From Morinoia aosen (Eukaryota; Arthropoda; Malacostraca; Amphipoda; Talitridae): DNA of 64,000 nucleotides. The DNA lies in the NCBI GenBank assembly GCA_030386875.1, contig CM059575.1, forward strand, positions 20,980,293 through 21,044,292, read 5' to 3'. Shown here piece after piece: positions 1-64,000 of the stretch. Within the stretch, counting starts at the first letter, position 1; the number at the start of each line of letters is the position of its first letter. The position numbers and the translations under genes are program-made. Below the pieces are notes generated by a model. It ran no database searches. It saw only the letters and a list, made by a program, of their open reading frames with translations, and was not told the DNA's origin.

Positions 1-674
1 TTAGCCCTTATCTCCCCACAAACCACTAGTTCAGCTCCACCATAAGTCCTAAGCTTAACATCAGAAGGTCTTAACTCGGGTCTTGTCTTGGTGGGTATCA
101 TATACTGGCCTGAACTAATATTAGTAGTGATAGCAGTTGCAAAGTAGCCAAATTAAGATAACCTATGCTAATACACATAGTACCCCTACACTAGACTTTA
201 CCACAGTATAGGTTAAACATCACATATATTAATATTTGTGATCCACATAGACACGCCACTGTATAGCAATTATTGACACATCAATAATTAAATATAACAA
301 ATAGGGACTCACTTCTTTGATAGCCCTAAGCTATACATATACTCAAATAGACATGTGGCCAGTAAGAGCAGAGCAGAGATAGGTTGGAAAAATATAGGAT
401 AGTAGAATAGAATTAGTAGTAGGAAGTTAGAAAAAGCTGAGAGTAGTACTAACCACTTTCTGGATAATAGTGTATATATACACACTTGCACCCAACAAGT
501 ACTGTTTAGCTGGCTACGACCAATCAGGAACTGAGCTGCGATCTTGCCGTATAGAGCGTTGCCAACTTTAGGTCTCTCTAACTAGAACTTACATTACTCG
601 CTATATTACAGTGGGTAACTCAAAATAGGCAGCTTTTGATAAGATAGACCTGGCAGCACCAGTGTCTACCTCCA
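1..674 (-). pseudogene. Retrotransposon aspartic protease fragment, split by an LTR
   Basis: On the - strand, bases 669-655 encode V-D-T-G-A, the retropepsin active-site motif, followed by A-R-S-I-L-S. The frame continues to about 617, meets the nested LTR, and resumes at about 90-1 with residues typical of the next protease strands (K-L-R-T-Y-G-G-A-E-L). A stop codon lies just upstream of the D-T-G motif. Retropepsins cleave the Gag-Pol polyprotein as homodimers. This copy is broken by the insertion and the stop. The rest lies beyond the left edge. Confidence 0.6.
97..610 (-). mobile_element. Solo LTR nested in the protease region of the same-family element
   Basis: This block is flanked on both sides by the hexamer GTGGGT (91-96 and 611-616), a target-site duplication. 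On the - strand it starts TGTAATATAGCGA. It is similar to the LTR remnant at about 1776-1993 and to the solo LTR at about 8730-9190; shared stretches include GTTTAGCTG.CTACGAC and CACTAGACTT.ACCACAGTATAGG. The protease frame stops at one duplication and resumes at the other, so the insertion interrupted a coding region. No internal genes lie between its ends, so it is a solo LTR left by LTR-LTR recombination. The left end is set by the duplication and lacks a clean TG/CA terminus. Confidence 0.7.
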
Positions 675-706
675 TTTACAATGGGGCATTGTTTAGCAAC
701 AATTTT

Positions 707-1620
707 ATTTTAATGGAAAGGTTTCAAATCCTCGGCTATGGAGAATCCCTCCCTATAACAACCCTGATTGGCAACTGGATAGTCTGCACTGGTTGCATTG
801 TTAGTTCTAGTTGGATTAGGGTGGTGCTTCCTCCCCCTTTTTTCATGCATAGCATGCACAAAATTATTTTTGTTGCGTTTAGCAGATTTTTGGTTCTTTA
901 ATTTGAAGCAACATTTCTTAAGATGGTATTTTTGGCCACAACCATGACAAACACTGCCTTTATAGGAGAAATATCTACGCCAGTGAAGATAACCACAGCC
1001 GCTGCATGCTGATTTGGGGCTTGCTTGTGCCTGAGTCTTGCCCTGAGGCTTGTTAGCAGTTTGCTGCACTTTAGTCTGACCAACATTCAAAATATAGTTA
1101 GGTTGTTTCAACTCCACTATTTCTCTAAGTTGGGTTTCTTTGGCAGTTGCTAGATCCACGGCTTTTTGCCATGTCAGGCCACTTTCATTCAGCAAACAAT
1201 TTTGAACATCAATACTGGCCACAACCAGAATGAAGCGGTCTAGTAACGTTTCTTCTAGCACTTCCTGTTTAAAATTACAGGTATGTGAAAGGGCCTTCAA
1301 ACTAGCCACAAAATCAGCAATGCTTTCCCCTTGTTCCTGGTTCCGCTTATAGAACCTAAACCTTTCGAAGATCTGGTTGCGGGTTGGCTTAAAATGCTGT
1401 CTTAACGCTTCCATGTTCTCATCATAGGTAACATCTAAAAGTCTTTTAGGGGACAGGAGTTCTTTAGTCAGTCTTACAATTTTAGGACCCACCAGAGCAA
1501 TAAATGTGTGGGCTTCTCTCTGTCTTCTACTTTGTTGATACTCAGAATGCAGTTCAGTCTAGTTTCATATTCAGGGAATTCTTCCTCTAAAGGATTGAAC
1601 TCTCTTACTGAAACTAGCAT
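707..1620 (-). pseudogene. Retrotransposon Gag-like protein, frameshifted
   Basis: A 260-codon open stretch (1492-710) has the middle and C-terminal part of a Ty3/gypsy Gag: a helical capsid-like region (motifs ERFRFYKRNQ and GESIADFVASL) and a zinc knuckle C-H-G-C-G-Q-K-Y-H-L-K-K-C-C of CX2CX4HX4C form. A first knuckle upstream (C-S-G-C...) has lost its third Cys and is degenerate. The N-terminus lies in another frame and starts with the ATG at 1620-1618, so there is a frameshift near 1500. Gag packages the element RNA in virus-like particles. The GTG at 1492 is not a true start. Expression is unlikely. Confidence 0.65.
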
Positions 1621-1775
1621 CGGTGTTTTTTTATTATTTTACTCAGTTTAACACATCTTGTGAAAACGAAGATCTACAGCACCAATACTATAATCACAAC
1701 ATAAATTCTGAGTTCCTTCACTAGTCTAGTCTTTCCCAGTAGTTCTACCAAAATCCTCGTCGCCAATATTACACA

Positions 1776-1993
1776 CCCTTACTAGGATATTATTATTATT
1801 ATTGTTATCATTACTAGTATTATTAGTAGTAGTAGTAGTAGTAGTAAGGTAACCAATTTATGATAGCCCATGCCCATACACATAGCAATCCCACACTAGA
1901 CTTCACCACAGTATAGGTGTAGCATCAGCTACAAAGTGTAAAATTATAAAATTTCTCATTCGCACTTAAATAGCATAATTATTGACATTAAAA
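1776..1993 (-). repeat. 5' LTR remnant of the gypsy-like element, with (ATT)n/(AGT)n microsatellite
   Basis: Bases 1851-1993 align with 142-275 of the nested LTR (shared ACACTAGACTTCACCACAG and ATTATTGACA). The similarity fades near 1993, so this LTR is truncated. Bases 1788-1850 are an ATT then AGT trinucleotide run that expanded inside the LTR. Confidence 0.55.
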
Positions 1994-2236
1994 ATCTTAC
2001 TCTAAATTATTATTAATAATTTTCTACTTACAATTAGTAATCCTTGAAGTTTTTGTGTAAATGCATAACATATAAAATATCGGTTGACATTTTCGAGTTA
2101 AAAGCCTCTGAAAATTGGCAGCACCGCGCGGGACGCTTGGTTTCAGCGTCACTCTCTCTCGTGCGTCTTTAGCTTGTGCGTTACAGCGTTCTTGTCCTCG
2201 ACGGCACCAAACGCCACAACACACATTCCCTGGGTC

Positions 2237-2405
2237 TGAGCTTCACATGTAAATTCACGTGGCATATTTTCTCGCACTAAACCATCGAGTTACACCACGT
2301 AAATTGCCTATCTGTGATCTGAGCTTTACAAGTTAAATTCACGTGGCATATTATCTCTCACTAAACCCTCGAGTTACACCACGTAAATTGCCTATCTGTG
2401 ACGTG
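2237..2405. repeat. Two-copy tandem repeat, about 84 bp, in the presumed LINE A 5' UTR
   Basis: Two near-identical units (about 2237-2320 and 2321-2405) share CACGTGGCATATT and ACACCACGTAAATTGCC. They lie 300 bp upstream of the LINE A reading frame. Duplicated 5' UTR units of this kind often carry LINE promoters, so a regulatory role is possible but not shown. Bases 2105-2230 upstream are GC-richer and may be the start of LINE A. Confidence 0.5.
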
Positions 2406-2704
2406 AGACGTTCTGACCTTTGGTCATATATCACTTTGCAATCACTTGGTTCGGAGCTAGTAGAGCCTAGTATATTACAGCTAATGGCACATTGATCTAC
2501 CCGCTCAACCACGACAGAACCCATAAATAGTGACTCATCCACACGTCACGGGTGGATTTGATATTCTGTCAGTCGCTTAAATTACACAGACTGTGAACCT
2601 CCACAAACACACTCACTTACAAAAATCCTCATTCCAATGAATCGAAAAATTCACGGAATGAGACAAATAGTCTCACATTAGACTTTCAAAAAGAATATAA
2701 GCCT

Positions 2705-3592
2705 ATGCATATCACTGCACATGGTACACCAAATCCTTCAAAATTGATTGCGACATCAAGCAGAGGTCTGAGTAACTCACTCACCCACTGCATGAGGAAC
2801 GTAAATAAGCCTGAGCCTTTCCCTGATTCGATCTCAGACAAATATAATGTCAGTACGAAAAATAAATTTGCGTTACTTGCTTCCGACACAAATAGTGATT
2901 GCGACATGCCCTCCTTTTCAACCAATTCTCAACTTTCCAGTGAGTACGCAGGAACCAAGGAAAGTCAAGCAAATACCGATATTCAAAACTATTCCAAAGA
3001 AAATCAAATTATTCGAAAAAAATCTGATGCCTCTGCCGGGCCTCCGTCGAACGACCAAACTAATACTGCTACCGAAAAACCAACAGTGAATCAAATCTGC
3101 ACACGCGTTGCACACACACTGGACGACTTAAAACGATCGCTCAAATTGGAGCCTGCTTACACTGTAGGTGACGGACACTGTCTCCTCCACGCCGTAACGA
3201 CGCAGCTTGCTTCACAACAAAAATCGAAATGGAATTATATATCTCTGAAAAAAGCCATCAAAACTGAGAGCTCCAGAAACAAGGACCAGTATGCAAAATT
3301 CGTTGACAAGAACAGTGGCAGTTTCGAACAACTCATCGATAAATACATCGATAGAAAAGTCTTCGATCACGCAGTTGGAGACCTCATACCCCAAATACTT
3401 TCTAATGTAACGAGAACACCAATTCACGTATTTGATGAAAGAGACAATGGGATTTGGAAGACGACAATCTCCCCTACATCAAATGCTCTGATAAACTGTC
3501 CTCCGGTAAACATACACCGGAAACAGGACCACTATAGCGCCCTCTTGAAAATGCGTGATGAAAATCGTGTTGCTCCCTCCCCCATTTTGTGA
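2705..3592 (+). CDS. LINE A N-terminal region with OTU-family cysteine protease domain
   Basis: The 295-residue frame has a low-complexity, Ser/Asn-rich N-terminal third with a K-F-A-L-L-A-S-D motif. An OTU-like domain follows from about residue 135 to 285. The catalytic signature G-D-G-H-C-L-L-H-A-V places Asp156 and the nucleophile Cys159; the C-terminal His lies in Q-D-H-Y-S-A-L (His276). OTU enzymes cleave ubiquitin or ubiquitin-like chains. In a retroelement the domain may deubiquitinate the element's own RNP or process its polyprotein, but this is inference. The frame is open upstream to 2597 without an ATG, so 2705 is the first in-frame ATG. It ends at TGA 3590-3592, and the same frame continues into the endonuclease, so the stop may be a mutation. 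Confidence 0.7.
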   Translation: MHITAHGTPNPSKLIATSSRGLSNSLTHCMRNVNKPEPFPDSISDKYNVSTKNKFALLASDTNSDCDMPSFSTNSQLSSEYAGTKESQANTDIQNYSKENQIIRKKSDASAGPPSNDQTNTATEKPTVNQICTRVAHTLDDLKRSLKLEPAYTVGDGHCLLHAVTTQLASQQKSKWNYISLKKAIKTESSRNKDQYAKFVDKNSGSFEQLIDKYIDRKVFDHAVGDLIPQILSNVTRTPIHVFDERDNGIWKTTISPTSNALINCPPVNIHRKQDHYSALLKMRDENRVAPSPIL

Positions 3593-4423
3593 CTAAATAA
3601 CAGTGATCAAATTGAATATGAAGCTGAAATCACAAACAATGAACGCGGCAATAAAGACCTAGAGACGAATACTAAATGCCCTGCTAGACCTAAAAAATGC
3701 AATAACTCCACTAAAGATCTGCCTATTGAGGTAAATAATATCAAAATATTGCACATAAATGCTCGCAGCCTCAATGGTAAAATGGATGACGTACGAGTAA
3801 TGTTGATCACTAACGATATCGATATTTTATGCGTATCTGAAACATGGTTCGATTCACGAGTCGAAAGCTCATATCTCAGCATTGCCGGGTACAAATTGTA
3901 CCGTTATGACGGAGTCAAGAGTAAGAGAGGTAGCGGTTCATGCATTTTCATCAAAGATGTCTACTCTACATCCTTAGTTCCGATAAAAGAAAAATGCGAA
4001 GACATAGAAATGGTTTGGCTCAATGTTCAAGTAAACAAACACAAGTCTTTCATTATCGGCAGTCTTTACAGACATCCGTCAGCATCTCTTCGTCCAACAT
4101 TAGATTTCATTGAAAATACGCTTAGATCAATCTCTGCAGCCAAAAAGTCTTTCTATGTTTTCGGAGATTTTAACGTGGATCTGATAAATAAAAACAATCA
4201 GCTAAGCAAGATGCTGCACAGACTTAATCTTTCTCAAATGGTCCAAGAACCAACGCGAATTACCAACACTTCTAAAACTCTTCTTGACCTAGCAATTACA
4301 AACAATCCCCAAGCAGTACTCAGCACAGAAATCTTACCGTCCTTTTCTGATCACCATTCGGTAGAATGCCAAATCAATATTGCAAAAGAGAACAGAAATC
4401 TAGTTACATTACATATCGCATGA
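3593..4423 (+). pseudogene. LINE A apurinic-like endonuclease domain
   Basis: This continues the OTU frame after a single TGA. From about 3743 it shows the EEP/AP endonuclease series: H-I-N-A-R-S-L, V-S-E-T-W-F (catalytic Glu), L-Y-R-H-P, G-D-F-N-V-D (Asp/Asn) and F-S-D-H-H-S-V (Asp/His). All catalytic residues are present. The enzyme nicks target DNA to prime reverse transcription. There is no ATG between 3593 and the conserved start, which argues that OTU and endonuclease form one polyprotein in the intact element. The frame ends at TGA 4421-4423, just after the TTACA duplication at 4404-4413 that throws the downstream RT out of frame. Confidence 0.75.
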
Positions 4424-6555
4424 AAAACCACTACTCCCCTGAAATATTTCAAGAAAAGCTATTAGACAGATGGAGTGAATTTCAAGGCATGGAAAACACC
4501 GATGATGTCAATCTACAAGTTTCGCTTTTCAACGAAAATTTCGTATCAGCTCTTAACGAATGCGCACCTTTCACTACGAAGAAAGTTAAGCCAAGAATTT
4601 CTAAATGGATAACAGATGAGATAAAACATTTGAGCAGAGCTAAAAGAAATTTGCAGCGTGAGTACAAACTGAATAAATCAGACAGTACGCGTCGAAAATT
4701 ATATAAAGATCATGAGAAGATCCTACGAAGAAAAGTTAAGGAAGCAAAACGGGACTACTTCCACAAAGAACTCTTGGCGGCAAAACAAAACCCTAAAAGA
4801 ACTTGGGAAATCATTAGAGAAGCTGCTCAGTATAAAAATTCAGACTGCAAAAGCACTTTTGACAACCCCTCAGAAATGGCGAATGACTTTAACACTTTCT
4901 TCTCAAAAGTTGGCGAAGATGTTTTCAATGAAGTATCCAGGACAGTTTCAGACACATCTACAGAGGCAAATCTGAGCGATGTTTCATCCCCAAATAGTAG
5001 CAACAAGTGGAGACCAAAGCCAGTTAGCGTCATAGAGATACGAAAAATCTTATACTCACTAAAGAATACTAAAGCGACTGGACATGATGGCATAAGCCTC
5101 CAACATATTAAAGACAGCTTCCCTGTCACAGCACCCTTCATTCGCTTGATAATAAATACATCTATAGTCACAAACAAGTTTCCCGATCAATGGAAACTAT
5201 CCATAATTAAGCCATTACATAAATCTGGTGATATCGACATAGCGTCAAACTACAGACCAATCAGTCTCCTGCCTGTTATGTCCAAAATATTAGAAAAAGT
5301 AATAACAAACCAGCTCTCGTCTCACATAGACGAGTCACATCTACTGCATCGCAATCAATATGCTTACAGGAGGAATACCAGTACTCAGGACGCCCTGTTA
5401 AACATAACAGAAAAAATTTACAAAGATATTGACCAAAAAAAATTAACTCTCTTACTATTGCTTGATCTCTCCAAAGCTTTCGACAGTGTTGAGCATAAGA
5501 AACTTCTAAAAAAAATTTCAAACCTCAGAATAGACACTCAGTGGTTTGAAAGCTACCTACGAAACCGCTCTCATGTAGTGTGCTTGAATAACAAAATGTC
5601 ATCATTCATACCAAATAACTTTGGCGTTCCTCAAGGTTCAATCATCGGCCCACTCCTATTTTCAATTTTCATCAACGATTTCCCCACCATGCCGGCAAAC
5701 ACAAAAATCTCAATGTATGCTGATGACGTACAAATTGCCATGACAAGCTCAACAGCGGATTTAACAGAAACACAAGCCAACGCTGAAAACCTTCTGAGAA
5801 ATCTGAAATTGTGGTATGACCATAATGGCCTAAAACTTAACGCAAGTAAAACGCAATGCATTATTTTTGGATCACAGAATGCGACTGAAAATTTACCACC
5901 ATTCCAGCTAACATTTGGAGACGATACAATTAAACCAGTCGATAAGGTTAATAATCTGGGTGTTTGGTTTGACAAAAATATGACTTTCAATTCACACGTC
6001 GAAACAATGTGCAACAAAATTAACGGAACCTTAATGTTCTTTCATCGTATAAAGAACACACTTGACGAAAAATCTAGATTATTAGTGATTCAGTCTTTAG
6101 TTTTATCGCGTCTGGACTACTGCAGTCTTGTGTGGGGAGACTTACCTAAATGTCGTCAGGAAGAGTTGCAAAAATGTGTAAACTTCGCCGCCAAGGTGGT
6201 ATGCAAAGGAAATTTTAATAAATACGATCATGTCACCCCTCTTTTGAGAAAACTCGACTGGATCCCAATACCGAACAGATTCATGATCCAGAAAGCTCGA
6301 CGAGTATTCTCCTCTCTGTACCTCCCCCAAAGTAATGCAGAGGTGGTAAAATTTTTTCCATCTAATATCCCAAACGAAAGACCAAACCGGAGGAACGATG
6401 TTTTAGTCAGTTACCGTTCATCTAACGTGGGACAAAAAGCTCTCTCAGTTTCTGGAGCTTTTTTGTGGAACAAGCTTCCCCAGCATATCAAAAACTCTAA
6501 AACTGGAAAAGAATTTAGAGTAAATGTGTCACGTCATTTTACATCTCTGTCATAG
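4366..6555 (+). CDS. LINE A reverse transcriptase
   Basis: A 729-codon frame whose true beginning is about 4410, where the endonuclease frame would pass into it without the 5-bp duplication. RT motifs are complete: N-Y-R-P-I-S-L-L-P (about residue 295), L-D-L-S-K-A-F-D (about 364), G-V-P-Q-G-S-I-I-G-P (about 421), Y-A-D-D (about 451), then thumb and C-terminal domains (S-L-V-W-G, and a final L-P-Q-H-I-K motif). The YADD aspartates are intact. There is no RNase H. These features fit the CR1/L2/Rex1 group rather than the I or R1 groups. It would perform target-primed reverse transcription in the nucleus. Confidence 0.85.
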   Translation: MPNQYCKREQKSSYITYRMKNHYSPEIFQEKLLDRWSEFQGMENTDDVNLQVSLFNENFVSALNECAPFTTKKVKPRISKWITDEIKHLSRAKRNLQREYKLNKSDSTRRKLYKDHEKILRRKVKEAKRDYFHKELLAAKQNPKRTWEIIREAAQYKNSDCKSTFDNPSEMANDFNTFFSKVGEDVFNEVSRTVSDTSTEANLSDVSSPNSSNKWRPKPVSVIEIRKILYSLKNTKATGHDGISLQHIKDSFPVTAPFIRLIINTSIVTNKFPDQWKLSIIKPLHKSGDIDIASNYRPISLLPVMSKILEKVITNQLSSHIDESHLLHRNQYAYRRNTSTQDALLNITEKIYKDIDQKKLTLLLLLDLSKAFDSVEHKKLLKKISNLRIDTQWFESYLRNRSHVVCLNNKMSSFIPNNFGVPQGSIIGPLLFSIFINDFPTMPANTKISMYADDVQIAMTSSTADLTETQANAENLLRNLKLWYDHNGLKLNASKTQCIIFGSQNATENLPPFQLTFGDDTIKPVDKVNNLGVWFDKNMTFNSHVETMCNKINGTLMFFHRIKNTLDEKSRLLVIQSLVLSRLDYCSLVWGDLPKCRQEELQKCVNFAAKVVCKGNFNKYDHVTPLLRKLDWIPIPNRFMIQKARRVFSSLYLPQSNAEVVKFFPSNIPNERPNRRNDVLVSYRSSNVGQKALSVSGAFLWNKLPQHIKNSKTGKEFRVNVSRHFTSLS

Positions 6556-7995
6556 GGCCTGCAGCATCTCGGTGTGAACTTCCCATCTATCAGAAATTTT
6601 AATTTTTCCTGAAATTTCTGTTAGAAATTTAGAACCTATTTCATTTTACGTTTGCTAAGCGATTCGTATATTCATCTTGCTTATTTCTGTCGACAACAAT
6701 GAGCACCACAGCCGTCAGTTCAGTGCAGCAGAACGAACGTTCTTTCCATAATTAGGAGTATTTCCTCATCTTTATTTTGTTATTTCTTTCTCTTTTCTGT
6801 ATTAATTTTTAACGTCCGTATGACAAATATACCATGAAATACATTTTGTGTGTACACCAATAAACAGGTTTATAGACGTGAGGGTTGTGCAAAGTTTATA
6901 ATGAATTAAATTTTTGGCTAACGTTGTCTCGCTATTTCAAAATCATTCTCGAAGATGTTTTCAATCGATTTTCGGCTGAGCTGGAGGGAAAGGGGTAATT
7001 TAAGCATTGCATTTAGTCTTTTTATTTTTTTTTCTTTTCGTGCGTTCAGCGCACACTAGCACTGAACTTTCAAATCGGAAAAAACTCTAAATTTCTGTAA
7101 TCAAAATTATCATTTTGGATCAAGGCCTAATCTTCCTATATGTGCCAATTTTGTGAATATTCTCCACTCAGATGTGATATCCGGCCACAATGTTACTCCA
7201 TTTTATCCCACGTACACATGTCCCTATAATGCTGAAGAGTTGTGTTGCTTCTTGACTATAATCTGATTTTTCTTAAAAATTTCTGTGAAGAAATTAAAAA
7301 ACAGCTCATTTTTATGTTTTTCGAAGTCTTCTCTTCCTTTTAGTTATTTTTTTTGCGAAAAATTTCTTAGGATTACAGTGAGCTCAGCTGTCATTTTCTG
7401 TGTAGTAGATGGTAGGTTGCTTCTATCTTTTATGTTATATATGTATTTTTTTTTTCTTTTTTTTTTCTAATATTTTATTTTCAATAAGTATATAAATTAA
7501 TATATGTGTGTACGTGTGTAGGTATATATATGTATCTACATAAATAGATATACATGTTTCTATTTCATTTCTTTACGCAAAAACCATTCGGTTAATAAAT
7601 TTTATTGTAATTGCGAAATGATTCAAAAATAGATCTAGCACTTCCCCAGAGGGCGTTTCTGTGAATCGGATTAATGTCATATATAATTAATGAAATAAAG
7701 TGCAATTTGAGCATATGAATCGTAGTAAAATTATCTTTCTGTCCGTGTGTTGTACAAGCTATGAATTTTGATATTGAATATATGTTTGTTTACCCATTTC
7801 TACCAATATTTTGTAGATATTTGTCAATCATGAGTGGTAACCGGCTTACACTGTATCTCTATTTTATCCCATGTACCCATGTCCGCATGATGTGGTGAAT
7901 ATCGAGAAGATACGAAATATGTTTTTGGTGGTGATAGGGCTTTGCATATTTTTTAGGGCATATTTTTCATTTCTCATTCAACTACCCTTGACAGA
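6556..7995. other. LINE A 3' UTR and AT-rich gene-free DNA
   Basis: After the RT stop the sequence is AT-rich, with a likely polyadenylation signal AATAAA at 6859-6864. A second stretch at about 7260-7620 resembles the 3' UTR loosely (AAATTTCTGT and a CAGCTGTCA-like piece), and 7170-7215 resembles 7845-7890 (CCATTTTATCCCACGTACACATG against CTATTTTATCCCATGTACCCATG). This could be a second, older LINE tail. No gene was recognised here. Confidence 0.35.
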
Positions 7996-7999
7996 GATA

Positions 8000-8430
8000 G
8001 ACTATTGGCAAGCCACGTGTGGTTTGTCTATTAGTACGCCTCGTATATTTTGTCTATTAGGATGCCTCGTATGGTCTATCTATTGTGTACACCTCTGATA
8101 GCTTGTCTATTAGTACACCTCGTATAGTTTGCCTATTATTATTATGCCTCGTATGGCTTATCTATTTGTACACCTCGGATGGTTTGTCAATTAGTACTCC
8201 TTGTATAGAACTTTTGTTAGACTACTAGCCCACCACGAATGGTCTGTCTATTAGTACGCCTCGTATATTTTGTCAATTAATATGCCTCGTATGGTCTACC
8301 TACTTGTACACCTCTGACAGTTTGTCTATTAGTACACCTCGTATAGTTTGTCTATTATTATGCCTCGTATGGCTCATCTACTTGTACACCTCGGATGGTT
8401 TGTCAATTAGTACTCCTCGTATGGAACATT
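8000..8430. repeat. Degenerate tandem repeat with about 219-bp higher-order period
   Basis: A unit of roughly 26-36 bp (core TCTATTAGTACGCCTCGTAT) is repeated about 14 times. The block 8020-8211 is itself repeated at 8239-8424 with the same order of variants, giving a period of about 219 bp. No coding function is seen. Confidence 0.7.
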
Positions 8431-8540
8431 TGGTTTAGGATGCCCTATATTTAAGAAACTTTTAAAAGCCAATATGTTGGCATGTATCTCATGTGACAAT
8501 TTGGAAATAAACATTTTTTCTTTTTCTTTTTCTTACACCT

Positions 8541-8640
8541 GGCCAACGTCATCGCTCGCCGGACCTCGCTTGCACGGAGTTTCCCATCTAAGAGAAGATC
8601 GTCCGAAGTCAAGCACGCCATCGGTCATCACGGTGTCCTT
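8541..8640 (+). repeat. Possible 5S rRNA-related (SINE3-like) fragment
   Basis: A GC-rich island in AT-rich DNA starts GCCAACGTCAT, like the 5' end of arthropod 5S rRNA. Near 8610 it has GTCCGAAGTCAAGCACGCC, close to the 5S internal promoter region. The spacing between the two pieces is about 14 bases longer than in 5S, and the middle matches poorly (CCCATCTAAG instead looks like the complement of a 3' 5S segment). It could be a rearranged 5S pseudogene or a 5S-derived SINE head. Confidence 0.3.
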
Positions 8641-8729
8641 CAATAAAATTCAAGCTGAGTTATCCCATAAAGTGTCTTTATTATCCCTCTCTTGCAATTT
8701 CGAAAAACACTATTGATAAAACGTTAACG

Positions 8730-9190
8730 ATTGGATGTTAGTAACTAACCATATCCACCAATCTTAACATAAGTTAGAAACCACATAGATAGACACACAC
8801 AGTAATAGCAATAGTGCTGATATCAATAGTAATACATAGATCAATAGCAATATTGATACCTCAATAATATACAAGCAAATAGGCACTCACCTCTTGGATA
8901 TCCCTACATAAGCTATGAATATGCTCAATTACTAATCATGTGGCCAGTGAGAGAAAAGCGGAGATAGGTTGAAATAATAGGATAGAGTAGAATAGAGTTA
9001 ATAGTAAGTAGTTAGAAAAACTCAAGTGTATGTACTTAGCCACATGGGGTAATCTATATACACACTTGCAGTCAACATTTACTGTTTAGCTGACTACGAC
9101 AAATATGGAACTGGCTGCGATTGTTGCTGTCACGAGCGTTGCCAGCTTTTAGTCTCTCTAACTATAACTTACATTAGTCGCTATATTACA
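8730..9190 (-). mobile_element. Solo LTR of the gypsy-like family
   Basis: Bases from about 8760 to 9190 align with 210-610: shared CACTCACCTCTTGGAT-like start, CATGTGGCCAGT, GGAGATAGGTTG, TATATACACACTTGCA, GTTTAGCTGACTACGAC and the terminal CTATATTACA. On the - strand it begins TGTAATATAG. No gag or pol lies on either side. The distal end is uncertain and no target duplication was found. Confidence 0.7.
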
Positions 9191-10330
9191 ACTTCCTACA
9201 AATTTATTATTCTAACAGAAATTAGATATATAATTTAGTTTCTCATTGAATAATCAATTCTGTGAGTGCTTACACCAATTATCTTTTAAAGCCATTCATA
9301 AATTGATTGTTAGTTTTAGAAGTAGAATATTTTAACCAAAAGAAGTCGTTATGGTTTTGAATTACGGGGTCTGTCAATGAGGCTTCCTCTGCTGGCTAAT
9401 TGAATCTTAACCAAGCAGAGTACAGTATTTGTTCTCGAGGCTTACCATGATGATTAAACTTATTTGTGAGATGATCAATGCCGAAAAGTTTATTAAACAG
9501 TATTTTCAATCATTTATTCCATCTAAAAATTAGCCGGATTTGAATCATATAAATTAAGAATTTGTTCCCAATTTTTGGTTGACAACCATTTCAGTATCAT
9601 TTTATGATGAATTATTTGCTTTTCTCTCTTGTTTACGTTCGGTCAGATGATTGTCTGGACTGAGTGCCAGTGCCTATCGTTGCGTCAAATTGATCGATTC
9701 TTTTGGCGTTTGTTTCTATTAGGCTTTAGCATGTGATCCCCATTTTTGTCATTTTAGCAGGTAAAAATTTCAGCAGTTTGTGGTGAGTTAAGCAAAATAG
9801 ATATTTTATTTGCTGTTCTTTTCTTGGTATTGATTGACCAGAGCTTGGTCTCATTAGGCATGACCTCTTTTCTTTCAATAGTTTCCATCTTCAAAGGTAG
9901 TCCACGTCTTAGGAATAAGCTTATAGTAGAAAATAATTGAGTTTCATGATATGTTCAAGTATTTCTGTTCAATTGAATTCAAGTGTGTTATTCTGCATCT
10001 GGAATAATTTAAACATTTTCAATGAATTCATTTCTTGAATTTTGCGTTTTTGTTTTTTTGACCAATTAAGCCTAGTGAAATTTTTATATTTACAATTTGA
10101 AATAGGTAAATGTTATTAATTTTCATGTGTCATTATATTTTAAATTCATTATAATGGCAAAGGACATGCTGTAACTTCCAATAAGCATCATATAAAAATC
10201 AGCCTAATTATTTTGAAGTTAATTGAATTACATCTTATGCATCTATTTTATCTTGTACATTAAACAGTTTATCAAAACTGAAATAAGGAAAAATGGTTCA
10301 AATGTAGCATTCAAATTAATTCATGAGGTC
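9191..10330. other. AT-rich intergenic stretch, no feature recognised
   Basis: No open frame of note, repeat or RNA gene was seen between the solo LTR and the foldback cluster. Confidence 0.5.
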
Positions 10331-12170
10331 ATAGGGTAAAAATCCAGGAGATGACCCTAATCAATTCTCCAGTTTTTGGTGCCTCAACATAGCTTATCAT
10401 ATGAAAATAAACAAGTTTCTTAAATGCACTTTCCATCTGAAATGAGTATTTACAAGTTATAATGGTTAATTAGTTACCGCAACGTTAGTATTTGAAACTG
10501 GAAGTAATTCATCAAGCGTGTTGTATGGCAACTCTGCCATGGACTCTCCCTTCCGACGTGCTGGAATGATTGACCGGATTCCTGAAATCTGAGACAAAAG
10601 TTAACATACCGCTATAACTCATCACTTTTGGGTGATAATTTCTATTGTGTTATTAACTAAAAGATCCTAGAAGTGAGTTCAGGCTCTGCAGGCTCCGCGG
10701 GGCCGGCAATTAATAAATATCAAAGTACTTGAATATGCCTCAACAGCTCAATTGCGCAACAAAGAAAACCTACCGCTCTAACTTATAAAATACTAATATA
10801 CTGCAAAAAGTGTATAGAAGAAAAGTAGTTTTTGATGTTATTACCATGGTTCAAGCAACAAGAATTAAAAAATTGATTGTAAGTCTGAAGGAAATGATAG
10901 TAGCTACTTGATTTCTTTCTTTTCGCTGTCTAAACATAATCAATTGAATCAAAATAAACAAGTTTTTTTTCTATTCGTTTTCCGTCTGAAATGATTATAT
11001 TATAAGTTATAGCGGTAGGTTTAGTTTCGTCTTTGATGACAAATGTGCTCCCATAAATAACTACTCATCGATTTTCAAATTTTTGTTGCATAAATCATGA
11101 TACTAACATCAAAATAAATCACTTTTCTTCTACAGACCTTTTTCGTCAAATAAGTATTTAACAAGGTATAGCGGTAGGTTTAGTTTCATCTTCGATGACG
11201 AGCGTGTCGAAAGCAAGACTGCCATATCGCGCAATCGATGTACTTCTGCTTCAAATACTGGAGTTGCGGTAAATCTTTACTGCTACATATAACTAATAAA
11301 ATACTCATTTCAGACAGAAAGTGCATAAAAGAAAACTTGTTTATTTTTATTAAATTATGTTTAGGCATTGAAATTTACAAAATCGATTACTGTCATATCC
11401 TTCAGATGCACCAAATTGATCAATAGCTGTTTATTTGGTAAATCTGAAGGATATGTCAGTTATCGATATTGTAAACTTTGATGCCTAAGCATAGTTAATT
11501 AGATCAAAATAAACAAGTTTTCTTCTATGCACTTTCTGTCTCAAATGGGTATTTTATTAGTTATAGCGGTAAATGACTTACCGCAACTCCAGTGTTTTAA
11601 GCGGCAAGTAATTCAAGGAGCACGTTGGACAGCAACACTGCAATTCATACTCGCTTCCAGCGCAATCGTCATCAAAGACAAAACCAAACCTACCGCTATA
11701 CCTCGTTAAATACTCATTTGACGAAAAAAGTGTATAGAAGTAAAGTTGTTTATTTTGATGTTGTTACCATGATTCAAGCAACAAAAATTAAAAAATCATT
11801 GAGTGGCTTTTTATTCGAGCGCATTCGTCGTCAAAGACGAAACTAAACCTACCGCTATAAATCGTAAAATACTCATTTGAGAGGGAAAGTGCATAGAAGA
11901 AAAATTGTTTATTTTGATTCAATTAATTAGGTTCAGGCACCAAAAAGTGGAAAATCGATAACTCACATATCCTTCAAATTTACTGTTTATTTGATCGCAT
12001 TCGTCATCAAAGACAAAAATTAACATACCGCTATAACTCGTAAAGGACTCATTTCATAAGGAAATTGCATAGAATAAAAGTTGTTTATTTACATCTAATT
12101 AGCTATGCTTAAGTACCAAAAAGTGGGAAATTGATTATGATCATCTCCTGGACATTTACCGGTCATTGTA
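10331..12170. mobile_element. Foldback-like cluster of inverted repeats, about 1.84 kb
   Basis: The outer 150 bases are inverted repeats of each other. The left has CCAGGAGATGACCCTAATCAA and AACATAGCT; the right, reversed, has CCAGGAGATGATCATAATCAA and AGCATAGCT. Inside, a motif (ACCGCTATAACTCGTAAAAT, then an AAGTGCATAGAAGAAAA piece and TTGTTTATTTTGAT) occurs about nine times in alternating orientation. A palindrome is centred near 11420, with arms about 11280-11400 and 11440-11570. No transposase was seen. This is either a foldback transposon or a stack of nested MITEs of one family. Confidence 0.6.
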
Positions 12171-13714
12171 ATAATCACAGAAGTAAAACATATAAAAGGT
12201 CAGTAATGTATGGTTATATTCCTCACAACATTGTTGCAGTATAGAGAATTAATCTGTATTAACTATAATGTTTTTGACGCTTTCAATAACTTATGTTTAA
12301 ATTACATGAGTAAAGAATGTGTACAAAACCAAATTTTATGCTAGACTAAATTACTGTGAAATCTTTAAAATAAGTACTAATGAAATTACAGGAGTAGTGC
12401 AACTGTAAAATGATCCTTCGTGTGTTTTTTTTTCAGTAGATTTACATCTTTTGATTAAAAATTTGATAATGGAAGCTCCTGTAAAGAAATTCTTATAATA
12501 ATTTTGTTAATTTTAATGAGCATTGTTATCAGCAGCTATTGTCTTTCAAATTTTCTTTTCTTCAAGGTATGGCTGATTTTTGCAGGCAAGAAAACATTAG
12601 TGAAATTGTAAAGTAGAGACCTTACCTAATCTAACTAATCCTGAAGTTATACTACCTTATGCTTCCAATAGATCTAATGCATTAATTACATTTTTGGTCC
12701 TAAAAATGAAGCAGAAAGGTCATGTGTTCTTCGGAATAGCTGATATCTCCAAAATTATTGGTTTGTGATGTTCACACTCAAATTTATAGCGCACACTCAT
12801 AAATCTACTATGAAAAAATATTTCATTTCTCATTGTGAAGGATACTATACTATAACTATTGACTTTGTGCTTATTTATTTAGTGAAAAAAACAGTGATCA
12901 TTATAAAATAGTTATGCAACTGATTTTCAAAAACTTTAATTATTCAAAAATTAAACCAAATTTACTACATTGGGAAAAAAGAGAATTCAAATATGCTAAT
13001 TTCAAGTGAAGATATAATTAACTATAAAGTCAGGAACATTTTTAAGGAACACCTGGTATATAGGCCATAAATAATTTGCTATACTTTTATAATACATTAT
13101 TGAATTTTGTCTGTCTTCAAGTTTGTTATTTAGTTTGTATTATTTTTAAGATGACTTTCTACATTTTCTGAGCTAATGAGAAGCAAACACTGGAATTGGT
13201 TTTATTTTTGCTGTTAACCATCTTTGAAATGGTATTCTTTGTTCTATCATTTATGTATATCACAAGGAAATATTTTAATTGCTATCATGAATTAATTGCT
13301 TGTAACACTTTATATATTTTCTAATTCATTATGTATGGATGTAAATATATTGAAGGATCAGATTTCAAGCACCATTAAGAAAGTGCACCATTATCTTACT
13401 GTCATAATACCAAAAGTATTACTGTATCAATGTTTCTCTAAAGCCCTGGCATTATTTTACTACCTACTTCTAATGTATTATCAAATTCCATTGGTGTGCT
13501 GCTGATTTTTTTCTATTGGGCTGGTTTAGTTTATCACTGAATTCTTAGTTTTTATCAGACCCTTTCAGTTTGTTAAACCCTTTTAAATTGTTACTCAACC
13601 CATTTAGCATTTCCCTCTAAATATTATAAGAGTTACAAGGCCTCTTTGGTAAATTACTATATTCCTTTGATATGTAACCAAACCTTTGAACTTGAATGTA
13701 AGGGCTGATGGCAG
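12171..13714. other. AT-rich intergenic stretch, no feature recognised
   Basis: Only short random frames are present. No repeats, RNA genes or protein similarities were recognised. Confidence 0.5.
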
Positions 13715-13718
13715 TTAA

Positions 13719-14906
13719 GGACACCGTCTGGGTAGGAGAAAAGTCCGTTATTTATGGATGGATTTCTCTGAAATTTTCATAGTAGGTGTGAAATGATGGA
13801 AAGATCATTTATTTTGACAAAATTTTTGTATCTGCACTGAATTTTTTTTTTTTGAAAAATTTGATAAAATAGGGTTTTTTTAAAATCTATCTTCTTCTAC
13901 AATTTTGAAGTTTCAGAACCAGAACTTCGTTTTTAGATTGCGTATATGTCTATATAACCATAAGGGGCTACGAATTTTGATAACTTTTTTTTGTGGATTT
14001 TGGGAGTATTTTTTTTAAAATATGTAACCTTTTTTCATTGTTTTTTTTTCATGTGTAATTTTCAAAATAATTGATGTATTGAAAAATGAAACGCCCTTAT
14101 TGATACACCTTGCTAGGCCCTATCGAATGGTATATAAACCATTCTTGTAGCTCTAAAATTGTGGAAGAAGTAGCATTTGAGAAACCAATTATCAAGTTTC
14201 CAGAAAAACGTGTTTTTTCACAAAAAAAAATGTTTTTCTTTTTATCTTTGGAACTACAAGATTTTCTACAATGAACTCTTGAGCGTTTGTAGCTGTTTTC
14301 AAGCCCTTTTGATTGATATAATTTACATTGCTATAGCTCTGTAACTCTTGGAAAAAATATACAACAAAAGACAATACATGTAATTTTTCAAAATAACCAC
14401 TTTTTTTATTTTTTTATTTTTTTTTCAACCAAAATACTTTTTTTTGAAATCAACTCCTCTGTTTTGTAGCTCTTTTCAAGCCCTTTGGATTGGTATGCTC
14501 ACCATAGCTGTAGCTATGATACTGCAGCTGTCATTGAGCTATGAATGAAAGCTGCGGTATCATAGATACGGCAGAACAGCTAAATTCTGAAATTGTCACA
14601 ATCTTATAAAAAATATTTATTCAGCGTTAGAATGATTCGTTTGAATAATGAAAACACTTTGAGTAGCTCATGAACGAACTCTATTGCCATTGCCGCAGAG
14701 AAACACGCTCAATTGACTCCCAATAATGAGGGGGGGGGAGGGGTCAAGGTCACGCCACCCCCATCGTTTTCCCCCCCTCTGGTGGGCGCACTATTCGGAG
14801 TAGACGTAAATGGAAAGTACCAATGGAAGCGCAAGAAAATCCTCTATAAGATGCATATAAAAGCAGAAAATCAACACTTATCTCGATTTCTACCCAGACG
14901 GTGTCC
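13719..14906. mobile_element. Non-autonomous DNA transposon with 17-bp TIRs and TTAA target sites
   Basis: Perfect 17-bp terminal inverted repeats GGACACCGTCTGGGTAG (13719-13735) and CTACCCAGACGGTGTCC (14890-14906) are each flanked by TTAA (13715-13718 and 14907-14910). TTAA duplications are the hallmark of the piggyBac and Kolobok superfamilies; a GG start fits Kolobok better than the CC start usual for piggyBac. The 1188-bp body is AT-rich with T runs, a palindrome around 14510-14575 and a G-rich run at 14730-14745. It has no transposase frame, so it must be mobilised in trans. Confidence 0.75.
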
Positions 14907-15479
14907 TTAAGATCTTTGTTGCAGCGTATAATTTTTTAAATAAAATAATAAATCAAACTTTAGTTTAACAACTAGTAGTTTTTTGCATTGCCTTGGAAGG
15001 GACATTGCTGGTCATTTTGTGCAAAATGTCAACAATAAGAGGTTCACTGTTCATTGAATGAAATGTGTGTGTAGTATAGAAACACTGCCATTTTATGTTA
15101 TAGTGAAGTTTTTTGCTTTGTTAGTAAATGCTGTGATAATTTACTAAATGTTGCTGGTTCTCCAAGCTCAATAACTGTTCTGTGTAGCATATTTATTCAT
15201 CAAATCTCATGAATTGATTCAACTATTCATCCCAAAACATGAAATTTATTGAAACATGAAATTTATCTTAATGATTTTAGTGCATATATCTATGTGTGCA
15301 ATTTTTTATTTCCATTTCTGTGTAAGGAAGGTTTATTCAATTATGAATGGCGATATCTTATTTTGATGCAGAATAACAGCTATATGCACAACTTTATTTT
15401 ATTGGATTACTGAAGCTATTAGAGATGACCTAGGGTGGAGTCTATTTTCAGAATAAATGATGAACGATGCATTGAATTA

Positions 15480-16200
15480 TAAGGTTAGAATTGAGAGACT
15501 GCAGAATAGTAGGTGGGGAATGCAAATTTTTGAATGGAATTTGAGTGTAAGCCAATGGTTGAAAATATGTTGGAGGCATGCAAGGAAACAAAGTATATAA
15601 AAGATTACCTGTGTTAACATTGGGAGGCCTGTGGAAGACTGGCTATTAATGAATGTTGGAGGTAAAGAACCAGAGTTAAACTGCAAGAGGTGGAAAAGAG
15701 AGATTGAGAAGCAGGCAAAAGAGTTTGGGTTAAACAAGGGGATGCTTAGCATGACCCAAAAACATTCACTAATCTGGTATATGCAAAAGAATGTGCCTAA
15801 TTGTTAGATGTTCTATGATGGTAGTTTTGGGCCAACTTTTGTTTGCTGTAAGGCATTGAGTGTAAATTGATGCATTTAGAACTGAAATGAGAATAATGAG
15901 TTTATTTCGGCAGTTTAATGGGGGAACGGAGGAAACAATTGAACATTGTGTGCTGGAATGAAGTAAATATAAGCAAGAGAGGGAATTTTTTTGAATATGG
16001 TATTTGAGCAGTATGGAGAGAATGGGTGGTATACCAGATATGCTGAAGATGACTGTGATATGAGCTGTCCTGCTAGATTGGTTCAGGAGTGTAATTTGAG
16101 TGTTATTGATGCTATGAAAATTTGTCGTATAAATGCCGGGAGTAAGAAACAGTGACTGTAATGAGGTAGTCATGTAGAGTGGGTTTTATTGACCTACCTT
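15480..16200 (+). pseudogene. Decayed LINE 3' fragment (RT C-terminal region)
   Basis: In one + frame, with stops, bases about 15829-15985 encode R-T-E-M-R-I-M-S-L-F-R-Q-F, then a cysteine-histidine tail motif E-E-T-I-E-H-C-V-L-E followed by S-K-Y-K-Q-E-R-E. This is typical of the zinc-like C-terminus of LINE ORF2, where the second Cys is expected at the TGA. Upstream sequence back to about 15480 has the purine-rich, coding-like composition of the same frame but many lesions. The clade is not identifiable. Confidence 0.5.
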
Positions 16201-16470
16201 GCCTGAGGATGGTTTTTTATGTACTGGTTATCACAGGGATGCTGTACAATGGTATTTTGTGACAAGGATTGGTGGATCTTGAGTTGTTAACTGGACAAGT
16301 CTAGTACACAGGCGCTGAATTCTTGCATGAATGTTGTGAGTATTGCACAAGAAATTGTAGGCCGTTACAAAGGCCCTGATACTGTTGGCCCTCTTGTTCA
16401 AGTTCATTGAGTTTTATGCATAGTATTCTTTTGAAATGTTTTTTCTCATGATATTTCAGTTGTCTTTTAA

Positions 16471-16651
<181 letters not shown>

Positions 16652-16666
16652 TGAATTTGTGGCATA

Positions 16667-16965
16667 CAGAGGGTCCTCAGTTTACAACAGTACCAACCTA
16701 TGATGTTTCGGGGATATATTGCTATCTCAGGGGAAAGATTGTGGACTTGTAATTTATATATGTCTTCTGTCTGTGTGTTTTTCAACTTCAATTATTATTA
16801 TGTCATAAAAGTGTCTTATTATGTCCTAGATTATAACTCTAATATACACAGTTACACACTGTAGCATAGGTAAGTGACTGGTGCATACATACGTACTGTA
16901 TTTAGGTATGATTCGAATTACAACACATAAGAACGGAGCTCATTCATAATGCGAGGATCCCCCTG
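16667..16965. mobile_element. Tigger/pogo-like MITE, about 300 bp
   Basis: The left end reads CAGAGGGTCCTCAGTTTACA after a TA. The right end, reversed, reads CAGGGGGATCCTCGCATTAT and is followed inside by a GTTCTTATG-like motif. These inverted termini fit the CAG...CCTCG form of pogo/Tigger elements. The right-hand TA is not intact. No transposase is present. Confidence 0.4.
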
Positions 16966-18100
16966 TTTTGAGGCCACTATGGGTGCGACGCCATGCGTCG
17001 TGCTAATAATATTCCCAAAAAACATAGGATTTTGCTTGTGTTCAGTAAGAAATGCAGGACGAGACTGATTGTTGTGATGGCCTTGCGGCGTGGTGGCGCT
17101 ACGATACTGCGTTAAATAAACACGAGCGGATACCGTGTCTGTAAATTTTTCTTATCATTAATAGAACCGTGGGTAGTAATTATCAAATTCCGTAACTCTG
17201 AATTTACCCGATAAGGAAGTATTGAAAATAGGAGGCATAATGTATTTGGTACTTGTAGCTATAGAGGAATTGAATTGCTTTGTAATGAACATAATGCTGT
17301 TTGCTGCATTGAATTCTTTGTTTAAATTAATTTAATAACATCTGACAATAGTTTTGTGACAAAAACTATAATTAAAGTCCATTTGAGTTTAGAGAATTTT
17401 CTGTCATATTTAGGACTGGGGGTGGTTCTAAGGATTAAACTGCCTTTATATTGTGCGTTAAAAAACATGTGATAGGATCTTCTTTTTATATAGCTGGAGG
17501 TACTTTTGTCAATATTTCATTATTTAATATTCCACAGTATTGAGGCTTTTCATTTTCTAATCCATACTTCACTTGGAGTTGGCTGTCTTTGCAGTTTTTA
17601 TTGTTTTCTTATAGGAGAAGTTTGTAGCTCTAGATACTTGGCCTTATCTTACATTCAGCAATGTATGTGACTCCAGTAAGGTCTGTTGTATTTGTGTTAA
17701 CAGGTGCTTTAAAAATGTATGTAACTTTGAGCATAAATTGGCAGTTTCCAAAGCCATGATTAGGAGCAAATTTGGATGATTTCAACTATTTCAGTTTCTT
17801 TTACAATGTATGTTTGTACCGACATGAATGTTTTCTATAGAAGAAGCCTAGAAAGGTAGCTCTTAGTTTGGCAAGGCTTAAATTTGAATACCTGGACCTG
17901 TAATAGCTACAAAGTTCTGTACATCATTCAGTGCTTTTTATCTTGATGAAACCAGTAGCATTTGTGTCAGTATCCATAGGGGGGGTTAAATTTCAGATTT
18001 TTGTTTGGCTCACACAGAAATGTGCAACCATTCAACTTAAGTTTGGGGTTGAGTGTCATGCTAAATGAGCTTGATGGTTTGAGCTATGAGTAGTAAAATA
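16966..18100. other. WDR7 intron 1, unannotated AT-rich part
   Basis: Nothing recognised apart from a short palindrome (GCGACGCCATGCGTCG at about 16984). No frames or repeats of note. Confidence 0.4.
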
Positions 18101-19205
18101 CAGAGGGTCTAACAGATAAATCCGTATAAACTAAGTCCAAAGCAAGTGCTAATTGAATAAATACACTGATTCAACCCATTTATAGCTGATTATCTAACAT
18201 GTCAGCTCTGTGACCATTTGACGTTCAGAAATCAACATTGAACAATGGAGCAAGTCAAATGTCAGCCCTATGCAAACTTTGATGCATGGGCCTCAGCCCT
18301 GCTTACATTGAAATATCGCTAAAATTTTGCAGGCAAACCGTTTGCATGCATTTTGATGAGTCTGGGTGAAAACAAAGGGACCCTCGCAAGGTAAGAAGTG
18401 ACAAGATTTTAACACCTCGCTTTCTGGCTGCCTCGAAAGGAGTGTCAAAGCCAATTCGATCGTGCCACTGTTGACATTAGTCAAGAAGAGGGCTGTCAGC
18501 GTCACAATGATCCTCAGGTGCCTGAAACACTTTGGCTTAACCTCCTATGCACAAAGTAAGAGGCATCTTTAGACTGAAAGGATGAAGGAAATTTACTTGA
18601 CGAGGTGCAGGAAATTGATGAACTGTATGTTGTCAAATGGCTTGGTCATCGAGTTCTTCTGTGGAAAAATTTCCATCATTTTTAGAGTCATCAATACTCA
18701 TAATGACTGCTGGATTGCCTCTTCGAGCAGTGAGGTCCAACACACTATGACTACAAAAATGGCAACTAGCATTACGGCCAGTTGTGTGGTTTCAAGTGTG
18801 GGCAACGTGTTTACTCACTTCATCACAGGCTGCAAAAAAGTTAATGCCATGGACTATTGTAAAGAGTATATGTTCCAACAGGACGTCAAAGAAATTGGTC
18901 AACTTTGACATCAAAGAAAATAGTTCCAGCCCACGACTACCATCTGTGGGCGCAAATCGAAGCTAAGCCATGTGAGAAACATCACAAAAAGTCACGGCTC
19001 GCATGGAGGAGATCATGAAGGCAGTCAGGTCGTTAGAAATAACTGAGATCACCCCCGTGGTTTCCTAGTTCCACGAGCGTGTGGAGACCATCATCATAGC
19101 CAAAGTCATATTGAGTGGAAAATCTGTTCCAATGGTCTGTTCAATAAACTAACAAAATTTCCTACCGTACTCTTTCTTATTTGTACGGATTTGTGTTAGA
19201 CCCTG
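18101..19205 (+). mobile_element. Mariner-family DNA transposon, decayed
   Basis: The element is flanked by TA (18099-18100 and 19206-19207). Its terminal inverted repeats run CAGAGGGTCTAACA... with AAATCCGTA on the left, and reversed CAGGGTCTAACAC... with AAATCCGTA on the right, about 25-30 bp with mismatches. At 1105 bp it is slightly shorter than a full mariner (about 1.3 kb), so it has lost some sequence. It lies in intron 1 of WDR7 on the same strand as the gene. Confidence 0.8.
18500..19140 (+). pseudogene. Mariner transposase remnant
   Basis: The + strand frames around 18510-18910 resemble mariner transposase: a helix like R-C-L-K-H-F-G-L, then a R-L-x-x-C-R-K-L-M-N-like stretch, D-C-W-I-A (usual N-D-x-W-I-A), V-V-S-S-V-G-N-V and M-F-Q-Q-D. 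The first catalytic Asp region (usually F-S-D-E) reads F-C-G-K, so the active site is lost. The second Asp is still seen in F-Q-Q-D. Stops and indels interrupt the frame near 18570 and after 18908. Not functional. Confidence 0.7.
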
Positions 19206-19768
19206 TACAAGTTTGATAAATGCAAAAATATTATTTTTGTAGATTTCCATCCTGCTCTCATGAGTTAAGGTTGTACCGTTCATGAGAAGAAGTATAGATT
19301 ATTTCGAAATAGCGAAATTATTTACATCCGTTATTCTAGAGTGCATTTACCCTTTAGGAGGCATGGAATAGGCAATTGGCTTGGGTTAGTTAGGTTTGCC
19401 TGCCCTGCACTTTGGAGACTTGCACTCCCAGGTTACTTTGGTAGCAAATAGGCCTTGAAGACTTTTAAATTTTCTTTGCTCTCTTGAAGTTTCTTTTGGT
19501 GTATCTAGAGAGACTTCAACTAACTATTAATAATCAAAATAATAGTTGAGTGAAGTAAAAATTGAAACAAATTTAGGTATGAACCATATTCATAGAAATG
19601 ATAAGCAGGATAACAGCATTTTCCAGCAAATGTTCAAAGGGGTGCTAATTACACAAGTATTTAAATGCACTTGCAGTATGCAAGAAACTGACAATGGCAA
19701 TTCTGAACCCAATTGCAGCATAGTTTGCTTGTTTGATATGAATGCAAATAAATTATTTCTTACATCAG

Positions 19769-19878
19769 ATGGTGCCGAGAGTGTTGCTGGTGGGCCACTC
19801 GGCAGCCGTGTCGTGTCTCGCAGAGAGCAGCAGCAGCACCAGCTCTGTGCGCACGCTGGCCAGTGCTGCCCAAAATGG
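19769..19878 (+). CDS. WDR7: WDR7 coding exon 2 (residues 53-89)
   Basis: The acceptor is CATCAG (19763-19768) and the donor is GTAAGT at 19879, phase 2. It encodes M-V-P-R-V-L-L-V-G-H-S-A-A-V-S-C-L, the WD40 G-H strand following blade 1 and equivalent to the R-A-L-L-F-G-H-T region of vertebrate WDR7. A Ser/Thr-rich stretch (S-S-S-S-T-S-S) and the start of the next blade follow. The internal M is encoded but is not the start. Confidence 0.85.
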
Positions 19879-20254
19879 GTAAGTTGTGCTGTGCTCTGTT
19901 TAAATCTAATATCCTGTAAAATTGAACATATATCATCATAGATTATGAACAATTTTTGTGGCTTGTGATGCAGATTTTTAGCTATAGATGATGTGTGTGC
20001 AATTATTCTTATTGTTTCCACCTGTGCACAATCTCTGTGTACTCTTAAAATCATTCAACTTATTTTTACACCGTATGGGAAGCTCAATACTTGTAGATGT
20101 TTGATTTTTAACTTATATTTTATAGTTCTCTTGGGCTTTTGCTAAATTCTTTAAAGTTTGATGCATATTTATCTTCCTTCTATATAATGCTGCAATGCTT
20201 TGAAACATGATATTTATTGACCCATGAAAGAATATACATTTTTTACTAGTCCAA

Positions 20255-20605
20255 TTTGTTCTAACTTTTCCTATCATATTCTCTTCTAATCAAATCTCTC
20301 CACTCCTATCCTAGCTTAATTTGACTGTAAATTTTCCTAACACAGCTCTACATTGCCGTAAATTTTCCTATCCTAGCTTAACTTGTCCACAAGTGTTTCT
20401 TTCCCAGCTTAACTTGTTCATAAATTTTTCTATCCCATCTAACTTGACTATAATTTTTCTATCCCAGCATAACTTGTCCATAAATTTTTCTCTACCAGCT
20501 TTAACTTGACTAATTTTTCTATCCCAGTATAACTTGACCACAAATTTTTTTATCCCAGCTTTAAATTGACTATAATTTTTCTATCCCAGCATAACTTGAC
20601 CAATA
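20255..20605. repeat. Minisatellite, about 30-bp unit, in WDR7 intron 2
   Basis: About ten degenerate units contain TATCCCAGCATAACTTG and ACCATAAATTTTTC. AT-rich, with no coding potential. Confidence 0.65.
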
Positions 20606-20691
20606 AATAAAGAAATATTAATATTTAGGAAATATAAATATTTTGCTACAATAAAGAAATACATAATGTAGAAAAAATATCTTTTGTAGCA

Positions 20692-22806
20692 ATATTGGCT
20701 GTAGCCGTAATATCTGTTGTAGCCATATCAGCTGTAGTAGTAGCTGCTGTTGTAGCCATATCAGCTGTAGTAGTAGCTGCTGTTGTAGCCATATCAGCTG
20801 TAGTGGTAGCTGCTGTTGTAGCCATACCAGCTGTAGTAGTAGCTGCTGTTGTAGCCATATCAGCTGTAGTAGTAGCTGCTGCTGTAGCCATATCAGCTGT
20901 AGTAGTAGCTGCTGTTGTAGCCATATCAGTTTTAGTAGTAGCTGCTGTTGTAGCCATATCAGCTGTAGTAGTAGCTGCTGTTGTAGCCATATCAGCTGTA
21001 GTAGTAGCTGCTGTTGTAGCCATATCAGTTTTAGTAGTAGCTGCTGTTGTAGCCATATCAGCTGTAGTAGTAGCTGCTGTTGTAGCCATATCAGCTGTAG
21101 TAGTAGCTGCTGTTGTAGCCATATCAGTTTTAGTAGTAGCTGCTGTTGTAGCCATATCAGCTGTAGTAGTAGCTGCTGTTGTAGCCATATCAGTTTTAGT
21201 AGTAGCTGCTGTTGTAGCCATATCAGCTGTAGTAGTAGCTGCTGTTGTAGCCATATCAGTTTTAGTAGTAGCTGCTGTTGTAGCCATATCAGTTTTAGTA
21301 GTAGCTGCTGTTGTAGCCATATCAGTTTTAGTAGTAGCTGCTGTTGTAGCCATATCAGCTGTAGTAGTAGCTGCTGTTGTAGCCATATCAGCTGTAGTAG
21401 TAGCTGCTGTTGTAGCCATATCAGCTGTAGTAGTAGCTGCTGTTGTAGCCATATCAGCTGTAGTAGTAGCTGCTGTTGTAGCCATATCAGTTTTAGTAGT
21501 AGCTGCTGTTGTAGCCATATCAGCTGTAGTAGTAGCTGCTGTTGTAGCCATATCAGCTGTAGTAGCCATATCAGCTGTAGTAGTAGCTGCTGTTGTTGCC
21601 ATATCAGCTGTAGTAGTAGTAGCTGCTGTTGTAGCCATATCAGCTGTAGTAGTAGTAGCTGCTGTTGTAGCCATATCAGCTGTAGTAGCCATATCAGCTG
21701 TAGTAGTAGTAGCTGCTGTTGTAGCCATATCAGCTGTAGTAGTAGTAGCTGCTGTTGTAGCCATATCAGCTGTAGTAGTAGTAGCTGCTGTTGTAGCCAT
21801 ATCAGCTGTAGTAGTAGTAGCTGCTGTTGTAGCCATATCAGCTGTAGTAGCCATATCAGCTGTAGTAGCCATATCAGCTGTAGTAGCCATATCAGCTGTA
21901 GTAGCCATATCAGCTGTAGTAGCCATATCAGCTGTAGTAGCCATATCAGCTGTAGTAGCCATATCAGCTGTAGTAGCCATATCAGCTGTAGTAGTAGTAG
22001 CTGCTGTTGTAGCCATATCAGCTGTAGTAGCCATATCAGCTGTAGTAGTAGTAGCTGCTGTTGTAGCCATATCAGCTGTAGTAGTAGTAGCTGCTGTTGT
22101 AGCCATATCAGCTGTAGTAGTAGTAGCTGCTGTTGTAGCCATATCAGCTGTAGTAGCCATATCAGCTGTAGTAGTAGCTGCTGTTGTAGCCATATCAGCT
22201 GTAGTAGTAGTAGCTGCTGTTGTAGCCATATCAGCTGTAGTAGTAGTAGCTGCTGTTGTAGCCATATCAGCTGTAGTAGTAGTAGCTGCTGTTGTAGCCA
22301 TATCAGCTGTAGTAGTAGTAGCTGCTGTTGTAGCCATATCAGCTGTAGTAGTAGTAGTAGCTGCTGTTGTAGCCATATCAGCTGTAGTAGTAGCTGCTGT
22401 TGTAGCCATATCAGCTGTAGTAGTAGTAGCTGCTGTTGTAGCCATATCAGCTGTAGTAGTAGCTGCTGTTGTAGCCATATCAGCTGTAGTAGTAGTAGCT
22501 GCTGTTGTAGCCATATCAGCTGTAGTAGTAGTAGCTGCTGTAGTAGCCATATCAGCTGTAGTAGTAGCTGCTGTTGTAGCCATATCAGCTGTAGTAGTAG
22601 TAGCTGCTGTTGTAGCCATATCAGCTGTAGTAGTAGCTGCTGTTGTAGCCATATCAGCTGTAGTAGCCATATCAGCTGTAGTAGTAGCTGCTGTTGTAGC
22701 CATATCAGTTGAAGAAATAGCTGCTGTTGTAGCCATATCAGCTGTAGTAGTAGCTGCTGTTGTAGCCATATCAGTTGAAGAAGTAGCTGCTGTTGTAGTC
22801 ATAATA
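20692..22806. repeat. Large minisatellite of 33/36/18-bp units in intron 2
   Basis: Units of mainly 33 bp (containing GCCATATCAGCTGTAGTAGT and AGCTGCTGTT) vary by whole codon-sized steps: extra GTA triplets give 36 or 39 bp, and short units are 18 bp. Units with TCAGTTTTAG cluster at 20930-21510, 36-bp units in the right half, and a block of 18-bp units at 21838-21990. Because every unit length is a multiple of three and has no stop, both strands carry frames of more than 700 codons (Ala/Thr/Met-rich on -, Val/Ala/Ile-rich on +). These are not treated as genes. The array ends 80 bases before exon 3. Confidence 0.9.
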
Positions 22807-22885
22807 TTTGTTGGCTAATTAATACTGGTATGTAGGCCAATTATACCATCGGTGTAACCACCGCTAACATGTTCGTGTTGCGCAG

Positions 22886-22964
22886 GGAGTTCTGCGTGTG
22901 GGACTTGAGAGACGGCCGCTGCCTGGAGGTGGTCACCTCACACAACGTGCACACTCACATCACT
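22886..22964 (+). CDS. WDR7: WDR7 coding exon 3 (residues 89-115)
   Basis: The acceptor is GCGCAG (ends 22885) and the donor is GTGAGT at 22965, phase 0. It encodes G-E-F-C-V-W-D-L-R-D-G-R-C-L-E-V, a WD40 blade with the conserved W-D and D-G-R-C of WDR7, followed by T-S-H-N-V-H-T-H. Its first base completes the split Gly codon from exon 2. Confidence 0.85.
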
Positions 22965-23373
22965 GTGAGTTCTGCCTGCTTTGGCAAAGACACTTAACTT
23001 CATTCCTAGACCTGAAAAATTTGTCATGAGTATAGAGTTGCTTTTCAATTTTCTCAGTGTATCGAGTGTATTGGTGAGAGTGACATTTTATATCACTTGA
23101 ATGATATAGTTTGGCCTATTTTCTCAATAAAAAATTTTGATCATGGTGAGCACTGCAGAGGTGGACTGCACGTTGTTATTGCTAGGGTCTTCTTTATTCC
23201 AAAATCTGTCAATGCGGGTTATCCATAATGAAATTCATCTAATCCAGTTGTTATGCTTGGAAATGGTTGTGACCCAGTTTTACTGCCCCCAAAATAATAT
23301 CACGTGAATTATTTTGCTCAAACTTTAATTCATCGGTAAAATATAAACAGTCCAGTGTGGCCAATGGTACCAA

Positions 23374-23574
23374 ATGCCAGGCCGAAAAGAGTAAGGCTGT
23401 TAGTAAAATCAATAGAGTAAACTGTCTATTGAGCCATATCAATCACAAGCTGCAAAGGGGTGCAGGCTGTTAGTAAAACAATAAGAGTAAACTGTCAGTT
23501 GAGCCCTATCAATTACTTGCCACGCAGGAGTAGAGACTATTGGTAAAATGGTGAAAGTAAACTGTCTGTTGCAG
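23374..23574 (+). repeat. Three-copy tandem duplication of the exon 4 acceptor region
   Basis: A unit of about 75-80 bp is present in full at about 23390-23434, 23466-23510 and 23530-23575: G.CTGTTAGTAAAA, then GAGTAAACTGTC and a TTGAG or TTGCAG, then CCATATCA. The last unit carries the true acceptor (TTGCAG|CCATATCAG, exon from 23575). The two upstream units read TTGAG at the same place. The repeat therefore includes the first bases of exon 4. Confidence 0.7.
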
Positions 23575-23743
23575 CCATATCAGATGCTGGGCACAAAGGA
23601 GTACCGGCTGTTCTGTGTGGGGAACTACCCTGAGATTCACATCTACGATCCTGCCTCCCTGCACCTGCTCTGTGTGCTCTCTAGCAGAGTCAATCCTGAC
23701 TGGATCGCTGCCATACATGTGCTCCGGCCCTCCAAACGTAACG
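23575..23743 (+). CDS. WDR7: WDR7 coding exon 4 (residues 116-172)
   Basis: The donor is GTGAGT at 23744, phase 1. It encodes P-Y-Q-M-L-G-T-K-E-Y-R-L-F-C-V-G-N-Y-P-E-I-H-I-Y-D. It then gives A-S-L-H-L-L and P-D-W-I-A-A-I, matching the WDR7 H-Y-P-E-I...D-A-T-S-L...P-D-W-I block. The acceptor sits at the end of a small tandem repeat, and a 3 kb minisatellite begins about 20 bases after the donor. Confidence 0.9.
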
Positions 23744-23761
23744 GTGAGTGCGTCAGATCTT

Positions 23762-26700
23762 CAGGGACAAATGACTATTGTATCAGTCATTTAGTTTGTT
23801 GAGGGACAAATGACTATTGTATCAGTCATTTAGTTTGTTGAGGGACAAATGCATCAGTCGTTTAGTTTGTTGAGGGACAAACGCATCAGTCATTTAGTTG
23901 TTTCAGTTAAACTGCATCAGTCATTTAGTTCAGTTAAAAGTGCAAGTCATTTATGTGGTTCAGTTACAACTGCATCAGTCGGTCTGTTGGTTCAGTTACA
24001 ACTGCATCAGTCATTCTGTTGGTTCAGTTACTATGCATCAGTCATTCAGTTGGTTCAGTTACCATGCATGTCATTTAGTTTGTTCAGTTACCATGCATCA
24101 GTCATTCGTTGGTTCAGTTACCATGCATCAGTCATTTAGTTGGTTCAGTTACCATGCATCAGTCATTCGTTGGTTCAGTTACCATGCATCAGTCATTTAG
24201 TTGGTTCAGTTACCATGCATCAGTCATTCAGTTGGTTCGGTTACCATGCATTAGTCATTCTGTTGGTTCAGTTACCATGCATCAGTCATTCGTTGGTTCA
24301 GTTACCATGCATCAGTCATTTAGTTGGTTCAGTTACCATGCATCAGTCATTCTGTTGGTTCAGTTACCATGCATCAGTCATTCAGTTGGTTCAGTTGCCA
24401 TGCATCAGTCATTCTGTTGGTTCAGTTACCATGCATCAGTCATTCAGTTGGTTCAGTTACCATGCATCAGTCATTCTGTTGGTTCAGTTACCATGCATCA
24501 GTCATTCAGTTGGTTCAGTTACCATGCATCAGTAATTCATTTGGTTCAGTTACCATGCATCAGTCATTCAGTTGGTTCAGTTACCATGCATCAGCCATTC
24601 TGTTGGTTCAGTTACCATGCATCAGTCATTCTGTTGGTTCAGTTACCATGCATCAGTCATTCGTTGGTTCAGTTACCATGCATCAGTCATTCTGTTGGTT
24701 CAGTTACCATGCATCAGTCATTTAATTGGTTCAGTTACCATGCATCAGTCATTTAATTAGTTCAGTTACCATGCATCAGTCATTCTGTTGGTTCAGTTAC
24801 CATGCATCAGTCATTCGTTGGTTCAGTTACCATGCATCAGTCATTCTGTTGGTTCAGTTACCATGCATCAGTCATTTAGTTGGTTCAGTTACCATGCATC
24901 AGTCATTTAGTTGGTTCAGTTACCATGCATCAGTCATTCAGTTGGTTCAGTTACCATGCATCAGTCATTCTGTTGGTTCAGTTACCATGCATCAGTCATT
25001 CAGTTGGTTCAGTTACCATGCATCAGTCATTCTGTTGGTTCAGTTACCATGCATCAGTCATTCAGTTGGTTCAGTTACCATGCATCAGTCATTCTGTTGG
25101 TTCAGTTACCATGCATCAGTCATTCTGTTGGTTCAGTTACCATGCATCAGTCATTTAGTTGGTTCAGTTACCATGCATCAGTCATTTAATTGGTTCAGTT
25201 ACCATGCATCAGTCATTCAGTTGGTTCGGTTACCATGCATCAGTCATTCTGTTGGTTCAGTTACCATGCATCAGTCATTCTGTTGGTTCAGTTACCATGC
25301 ATCAGTCATTCTGTTGGTTCAGTTACCATGCATCAGTCATTCTGTTGGTTCAGTTACCATGCATCAGTCATTCTGTTGGTTCAGTTACCATGCATCAGTC
25401 ATTCTGTTGGTTCAGTTACCATGCCTCAGTCATTCAGTTGGTTCAGTTACCATGCATCAGTCATTTAGTTGGTTCAGTTACCATGCATCAGTCATTCAGT
25501 TGGTTCAGTTACCATGCATCAGCCATTCTGTTGGTTCAGTTACCATGCATCAGTCATTCTGTTGGTTCAGTTACCATGCATCAGTCATTCGTTGGTTCAG
25601 TTACCATGCATCAGTCATTCTGTTGGTTCAGTTACCATGCATCAGTCATTTAATTGGTTCAGTTACCATGCATCAGTCATTTAATTGGTTCAGTTACCAT
25701 GCATCAGTCATTCTGTTGGTTCAGTTACCATGCATCAGTCATTCGTTGGTTCAGTTACCATGCATCAGTCATTCTGTTGGTTCAGTTACCATGCATCAGT
25801 CATTTAGTTGGTTCAGTTACCATGCATCAGTCATTTAGTTGGTTCAGTTACCATGCATCAGTCATTTAGTTGGTTCAGTTACCATGCATCAGTCATTCAG
25901 TTGGTTCAGTTACCATGCATCAGTCATTCTGTTGGTTCAGTTACCATGCATCAGTCATTCAGTTGGTTCAGTTACCATGCATCAGTCATTCTGTTGGTTC
26001 AGTTACCATGCATCAGTCATTCAGTTGGTTCAGTTACCATGCATCAGTCATTCTGTTGGTTCAGTTACCATGCATCAGTCATTCTGTTGGTTCAGTTACC
26101 ATGCATCAGTCATTTAGTTGGTTCAGTTACCATGCATCAGTCATTTAATTGGTTCAGTTACCATGCATCAGTCATTCAGTTGGTTCGGTTACCATGCATC
26201 AGTCATTCTGTTGGTTCAGTTACCATGCATCAGTCATTCTGTTGGTTCAGTTACCATGCATCAGTCATTCTGTTGGTTCAGTTACCATGCATCAGTCATT
26301 CTGTTGGTTCAGTTACCATGCATCAGTCATTCTGTTGGTTCAGTTACCATGCATCAGTCATTTAGTTGGTTCAGTTACCATGCATTAGTCATTCAGTTGG
26401 TTCAGTTACCATGCATCAGTCATTCAGTTGGTTCAGTTACCATGCATCAGTCATTCTGTTGGTTCAGTTACCATGCATCAGTCATTCGTTGATTCAGTTA
26501 CCATGCATCAGTCATTCAGTTGGTTCAGTTACCATGCATCAGTCATTCTGTTGGTTCAGTTACCATGCATCAGTCATTCTGTTGGTTCAGTTACCATGCA
26601 TCAGTCATTCTGTTGGTTCAGTTACCATGCATCAGTCATTCAGTTGGTTCAGTTACCATGCATCAGTCATTTAGTTGGTTCAGTTACCATGCATCAGTCA

Positions 26701-26795
26701 TTCAGTTGGTTCAGTTACCATGCATCAGTCATTCAGTTGGTTCAGTTACCATGCATCAGTCATTCAGTTAGTTCAGTTACAACTGCATCAGTTAT
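23762..26795. repeat. 31-bp minisatellite, about 90 copies, in intron 4
   Basis: The unit (GGTTCAGTTACCATGCATCA plus GTCATTCTGTT) has three main tail variants (CTGTT, CAGTT, TTAGTT) and a 30-bp form (CGTT). The left end shows the array being born: 38-bp units with GACTATTGTATCAGTCATTTAG at 23770-23850, then shorter intermediates, then pure 31-bp units from about 23990. Blocks of about 900 bp recur: 24590-25240 matches 25520-26200 with an offset of 928-959 bp, including shared rare variants (CAGCCATT, TTCGGTTACC). Since 31 is not a multiple of three, all three + frames stay open for long stretches; none is a gene. Confidence 0.9.
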
Positions 26796-27264
26796 CAAGT
26801 AACGTGTCCTGTTTTTCGGAAATATATATCGTTCAATGAATCACTTTCTCTATAACTGTCTACGCACGATATACGTGGTTGAAATAACCCAGCTGATTTT
26901 GCACAGGGGGTGACAAAACATGACATCCTCATTTATCACTTACAATCACTGTTGATCACTTATCTATGTTACTGTTGCTGGCTTAAGTCATCAATTTGAT
27001 AGCGTCCATTAGAGAGTGCTGTTGATCCTTATTTGAGCTTGAACAAATTGTATTTTTTGTGAGATAAAATGTACATTATCTTGAATTTGTGCATTGATTG
27101 AGACTATCAAGTGAACCTAAACTAAGACCTTGTGAAAACTATCACTTACCTATGCCATGCTAAGTAGCTTTGATACTGGAGCTCCTGACATGTTGAGTAG
27201 CTTTGTTAAGACGTTGTTTACTATTGGTACCTTGTGTCACTTATGTTTATATTCCATAGGTGAA

Positions 27265-27545
27265 GTAGTGTCACTAACACTGATGTCCCGCAGGCGTAGC
27301 TTGTGTACTAATACTGATGTCCCGCAGGCGTAGCTTGTATCACTAACACTGATGTCCTGTAGACGTACCTCGTGTCATTAAGACTGATGTCTGCAGACGT
27401 ACCTCGTGTCACTAACACTATGATGTCCTGCAGACGTACCTCGTTTCACTAACACTATGATGCTCTAGTAACACTGTGATGTTCCGCAGACCTACCTCGT
27501 GTCACTAACACTGTGATGTCCTACTAACACTGTGATGTCCCACAG
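27265..27545 (+). repeat. Tandem repeat of the exon 5 acceptor region, about 40-45-bp unit
   Basis: Seven or eight units read CACTAACACTGTGATGTCC followed by CGCAG, TGCAG or CACAG, then ACGTACCTCG or GCGTAGCTTG. The last unit ends in CCCACAG|ACGAAG, which is the true exon 5 acceptor. The unit so includes the acceptor and the first bases after it. Upstream units keep CAG in most cases (near 27290, 27327, 27409, 27433 and 27490). Confidence 0.75.
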
Positions 27546-27736
27546 ACGAAGTGGTGCTGGGAGTCACGCAAGGAGGCTGGGTGAAGGTGTGGACAGTGAG
27601 TGACAAGGACGTGCAGCGAGGGGATCCCATCAAGGAGCACGAGAGCAAGCGGATCAGGGCGAGCAACGCCAAGTGTCTGGTGTGCTGCGCCTTCAACCAG
27701 CGCACCGTGCTCATTGTCACGCCCAAGAGCTGGCAG
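27546..27736 (+). CDS. WDR7: WDR7 coding exon 5 (residues 172-235)
   Basis: The acceptor is CCCACAG and the donor is GTCTGT at 27737, a weak GT site, phase 0. It encodes E-V-V-L-G-V-T-Q-G-G-W-V-K-V-W-T-V, a WD40 blade, a charged linker, then C-L-V-C-C-A-F-N-Q-R-T-V-L-I-V and K-S-W-Q, matching the S-F-C-A-F-T-Q-R-S-L-L-V-V and Y-W-R of WDR7. The exon has strong G/C at third codon positions, unlike the intron DNA around it. Confidence 0.88.
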
Positions 27737-28725
27737 GTCTGTTTTTTTTTTTGCCTCATGGCAGTGTTGAAGTTAGAAAAGCTACCTAATGAAGCCTTAG
27801 AAACACAAAAGCGTGAAAATAATTTAACACAGCAATGGAGATTCATTTTTTTGCACTCTAGCCTTTTTCTGGCCTCATGACTGCTAGGGAAGAGTTAGGG
27901 TTGAAAAAGTACCCATTATAACTTGAAAAATCTCAAAACCCATGAAAAATACCATACAAGTTAGTCTTTTTGTTTTTGTGAGCTTGGGATTACTAGCCCT
28001 GATAAGACATGATGTGTTGCGCTGGGTGTGATGACCGGGACCTACATAGTATGTGCACTGTAATAACAAAAGTCTGACACAGACCAAAACACAAACGGAA
28101 AATGCTCGGAATTGGATAGTCAAGGACTTTTGAAGCTGCTTTTGCTTCACTTTCTTTCTTTCTTTCAAATGTTGCAAGCTCCACATGACTGCGATTACCT
28201 CATTTAATCATTAATAAGAAACAATGCTATCAATGAGCCTAAAAATAGTTATCAGGAATTTACATTTGTGTACATAACATACATGTAATTATGGATCTCT
28301 CACATGCAATGTTTTAGAAGTTCTGTTCTGACAAAAATTGTCCAGGAAAGTTATCTCATTTTTTGTTGCTGAATTTTGTTCAAAACTAGCGCCATCGTCC
28401 AACCACTAGTGTGACGTCACCGCTATGTGGCCACGTCTGAGTGCAGGCCTGGATTTGGAAGGCATTGGTTTGACACTGAGTATAGGCGAGTTTAATTTTA
28501 ACTAGACACACTTCGAGTGGTTGAACAAAGGAAGTTATTGAAACGTAATAATCGGTTGTACATCAGCCACCTATAAATTTCCTTATTGCTATTGTGTTCA
28601 AGCGTTTATCACATTTATAATACTTTCATGTTCTCATTAGTTTGGAAGTATTAGATGACATGTAATTCCAGTGTGAATTACTTGTTATTTACTAGCCTAA
28701 TAACTTCATCACGCGGATGGTAATT

Positions 28726-29020
28726 TCAATGAATGGAGGGCTTCCAGTAGTGAAATAGTGAAGGCTTCCTTGTGATGAGGTAGTGAAGAGTTTCTAGTGA
28801 AAGTACTGAAAACTCCTGGAGTAGTACAGGGCTTCCAGTAGCTGAGGAGTGAAGGCTTCCTGGTAGTAGAGGTCTTCCAATGGTGGAGTAGTGAAGGCTT
28901 CCTGATAATAAAGGGCTTCCAGTGACTGAGTAGTGAAGGCTTCTTGGCAGTAAAGGGCTTCCAGTGACTGAGGAGTGAAGGCTTCCTGGTTGTAAAGGGC
29001 TTTCAGTGGCTGAGTAGCAA
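28726..29020. repeat. Minisatellite, about 54-bp unit, upstream of exon 6
   Basis: Six degenerate units contain AGTGAAGGCTTCCTGG and AAAGGGCTTCCAGTGACTGA. The array stops about 55 bases before the exon 6 acceptor. Confidence 0.65.
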
Positions 29021-29075
29021 AGAGTAGCCAGTGTGGAAGCAGTGGAGTGCATCATGGCGGTGACGGGGTGTGCAG

Positions 29076-29224
29076 GTGTACGACGCGGGCGACTTCTCAC
29101 AACTAGCAGAGTGCAGCGTGCGGGACGGCGAGGCCACCTACAGCGGCGGCAGCTTCCTCAGCAACGAGACCGTCCTCGTCTGGGGCGAGAGCGGCCGCGG
29201 CTACATCTACAAGCTGCCCAACAA
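29076..29224 (+). CDS. WDR7: WDR7 coding exon 6 (residues 236-285)
   Basis: The acceptor is GTGCAG (ends 29075) and the donor is GTTAGC at 29225, phase 2. It encodes V-Y-D-A-G-D-F-S, then Y-S-G-G-S-F-L-S and V-L-V-W-G-E-S-G-R-G-Y-I-Y-K-L-P-N, matching V-F-D-A-G-D-Y...T-G-G-D-F...W-T-E-N-G-x-S-Y-I-Y-K-L-P of WDR7. The exon is very GC-rich. The split Asn codon is completed 22.5 kb downstream. Confidence 0.9.
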
Positions 29225-29350
29225 GTTAGCCTATGCCACCAATGAGCTGTTTGTTGAACATTTCTACAAGTTATTAAGTTATTCAGCTATGTATTAAGCA
29301 TTTGTACAAGTTATTCAGCTATGTATTGAGCATTTGTACAAGTTATCCTA
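29220..29350 (+). repeat. Tandem repeat of the exon 6 donor region
   Basis: The octamer ACAAGTTA, which spans the real donor (ACAA|GTTA at 29221), recurs at about 29267, 29306 and 29337 in units of 31-46 bp that also share TTCAGCTATGTATT and CATTTGT. The last unit again has ATCAATGAGC, as after the true donor (ACCAATGAGC). This is a donor-side counterpart of the acceptor repeats. Confidence 0.55.
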
Positions 29351-30264
29351 GGACATCAATGAGCTTTTTATTGAGCATATTTAGCTATATAATGTTTAAT
29401 TCAATTGTATAACTTGTCCAGCTAGGGGGTTTTCAGTTTCTATGCCTTCAGTGAGTTCTTTAGCTGTGGTTTTGAACTGTCTGAGGATTTGTTGAACTGT
29501 CATAGTGGCTGGCAACGATTAACTGCTAGATTGGGGGAAAAATTTGTAAATTCTTTCGTCTTGGTGGCTAGTCTAATGCTTTGATTTTTAGTAAATTGAG
29601 ATTAGGAATTTGACTTCAAAATAAAATGAAACCAAAGGTGATAACAACTCTCTTGAAGGAGCTTTTCATCTGGTTCTGGTGTAGAGTAATGTAACATCCT
29701 CGGATGTTTCCCTTTGGTCATAAAAGGCGTATATAATTGGAGAAAGCAAAAGTTTCTTGGTTCTCTCGCTTCTAAGGCTTTGCCCTTACCCTACCGCACA
29801 AATATTACCCTCGTGGAATATACAGTTCGCTCTCACAGAAAAAAGATGCAAAGGAACCACATCTCAGTAGCTGATTTCTCTTTCAGGAGATTTCATTTTT
29901 AGCCCATGCAGGGGAGATTTGAAGCCAAATCCCGTGAAGTAGGACGCCCAAATTATCGTTCTGGGGATTGGGGTTGCAAGATTGGCTTCTCTTTCGACCA
30001 AAATTTTTTGCAGTTTTCTAATAACCAGTATCATGAGAAATGTTCAACTTCATAAGCGATTTTGCAATTAAGCTTACGTGTATTCCAAGGTATACTTTAG
30101 TTTCATATTTTCGACAGTATGTTCGAAGGCATTTTTGTGAAGAGGGAACTGTGTGAATTTTTCAGGACTTCTTTCATTTTGTTCAAATTTTAATAGGAGT
30201 TTTCTGCCAACATCGTAGATGTACTCTGGCCTGAGAGGTAGGGAGAAAATTGTCTCAAAATAGT
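29351..30264. other. Start of the 22.5 kb WDR7 intron 6, no feature recognised
   Basis: No repeats or frames of note were recognised in this AT-rich segment. Confidence 0.4.
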
Positions 30265-30630
30265 CCCCTCAGGGGGATACAGCTATTGTATTTATGAGAA
30301 TTAGCACTCCCAGGAGAAAAATGTGCGAGGGCCCGTGCTGAGAATTAGGTAGGCAATCTTTATTGTTCAAATACAAGTTTTTTGTTATGTTAAGGACCAT
30401 CTTTTCTCGGTTCACTACTGTCCTGTTTTTCTGCATCTTCTACTTTCTTCGTCAACTTTATCTAGTTTCACGAACTTCTTTCTCAAGTTATTGTTTCTAT
30501 GCCCCTTCTGTATAGATTTTGCATTCCCTTATCTCCATACTTGATGGTGCCTTCCTCCTTCCTCTCTTTGATACTCTTTTCTACTCTTTTCTAGTGGTTA
30601 GAAAGGCTTAAACTAACAAATAATTTAATC
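30265..30630 (+). repeat. Interspersed repeat family R1, copy 1
   Basis: One of several copies of an about 350-bp repeat that starts near CTCAGGGGGATAC, passes GAATTAGCACTCCCAG, TTTTTTGTTATGTTAAGGAC, GGTTCACTACTGTCC and CTTCCTCCTTCCTCTCTTT, and ends GGTTAGAAAGGCTTAAACTA. Other copies are at about 33814, 49162, 58905, 59118 and 60645. It has no frame; the size fits a SINE or MITE, but a clear pol III A box and terminal inverted repeats were not found. Confidence 0.6.
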
Positions 30631-31344
30631 TGCCTTATAGAATACGTTCTTACATTGGCTTGACTTATCATTTTGCTAAATTTTTAAAACTATCACATTC
30701 CAATCTGAAATTTTCATTTCTACTTGACCCGGTTCCTAAAATATGTAGGAGCGGCCCTCATGAAGTGACTGATTCGTTCAACACTGCATCACAAATTCCC
30801 CCCATCACTAATCTCTTATTTTCTATCATCTGCTGCTTAGAAACCCACAAACAGCCTGTTTACATTTACCCATGAGAGGTACAAATAAGGTTATATAACC
30901 ATCAACTTCCCCGAGTTTAACACTTTTCCGTATGGATACAAGTAAGGCTATATGATCATAAATTTCATTGAGTTTCAACCTTTTCTGTAGGAATTTGTCT
31001 CTACACTTTCCCCCGCTCAGGGAAACATGCTCTAGGTGAAGCACGGGAAGGATTATTTCGTGAATTGTTCATTGCTCTTTCAAAGTTCAGCTAACCTTTA
31101 TGTCATTCGTACGACACCTAAAAATCAAATCAAACTTTTCAAGTTCGAGCATTTTCAGATAAAATTCTTGGATTTCAGGCTGAAAAAGTAGTACATAGCA
31201 TATGAAAGTAAAAAATTTTCTCTGTCGAATGTTTTGCTAGGCGGTATAAGTTGTTTGAAAATCGGTCAGATGACTGCTGTAGGGTCAGCTTTAGGATGTG
31301 GTCTGCTGAGGTCGCGTTCAAGGTGGCTTGCTCTGGCGGGTGTT

Positions 31345-31630
31345 GTGCTAGTGCCCTCCTTACATCTGGGTTGGGGTGTGAATTTCTTTCCTTTCGTTTT
31401 ACTCGTAGCTGATGTTCCGCCATCATTTTTAGAAGAGTTGCTTGCTGTTGTAACTGGGTTGGGCTGTGAATTTCTTTCTATTCGTTGTACTCGTAGCTGA
31501 TATTCTCATCGCCTTTTTTACGAGAGGTACTCGTCATAGTAACTGGGTTGGGCTGTGAATTTCTTTCCTTTCGTTGTATTTGTTGCTGATTTTCTGCCGT
31601 CATTTTTGGGAGAGTTTCTTACTGTTGTGA
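31345..31630. repeat. Three-copy tandem repeat, about 100 bp, intron 6
   Basis: Three units share GGGTTGGGCTGTGAATTTCT, TTTCGTTGTACTCGTAGCTGA and a GTTGCTTGCTGTTGTAACT-like end. Confidence 0.6.
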
Positions 31631-32039
31631 ATCATTGCTAACTTTTTGGTGTTATTGTAATTGAAAAAATTCATGTGCATATTATGACCAATAGTTTTAT
31701 AAAAACTGATTTTTGTAACAGGGAACATGAAAATATGAAGATTACTTGTACAAATAATGATTGATAAGCTATTGCTGTCTTAGAATTTTTAGATTCCAAT
31801 AATTGTTTCATCTTTACTGCACTGTGTTTTGCGTAATGGCTCACTGCCGTGTCACTAGTACATAAATATTCAATTCTGCACTGTGATGCACTGTATTTAT
31901 TCACTGCTCTGTAAACGCTGCACTCTTGTCACTGCTGTGCTTTAATTAAATTAGAATTTCTCTGCTCTGGACTGAGTAAGTTAGTATGAAGCACTGCTTT
32001 CTGCTCTCCGTGAGGCTGCTCTTCATCTCGCTACACATC

Positions 32040-32130
32040 GCAGTGTTGGTGTGGTGGTGTTGTGCTGGTAGTGTGGTGTGGTGGTGTTGTGCTGGTAGTG
32101 TGGTGTGGTGGTCTTGTTGATGGTCTGGTG
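32040..32130. repeat. Short GT-rich tandem repeat, about 28-bp unit
   Basis: About three units of GTGGTGGTGTTGTGCTGGTA form a GT-rich patch. A (GT)n run follows at about 32157-32173. Confidence 0.55.
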
Positions 32131-32284
32131 TTAATTGTATGGCTCTTACACTTGCTGGTGTGTGTGTGTGTGTGGCTCCTGCACTGATAAGGACGCACTG
32201 TGAGCGTGGTGTTGCATTCAAGATGCCCTATTGGCATTTTCTTTCCCAAATTCTTTCATTTAACTTTTTTCTCCCAAAAATTCC

Positions 32285-32900
32285 TCCATTTTACTTTTTG
32301 TGATTAAAACTTCTTAATCTAGGTCTTTTCGTACCCAAAACTTCACAACTTGCCTCTTTTCATACCCAAATTTCATAATATGTCTCTTTTCTTACCCAAA
32401 ACTTTATAATTTATCTCTTTTCTTACCAAAATTTCATAATTTGTCTCTTTTCTTACCCAAGACTTAATAATTAGTCTCTTTTCTTACCCAAAACGTTATA
32501 ATTTGTCTCTTTTCTTATCCAAATTTCATAATTTGTCTCTTTTCTTACCCAAAACGTTATAATTTGTCTCTTTTCTTACCCAAATTTCATAATTTGTCTC
32601 TTTTCTTACCCAAAACGTTATAATTTGTCTCTTTTCTTATCCAAATTTCATAATTTGTCTCTTTTCTTACCCAAAACGTTATAATTTGTCTCTTTTCTTA
32701 TCCAAATTTCATAATTTGTCTCTTTTCTTACACAAAACGTTATAATTTGTCTCTTTTCTTACCCAAATTTCATAATTTGTCTCTTTTCTTACCCAAAACG
32801 TTATAATTTGTCTCTTTTCTTATCCAAATTTCATAATTTGTCTCTTTTCTTATCCAAATTTCATAATTTGTCTCTTTCCTCACCCAAAATTTATAATTGG
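32285..32900. repeat. Minisatellite, about 30-bp unit with 61-bp dimer structure
   Basis: About 20 units share ATAATTTGTCTCTTTTCTTA. Two unit types alternate, one with CCCAAAACGTT and one with TCCAAATTTC, giving a 61-bp higher-order dimer from about 32470 to 32870. Confidence 0.8.
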
Positions 32901-33189
32901 GCTTTTCTAACCTAATTCCTAATTTGTCTCTCTCTTTGCCTAAAACTCTTTAATTTGTCTCATTTCTTGCCTACAACTAATCAATTTTACTCTTTTCTGC
33001 TTAAAATTTCTAGTTAGGCTAATTCACTGCCTAATCTTCACTAATTTGGCTTTCGTTCTGCCAAAAGTTACGAAAAATTTACAGAGTTTCAAATAAAATT
33101 TAGTTCTGAAGAACTCTCAGCATCTGAGTGCCCTTCAAGCCAGGAATGATGATTGTGGATGCTGAGTAATTTGTGCTCAAATTTTATTT

Positions 33190-33400
33190 GAAATAACCAA
33201 ATTTGATTTTAAAAAGTCAAGCTTGAGTTGAAAAAAAAATGCCAAATTTTATTTTTAAAAAGCCATATTTTACTTTTAAAAAGCCAAATTAGGAGTTCAA
33301 ACAACCAAATTTGATTTTAAAAACAGAAATTTGGAGTTAAAACAACCAAATTTGATTTTAAAAAGCCAAAATTGGTTTTAGAAAGCCAAATTTGATCTTT
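33190..33400. repeat. Degenerate minisatellite, about 24-29-bp unit
   Basis: About eight units of CCAAATTTGATTTTAAAAAG form an AT-rich patch. Confidence 0.55.
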
Positions 33401-33813
33401 CCTAGTTAGTAGAATGCCAGTTGGAGATCAATGTTGGCAGTGGCATTGTTTCCTGCTCTAGTAATTCGCCTCTGCTCGCTCGTGTGTGTGTGGGGGACTC
33501 GAGCCATGATTTGTAGTGTACTGCAGTATCTGCAACGCGAGAAGCGCTGCGTGAACTGCCCTCATTGCACTGCACTGCCTACGTTTGTGGCGCACTGTTG
33601 TCTCCACGCACCACCACTGCCAACACACGCCTCTCTCTTTACTTTACCTACGACAACATTTTACGCCCCCGTCAGATGTTCAGCGGGTTGGTTAGGTGAT
33701 AAAATTGTTTACCATGACACATTTACCAGTATCTAGTGACATAAATCTTACTCTTACAGCAGTGATATCTGGTGCGATATGATCTTTATTGATGTAAGCG
33801 TGAAGATTTTTCT

Positions 33814-34175
33814 TCAGGACACAATTATTGCATCTGTGGTAATTAGCGCTCCCAGAGTGAAGGTGTGAGGTCCCGAGCTGAAAGATAGGTAGGCCTTACT
33901 TTTGTTGGAATATAATTAGTTTTTTGTTTTGTTAAAGACCATCTTTTATGGTTCAATATTGCTTTATTTTTCAGCTCCATTTATTTCTGGTTTGATTTTA
34001 TCCTGTTGCATTAACTTCCTTCCTAACTTACTGTTTCTATGTGCTGGGAATCTTGTGTGAGATTACGCGTAGTGCATAGGTTCCTCGTTCCTTCAACTCG
34101 ATATTAAGTGGTGCCTTTGTCCTCGCTCTCTTCAGAACACCTTTGTTGTGACTAGGGATCCTAGTTCGAACTTAT
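33814..34175 (+). repeat. Interspersed repeat family R1, copy 2
   Basis: It shares GGTAATTAGCGCTCCCAGAG, GAGGTCCCGAGCTGAA, TTTTTGTTTTGTTAAAGACC and CTTTGTTGTGACTAGGGATC with the other R1 copies. The same strand is used in all copies seen. Confidence 0.6.
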
Positions 34176-34620
34176 ACTTTCTAAAAGAACTTGAGGTTTC
34201 TCAATGATTTCTCGGTCCTTTAGAATAATCGTACCAATTATAAAAATGATCTGGGGTAATGAGAGAATGGAAAGGAATAGCATATTTTCTGGAGGGTTTC
34301 ATTTGACGGAATCAGGGTTCTTGGGAGTTATTAGTTAGCAGAAGTATACATTACGTGTTGATAAACGTGAAGGATACATTGTTGTGGTTATCGTGGGGAA
34401 ATTTTTACGTAAAAATATTTGCCAGAATATTTGCGTCTGAATATTTGTGAGAATGTTTACGTGACAATATTTGCGAGAAAATTGGTGTTCTGTTGAGGTG
34501 ATTGAAAGAGATGACGAATGGAGCAAAATTTATGGAATTCAAAGTACAACGAAATTGCATTGCATCGCGCAGACTACACTGCAATACAGAGTATGAGACA
34601 CTGTGGTGCTCCTTGCAGTA

Positions 34621-37600
34621 CCACACTGCACTGTCTCGTTCTCTCTACACACTGCACTGTCTCCTTCTCTCTACACACTGCACTGTCTCCTTCTCTCCAC
34701 ACACTGCACAGTCTCCTTCTCTCTACACACTGCACTGTCTCCTTCTCTCTACGCACTGCACAGTCTCCTTCTCTCTACGCACTGCACAGTCTCCTTCTCT
34801 CTACACACTGCACTGTCTCTTTCACTCCACACACTGCACAGTCTCCTTCTCTCTACACACTGCACTGTCTCCTTCTCTCCACACACTGCACAGTCTCCTT
34901 CTCTCCACACACTGCACAGTCTCCTTCTCTCTACACACTGCACTGTCTCCTTCTCTCTACGCACTGCACAGTCTCCTTCTCTCTACACACTGCACTGTCT
35001 CTTTCACTCCACACACTGCACAGTCTCCTCTCCACACACTGCACAGTCTCCTTCTCTCTACACACTGCACTGTCTCTTTCTCTCTACACACTGCACTGTC
35101 TCCTTCTCTCTACACACTGCACTGTCTCCTTCTCTCTACACACTGCACTGTCTCCTTCTCTCTACACACTGCACTGTCTCCTTCTCTCTACACACTGCAC
35201 TGTCTCCTTCTCTCTACACACTGCACAGTCTCCTTCTCTCTACGCACTGCACAGTCTCCTTCTCTCTATGCACTGCACAGTCTCCTTCTCTCTACACACT
35301 GCACTGTCTCCTTCTCTCTACACACTGCACTGTCTCCTTCTCTCTACACACTGCACAGTCTCCTTCACTCCACACACTGCACAGTCTCCTTCTCTCTACA
35401 CACTGCACTGTCTCCTTCTCTCTACACACTGCACAGTCTCCTTCTCTCTACACACTGCACTGTCTCCTTCTCTTTACACACTGCACTGTCTCCTTCTCTC
35501 CACACACTGCACAGTCTCCTTCTCTCTACACACTGCACTGTCTCCTTCTCTCTACGCACTGCACAGTCTCCTTCTCTCTACGCACTGCACAGTCTCCTTC
35601 TCTCTACGCACTGCACAGTCTCCTTCTCTCTACACACTGCACTGTCTCCTTCACTCCACACACTGCACAGTCTCCTTCTCTCTACACACTGCACTGTCTC
35701 CTTCTCTCCACACACTGCACAGTCTCCTTCTCTCTACATACTGCACTATCTCCTTCTCTCTACGCACTGCACAGTCTCCTCCTCTCTACGCACTGCACAG
35801 TCTCCTTCTCTCTACACACTGCACTGTCTCTTTCACTCCACACACTGCACAGTCTCCTTCTCTCTACACACTGCACTGTCTCCTTCTCTCCACACACTGC
35901 ACAGTCTCCTTCTCTCTACACACTGCACTGTCTCCTTCTCTCTACGCACTGCACAGTCTCCTTCTCTCTACGCACTGCACAGTCTCCTTCTCTCTACACA
36001 CTGCACTGTCTCTTTCACTCCACACACTGCACAGTCTCCTTCTCTCTACACACTGCACTGTCTCCTTCTCTCCACACACTGCACAGTCTCCTTCTCTCTA
36101 CACACTGCACTGTCTCTTTCTCTCTACACACTGCACTGTCTCCTTCTCTCTACACACTGCACTGTCTCCTTCTCTCTACACACTGCACTGTCTCCTTCTC
36201 TCTACACACTGCACTGTCTCCTTCTCTCTACACACTGCACAGTCTCCTTCTCTCTACGCACTGCACAGTCTCCTTCACTCCACACACTGCACAGTCTCCT
36301 TCTCTCTACACACTGCACTGTCTCCTTCTCTCTACACACTGCACTGTCTCCTTCTCTCTACACACTGCACTGTCTCCTTCTCTCTACACACTGCACTGTC
36401 TCCTTCTCTCTACACACTGCACTGTCTCCTTCTCTCTACACACTGCACAGTCTCCTTCTCTCTACGCACTGCACAGTCTCCTTCTCTCTACGCACTGCAC
36501 AGTCTCCTTCTCTCTACACACTGCACTGTCTCCTTCTCTCTACACACTGCACTGTCTCCTTCACTCCACACACTGCACAGTCTCCTTCACTCCACACACT
36601 GCACAGTCTCCTTCTCTCTACACACTGCACTGTCTCCTTCTCTTTACACACTGCACAGTCTCCTTCTCTCTACACACTGCACTGTCTCCTTCTCTCTACA
36701 CACTGCACTGTCTCCTTCTCTCCACACACTGCACAGTCTCCTTCTCTCTACACACTGCACTGTCTCCTTCTCTCTACGCACTGCACAGTCTCCTTCTCTC
36801 TACGCACTGCACAGTCTCCTTCTCTCTACACACTGCACTGTCTCCTTCACTCCACACACTGCACAGTCTCCTTCTCTCTACACACTGCACTTTCTCCTTC
36901 TCTCCACACACTGCACAGTCTCCTTCTCTCTACACACTGCACTGTCTCCTTCTCTCTACACACTGCACAGTCTCCTCCTCTCTACACACTGCACAGTCTC
37001 CTTCACTCTACACACTGCACAGTCTCCTTCACTCCACACACTGCACAGTCTCCTCCTCTCCACAGACTGCACAGTCTCCTCCTCTCCACAGACTGCACAG
37101 TCTCCTCCACTCCACACGCTGCACAGTCTCCTTCACTCCACACACTGTACAGTCTCCTCCTCTCTACAGACTGCACAGTCTCCTCCACTCCACACACTGC
37201 ACAGTCTCCTCCACTCCACACACTGCACAGTGTCCTCCTCTCTACACACTGTACAGTCTCCTCTCTACACACTGCACAGTCTCCTCCTCTCCACAGACTG
37301 CACAGTCTCCTCCACTACACACACTGCACAGTCTCCTCCTCTCTACAGACTGCACAGTCTCCTCCACTCCACACACTGCACAGTCTCCTCCACTCCACAC
37401 ACTGCACTGTCTCCTCCACTCCACACACTGCACAGTCTCCTCCACTCCACACACTGCACAGTCTCCTCTCTACACACTGCACAGTCTCCTCCTCTCTACA
37501 CACTGCACAGTCTCCTCCACTCCACACACTGCACAGTCTCCTCCTCTCCACACACTGCACAGTCTCCTCCTCTCCACAGACTGCACAGTCTCCTCCTCTC

Positions 37601-38240
37601 CACAGACTGCACAGTCTCCTCCACTACACACACTGCACAGTCTCCTCCTCTCCACAGACTGCACAGTCTCCTCCTCTCTACAGACTGCACAGTCTCCTCC
37701 ACTCACACACTGCAGTCTCCCCCTCTCTACAGACTGCACAGTCTCCTCCACTCACACACTGCAGTCTCCTCCTCTCTACACGCTGCACAGTCTCCTCCAG
37801 TCCACACACTGCACAGTCTCCTCCTCTCCTCACACTGCACAGTCTCCTCCACTCCACACGCTGCACAGTCTCCTTCACTCCACACGCTGCACAGTCTCCT
37901 TCACTCCACACACTGCACAGTCTCCTCCTCCCTATAGACTGCACAGTCTCCTCCACTCCACACACTGCAAAGTCTCCTCCTCTCTACACACTGCACAGTC
38001 TCCTCTCTACACACTGCACAGTCTCCTCCTCTCTACACACTGCAGTCTCCTCCACTCCACACACTGCACAGTCTCCTCCACTCCACACACTGCACAGTCT
38101 CCTCCACTCCACACACTGCACAGTCTCCTCCACTCCACACACTGCACAGTTTCCTCCACACCACACACTGCACAGTCTCCTCCACACCACACACTGCACA
38201 GTCTCCTCCACACCACACACTGCACAGTCTCTTCACTCAC
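34621..38240. repeat. 26-bp pyrimidine-rich minisatellite, about 139 copies, intron 6
   Basis: The unit is TCTCCTTCTCTCTACACACT plus GCACTG or GCACAG. The left two thirds use TTCTCTC(T/C)AC, the right third (from about 37040) uses CTCCACTCCACACAC. Variation is mostly C/T and A/T at the CACTG/CACAG site. All three + frames are nearly stop-free because the unit lacks stops; frames of up to 1322 codons are repeat by-products. Each CACAG unit reads as a pyrimidine tract followed by CAG, which resembles a 3' splice site. Confidence 0.95.
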
Positions 38241-38524
38241 TGCAGCACACAGCACAGCACTGCGGTGCGTGCAGTAGGTGGCCGCAGTTCCACCAACATC
38301 GCAACACCCTCACCTGTGTTTTCTCTCTCTCTCTCTTCCACTCTCCCTCACCCTCATATCATGGCAGGAGGGCTTTGAGTGCCAAGGGCAGCGATAGGTT
38401 AGTGCACATGTTTTGTATCTCCCATTCCAGTCCATTCTGTTGTGTGACCTGCGCCTGGTGCCCTGCCTGACCCTCTCCTGCCTCACACTCTGGCGCTCTC
38501 TAGAGCTGCTGCTCATTGAGTGCA

Positions 38525-38765
38525 CCATGCAGCTGTTCTGTGTGGATTGCTATTAACTTTTGCATTGTTTTTCTCCTGCTGAGCTTTTTACGGGAATGCT
38601 TCTCTGTTTTTGCGTTGAAGCTGTTCTGTATGGAGTGCTATTAACTTTTTGCATTGTTTTTCTGGTATTTTTGTGTTGAAGCGGTTCTCTATTGATTGCT
38701 ATTAACTTTTTGCAGCGTTGATTTTCTCCTACTGAGTTTTTAGGTGAATGCTTTTCTATTTTTGT
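38525..38765. repeat. Three-copy tandem repeat, about 95 bp
   Basis: Units share GCTATTAACTTTTTGCATTG and TTTTTCT..TGTTCTGTATGGAG-like pieces. It sits between the 26-bp array and LINE B. Confidence 0.55.
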
Positions 38766-39581
38766 GGTACTTTTCGGTTTGAGTTTACCTTACTACTTTG
38801 CTACAACCATGAGTTTGGGTCATTTTGCTTCAGTCAATCAGTTTTCTGTCATTCACTTAGCTCAATTGGAATTTGAAAAAGGAATTTTCATAGTTCAGTT
38901 AGTTTTTTCATTTGTACTTTAAAATGAACAATTTTAGTGCAACAGCTATTTTTTCAGTGGCTACTTGAGTTGAGAATTTTGTTGAATCATCGGTTTATGC
39001 AGTATTCAAGATAATCTTGGTAAAAGAACTTCAAATCCAGACATGCCAACATCACAGTTGTCAGTTGTGCAGACGTGCGCAGGTTTTGTGTTCACTGAAA
39101 GCAGTCACTTCTCACCATGCTTCCTAGATTAGTTTTTCGTAACCAAAATCCTTCATTTTCCATTATATAAATTGAGCGTAAAATGTACTAGCCCCAAAAT
39201 TCTGGCCCTAAAAGAGTTACCTGGCAACCTTCATTATGTTGTGCCTAAGCAAATTAGCATCTACGCTGTGACTTGCACCGCTGCATTACACACGAGCTGT
39301 ACACTACACTCTGAGCATTAGCTCTGTGTGTGGTGGACTGAGTAGTTGTAAACTGTCATCACACGCTCACAAGGACATTGATGTTGAGTAAAAGCCAATT
39401 TTGTACCAAGTTCCTTGAGTTGAAGGCAGTCACAGTTACATTCGAAAGCATCAAACGCTCGATGTTTTAACAAGTTTGGATTGACAGATGCTTTTATTTG
39501 AAGTCTGTAATATTTGTTACGTCAAGGGAGAATGCTAAAAATGTTAAAGAATCAAACTAACTTAATACGAGAGGACCATGC

Positions 39582-39592
39582 TTCTCAAACTG
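39582..39592. repeat. Target-site duplication of LINE B, left
   Basis: TTCTCAAACTG is repeated at 46581-46591. The next base differs (A left, T right), which fixes the limit. Confidence 0.85.
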
Positions 39593-40100
39593 AGGAAATT
39601 TTCGCTGTTCCCTTTACCAAGTTTTTACTGGTACCAAATTATTGAATTATTGAGCTTGGTGAAGGGAAAGAAGTCGTAAACAAGGATTGATACAGGAATA
39701 CCTACTCACGAGCAGGTATCCAGCTGACCCGGCACCTTCTCGTGGTGGTACCGTTGAAATACCCAACTGCTCTTTCCTCTATCTTCTGAGTTTTCTTTCG
39801 AGGGATTAAGATTTTAGGTTTTTTTCAAATTCCCCGTTGTTGGGTAGAACAAAGTCGGGCGGCGGCCCGAGCTCTTCGGAGCTTGGGTCTCATTTGCGTA
39901 GTTATTTTCTCTTTAATTTGCCCTATACTCCAGGGCCCTTGAATAACCTATAAGAATAGACTTAAGCTACGCAGACCAATAGTCCATTTTGGACTACTAC
40001 TTTGGATCCCAAAGTTAAACTTTAAGCACTTCTGGCAACAATCAGCGAATACCTCAAACCCCGACTTTGAGGCGGGGAAACCCCCTCTGAAGCCGGGAGT
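39593..40100 (+). promoter_or_regulatory. LINE B 5' UTR
   Basis: Being the 5' end of a complete copy, it should carry the internal promoter. A GC-rich hairpin is visible at about 39868-39889 (CCCGAGCTC / GGAGCTTGGG), and a second one (GAGGCGGGG / CCCCCTC) lies 20-45 bases before the ORF1 start. Their roles are unknown. Confidence 0.5.
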
Positions 40101-42644
40101 ATGTACGCCAAAAATAAAAACAAATTAAAACAACGAATAAACCCCAACAAAAACAACCTAAGCACTGCTACCAGCGTAGGTGCAACAAACCCCAAAACTA
40201 ACACTATCACCAGGAAGATAAGCGAAAACAATGACACATCTGACCAAACAACCAAAAAAACTCCACCGGAACCAAACGGTGCTACCTGTAAGGTGGACCA
40301 ATTGGAGGCTAAATTAAATGAAGTGCTGAATAGACTTGCGGCAGGTGATGCAACCAAATGCATCAACCCCGATAAACATGAAGTTGAAAAGGAAGCACAA
40401 AATGTAGACGATCGAATAAGGAAAATCGAAAATACACTCGAAAAAATCCTAGAAATGACGAAAGCGCAGAACATAGGAAAAAACAGTAAAATTATGGGCT
40501 ACGAGAAAGAAAATGTGAGACAACAAAGCAAAGCTAACAAATACACACCCATATCGTTGAACCAAGAAATGACGAAGAACGACCATTATACAAAGTTCTT
40601 CTTGGTCAAATTCAAAATCGAAGAGAGAAACCAAATAAATCCATCTTGCCTCCAAGAAGAAATAGTCAAAATAACTGGTTTGAAGGCGAAAAGAATAACT
40701 TATTCAGGTAAAGATAGCTTTATCATAGAAACTCGAAACAAACCCCAATCTGAGCGCATCACCAGACTTACTAATGTCGACGGCATTAATTGCCAGATCA
40801 GCGAACACCCATACTACAATCAATCCAAAGGACTAATATATATTCAAGAATACGATGTAGATAATATGGAAGATTTTGTGGGAGGCCTGAAGAGCCAGTA
40901 CAATATCAGTGACGCTGTCCGTGCCAGCTTCATTAAAACTCGATTCTCCCAAACCACCCCACTCCTACTAACCTTTAATAGCTACACTACACCAGACTCT
41001 ATATATATCCCAGGCGAAAAATCAGATACGATAGTATACCCATTTATTAATAGACCAATGATCTGCCACAAATGTCAAAACTATGGCCACACAGCCAAAC
41101 ACTGCCATAACGAAGCAAACTGTAAACGCTGCGGAGAAACAGGCCATGACAGCGAACACTGTGGCAGCACCCTCTCCTGCATGCATTGCAAGCGTCAACA
41201 TGAAACTGGCCACAGAGAATGCCCGAAACATATCATGGAAACAGAAATATGCAAAGTCCAACAAGAACAACGAGTTAATAGGCGTCGTGCTGTACAGATA
41301 GTCACAGGACACTCCGAGATACCAATATCAGATACGAACACCCCCACAACTCATTTCAATATAACGATGCAGGAAAACGAAAAGCGGAAAATTACTCCAT
41401 GGCTCCTAGAAAAATGTATTGCAAACCAAATTCAAGGAAAACCCAAATCTATTCGATTGGGCGGCAAAAACACATTTATTGTAGAATTAGATCACACACG
41501 ACAAAAAGATGAAATACAGAAAATCAAAGACATAAACAACATCCCTGTGCAAGTAACAGAAAATAACTATGTAAATCTTTCAAAAGGACTCGCCTACATC
41601 TATAACTACGACTTCACCAACTTCGAGAAATTCAAACAAGGTTTAATGGAAAACCATATAATCAAAAATGTTGAACCAGCAAATTGGATAAAAAGCCGTA
41701 ACACAAATGCAAAAGCAATACTTCTAACTTTCAGAGGCTCAACCCCCCCTGAGTATATCGACATCCTTGGCCAAGACTGCAAGAGTAGGATATATGAATA
41801 CTTCGACCGCCCTATGATGTGTAAAAAGTGCTTGGAATACAACCATACTGCTAAAAGATGTACCAGTGAAGAGTTCGTGTGTGGAAAATGCGCAACAAAA
41901 GGCCATGAAACAACAAATTGCACGGAAAACAACTTGACATGCTATCACTGCGGAAACAATCACAAAACTGGAGACCGGACTTGCCCGGAACAACGCAAGC
42001 AACAAGAACTAATTTCTATCCGTACTAAACAAAACGTATCAAGAGAACAAGCCCTTATGATATACCACAAACGATCCCCACAACTCGATCAAAGCTACGC
42101 ACAAATAACCAGAAATCGAACGGATCAAATACCCAAAGTACCAACCCCCCAACCCTTTATGGCGGCTACCAAAAACCAAACGATCACCGAACAAAATATG
42201 GCTCCCCCACTTTGTAACGAAACAGGTATAACTTATAACACAACCGATACACCAGAAACCAAACCACCGCAAACTTCACAACGCGACCACGAAACATGCG
42301 AAAAAGAAATACTCCGCATTAAACCCAACCCAACACAATTGCTCAAACCCTCAATTAATATTGAAACTACAGCCGAAGGATCTGAAAATGAGGAAGATGG
42401 CACGAGCGAATGCAACCCTATTATGAGACAAGAAGCCAGACGAATATTCAACGAATTCAAACCCCCAAAGCAGCACAAACCTTCCAAAACCCCAAACAAG
42501 AAGCGACCAAGATCACGATCAAAATCACGATCCCCCACCTACAGCCGCAACAGACATGATAAACAACAAATTTACTCAGATGAGGAACAATCACACTACT
42601 CTCGAGACTCTAGGATTAGAGATAGATCACCCAAAAGAAAGTAA
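40101..42644 (+). CDS. LINE B ORF1: Gag-like protein with duplicated RNA-binding module
   Basis: 847 codons, intact. Residues 63-120 are charged and likely coiled-coil. Module 1 (about 165-400) has an RRM-like region (S-K-G-L-I-Y-I at 242) and three CCHC knuckles (from C322: C-H-K-C-Q-N-Y-G-H). Module 2 (about 425-650) repeats the layout (S-K-G-L-A-Y-I at 494; knuckles from C574: C-K-K-C-L-E-Y-N-H). The shift between both landmarks is 252 residues, so this is a whole-module tandem duplication. The C-terminus (about 795-847) is R/S-rich (S-R-S-K-S-R-S). ORF1 proteins coat element RNA; one module would be usual. The ATG at 40101 is the first in frame after the UTR hairpins. Confidence 0.85.
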   Translation: MYAKNKNKLKQRINPNKNNLSTATSVGATNPKTNTITRKISENNDTSDQTTKKTPPEPNGATCKVDQLEAKLNEVLNRLAAGDATKCINPDKHEVEKEAQNVDDRIRKIENTLEKILEMTKAQNIGKNSKIMGYEKENVRQQSKANKYTPISLNQEMTKNDHYTKFFLVKFKIEERNQINPSCLQEEIVKITGLKAKRITYSGKDSFIIETRNKPQSERITRLTNVDGINCQISEHPYYNQSKGLIYIQEYDVDNMEDFVGGLKSQYNISDAVRASFIKTRFSQTTPLLLTFNSYTTPDSIYIPGEKSDTIVYPFINRPMICHKCQNYGHTAKHCHNEANCKRCGETGHDSEHCGSTLSCMHCKRQHETGHRECPKHIMETEICKVQQEQRVNRRRAVQIVTGHSEIPISDTNTPTTHFNITMQENEKRKITPWLLEKCIANQIQGKPKSIRLGGKNTFIVELDHTRQKDEIQKIKDINNIPVQVTENNYVNLSKGLAYIYNYDFTNFEKFKQGLMENHIIKNVEPANWIKSRNTNAKAILLTFRGSTPPEYIDILGQDCKSRIYEYFDRPMMCKKCLEYNHTAKRCTSEEFVCGKCATKGHETTNCTENNLTCYHCGNNHKTGDRTCPEQRKQQELISIRTKQNVSREQALMIYHKRSPQLDQSYAQITRNRTDQIPKVPTPQPFMAATKNQTITEQNMAPPLCNETGITYNTTDTPETKPPQTSQRDHETCEKEILRIKPNPTQLLKPSINIETTAEGSENEEDGTSECNPIMRQEARRIFNEFKPPKQHKPSKTPNKKRPRSRSKSRSPTYSRNRHDKQQIYSDEEQSHYSRDSRIRDRSPKRK

Positions 42645-42687
42645 CTAATTGAACGATTGAATAACAAAATCAAATCAAACACACCCC

Positions 42688-45219
42688 ATGGCTAACGTAG
42701 GAATCCTGCAGTGGAACTGCCAAGGCATCAGGGGAAAGAAAGATGAACTAATGGAAACAATAAACAACCACCAACCCAGTATAATAGCACTTCAAGAAAC
42801 AAAGCTATGGGATAACTGCCAGTTTAGAATAAACGGCTACAGTAATGTGCTACGACACCATCATTACAACAGAACCCCCCATGGAGGTGTTGGAATATAT
42901 GTCCATAGCTCAATACCTTTTTGTGAACTGAATCTACAGACTGAACTACAAAGCGTGGCCATTCAAGTAAACATAGGACAGCTGATAACCATCTGCAGCA
43001 TCTACATACCCGGTAGACAAACAGTCACAAACAAAAAACTAAATAACCTAATCCACCAACTACCGAATCCTTTCATCCTAGCCGGCGACTTCAACGGACA
43101 CAGCACCATATGGGGCTGCAAGAATACAGATAATAGGGGGAAGCTGATAGAAACTGTTATTACAAACAATAACCTTTGCCTATTAAATACCGGTTCACCC
43201 ACTAGAATAGGATACAATTCAGAATCAGCTATTGATCTGACAATTTGCTCACCTACATTGGCTGTGCTATTAGACTGGGTTGCTTTCGATTCGCCGGGTG
43301 ATAGCGATCATTGCCCAATTTTGATCACCTACCTTAACGAAAATCGTCCCAACCAACCCCCATCAACTATCTGGAACTACTCAAAAGCTAACTGGGATCT
43401 ATATTCCAATAACAATGCATGGAACAAGCCGATGTTGAACACAACAACTAATAACGAACAACTACTCACCGACTTATACCAGCGGTTCTACTCAGCAGCT
43501 GAAAAAGCCATCCCAACTTATATACCAGGAAAATACTATCCCAAACCATGGTGGACAAAAGAACTCCAAGAATCAAAAGAAGAAAGAGAAAAACTTTACA
43601 AGAAATACCACCGCAATAAAAATCTTACTAACTTAATTAACTGGAAACGAGCAAGGGCAAATCATAAATACAAAATCCGAGCAAGCAAACAGGAAACGTG
43701 GAAGAATTTCGTAAACCAACTTAATAAATATACACCAATGGCCAGAGTATACGAAACAATAAGGAAAATAAAAGGTCGAGTACAAAGAAAAGTCCATATA
43801 TTGATCAAAAACAATATACACTACAGCACAATCCCTGATATTGTGAATAAACTGGCTGAGAATTTCAGCGAAGTGTCAAGCGATCAAAGCTATTCCCCTG
43901 AATTTCAACAAATAAAAACCGCAAATGAAACTATACCGATCCATTTCAGTTCGCCAAACGTAGAAATCTATAACCAAACTTTCCATATGCATGAATTTGA
44001 ATCCGCCCTAAGAAAAACTAAAAACACATCACCAGGAAACTACAAAATAACATACGACATGATCAAACACCTAAAACTACCAGCTAAACAATACATCTTG
44101 AACACTTTTAACAAATTCTGGACAACGGGCTACTTCCCACCACAATGGCAGCACTCGATAATAATACCAATCCCAAAACCCGGGAAAGACCATAGTAAAC
44201 CAAATAACTACAGACCCATCGCACTCACGAGCTGTCTGTGCAAATTAATGGAACGAATGATCAATAATCGACTGATAGAATACTTAGATATGCACAATAT
44301 AATTAGTAAAGAGCAGTGTGGATGCAGAAAGGGGCGTAGCACTACAGATCTGGTCAGACTAGACTCAACCATAAGATTAGCATTCGCAAACAGAGAACAC
44401 TTCATCTCAGTGTTCTTCGACCTTGAAAAAGCTTACGACAGAACATGGAGATATGGGATCATACGGGATTTATTCGATATCGGACTCAGGGGCAGATTAC
44501 CAACTTTTGTCGCCAAATTCCTAGAATGTAGAACACTAAGTGTCCGAATAGACAACTATAGCTCAAATATTTACGAACAGCGAAACGGAGTCCCTCAAGG
44601 CAGTGTCCTCTCGGTCACGTTATTCGCCCTCAAAATAAACGACATAGCCAAGCAGATCCCACCGGACAACAAATTCCACCACTCACTATACGTTGACGAC
44701 TTACAAGTTGGATACCACCACCAAGACCTCAAGGTTATCCAAGACAAAATGCAATCCTGTATTAATAAAATATTTAAGTGGTCCCAAAATCATGGCTTCA
44801 AATTCTCATCCAGTAGAAGCAAAGCAATACATTTCAATACCATACCCGGACTCTTCCTCAGCCCAATACTTAAACTCAATGATGAAAACATTCAATACAC
44901 AAACTCACATAAATTCCTCGGCCTGATTTTTGATGAAAAATTGAACTGGCAACAACACATCACTGCTTTAAAGAAAAAAGGGAATGATAGCCTGAACTTA
45001 TTAAAATCAATAACAGCTCAAAGCTGGGGAGCAGACCAAACCACGATCCTCAAAATCTATCGAAGCATTACAAGATCAATCCTCGATTATGGATCAATAA
45101 TCTATAACTATGCCAGCCAAACAACTCTAAAGCCCATCGAGTCTATTACATCCGAAGCACTACGAATCGCTACAGGAGCATTCAAATCCAGCCCAATAAA
45201 TAGTCTACACATTATTTGA
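42688..45219 (+). CDS. LINE B ORF2, endonuclease and reverse transcriptase
   Basis: 843 codons to a TGA. Endonuclease (residues 1-230): L-Q-W-N-C-Q-G-I, L-Q-E-T-K-L (Glu37), G-D-F-N-G-H (Asp133), A-I-D-L-T and D-S-D-H-C-P (His208). RT: N-Y-R-P-I-A-L (about 507), F-F-D-L-E-K-A-Y-D (about 577), G-V-P-Q-G-S-V-L-S (about 634), Y-V-D-D (about 668). All catalytic residues are present. The ATG at 42688 has CACCCC before it, a fair start context. It begins 43 bases after ORF1. The frame continues in phase past the TGA into RNase H, so the stop most likely is a recent nonsense change in a polyprotein of about 1240 residues. Confidence 0.9.
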   Translation: MANVGILQWNCQGIRGKKDELMETINNHQPSIIALQETKLWDNCQFRINGYSNVLRHHHYNRTPHGGVGIYVHSSIPFCELNLQTELQSVAIQVNIGQLITICSIYIPGRQTVTNKKLNNLIHQLPNPFILAGDFNGHSTIWGCKNTDNRGKLIETVITNNNLCLLNTGSPTRIGYNSESAIDLTICSPTLAVLLDWVAFDSPGDSDHCPILITYLNENRPNQPPSTIWNYSKANWDLYSNNNAWNKPMLNTTTNNEQLLTDLYQRFYSAAEKAIPTYIPGKYYPKPWWTKELQESKEEREKLYKKYHRNKNLTNLINWKRARANHKYKIRASKQETWKNFVNQLNKYTPMARVYETIRKIKGRVQRKVHILIKNNIHYSTIPDIVNKLAENFSEVSSDQSYSPEFQQIKTANETIPIHFSSPNVEIYNQTFHMHEFESALRKTKNTSPGNYKITYDMIKHLKLPAKQYILNTFNKFWTTGYFPPQWQHSIIIPIPKPGKDHSKPNNYRPIALTSCLCKLMERMINNRLIEYLDMHNIISKEQCGCRKGRSTTDLVRLDSTIRLAFANREHFISVFFDLEKAYDRTWRYGIIRDLFDIGLRGRLPTFVAKFLECRTLSVRIDNYSSNIYEQRNGVPQGSVLSVTLFALKINDIAKQIPPDNKFHHSLYVDDLQVGYHHQDLKVIQDKMQSCINKIFKWSQNHGFKFSSSRSKAIHFNTIPGLFLSPILKLNDENIQYTNSHKFLGLIFDEKLNWQQHITALKKKGNDSLNLLKSITAQSWGADQTTILKIYRSITRSILDYGSIIYNYASQTTLKPIESITSEALRIATGAFKSSPINSLHII

Positions 45220-45225
45220 AATGAA

Positions 45226-46413
45226 ATGCCTCCCGATCTTAGGCGAAACTATCTATCCCTCTGTTATTACTACAAAATCCGAAGTCAACATGGAAACCCC
45301 GCCTTCAATTACACTGTGACGCCGAGTAACCGACTACTCTTCCAAAATAGGAAAATAACTCCAACATTCGCTATTAAAATGCAAATACTGATAGAAAAAT
45401 TTGGCCTCCGGAAAAATCGAGTTAAACCAGACTTTTCATACCGACTACTAAACATTACTACTCCCACATGGGCACTAACAAAACCAACAATAAATACCGA
45501 CCTCACTGAACTACCAAAAAACGAAACCCCTGAACACATAATCCGTCAAGAGTTTAAAAGAATGACCAAAGAAAAATATGACGGATATGTAACTATATAC
45601 ACAGACGGCTCAAGAGGAGAAAATGGCACAGGAGCGGCAGCAGTATGTGGCACCATTGTCCGCTCTGCAACGCTACCGAAAGAGGCCTCAATATACTCAG
45701 CCGAAATACATGCCATCCACTTGGCCCTTGGCATCATTAATGAAAAAAGAGATAAAAAATTCGTAATTTACTGCGACTCCTTGAGTGTCGTTAACAGCCT
45801 AAAGTACGAGACATACCATCCAGTACTACGCCGAATACAACACGACATACACGAAAAACAAAAAGGCGGCAAAGCCATCAACATATGCTGGATCCCCTCC
45901 CATGTCGGAATAGGCGATAACGATGCTGCAGACACTGCAGCCAAGAACGCAACCCAAAAAAACGAAGAATTTATCCTAATTTGCTACACAGATTGGAAAC
46001 CATTAATTCGACAAGCCGTGATTAACCAGTGGAAAACTAGGTGGGAAAATTGCAGAGACAAATTAAGGGAAATACAACCATCACCAGGAATAGAGTTGGA
46101 CTTCGGTAAAATATCACGTAAAGAGGAGATAATAGTTAACAGACTCAGAATAGGACATACACTCTTAACACATGGCTACCTGATGAATAATGAAGTACCC
46201 GATATCGCACCAGTATGCGAGCTTTGCAATAACTCAACACTAACAGTCAAACATCTAATCATAGAATGTGAAAGTCTCACCAATAGTAGAAATTGTATAA
46301 AGGCTTGCCGAACGCTACAACGACCTACCGTCGAGACGGTATTGGGACGCCAATTAGACGTTAGAGAATTGATGAACTATCTTCGTGTGATAGACGCTTA
46401 TGACCTAATTTAA
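45226..46413 (+). CDS. LINE B ORF2, RNase H and C-terminal zinc motif (after in-frame TGA)
   Basis: Same frame as the RT part. After a linker, residues 123-250 form an RNase H domain with I-Y-T-D-G-S (Asp), S-A-E-I-H-A-I (Glu), Y-C-D-S-L (Asp) and N-D-A-A-D (Asp), the full DEDD set. Then a CX2CX7HX4C tail motif (C-E-L-C-N-N-S...H-L-I-I-E-C). RNase H would degrade the RNA strand during second-strand synthesis. The ATG at 45226 is only the first Met after the TGA. Without readthrough or a repaired stop this part would not be made as part of ORF2. Confidence 0.85.
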   Translation: MPPDLRRNYLSLCYYYKIRSQHGNPAFNYTVTPSNRLLFQNRKITPTFAIKMQILIEKFGLRKNRVKPDFSYRLLNITTPTWALTKPTINTDLTELPKNETPEHIIRQEFKRMTKEKYDGYVTIYTDGSRGENGTGAAAVCGTIVRSATLPKEASIYSAEIHAIHLALGIINEKRDKKFVIYCDSLSVVNSLKYETYHPVLRRIQHDIHEKQKGGKAINICWIPSHVGIGDNDAADTAAKNATQKNEEFILICYTDWKPLIRQAVINQWKTRWENCRDKLREIQPSPGIELDFGKISRKEEIIVNRLRIGHTLLTHGYLMNNEVPDIAPVCELCNNSTLTVKHLIIECESLTNSRNCIKACRTLQRPTVETVLGRQLDVRELMNYLRVIDAYDLI

Positions 46414-46580
46414 GTGTTTTCAGCAACTTTATTTGGCAATTGACTTACATTTAATGATAAACTGTTGAATTGGGCTTTCGGTCACAGACAACATGCGTAG
46501 GGGGGAGCAACAAAGGACCCGCATCCGTGCTTTAATGTTGACTATATCAACACCCCTCATTATTATTATTATTATTATTA

Positions 46581-46591
46581 TTCTCAAACTG
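46581..46591. repeat. Target-site duplication of LINE B, right
   Basis: TTCTCAAACTG directly follows the ATT tail of LINE B. Confidence 0.85.
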
Positions 46592-49160
46592 TTGAAGTCC
46601 TTCTTCAAAAATGGCCTCAACGTATTATATCGCTTTATTAATTTTGTTAATTTGTCACTGATCAAGATCATTTTCGAAGTTCAGTGGCGATTCTCGATTT
46701 TGATGTTGGTTTCAACCTGATGACAGTGCTAGTCTAATGACGGTGTTTGTGAAAACAATAATATGAATACAAAAATACTGAAGTTAACAGGGTTAAGGGA
46801 GGGTGGATTGTTCAATTTCCTTTTCCTTTAACTTTCCTTTGTGTGTTTATAATGCATTTTGTGCTTCAAATATCGTCTTACCTTTTATTTTATGGAGCAG
46901 TTATTTGTTCCCTTGTTTTTCAATTATTGGAATGAATGTTCAGTCACTGGCGCTGAAGTTATTTTAGTTCAAGTAGCTGCACATGCGGATTGCGTTCACT
47001 TTACTTTGATCGAGTTGTAGAGACTTCCAAGCATGCATTTGGAAAAAATTGAGTTTGCCATTGCATTTGTTCTAGTTGTTTCCATTGGTAATATAACTGC
47101 ATGTTCGCTACTCTCCTTGACTTCGTAGTTGTACGATACTTCATTGTAACTTTGAAAATTATATTCCACTTGGTCAACATCAGCAAACAGCTTGCAAATG
47201 TTAATTATGTCTTGCACGGGCCTTGCTCATTTACAGTAATTTACTGTACTATTTTATGATACAATTCTATTTTATCTCAGATTAAAAGCATTGATAACGT
47301 TATTTCTTGAATTTCTCTTCATTGAACCCATACATCCTCAGTTACTTCCATTGTTACAAGAACTTTGCATTATTGCCACTTTGACCGCAATTGGTTAAAC
47401 TGAAGTTCAATATTCTACTAAATTTTAAAGTAAATTGTAGCACGCAATTTTGAAGATAGCAAATATCATTTAAGGGAAGCAAACGCTTTTTCCTCTGAAT
47501 TCTTTGAAAAATAAGTAAAAATACTTCCAGAGGGAAATAAGCTCTTGTGTTTTCACCATGGAAAATTTTTGTTAAATTTTAATTTCTTAGCCAATATTGT
47601 ACATAGAGACAAATGTGTTTTTGTTCTATTTACAATGAAAATATCTAAAATAACTAGTTGAAGTTTTTTGTTTTTGTTCTAAAAAAAATTTGACAACTAC
47701 CCGAATATTAAAAACATAGTTATTTTATTTCTCTGGAGAATGAGAAAATTTCTAATCAACTTTTCATAAAAACTTAAACTAGCATGTATAGTACTAACTT
47801 TGCTCTCCACGATGCAAAAAAAAGATCACAATAGCATTAAAACTGTAGGAGAAATTGGCCATGAAAGTCTATGACCCATATTTTGGGAAAAGATCGGTCA
47901 AAGTTACCAAGCACCATGGTGCATAGTACACATTTTCTTTATATGGTATCATTTTTTTTCATCAGAATTTTCAAACTAATACACTACTAATAAGTCTAAA
48001 ACATTTCAAATAAGTCTTCCATGGGTGTAATAAGTCACTACCACTAATAAGTCACCAATACTTGCTGTAAACTGAAGAGGGCCCCGAACCTTTTTTTCCC
48101 CGTGAAATATTCAAGAACTAGAAAGAAATTCTTCCGGAGTGAAATAAGCTCTGAGGTATTCACAGCATGTTTATAACATTCAAATAAACATTTATAGCCC
48201 ATAAAGTTGTGAGAATTTACCCACACCCCTTCCCCCACTCCCTCCCTCCACCCTGAGGCAAATTTCTTTGAATTTCTATTTCTCAGCCAATATTGTACAT
48301 AGTGACGTTTAGTTTTTTGTTCAATGCAGAATAAACATATCTACAAATTTACAAGACAGTTTTTTTAAATCGGTTCAGAATTTTTTTTTAGAAAATTTAG
48401 AATTTTTAAAACCCAGTTTATATTTTTTGCAATGAAAAAATTTCTAATCAACTTATCAAAAAACTACTTCGGAAATTTATAGTACTCACCTTGATCTTTA
48501 CGATGCAAAAAAAATTTCCTTCATAGGTGAAAAACTGTAGCTGGAATTGCCCCTCAGAGTTGAATAGCATCTTCTGCCAGAGCGAACAGCTACATTTGAT
48601 ATTCTAGGCATTTCACAGGACGGACAAGCTCAAAACCATTCACTAAGAAGGTCAAGAGACCACTAAACCTCTCTAATGAATGGACAGTTGTCTGAAAACA
48701 AAGAAACAATTTTTGCAGCAACCAACCACAGCTAAGCAGAGCCGCAGCTGGTCTCTCTGAACGCAACTGTGGGGGAGGATGCAATTTGGGGGTAATTATG
48801 GGGGTTTGGGTTGCCAACACATGACAAATTACGTTTCTATGCAATAGAAAAAGGGTTTAGGAGCATTTTCAAGCAATAATATCATTTTCAGTTTTGGGCC
48901 TAAAAAACCATTATTTGATGAAGTATTTATGAAAATTGAGTTTGTGATTACTGGTCGGTCACAGCATTATGAAAATCCCCTTCGTAGCCACTGGTGGCTC
49001 AATGTTGCTGTCAAAGTGTTGAATAGTCAATCCCACAACACCTCCACAACCGCCATAACTGTGGTTTGTTTTGTCAAGAGTTCCCTCTTCATGCCTGCAT
49101 TGAGTTTTACTAGAGTAAAATTCTTCTCGGTGTAACAGGACTCTTCGTACAACTTCCTTC
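46592..49160. repeat. WDR7 intron 6, AT-rich, with a diverged duplication
   Basis: The segment about 47485-47835 is repeated at about 48100-48520 with indels: shared AGCCAATATTGTACATAG, GAAATAAGCTCT, AAATTTCTAATCAACTT and ACGATGCAAAAAAAA. No coding function is seen. The rest of the stretch is featureless. Confidence 0.5.
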
Positions 49161-49161
49161 A

Positions 49162-49535
49162 TGGGGGACACCTGTCTTGTGTGTGTGTGTGTGTGAATAA
49201 GCGCTCACAAGGGGGAGGTGCGAGATCTGAAGCTGAAGTTTAATAGACTTTCGTTTTGCTGAGATTGAATAAGTTTTTGTTTTGTTATGTTATATTCATT
49301 TTTTTTGGTCCTCTGCTGTCCTTTTGCAGAATTTTTTACTTTTTTTGTTAGCTTTTATCTTGTACAAAAATTTCCTCACTTTTGCTGTGTCTATGTGCAG
49401 GGTGTGGGGACGCATATTGCATATAGAATCCCTTTTCTCTTAATTTCATTCTAAAATGGTACTTTCTCCTTCCAGCCTTGGGAGCACCTTGTACTGGTTA
49501 GGAAGGCTAAAACGAACATACATGTTATCTAATCT
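49162..49535 (+). repeat. Interspersed repeat family R1, copy 3
   Basis: It shares GGGGGACACCTGT, AGCGCTCACAAGG, TTTTTGTTTTGTTATGTTA, a CTGCTGTCC motif and the end GGTTAGGAAGGCTAAAAC with the other copies. A CA/GT microsatellite expanded near 49179. Confidence 0.55.
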
Positions 49536-50660
49536 AGGAATTGGAGCATCATTTGAAATGACTAGCGTAACTGAACAGTCGCGTAATTAATTTTGCATAT
49601 AATTTCATTAATTTGGAATAAAATTTCATTACCATGGTGTAAAATTCAATGACTTTGGTATATAATTTTACTATTTGGGTACTGTGTCATCTTTTCATTC
49701 GTGAGAAATTTACTACTGTTTAACATGCTCTTACACTGCTGACTCTAATGAGCATAGCAATTCAGACTGCAGCTGGCGATGAGTTAACGCCTTTTCAATT
49801 ACACTTACTTGCATTGGTGTATCTGTTATTGTTGGCATGTTTGTTTTTCCTAGGTTTGACTCACAGCTTATTCGTCCTTCTTAGTTCCTGATGGTGACTA
49901 ACCAAAGCAAGTGGGCAGTGAGATGGACAATGGGGATGACAATGTTAAGTGTGCATGTCTAGTGTAGATTCTCTTCTAATGATAAACGTTGGCATATCTC
50001 GAGTTCTGCCGTAACTGTCTCCTGCCTGCCGAATTTCTGTTGCGCAAGAATTTTTTGAACATTGCAATGAGAAAATTCTTCAACTAATGAAGGAATTTAT
50101 GGATTTCTGCCGCTTAAGATATTACTCGTACGCTTTTGAAATTGCTGAAAAATCCGTGGAATGTTGACAATGGAGAAATATATAACTTTCTATTGCCAAA
50201 TTAGTTTCAGAATTTCTAGCGTTGTACACCATAAGATTTGCCAACGCCTTAACCTTGTACTCGTGTGCCATTGCTGTGCTCGTTAGGACGCACTTTGCCA
50301 TCTCCAGTTGTTTCTTTTCTTTGATGTTGTTTTCTTAATGTATAACTTGGTTTCACCTTAGTTAGGTAGAATTCATCTCATTTGTATCTCGTACCTCCTA
50401 TACCTGTTGATTTCCTTCCAACGTCTCCTAGAATACCATTGGAAAAGGTTTGTACATTGTTCATGTTAGTGGTTGGTAATATTGAATCGCGGTGTTCCTT
50501 TTCTTCTTGGTCATTAATATATTTTATGTCCAACCCTGCTTTTTGCTTGAATCAAAAATTTGAAAATAAAAATTGTATCTGAAGTTTAATGAAGTTATTT
50601 TGTAGCATCTTTTCATTGTAATTTTACGTAATGTTGTCATGAAGATGGTGTTATTAGAAA
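49536..50660. other. Intron 6 stretch, no feature recognised
   Basis: No repeat, frame or RNA gene was recognised. Confidence 0.4.
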
Positions 50661-50663
50661 GCA

Positions 50664-51745
50664 AGGGAAACACTCCTACACACGGTGTGCGTGATGTTCC
50701 AAGACATGACACACTCCTACACACGGTGTGCATGATGTTCCAAGACATGACACACTCCTACACACGGTGTGCGTGAGGTTCCAAGACATGACATGCTCCT
50801 ACACATGGTGTGCATGATGTTCCAAGACATGACACTCCTGCACATGGTGTGCGTGATGTTCCAAGACATGACATGCTCCTACACATGGTGTGCATGATGT
50901 TCCAAGACATGACACTCCTGCACATGGTGTGCGCGATGTTCCAAGATATGACACACTCCTACACACGTGCGTGATGTTCCAAGACATGACATGCTCCTAC
51001 ACACGGTGTGTGTGATGTTCCAAGACATGACACACTCCTACACACGGTGTGCGTGATGTTCCAAGACATGACATGCTCCTACACACGGTGTGCATGATGT
51101 TCCAAGACATGACATGCTCCTACACACGGTGTGTGTGTGTGATGTTCCAAGACATGACACACTCCTACACCTAGTGTGCGTGATGTTCCAAGACATGACA
51201 CACTCCTTCACATGGTGTGTGGGATGTTCCAAGACATGACACACTCCTACACACGGTGTGCGTGATGTTCCAAGACATGACATGCTCCTACACACGGTGT
51301 GCATGATGTTCCAAGACATGACATTCTCCTACACACGGTGTGTGTGTGATGTTCCAAGACATGACATTCTCCTACACACGGTGTGTGTGTGTGATGTTCC
51401 AAGACATGACACACTCCTACACACGGTGTGCGTGATGTTCCAAGACATGACATGCTCCTACACACGGTGTGCATGATGTTCCAAGACATGACATGCTCCT
51501 ACACACGGTGTGTGTGTGTGATGTTCCAAGACATGACACACTCCTACACCCAGTGTGCGTGATGTTCCAAGACATGACACACTCCTTCACATGGTGTGTG
51601 GGATGTTCCAAGACATGACACACTCCTACACACAGTGTGCATGATGTTCCAAGACATGACACTCCTTCACATGATGTGCGTGATGTTCCAAGACATGACA
51701 CGCTCCTACACATGGTGTGTGTGATGTTCCAAGACATGATACACT
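50664..51745. repeat. Minisatellite, about 41-45-bp unit, abutting exon 7
   Basis: About 25 units share GATGTTCCAAGACATGACAC and TCCTACACACGGTGTG. Length differences come from GT expansion and loss of a few bases. Larger blocks also recur (51020-51240 resembles 51410-51620). The array ends 22 bases before the exon 7 acceptor. Confidence 0.85.
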
Positions 51746-51767
51746 AATTCGCTGCAATTTGTTACAG

Positions 51768-51858
51768 TTGTGTGGTGGGCACCAAAGAATTTCACCGGAA
51801 GCAGGCAGACGATGCAAGCCCAATTCTAATCGGAATCTGCAAAGCGCCGTCGGCTAAC
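51768..51858 (+). CDS. WDR7: WDR7 coding exon 7 (residues 285-315)
   Basis: The acceptor is GTTACAG (ends 51767) and the donor is GTAAGT at 51859, phase 0. Its first base completes the split Asn codon of exon 6, and the frame reads C-V-V-G-T-K-E-F-H-R-K-Q, then D-A-S-P-I-L-I-G-I. It occupies the poorly conserved linker of WDR7 between the Y-I-Y-K-L-P segment and the next blade, so support comes mainly from phase, good splice sites and the K-E-F-H...P-I pattern of arthropod homologues. Confidence 0.75.
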
Positions 51859-52257
51859 GTAAGTGCTATGTTGTGTCTAGCCTCATCATTCGTTTTCACA
51901 CACGGTCGTTTGCATACACGTTATGATTTATCACAGTTTATCTATCATCGGCTGTGCAGTCGATGTTTGTGAAAATGAAATTTGTTCTGGTACTTTACCG
52001 TTGGAATTTATGCTATAAATTGTTTTTGAGGATGATTAAATATCAGGATTTTCGCAAATGTTACGTGTTGCCAACTGCCAGGCAATAGCGTTATCGTCGC
52101 TCATTATTAGGAAATTTACAGAAATATTCATTAATTCGATTTCCCCAACAGTTATGTGATAATTTATAAAAAAATTTGAACGATGCTGGTGATGGATGGA
52201 ATGGTGATCAAAATGGGTGTGGTTTGCAGGCAATTTTTTTTATCATATATTATGTGT

Positions 52258-52750
52258 TTTTTTTAGGTATGTTATTGATGGATATTTTTTGATTTATTAT
52301 TAGGTAATAGGTTTTGATATCTTATTAGGCAACATTTGTTGATTTATTATTAGGCGATATTTTTGGATACATTATAAGGTGATATTTCATGACTCCCTTG
52401 CGTGGCTCAGCCACGTCAGATCAAGCAATAGACTCTACCTCATTGACGTTTGTCGCTACTGTACAAAAACAAAGAAATTGGCCCTAATGCATGGTGTTGG
52501 TCTCTTGTCATACATGACTGGAAATTGTCTAATGTTTTTGGTCACTACTCTGCACAAATGGAAAGTCTCCCTGATGAATGACTATCAACACAAAAATATA
52601 TGGTGTTGCTGAGTAAATGATGTTATCATGATAACACCAAAAATTAAAAATCGCCCTTAGTGTGTGTCATTCACAAATATAAAAATTGCCCTTGATAAAT
52701 GGTGTTCGTCACTATCAGTACAAAAATGAGAATTGTCCCTAGTGTCAAAG
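52258..52750. repeat. Degenerate tandem repeats in intron 7
   Basis: About four 36-bp units with GATTTATTATTAGG occupy 52258-52385. They pass into about five loose units of about 60 bp with GGTGTTGGTC, CACTACT..ACAAAAAT and AATTGCCCTA until 52750. Confidence 0.5.
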
Positions 52751-53870
52751 TTTGTTTTTTAAAAACGAATGAAATTCTTGTGCTAAATTTTACTTTGATC
52801 TTCACTTTTCAAAAATAAACCAGAATCATGCTACAAGCTTGGACATGTTAGTTTTTACAAAATATGAGAAAGGAGCTTTAGATGTTTCAAATTTAGCAAA
52901 GATAGGTGTAGGTGCTAATATAACTACACTAAATGCTCAGCACAACCCAACACAATGGTTCAGTAGACGCTACATTGATTTAAAACTCTTTGAAATAAAT
53001 GTTTCTTACTTTTTGCATGTTAAGGAAGTCTAGTGTCATGTTCATGCGTTTCATTAATTGTTTCATGTAGGAAATATTAATTTATCTTTAAATGATATAA
53101 ATATATTTACGAGTATGTATTTTGTAGATACATGCGATCTAGTGAGAGTTTTACCCTCATTATTAGTATTGTAGTGGCTTCATTTTTGGCATTAGGAGTG
53201 ATTTGTTGAACTCCTCAACTGCGGTCAATTACAGCCAAGTTCAGTATTAAATTCAAATGGAATTTAATTTCAATTTTCAACATTGAAAAAAGCAAAAGAA
53301 TGAGTGCTTTCAACAAAATGAACAGAAATTCAGCAAATTCATTTATAATAAGCAATTTTCATTTTTGTATTAAAAGCGATTAATTTCATTTAGTAGCGAC
53401 TATTTTGATATCTGGATGCAAAGCGACCAATTTCCTTTGTGGTTACATTTTTATTCAAGGGCCTGTTAAAATTAGGTTAGTGATAAGTGGGTCACTCCTA
53501 TCATGGAAATCCCCGTGACCACCGGTGGGTCACCAAGAAGTCAACGTGTTGAGTGAACTAGACTTTCATTCAACGGTTTCCTTGGGTTGTGTTGAGCATT
53601 TAGTTTAACCTTGTTACATTTGAGACTTTTATTGCTCCTTCATTGTTATAAACTTACAACTGCAATGTTATGTCATGGCTTTAGTTTATTATGAGATTTT
53701 AAGTTAAATTTAGCAAATCAAAGATCAAGTTTTTTCGTGTTGTGTTGAGTGTGTGAGCTGACGTTCTTGGCATTTCTTCCCGCCCCCAAACTTTTTCCAT
53801 TCTATTCTTCTTTGTTATTTTTGTGATTTTCCCGTGTTCAAGAAGGCGTTCATGTGAAATCCATCGTCAT
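52751..53870. other. Intron 7 stretch, no feature recognised
   Basis: Mostly featureless. About 53500-53530 (GAAATCCCCGTGACCACCGG) resembles 48971-49000 (GAAAATCCCCTTCGTAGCCA), a possible second small interspersed repeat. Confidence 0.3.
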
Positions 53871-53871
53871 T

Positions 53872-54110
53872 GTTGAAATCATCTGCCATTAAATTTTATT
53901 TATGTTTCAAAGTCTGTTTAATGTCATGCGTCATATCTTCTGGCATAAAATTTGATTTATATTTTTCAGTCTGTTAGATGTTATGCACAATATCTTCTGG
54001 CATAAAATTTTACTAATATGTTTCACGGTCTATTTTAATGTCATGCATGATATCTTCTAGCATAAAATTTTACTTATATTTTTCAGTCTGTTAGATCACA
54101 GACTTGATAT
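53872..54110. repeat. Four-copy tandem repeat, about 62 bp, intron 7
   Basis: Units share ATATCTTCTGGCATAAAATT and TTCAGTCTGTTAGATGTTAT. Confidence 0.65.
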
Positions 54111-54394
54111 TCCCGATTGTTTCTCCATATTAGTAATCATTATCTGTTACCATCTTTGTATTGTTGATCTGAAGATTATTTTGCTATGACACGAGTTCGG
54201 TATTGCACAGGATATTCTCAATTGTTACGCTACGTTCTTCTTCCAATAAAAGTTTATAAAATTGCTTCTGATAAGTATGTGACACCAAATGATCCTTCTT
54301 GTGTTTCTATTAATATTAGTATGATATTTAAATCAAAGGTTGTCATGTAGCATGGATGGTGCGTGTTCTGTTGTTGTGATAACGCTAACTGTAA

Positions 54395-54785
54395 GATGTC
54401 AGCTCATCTTCCGTGTGTAGACAATCAGCTACTTGCACGATCACAGTAAACACACCAGCTGCCCCATAATTCTGACACTGAACAGGTCACACCACCGTAA
54501 ATGCACCAGCTGCCCCCACAATTCTGACAAAGAACAGCTCCTGTAAACACACCAGCTGCCCCCCACGATTCTGACAACAAGCAGCTTGCATAAACACACT
54601 AGTTGCCCTCTCAATTCTTACAACAAACAGCTTGCATTGCCTGTAAACACACCAGCTTCCCTCCACAATTTAGACAACAAACAGCTCCTGTAAGCACACC
54701 CGCTGCCTCCACAATGTTGGCAACGAACAGCTCGCACCGCCTGTAATCACACACCAGCTGCCCCCACAATTACAACACTAAACAG
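54395..54785 (+). repeat. Tandem repeat of the exon 8 acceptor region, about 45-bp unit
   Basis: About seven units read CACACCAGCTGCCCCCACAA, then TTCTGACAACAAACAG and CTC or CTT. The final unit ends ACTAAACAG|CTCTCG at 54785, the acceptor used for exon 8. Upstream units keep the AACAG (near 54485, 54537, 54584, 54631, 54676 and 54729). The left 100 bases (54395-54492) are also present as a copy in intron 9 (58110-58213). Confidence 0.75.
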
Positions 54786-55071
54786 CTCTCGAAGACATGC
54801 TACAAGCTCACCCAAATGGCGCTCCCCGTGCAGCCGCTGGTGACGCCGCCGTCGTGGCAGTACCAGATGATCCCGGTGCAGAGCGGCGCCGAGAAACTGC
54901 TGGTGAGGGGCGACAGCGAGGGCAGCGTCGTGCTCTGGAGAATCAAAGACCTGCAGCCGCAGGACCTGCAGAAGCTGTTGGCCGTGAAGCCTGTGCAGCC
55001 CACCACGACCAAGATCACCGTGCACACCTCCCTCCAGCAGGAGTGGGCTAAGCTCGACCCACCTCCTGTTG
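54786..55071 (+). CDS. WDR7: WDR7 coding exon 8 (residues 316-411)
   Basis: Acceptor AACAG (ends 54785), donor GTGAGT at 55072, phase 1. It encodes P-S-W-Q-Y-Q-M, then E-K-L-L-V-R-G-D-S-E-G-S-V-V-L-W-R-I and, near its end, L-Q-Q-E-W-A-K-L-D-P-P-P-V-G, matching H-K-L-L-I-Q-G-D-S-S-G...W and L-Q-E-A-F-D-K-L-N-P of WDR7. An AG at 54805-54806 would shorten the exon by 21 bases in frame and is the alternative start. The 54786 site was chosen because it keeps the frame and sits at the end of an acceptor-bearing repeat. Confidence 0.85.
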
Positions 55072-55369
55072 GTGAGTCATGACTCATTGAAATGGAGTGA
55101 CCAGAATTTTCGGGATTTCCGACCCCTACCTATGCTATTACAGTATGGTCCATCGAAGTTGCGTTTTGCTAATTCGTGGAACTGTGGGACAGTTTTCATG
55201 CTGTAGAATTGGAAGGTTACTGATGCCGCGTCATTGTACACTAAGTAATCCTTGTATGCTTGTCTTGGGGTAAATTTGACTTGGGAGCCCTCCCATTGGT
55301 GGATTTTGAGAATGATGTTGCGATTAGTACATTTATTAATAAACATCAGTACTTAATGTTGTATCTTAT

Positions 55370-57415
55370 CGTGTTGGAATCATTGCCACTAGCTGTCATG
55401 TTGGAACCATTGCCACTGACTGTCATGTTGAAAGCATTGCCACTGACTGTCATGTTGGAATCATTGCCACTGACTGTCATGTTGGAATCATTGCTACTGA
55501 CTGTCATGTTGGAATCATTGCCACTGACTGTCATGTTTAAATCATTGCCACTGACTCATGTTGGAATCATTGCCACTGACTGTCATGTTGGAATCATTGC
55601 CACTGACTGTCATGTTGGAATCATTGCCACTGACTGTCATGTTGGAATCATTGCCACTGACTGTCATGTTGGAATCATTGCCACTGACTGTCATGTTGGA
55701 ATCATTGCCACTGACTTATGTTGGAATCATTGACACTGACTGTCATGTTGGAACCATTGCCACTGACTGTCATGTTGGAAGCATTGCCACTGACTGTCAT
55801 GTTGGAAGCATTGCCACTGACTGTCATGTTGGAATCATTGCCACCGACTGTCATGTTGGAGTCATTGCCACTGACTGTCATGTTGGAATCATTGCCACTG
55901 ACTGTCATGTTGGAATCATTGCCACTGACTGTCATGTTGGAATCATTGCCACTGACTGTCATGTTGGAACCATTGCCACTGACGGTCATCTTGGAATCAT
56001 TGCTACTGAATGTCATGTTGGAATCATTGCCACTGACTGTCATGTTGGAATCATTGCCAGTGACTGTCATGTTGGAATCATTGCCACTGACTGTCATGTT
56101 GGAATCATTGCCACTGACTGTCATGTTGGAATCATTGCCAGTGACTGTCATGTTGGAATCATTGCCACTGACTGTCATGTTGGAATCATTGCCACTGACT
56201 GTCATGTTGGAATCATTGCCACTGACTGTCATGTTGGAACCATTGCCACTGACGGTCATCTTGGAATCATTGCCACTGACGGTCATCTTGGAATCATTGC
56301 CACTGACGGTCATCTTGGAATCATTGCCACTGAATGTCATGTTGGAATCATTGCCACTGACTGTCATGTTGGAATCATTGCCACTGACTGTCATGTTGGA
56401 ATCATTGCCACTCACTGTCATGTTGGAATCATTGCCACTGACTGTCATGTTGGAATCATTGCCACTGACTGTCATGTTGGAATCATTGCCCCTGACTGTC
56501 ATGTTGGAATCATTGCCACTCACTGTCATGTTGGAATCATTGCCATTCACTGTCATGTTGGAATCATTGCCACTGACTGTCATGTTGGAATCATTGCCCC
56601 TGACTGTCATGTTGGAACCATTGCCACTGAATGTCATGTTGGAATCATTGCCACTGACTGTCATGTTGGAATCATTGCCCCTGACTGTCATGTTGGAACC
56701 ATTGCCACTGAATGTCATGTTGGAATCATTGCCACTGACTGTCATGTTGGAATCATTGCCACTGACTGTCATGTTGGAATCATTGCCAGTGACTCATGTT
56801 GGAATCATTGCCAGTGACTGTCATGTTGGAATCAATGCCACTGACTGTCATGCTGGAATCATTGCCAGTGACTGTCATGTTGGAATCATTACCACTGACT
56901 GTCATGTTGGAATCATTGCCAGTGACTGTCATGTTGGAATCACTGCCACTCACTGTCATGTTGGAATCATTGCCACTCACTGTCATGTTGGAATCATTGC
57001 CACTGACTGTCATGTTGGAATCATTGCCACTGACTGTCATGTTGGAATCATTGCCACTGACTGTCATGTTGGAATCATTGCCAGTGACTGTCATGTTGGA
57101 ATCATTGCCACTGACTGTCATGTTGGAATCATTGCCCCTGACTGTCATGTTGGAACCATTGCCACTGAATGTCATGTTGGAATCATTGCCACTGACTGTC
57201 ATGTTGGAATCATTGCCACTGACTCATGTTGGAATCATTGCCACTGACTGTCATGTTGGAATCATTGCCACTGACTGTCATGTTGGAATCATTGCCACTG
57301 ACTGTCATGTTGGAATCATTGCCACTGACTGTCATGTTGGAATCATTGCCACTGACTGTCATGTTGGAATCATTGCCACTGACTGTCATGTTGGAATCAT
57401 TACAATTGACTGCCT
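55370..57415. repeat. 27-bp minisatellite, about 76 copies, intron 8
   Basis: The unit is TGTTGGAATCATTGCCACTG plus ACTGTCA. A few units miss three bases (GTC) near 55556, 55711, 56790 and 57220, and some have CATCTTGG. The unit is a multiple of three, so stop-free frames of 140-509 codons appear on both strands; they are repeat by-products. Blocks of variants (e.g. CCCCTGACTG units around 56490-56690 and at 57137) show internal duplication. Confidence 0.92.
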
Positions 57416-57757
57416 TACAAGTGACTTCATACACTGCTGAGTGAGTTAGAATTTGTCATATGGAGGTGCATTAATTGGTATTAAATCTCTTCCTAAGGAT
57501 TGTAAGCTGTAATTCAAAAGTTATAACACAGCATCAATAGGAATTATATTGCCCCTGAAGTACAATGAGCCGTAACTCAAATATCCCAGCACTACATTAA
57601 TGCTATTAGCACATATCTGAACGGGTCAATTGTTTGCTTTAATCGCAACTTGATTAGAAATTTAAGAATGAAGAAAATTCCAAGGATCTTAATCATACTT
57701 CATTGGAAAACGTTTCGTCATTAGCATTTGGCTCGTAATATGACGTGACGTGCCCAG

Positions 57758-57964
57758 GGCTGCTGGACCACGTGGCGCCGGTGGAGGGGCTGTGCGGCGG
57801 TCGGAGCGGCGGTGGCAGCGCGGAAGGGAACAGGGTATGTGCCACTCTGTTCCTCGGAACGCAGGGCCGTGTCGCGTGTGGCAGAGAGGACGGTAGCATC
57901 CTGCTCCTGCCTGCCACCGAGGCTATCATGCTCCACCTCCTGCATACTGAGCAGCCCCAGCATA
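57758..57964 (+). CDS. WDR7: WDR7 coding exon 9 (residues 411-480)
   Basis: Acceptor TGCCCAG (ends 57757), donor GTGAGT at 57965, phase 1. It encodes L-L-D-H-V-A-P, a Gly/Ser-rich loop, then C-A-T-L-F-L-G-T-Q-G-R-V-A-C-G-R-E-D-G-S-I-L-L-L-P-A-T-E-A. This matches G-R-L-V-C-G-R-E-D-G-S-I-V-I-V-P-A-T, one of the most conserved WDR7 blades. Confidence 0.92.
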
Positions 57965-58109
57965 GTGAGTGGTGTTGGTGTCGCGTGCTGCTTCTAATAT
58001 CTGTCAATACCTAAATATGTGTAACAGGCATTAAGCCTTTAACGCCCACATTATACAATATATTATTGTTATTTTTGAAAGAGGACCGTACAGTCCACTT
58101 CGGCGTTTT

Positions 58110-58213
58110 ATTCTCTGTAAGATGCCACCTAATCTTCCGAGTTAAGACAATCAGCTACTTGCACTATCACAGTAAACAAACCAGCTGCCTAATAATTCTG
58201 ACACTGAACAGGT
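58110..58213 (+). repeat. Copy of an intron 7 segment in intron 9
   Basis: About 100 bases share AAGATG(T/C)CA, ACAATCAGCTACTTGCAC, ATCACAGTAAAC and ATTCTGACACTGAACAGGT with 54395-54492. It contains the same AACAG that acts as part of the exon 8 acceptor repeat. Confidence 0.6.
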
Positions 58214-58234
58214 GTGTGTGTGTGTATCAAATGG

Positions 58235-58830
58235 GTGTAACGTGCGTGAAGTCTTATATAGATGTAACATGCACCACATCCCAAATCATTGTAATATACA
58301 TCAAGCTATGGATGGATGTAACATGGATCAAGCCTTACGTGGATGTAAAATGCATCAAGCTCTAAATGGATATAACATGCGTCGAGCCCTTCGTCATTGT
58401 GTTCACAATAGCTATATATTTTTAGGACTTTTACTTAGTGCGTGAACTGGCAACGTATGAGGTTGACTGGATGTCGTCTTAAACTGGTGCAGAGTTGCCG
58501 AGTTGGGGCTACATTTATAAAACTTCACTGGCCAATTGGTGGGTCAATTTAGGTAGGAGAACTAATGCGATGCAGAGTTGCCGAGTTGGGGCTACATTTA
58601 TATAACTTCACTGGCCAATTGGTGGGTCAATTTAGGTAGGAGAACTAATGCGATGCAGAGTTGCCGAGTTGGGGCTACATTTATAAAACTTCACTGGCCA
58701 ATTGGTGGGTCAATTTAGGTAGGAGAACTAATGCGATGCAGAGTTGCCGAGTTGGGGCTACATTTTTATAAAACTTCACTGGCCAATTAGTGGATCAATT
58801 TAGGTAGGAGAACTAATGCGATGCACATGG
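58235..58830. repeat. Two tandem repeats in intron 9
   Basis: 58235-58395 holds about five 35-bp units with GATGTAACATGCATCAAGC. 58480-58830 holds four units of about 84 bp with AGTTGCCGAGTTGGGGCTAC and GGTCAATTTAGGTAGGAGAA, nearly identical to each other. Confidence 0.75.
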
Positions 58831-58904
58831 TGTTGCCAGCACTGAACGAGCGGCTCTCCCCCTATTAGTTCCCCAAGTGTGGGGTAGTTAAAGCTCCCCA
58901 GTTT

Positions 58905-59445
58905 TAGGTAGGGGCTTTCGGCACTTTTATCTCTCATGCCCACTGTGCTTCTTTCTGTTTTCTCCTTTTTTGCTATCTCTTTTTTGTCGTTTTTGCTTCT
59001 TCCTTACTAACTTACTGTTATTATGTGCAGGATATCCTGTGTATAGACACATTTGTGCATAGATTCCCCGTTTTTTACACTCCATACTAAATGGTCCCTT
59101 CAATTCGCTTTCTTGTGATGCAACTAGTGTATCTATGGGAATTAACACTCCCATAGGGAGTGAGTGAGGTTCCAAGCTGAAGATTAAGTAGGGCTTTGTT
59201 GAAATAGAATAGGTTTATTTTTTAAATGAACCGTCTCTTTTTTTCAGTTCATTGCTGTACTGCTTTCAGCACTGACCACTTTCTTTTTCAACTTATATCT
59301 TGCTTCACAAACTTCTTACTCAACTTTATTTTCTATGCACCTTGTGCATAGATTCTTCATTCCCTTAAAGTCCACTCTAAATGATGCCTTCCTCTTTTTG
59401 GAACGCCTTTGTTGCGGTTAGGGATGCTTAAACAAACATCTATTC
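58905..59445 (+). repeat. Interspersed repeat family R1, copies 4 and 5 in tandem
   Basis: A partial copy (about 58905-59110) is followed by a fuller one (about 59118-59445) with GAATTAACACTCCCATAGG, GAGGTTCCAAGCTGAA, TTCAGTTCATTGCTGTACTG and GGTTAGGGATGCTTAAAC. Confidence 0.55.
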
Positions 59446-59887
59446 GTTCTTGAGATCGCCTCTGTTGGAGCTAGGGAGTCTTAAACTAATATTAGGTAAA
59501 TATTAATAACCCCACAATAGTTATAATAAAGTGGAGGTGAATAAAGTTTAATCTGATTTCCCTATAGAAAGTAATATTCTTAATATAGAACATTTTGTTT
59601 TGTAATTAAGATTTAGTAATAATGTCTGGAGAAAATGAACGCTATTGATGTACTTTGGTATGTACTTTTGAAATTTGATATTAATTCAAAAACTCTTGAA
59701 CTAGTCATTTCAAATATATCAAGATGGTGTCAATCTCATTTAAAAATACGGATTTCATAATTAATTACTTTGTTAATTTAGAGAACAGTGCTTTACTACT
59801 TGTGCATATGAAATTTTCAATAGCCACGTAGCACGCAAATAAGAACACCCGATTGAGGACGCTCAGCAAATTTCTCGTGTTTGACAG
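59446..59887. other. End of intron 9, no feature recognised
   Basis: AT-rich DNA leading to the exon 10 acceptor (TTGACAG). Confidence 0.4.
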
Positions 59888-60186
59888 GCGTGTCGCAGAG
59901 CATGATACTGAGAGGACACGAGCGCCGGGTGACGTGTCTGCTCTACCCTCATGGGGAGAGCGGCGGAGGAGTGGGAGGAGGTGGCGGTGGGATGAGTGGC
60001 GGAGGTGGTATTGGCACCAGTGCTGGCTCCCCACCATCCCCCCGGTACCCTGCAAATCAGCTCGTGTCAGGAGGAGCTGACTTTGCCGTCATCATCTGGG
60101 ACCTGACCACCGGGGCGCAGCTGCAGCGGTTTGTGGTGCAGGCTGGGCCTGTGCTGCAGCTCATGATCACTCCCAGCACCTGCTCT
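59888..60186 (+). CDS. WDR7: WDR7 coding exon 10 (residues 480-579)
   Basis: Acceptor TTGACAG, donor GTGAGT at 60187, phase 0. It encodes S-M-I-L-R-G-H-E-R-R-V-T-C-L-L-Y-P-H-G-E and, after a loop, Q-L-V-S-G-G-A-D-F-A-V-I-I-W-D-L-T-T-G, matching T-L-R-G-H-R-N-K-V-T-C-L-L-Y-P...I-S-G-G-V-D-F-S-V-I-I-W-D. Between them lies a Gly/Ser/Pro-rich insertion of about 35 residues, much longer than the short V-S-A-R-Y-D-Q loop in vertebrates. It ends with V-L-Q-L-M-I-T-P-S-T-C-S. Confidence 0.93.
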
Positions 60187-60254
60187 GTGAGTATGTCATG
60201 TCTTGTGGAATGTGAGGGCTCTCATGTCCCAGCAATGTAGTATTTTTGCGTTGC

Positions 60255-60500
60255 TGGGTTTGGCCATTTAACGAAAGGTGCCCTTTGGAGTGCCAATCTA
60301 TGCTTCTCTTATAGCAAAGGATACTCATTTGCCAAGTCGTGCTTTTGTTGCGGCAGTTCATTTTCTTGGTTTAGAAACTATGTTTATGTGCCAAACTATT
60401 CTCTTGTAGCAAACAATTCTCACGTGCCGAACTATGCTCTCAGTGTAGCAAACGATACTCATCCACCAAACTGCCCGTTGTCCTCCAAACCAAGCACGCT
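60255..60500. repeat. Degenerate tandem repeat, about 40-bp unit, intron 10
   Basis: About six loose units share GTGCCAAACTATGCTCT and TAGCAAACGATACTCA. Confidence 0.45.
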
Positions 60501-60644
60501 CGCTGCTTGCTTTAAAAATGCTATCTACGCACTCTGGTTTGAGTCGTGCTTCTTTGAGCGAGCACGCTCTTCGGAGCCCTGCCCAGTGTGGAACTGCGGG
60601 ATTGTCCTGTGCGTGGCAGAGATGGGTGGTGCGCAGGTGTCTCT

Positions 60645-60940
60645 CAGGGGGACACATCTATTGTATCTGGGAATTAGCGCTCCCAGAGGTAACGTGAGGT
60701 CTTCAGCTGATGGTAAAGAGGTCATCCCTTTTGCTGAAATAGGAGAGGTTTTTTGTTTTAAGGATAATCTTTTTCGGTTCACTACTGTCCTAAATTTCAG
60801 TTCCAATCACTGTCTTCATCAACTTTAATCTTGTTTTGTAACTGCATGAATTCCACGTTCCCTAAATTCCAAACTAAATGGTACCTTCATCCTTCCTCTC
60901 TTTGGAGTACCTTTGTTGTGATTAGGATAACAAAACTGAA
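60645..60940 (+). repeat. Interspersed repeat family R1, copy 6
   Basis: Contains CTCAGGGGGACACATCTATT, GAATTAGCGCTCCCAGAG, GGTTCACTACTGTCC and CTTTGTTGTGATTAGG. Its 3' end passes without a break into the 77-bp minisatellite. Confidence 0.65.
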
Positions 60941-62306
60941 TTACAAAATAATCCCTCAACTATATAAAAAAGGATGCTTTCTTCCTTCTTCTCTTTGGGA
61001 CACATTAGTTATCGTTATGAAGGCTTATACAATCTAATCTAAACTCTCAACTTTGTACAAAGTGATACTTTCACCCTTCCTCTCTTTGCAACACCTCGGC
61101 TGTGGTGTGAGGGAGACTTGAACTAACAAGCTAATCTAACCCGTCAATGCTATACAAAATGCTACTTTCACCGTTCCTATGTTTGGACAACTCGGCTGAG
61201 GTGTAAGGGAGGCTTAACTAACTTACAAACTAATCCCTCACCCTTCCTCTCTCTGGACCACCTGTGTAGTGGTGCAAGGGAGGCTGGAACTAACGCTCTA
61301 ATTTATGCAAAACGCTACTTTCACCCTTCTCCTTTGTGGACCACCCCAACGCAAGGGAGGCTGGAACTAATACGCTAATGTATGCAAAATGTTACTTTCA
61401 CCCTTCCCTTCTGTGAACCACCCCAACGCAAGGGAGGCTGGAACTAATACGCTAATGTATGCAAAACACTACTTTCACCCTTCCCTTCTGTGGACCACCC
61501 CAATGCAAGGGAGGCTGGAACTAATACGCTAATGTATGCAAAATGTTACTTTCACCCTTCCCTTCTGTGAACCACCCCAACGCAAGGGAGGCTGGAACTA
61601 ATACGCTAATGTATGCAAAACACTACTTTCACCCTTCCCTTCTGTGAACCACCCCAATGCAAGGGAGGCTGGAACTAATACGCTAATGTATGCAAAATGT
61701 TACTTTCACCCTTCCCTTCTGTGGACCACCCCAACGCAAGGGAGGCTGGAACTAATACGCTAATGTATGCAAAACACTACTTTCACCCTTCCCTTCTGTG
61801 GACCACCCCAACGCAAGGGAGGCTGGAACTAATACGCCAATGTATGCAAAACACTACTTCCACCCTTCCCTTCTGTGGACCACCCCAACGCAAGGGAGGC
61901 TGGAACTAATACGCTAATGTATGCAAAATGTTACTTTCACCCTTCCCTTCTGTAGACCACCCCAACGCAAGGGAGGCTGGAACTAATACGCTAATGTATG
62001 CAAAATGTTACTTTCACCCTTCCCTTCTGTAGACCACCTCAACGCAAGGAAGGCTGGAACTAACACGCTAATGTCTGCAAAACACTACTTCCACCCTTCC
62101 TACTGTGGACCACCCCAACGCAAGGGAGGCTGGAACTAACACGCTAATGTATGCAAAACACTACTTCCACCCTTCCCTTCTGTGGACCACCCCAACGCAA
62201 GGGAGGCTGGAACTAACATGCTAATGTATGCAAAACATACTTTCACCCTTCTTCTCTTTGGACCATCCCAATGCAAAGAATGCTGAAACTAATACGCTGT
62301 GGGCAG
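60941..62306 (+). repeat. 77-bp minisatellite, about 16 copies, running into the exon 11 acceptor
   Basis: The unit (GGAGGCTGGAACTAATACGC, ATGTATGCAAAA, CTACTTTCACCCTTCCCTTC and GGACCACCCCAACGCAAG) is exactly 77 bp, for example from 61433 to 61510. The first, irregular units (about 60960-61300) still read like the tail of repeat R1 (CTTCCTCTCTTTGGA, GGTGT.AGGGAGGCTTAAACTAAC). The last unit breaks at AATACGCTGTGGGCAG, where CAG (ends 62306) is the exon 11 acceptor. Confidence 0.85.
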
Positions 62307-62502
62307 GTGCGGGTGCAGCAGTGCGTGGTGAGCGTGGCAGGGGACCACAGCGTGGCGCTGCTCAGCCTGAAGGAGGCGCGGGTGGTGCTGCTGGCCGCCC
62401 ACCACCCCTGCCCAGTCACCGCCCTCAAGTGGCGGCCCCTGCACGACTTCATGGTCGTCGCTACGCAGGACGGAGCTGTGCATGTCTGGCAGATGGAGAC
62501 AG
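62307..62502 (+). CDS. WDR7: WDR7 coding exon 11 (residues 580-645)
   Basis: Acceptor GGGCAG, donor GTTGGT at 62503, phase 1. It encodes V-R-V-Q-Q-C-V-V-S-V-A-G-D-H-S-V-A-L-L-S-L, then V-T-A-L-K-W-R-P-L-H-D-F-M-V-V and D-G-A-V-H-V-W-Q-M-E-T-G, matching [20 protein letters not shown]...K-W-R-P-S-D-D-Y-L-V-V...D-G-S-V-Y-V-W-Q-M-D-T-G. This is the best-conserved exon. Its 3' end is the seed of the next array. Confidence 0.95.
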
Positions 62503-62880
62503 GTTGGTGTGTGTGTGTGTCTGGCAGATGGAGACGGGTGGGTGTGTGTGTCTGGCAGATGGAAACAGGTGGGTGTGTCTGACAGATGGAGATAGATGGG
62601 TGTGTGTGTCTGGTAGATGGAGAAAGGTGGGTGTATGTCTGGCAGATGGAGACAGGTGGGTGTGTGTGTCTGGCAGATGGAGACAGGTCGGTGTGTGTGT
62701 GTCTGGCAGATGGAGACAGGTCGGTGTGTGTGTGTCTGGCAGATGGAGACAGGTGGGTGTGTGTGTCTGGCATACGGAGACAGGTGGGTGTATGTGTCTG
62801 GCAGATGGAGACAGGTTGGTGTTTGTGTGTCTGGCAGATGGAGACAGTTGGGTGTGGAGCAGGTGGGTGTGAGTGTGTCT
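62486..62880 (+). repeat. Minisatellite made of repeated exon 11 donor junctions
   Basis: About 11 further units of roughly 30-33 bp read GTCTGGCAGATGGAGACAGG plus TGGGTGTGTGTGT. The first unit is the end of exon 11 itself (C-T-G-G-C-A-G at 62486 to the donor GTTGGT), so each unit repeats coding bases, the splice donor and the start of the intron. Most copies keep a G|GTGGGT or G|GTCGGT donor-like sequence. The frames across it read M-E-T-G-G-C-V-like repeats and are not coding. Confidence 0.88.
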
Positions 62881-62995
62881 GACAGCAACATGACCCCAAC
62901 ATTACAGCAACATGACCCCAACATTACAGCAACATGACCCCTAATATTACAGCAACATGACCCCTAATATTAGAGCAACATGACCCCCAAAATCC
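62881..62995. repeat. 20-bp tandem repeat upstream of exon 12
   Basis: Six units of ACAGCAACATGACCCCAACATT-like sequence. A partial unit (ACAGCAACATACGATG) lies at 63017-63032, 10 bases from the exon 12 acceptor. Confidence 0.75.
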
Positions 62996-63041
62996 CAGTA
63001 TCCCCACCCCATCACCACAGCAACATACGATGCCTCCGCAG

Positions 63042-63232
63042 GGCACCTGGACCGCGTGGCTACGGGCGTGGTGGCGGAGGAGCTGCTGGCGGCATCAGAA
63101 GACCTGGGTGGCGGGGGCGGGGGCAGCGTGGGGGCGGGCGGAGACGGGCAGGCGGGGCTCGCCAACCCCGCCATCCACCTGCTGCGGGGACTGCGCCACC
63201 GCAACCTCGCCGCCATCCGACATGCCGCGCAG
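63042..63232 (+). CDS. WDR7: WDR7 coding exon 12 (residues 645-708)
   Basis: Acceptor TCCGCAG (ends 63041), donor GTATGG at 63233, phase 0. It encodes H-L-D-R-V-A-T-G-V-V-A-E-E-L-L-A-A, a Gly-rich loop, N-P-A-I-H-L-L-R-G-L-R-H-R-N-L-A-A-I-R-H-A-A-Q, matching A-L-D-R-C-V-M-G-I...E-I-L and H-P-A-V-N-L...R-R-S-L-A-A-L-K-N-M. It leads into the linker after the first propeller region. About half of the protein (vertebrate length about 1490) lies beyond the right edge. Confidence 0.9.
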
Positions 63233-63287
63233 GTATGGCGGTACGGTACCTTGGTAGTAGTCGGGTCGCCTCGACTATTGTTTAGAG

Positions 63288-63509
63288 CAGTGGTTCTTAA
63301 TCTGGGTTCGATCGAACACCAGTTGTTTAGTGAGTCAGTTTCGGGGGTTCGGCATAGTACATTTTGTACACTAATACAGTATGGAGTTATGTAGATGCTT
63401 GGAATTAGAAGATGAAAAGCACATTGCATTTTTCCAACTCGTAGGGTTTGAGGAATGCATTTATGGAAATTGAGGGGTTCAGTGCCTCCAACAAGGTTAA
63501 GAACCACTG
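63288..63509. mobile_element. hAT-type MITE, 222 bp
   Basis: Terminal inverted repeats CAGTGGTTCTTAATCTGGG (left) and, reversed, CAGTGGTTCTTAACCTTG (right) are flanked by a perfect 8-bp duplication GTTTAGAG (63280-63287 and 63510-63517). The 8-bp duplication and CAGTGGTTCT ends are typical of hAT/Charlie-like elements. No transposase. It begins 55 bases after the exon 12 donor. Confidence 0.88.
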
Positions 63510-63517
63510 GTTTAGAG

Positions 63518-64000
63518 TGTCTTTTCTTGACCTTTTGATGTGTCGCTATCTATGTCGCATCTTATCAATATCATTGCATTTAACACGTTCCCCGTGTATT
63601 GGGCCATATGTGTACTATTCGGTAAATTGCTCATTCACATACCGGTATAAATGAATGACACTCCATCTGTTTTGCGATCTTTTTCAAAAAAATAGCTTAT
63701 CATACGAGAAGGAATGTTAGAGTGCAATTGCATTTTCATGCTTCTTGGGGAGGGTAAAAATGTATTCGAGCAGTAAAGTTGATTTTTCAAATTTTGCTGC
63801 TTACAACCTAAGCAAACTAAACGTTAACGACCGCGAAAACGCGGTGAACGTGTCAAGAAGTTAGTTTGCGATCATCATCATATCCGTGTTAAGTGTTCGC
63901 TTCACGCCACTAGTCTCTCATCCCTTAACTGCTGTGAAGTTTAGTTTCAAGGCAGTTGTTTAGCATGGGATTGCTGGAGTTGTCTCCATTAGTTTAGCAT
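63518..64000. other. Start of WDR7 intron 12, no feature recognised
   Basis: AT-rich intron DNA with no recognised repeat or frame up to the window edge. Confidence 0.4.

Follow-up and report, generated by a model that had tools for sequence, protein, structure and literature searches.

Splice junctions copied in tandem have been put forward as one origin of new introns and alternative exons. In lancelets, tandem repeats that span exon-intron boundaries are called 'mirages', and the available excerpts of two reports describe them in Adh3, globin, troponin C and PGBD5 (PMC3087553, PMC3902484). According to the same excerpts, lancelet mirages occur on the donor and the acceptor side, carry AG or GT in many of their units and are unstable in length; splicing was normal (RT-PCR of globin, and Adh3), and the repeats were suggested to supply the material from which new introns could form. 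Excerpts of two further papers describe intron gain by tandem duplication of splice-site segments, in a potato RdRp gene (PMC4974935) and in Drosophila (PMC2891723). Among the matches listed for the open-licence PMC literature, none described boundary minisatellites of the mirage type in an arthropod. The arrays that we describe here at the splice junctions of an amphipod are probably of the mirage kind: short tandem duplications that take in an exon-intron boundary or sit next to one, with the exon flank favoured, the copies tolerated and the units subsequently turned over on the intron side.

The window, by which we mean the whole stretch of 64,000 nucleotides that was analysed (C20:20980293-21044292, in a genome of 1.99 Gb in 29 contigs), contains part of the gene for WDR7 (Rabconnectin-3 beta). 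The gene has 28 exons with GT/AG borders, which form a single open frame of 1582 residues plus stop. Exons 1-12 lie inside the window, and the remaining 16 were mapped on 100 kb of added downstream sequence; all join in frame, and the exon numbers used in the initial annotation are the same as ours. Here and in all other loci used, exon borders were set by homology, not by RNA. Among the 120 homologs listed, the WDR7 most similar by identity was an incomplete protein from the talitrid amphipod Trinorchestia longiramus (88% identity across 61% of the query), which suggests that the genome is that of a talitrid-like amphipod. Exon 10 also contains a Gly-rich coding repeat at 59971-60002.

Table 1. 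Exons of WDR7 in the window and the tandem arrays near their borders.
Feature	Position	Strand	Remark
WDR7 exon 1 (from ATG)	16493..16648	+	no array close by
WDR7 exon 2	19769..19878	+	
WDR7 exon 3	22886..22964	+	
Array, ~70 bp x 3.2, across exon 4 acceptor	23385..23612	+	unit with 38 exon nt
WDR7 exon 4	23575..23743	+	
Array, mostly 31 bp	23763..26792	+	begins 19 nt past exon 4 donor
Array (34 bp), units with CTAAC and CAG	27268..27547	+	ends 2 nt into exon 5
WDR7 exon 5	27546..27736	+	
WDR7 exon 6	29076..29224	+	
Repeat claimed for exon 6 donor	29276-29346	+	begins 51 nt downstream of donor 29224
Array (41 bp)	50670..51745	+	ends 22 nt short of exon 7 acceptor
WDR7 exon 7	51768..51858	+	
Array with AAACAG look-alikes	54497..54788	+	ends 45 nt short of exon 8 acceptor
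WDR7 exon 8 (acceptor GTGCAG/CCG)	54834..55071	+	homolog comparison
WDR7 exon 9	57758..57964	+	
WDR7 exon 10	59888..60186	+	
Array (77 bp)	61274..62298	+	ends 8 nt short of exon 11 acceptor
WDR7 exon 11	62307..62502	+	
Array (31 bp) built from exon 11 end and donor	62483..62871	+	
Array	62882..63026	+	ends 15 nt short of exon 12 acceptor
WDR7 exon 12	63042..63232	+	

Arrays recognised by TRF (periods of at least 6) occupied 22 kb of the 97-kb gene. The initial annotation had made eight statements about repeats at WDR7 splice sites, of which five hold, one (exon 5) holds in part and two (exons 8 and 6) failed or were unconvincing. The repeat upstream of exon 4 does take in the acceptor, at 23575, together with 38 exon nt, and the array at the exon 11 donor (62502) repeats the end of VWQMETG plus the donor, with 37 exon nt common to the exon and one copy. 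Decoy donors in this array scored up to 9.5 compared to 5.8 for the real donor, by a simple weight matrix. The arrays said to end close to the acceptors of exons 7, 11 and 12 stop at the short distances given in Table 1. At exon 5 the acceptor (27546) and a branch-point-like CTAAC are indeed repeated, but the repeat reaches merely 2-3 bases into the exon (2 by TRF), and the similarity test there was weak (score 21, matched by 1.5% of the null). The exon 6 donor was said to lie within a downstream repeat; the array begins beyond it, and the 13-nt match reached a level attained by 1.4% of the null. The array upstream of exon 8 was likewise said to contain the acceptor, which lies outside it at 54834; the array carries CAG look-alikes only. 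One of these is AAACAG, ending at 54785; compared to the acceptor proposed within the array, homologs place the real one 48 nt further on. Trinorchestia reads APSAN-PQVTPPAW across this border, which fits the junction at 54834, and the lengths in Petrolisthes and Caerostris, judged by eye, fit an acceptor at that position.

Beyond the window lay two further spanning arrays. The one at the exon 20 acceptor has 2 copies of a 38-bp unit that holds 12 exon nt, and the one at the exon 27 donor has 2.3 copies of a 164-bp unit that holds 39 exon nt. In the exon 27 array, a single case, both intronic copies had two changes in common that were missing from the exon copy. The exon-derived part of the units at exons 4, 11, 20 and 27 encodes WDR7 residues that align among arthropods, which suggests that the exon was the source at these four junctions and that the intronic copies are derived from it.

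A second, near-identical locus was found through exon 11 at C20:20208156-20208356, inverted and 0.83 Mb off. The stretch compared covers exons 1-19; these 19 exons are present with unchanged lengths, no stop and 98.6-100% identity, and the non-array intron sequence differs by ~1%. The duplications at exons 20 and 27 are also found in the second copy. This copy carries arrays at the same junctions, which makes an assembly artefact an unlikely source of the arrays, though both copies come from one assembly. The two copies of the locus, be they alleles or paralogs, differed in array length: 3030 bp in the window copy versus 992 bp in the second copy for intron 4, 2041 versus 414 for intron 8, 1025 versus 717 for intron 10, 389 versus 304 for intron 11 (the exon 11 donor array), 645 versus 756 for intron 12 and 355 versus 56 for intron 15. 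Indels of 5 nt or more between the copies numbered 61, and 42 of them touched arrays. The distance from array to junction was identical in both copies at 82, 61, 22, 45, 8, 26, 31, 21, 19, 51 and 14 nt. The exceptions, window copy first, were the acceptor sides of intron 11 (15 and 54 nt, at exon 12), intron 8 (345 and 356) and intron 9 (1062 and 1239) and the donor sides of intron 14 (110 and 175) and intron 17 (860 and 821). Between these two locus copies, then, arrays gained or lost units on the intron side while the junction distance stayed mostly fixed. Since growth mostly inserts units without nearing the exon, the distance to the exon marks the site of the founding duplication.

We searched the genome with human PRPF8, CLTC, COPA, POLR2A and XPO1 queries, and with WDR7 obtained a sample of seven loci, chosen by us and not covering the whole genome: 85 introns and 170 junctions (WDR7 27 introns, CLTC 21, COPA 5, PRPF8 5, XPO1 7, RPB1a 13 and RPB1b 7, the last being a decayed second POLR2A locus). 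The POLR2A and XPO1 loci were fetched in part and COPA was mapped in part. We dropped from COPA a poorly supported intron (9289-14522) and a pair at which no junction could be located, and from RPB1b an intron with poor support and two pairs that were frame breaks, not introns; a loosely aligned XPO1 intron (1376-2461) was retained. Independently of TRF, a segment of 30 exon and 12 intron nt from every junction was compared with up to 700 nt of the adjacent intron, with the mismatched introns of other genes as the null and its 99.9% level as the threshold. This replaced an earlier, less sensitive test of the exon edge alone against the adjacent intron, in which 4 of 54 junctions ranked top with ~1 expected. 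Fourteen of the 170 junctions exceeded the threshold compared to 0.14 expected, 8 of 85 donors and 6 of 85 acceptors (0.07 expected for each side). They fell in WDR7, CLTC, COPA, XPO1, PRPF8 and RPB1b, that is, in five of the six intact genes and in the decayed locus; RPB1a had no duplicated junction among the 26 tested. The proposal that tandem duplications have taken in splice junctions and left look-alike sites behind is thereby upheld in WDR7 and extends to other genes.

CLTC intron 13 offers a textbook case, in which TTTTCTTGCAG plus 23 exon nt recurs 61 bp upstream of the real acceptor. We inspected 13 of the 14 matches, 7 donors and 6 acceptors, and found 6-44 exon nt in common with a copy in the adjacent intron; the CLTC intron 14 matches, which lie above threshold for the donor and at threshold for the acceptor and are only 13-15 nt long, were excluded from these 13. 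The best copy retained GT at 6 of the 7 donors and AG at 5 of the 6 acceptors.

Whether arrays lie near junctions more often than expected depends on the null. When arrays were re-placed at random within their own introns, an array within 30 nt was expected at 4.2 of the 54 WDR7 junctions and was observed at 12. Matching for GC, still with placements hardly able to span a junction, raised the expectation to 6.0 for the 12 observed (p = 0.0006); for WDR7 introns 12-27 alone the GC-matched p was 0.066 at 30 nt. The tiny p value that the first null gave for spanning arrays was unfair, because that null hardly places arrays across junctions, and we replaced it by one in which founding units were free to fall across the 116 junctions of four genes (WDR7, CLTC, COPA and PRPF8). 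Under this fair null there were 7 spanning arrays versus 4.29 expected (p = 0.11) and 10 adjacent non-spanning arrays versus 3.14 (p = 0.0008). An array lay within 30 nt of 17 junctions versus 7.43 expected (p = 0.0001) and within 100 nt of 26 versus 13.6 (p < 0.0001).

The initial annotation had considered the coincidence of arrays and splice sites in WDR7 too frequent to be dismissed. For the window this was true only modestly: in introns 1-11, 3 junctions were spanned versus 2.16 expected (p = 0.35), and 7 of 22 had an array within 30 nt versus 3.59 (p = 0.025). The statement became solid with introns that had not prompted it, namely WDR7 introns 12-27 (5 versus 2.17 within 30 nt, p = 0.032) and those of CLTC, COPA and PRPF8 together (5 versus 1.67, p = 0.0115), all under the fair null. 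The other-gene excess was carried more by PRPF8 (3 versus 0.53) than by CLTC, which alone showed no excess within 30 nt (2 versus 1.14); the COPA introns used had no near array, with an expectation of 0.

These counts leave two places where duplication might be favoured, the junction itself and the intron beside it. With each array counted by one unit, windows deep in introns contained a local duplication in 393 of 6960 cases (5.6%), and junction windows of the four genes in 12 of 116 (10.3%; Fisher p = 0.04 with non-independent samples), a ratio of 2.0 with a bootstrap interval of 0.95-3.5. In introns of at least 600 nt (n = 52), junction windows matched in 7 of 104 cases, equal to the deep rate of 0.067, and the remaining half of the junction matches lay in introns shorter than 600 nt. 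This indicates that crossing the junction is not as such favoured in the longer introns. Across all 85 introns, the density of duplication was 8-9% at the junction and 9% at 1-15 nt, rose to 15-22% at 16-100 nt, and was 7-10% at 101-150 nt and 2-8% farther in. Paired within the 52 longer introns, the density was 0.185 at 1-100 nt versus 0.067 beyond 200 nt (p = 0.00026). This excess was found also when window introns 1-11 were left out (p = 0.0005, 42 introns) and in the genes other than WDR7 (p = 0.0096, 26 introns); no single gene besides WDR7 was significant alone in the paired test. An earlier pairing in the four genes gave p = 0.017 for introns of at least 800 nt and was not significant for those of at least 1500 nt (p = 0.11) or at least 2500 nt (p = 0.17). 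Chance matches to mismatched targets were equally rare near junctions (21 of 3303, 0.64%) and deep in introns (9 of 1500, 0.60%). It is thus well supported that the enriched zone is the outer 16-100 nt of introns, not the splice site itself. Of the preference for splice sites that had been suggested, the enrichment of tandem duplication in the outer 100 nt stood, and a significant enrichment of spanning arrays did not.

If introns are simply filled with minisatellites, some arrays will land on splice sites by plain coincidence, with exon edges not favoured. The large share of WDR7 taken up by arrays, the non-significant spanning counts in the four genes and in the window, the 5-6% duplication of deep windows and its equal rate at the junctions of longer introns would all suit coincidence, but the excess of arrays within 100 nt of junctions does not, nor does its recurrence in introns outside the initial annotation; we regard coincidence as distinctly unlikely. 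Composition alone could act if GC-rich sequence seeds minisatellites, the edges of GC-rich exons being seeded as a consequence. Exons have 63% GC compared to 40% in introns, the 18 arrays lying no more than 60 nt from an exon had 49% GC versus 38% in the 30 farther arrays (p = 0.002), and GC matching lowered the array excess from 2.9-fold to 2-fold. An account by composition alone is nevertheless improbable, as the excess persisted after matching and duplication density was still 17-21% at 61-100 nt, although intron GC is at background by 50-100 nt.

Alternatively, duplications might originate evenly and persist longer beside exons, where deletions and transposon insertions are purged, so that deep introns would be younger. 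We rate this as less likely than not. Of the 19 non-array indels of 5 nt or longer that separate the WDR7 copies, none lay within 100 nt of a junction, where ~0.9 were expected in the 2.5 kb examined, a count far too small to weigh heavily, and recognised dispersed repeats were scarce close to junctions, where they made up 18 of 1101 windows at 16-100 nt. However, with recognised dispersed repeats removed, under a partial mask built from the analysed stretches only, the excess stayed (18.3% near versus 2.9-7.2% deeper), and among windows more than 1000 nt deep, those derived from repeats under this mask contained duplications more often (70 of 812) than unmasked ones (84 of 2868), not less. 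GC and recognised dispersed repeats therefore do not fully explain the flank excess. It has also to be asked whether repetition is adaptive, with copies of branch points, acceptors or donors strengthening exon recognition or allowing alternative splicing where introns are large. At exon 5 the array strings together cassettes of CTAAC and CAG, many copies keep good sites, and in C. elegans, in the excerpted text of PMC4039745, a minisatellite is over-represented near alternative splicing. Yet copy numbers vary widely between the near-identical WDR7 copies, and the copy distance fails to be a multiple of three in 8 of the 13 cases, as by chance; we consider an adaptive origin very unlikely. For the flank preference, the likeliest candidate is a mix of a raised birth rate near exons and protection there.

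We envisage the following course for these mirage-like arrays. In the sampled loci, local tandem duplication was common in introns, ~3 times denser in the outer 100 nt than deeper, and some duplicated segments crossed the boundary, so that the intron received exon sequence together with a splice site. The flank would be favoured because duplications arise more often close to the GC-rich edge of the exon and are protected there from deletions and insertions that hit the exon. A duplication that crosses the junction would be tolerated because one intact splice-site copy stays beside the intact exon; the message would be unchanged if the exon-proximal site is used, and duplications wholly within exons would be purged. 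Afterwards, as seen between the two locus copies, the arrays gain and lose units on the intron side, the exon distance recording the founding event. A stronger version, in which the outermost 100 nt of introns form a genuine hotspot for the birth of tandem duplications and the lineage constantly makes spare splice sites beside about 1 in 12 exon edges, is possible and we put it forward only tentatively. Were it true, intron sliding, alternative splicing and intron gain would always have material to draw on. In the literature covered, boundary minisatellites were previously known from a handful of lancelet genes, and their presence in five of six intact crustacean genes and a decayed seventh locus makes the process countable and testable. 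It also carries a warning for gene annotators, since strong-looking splice sites beside exons can be copies.

Ordinary intronic minisatellites and VNTRs resemble these arrays in their head-to-tail units, unstable length and slightly raised GC (0.451 versus 0.400 for intron), but here some founding units include a splice junction and more than expected abut one. As in intron gain by tandem duplication, extra splice-site copies arise, and the Drosophila case, in the excerpt available (PMC2891723), also concerns an arthropod; unlike in that process, the amphipod copies sit in existing introns. Lancelet mirages match in that short units carry the exon edge with AG or GT on both donor and acceptor sides, units range from tens to ~160 bp, length differs between copies, and several genes in a single genome are affected. 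The host, an arthropod, the occurrence in five of six intact conserved genes and the measured excess in the outer 100 nt are what differ from the lancelet case. Splicing and somatic instability have been studied in lancelets. On these likenesses, we file the duplicated junctions of the amphipod as putative mirages, in an arthropod.

The region of the CLTC stop codon is tandemly duplicated, so the pattern seen at exon edges recurs where a coding sequence terminates. Within WDR7, the cassettes of the exon 5 array, a tandem array ending 2 nt inside that exon, are near-complete putative 3' splice sites, each with CTAAC followed by CCGCAG or a similar motif. The Gly-rich stretch of exon 10 differs in length from that of Trinorchestia in the homolog alignment.

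Features in the window and at other loci of the assembly (C, scaffolds; L, genomic stretches)
Feature	Position	Orientation	Details
Second copy of WDR7 region	C20:20170657-20270656 (L003-L012)	inverted	0.83 Mb from window gene, same scaffold
CLTC stop-codon tandem duplication	C15:16021607-16021831 (L029:607-831)		113 bp x 2
Predicted non-LTR retrotransposon	window 2597-6555		reverse-transcriptase-like open frame; label from ORF reading
Predicted non-LTR retrotransposon	window 40071-46413 (WDR7 intron 6)		as preceding row
Exon 5 array, 3' splice-site-like cassettes	window 27268-27547		spacing ~34 nt
Gly-rich coding repeat, WDR7 exon 10	window 59971-60002
POLR2A locus	C14:17817001-17827000 (L034)		frame breaks or stops present
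POLR2A locus	C20:36934001-36944000 (L033)		introns match C14 locus
Distant RPB1-like matches, several	C27:58.6-70.1 Mb; C26:21.18 Mb		genome search

The second WDR7 copy, in which exons 1-19 are intact and the introns diverge by ~1% from those of the window copy, either arose by recent duplication or represents the alternative haplotype placed wrongly in the assembly.

Introns correspond between the two POLR2A loci, and the C14 locus looks decayed. The distant RPB1-like matches (27-38% identity), each in a single open frame of 1222-1433 aa, apparently have no introns and cluster on C27. An endogenous large DNA virus or another polymerase family is a possible source of these sequences.
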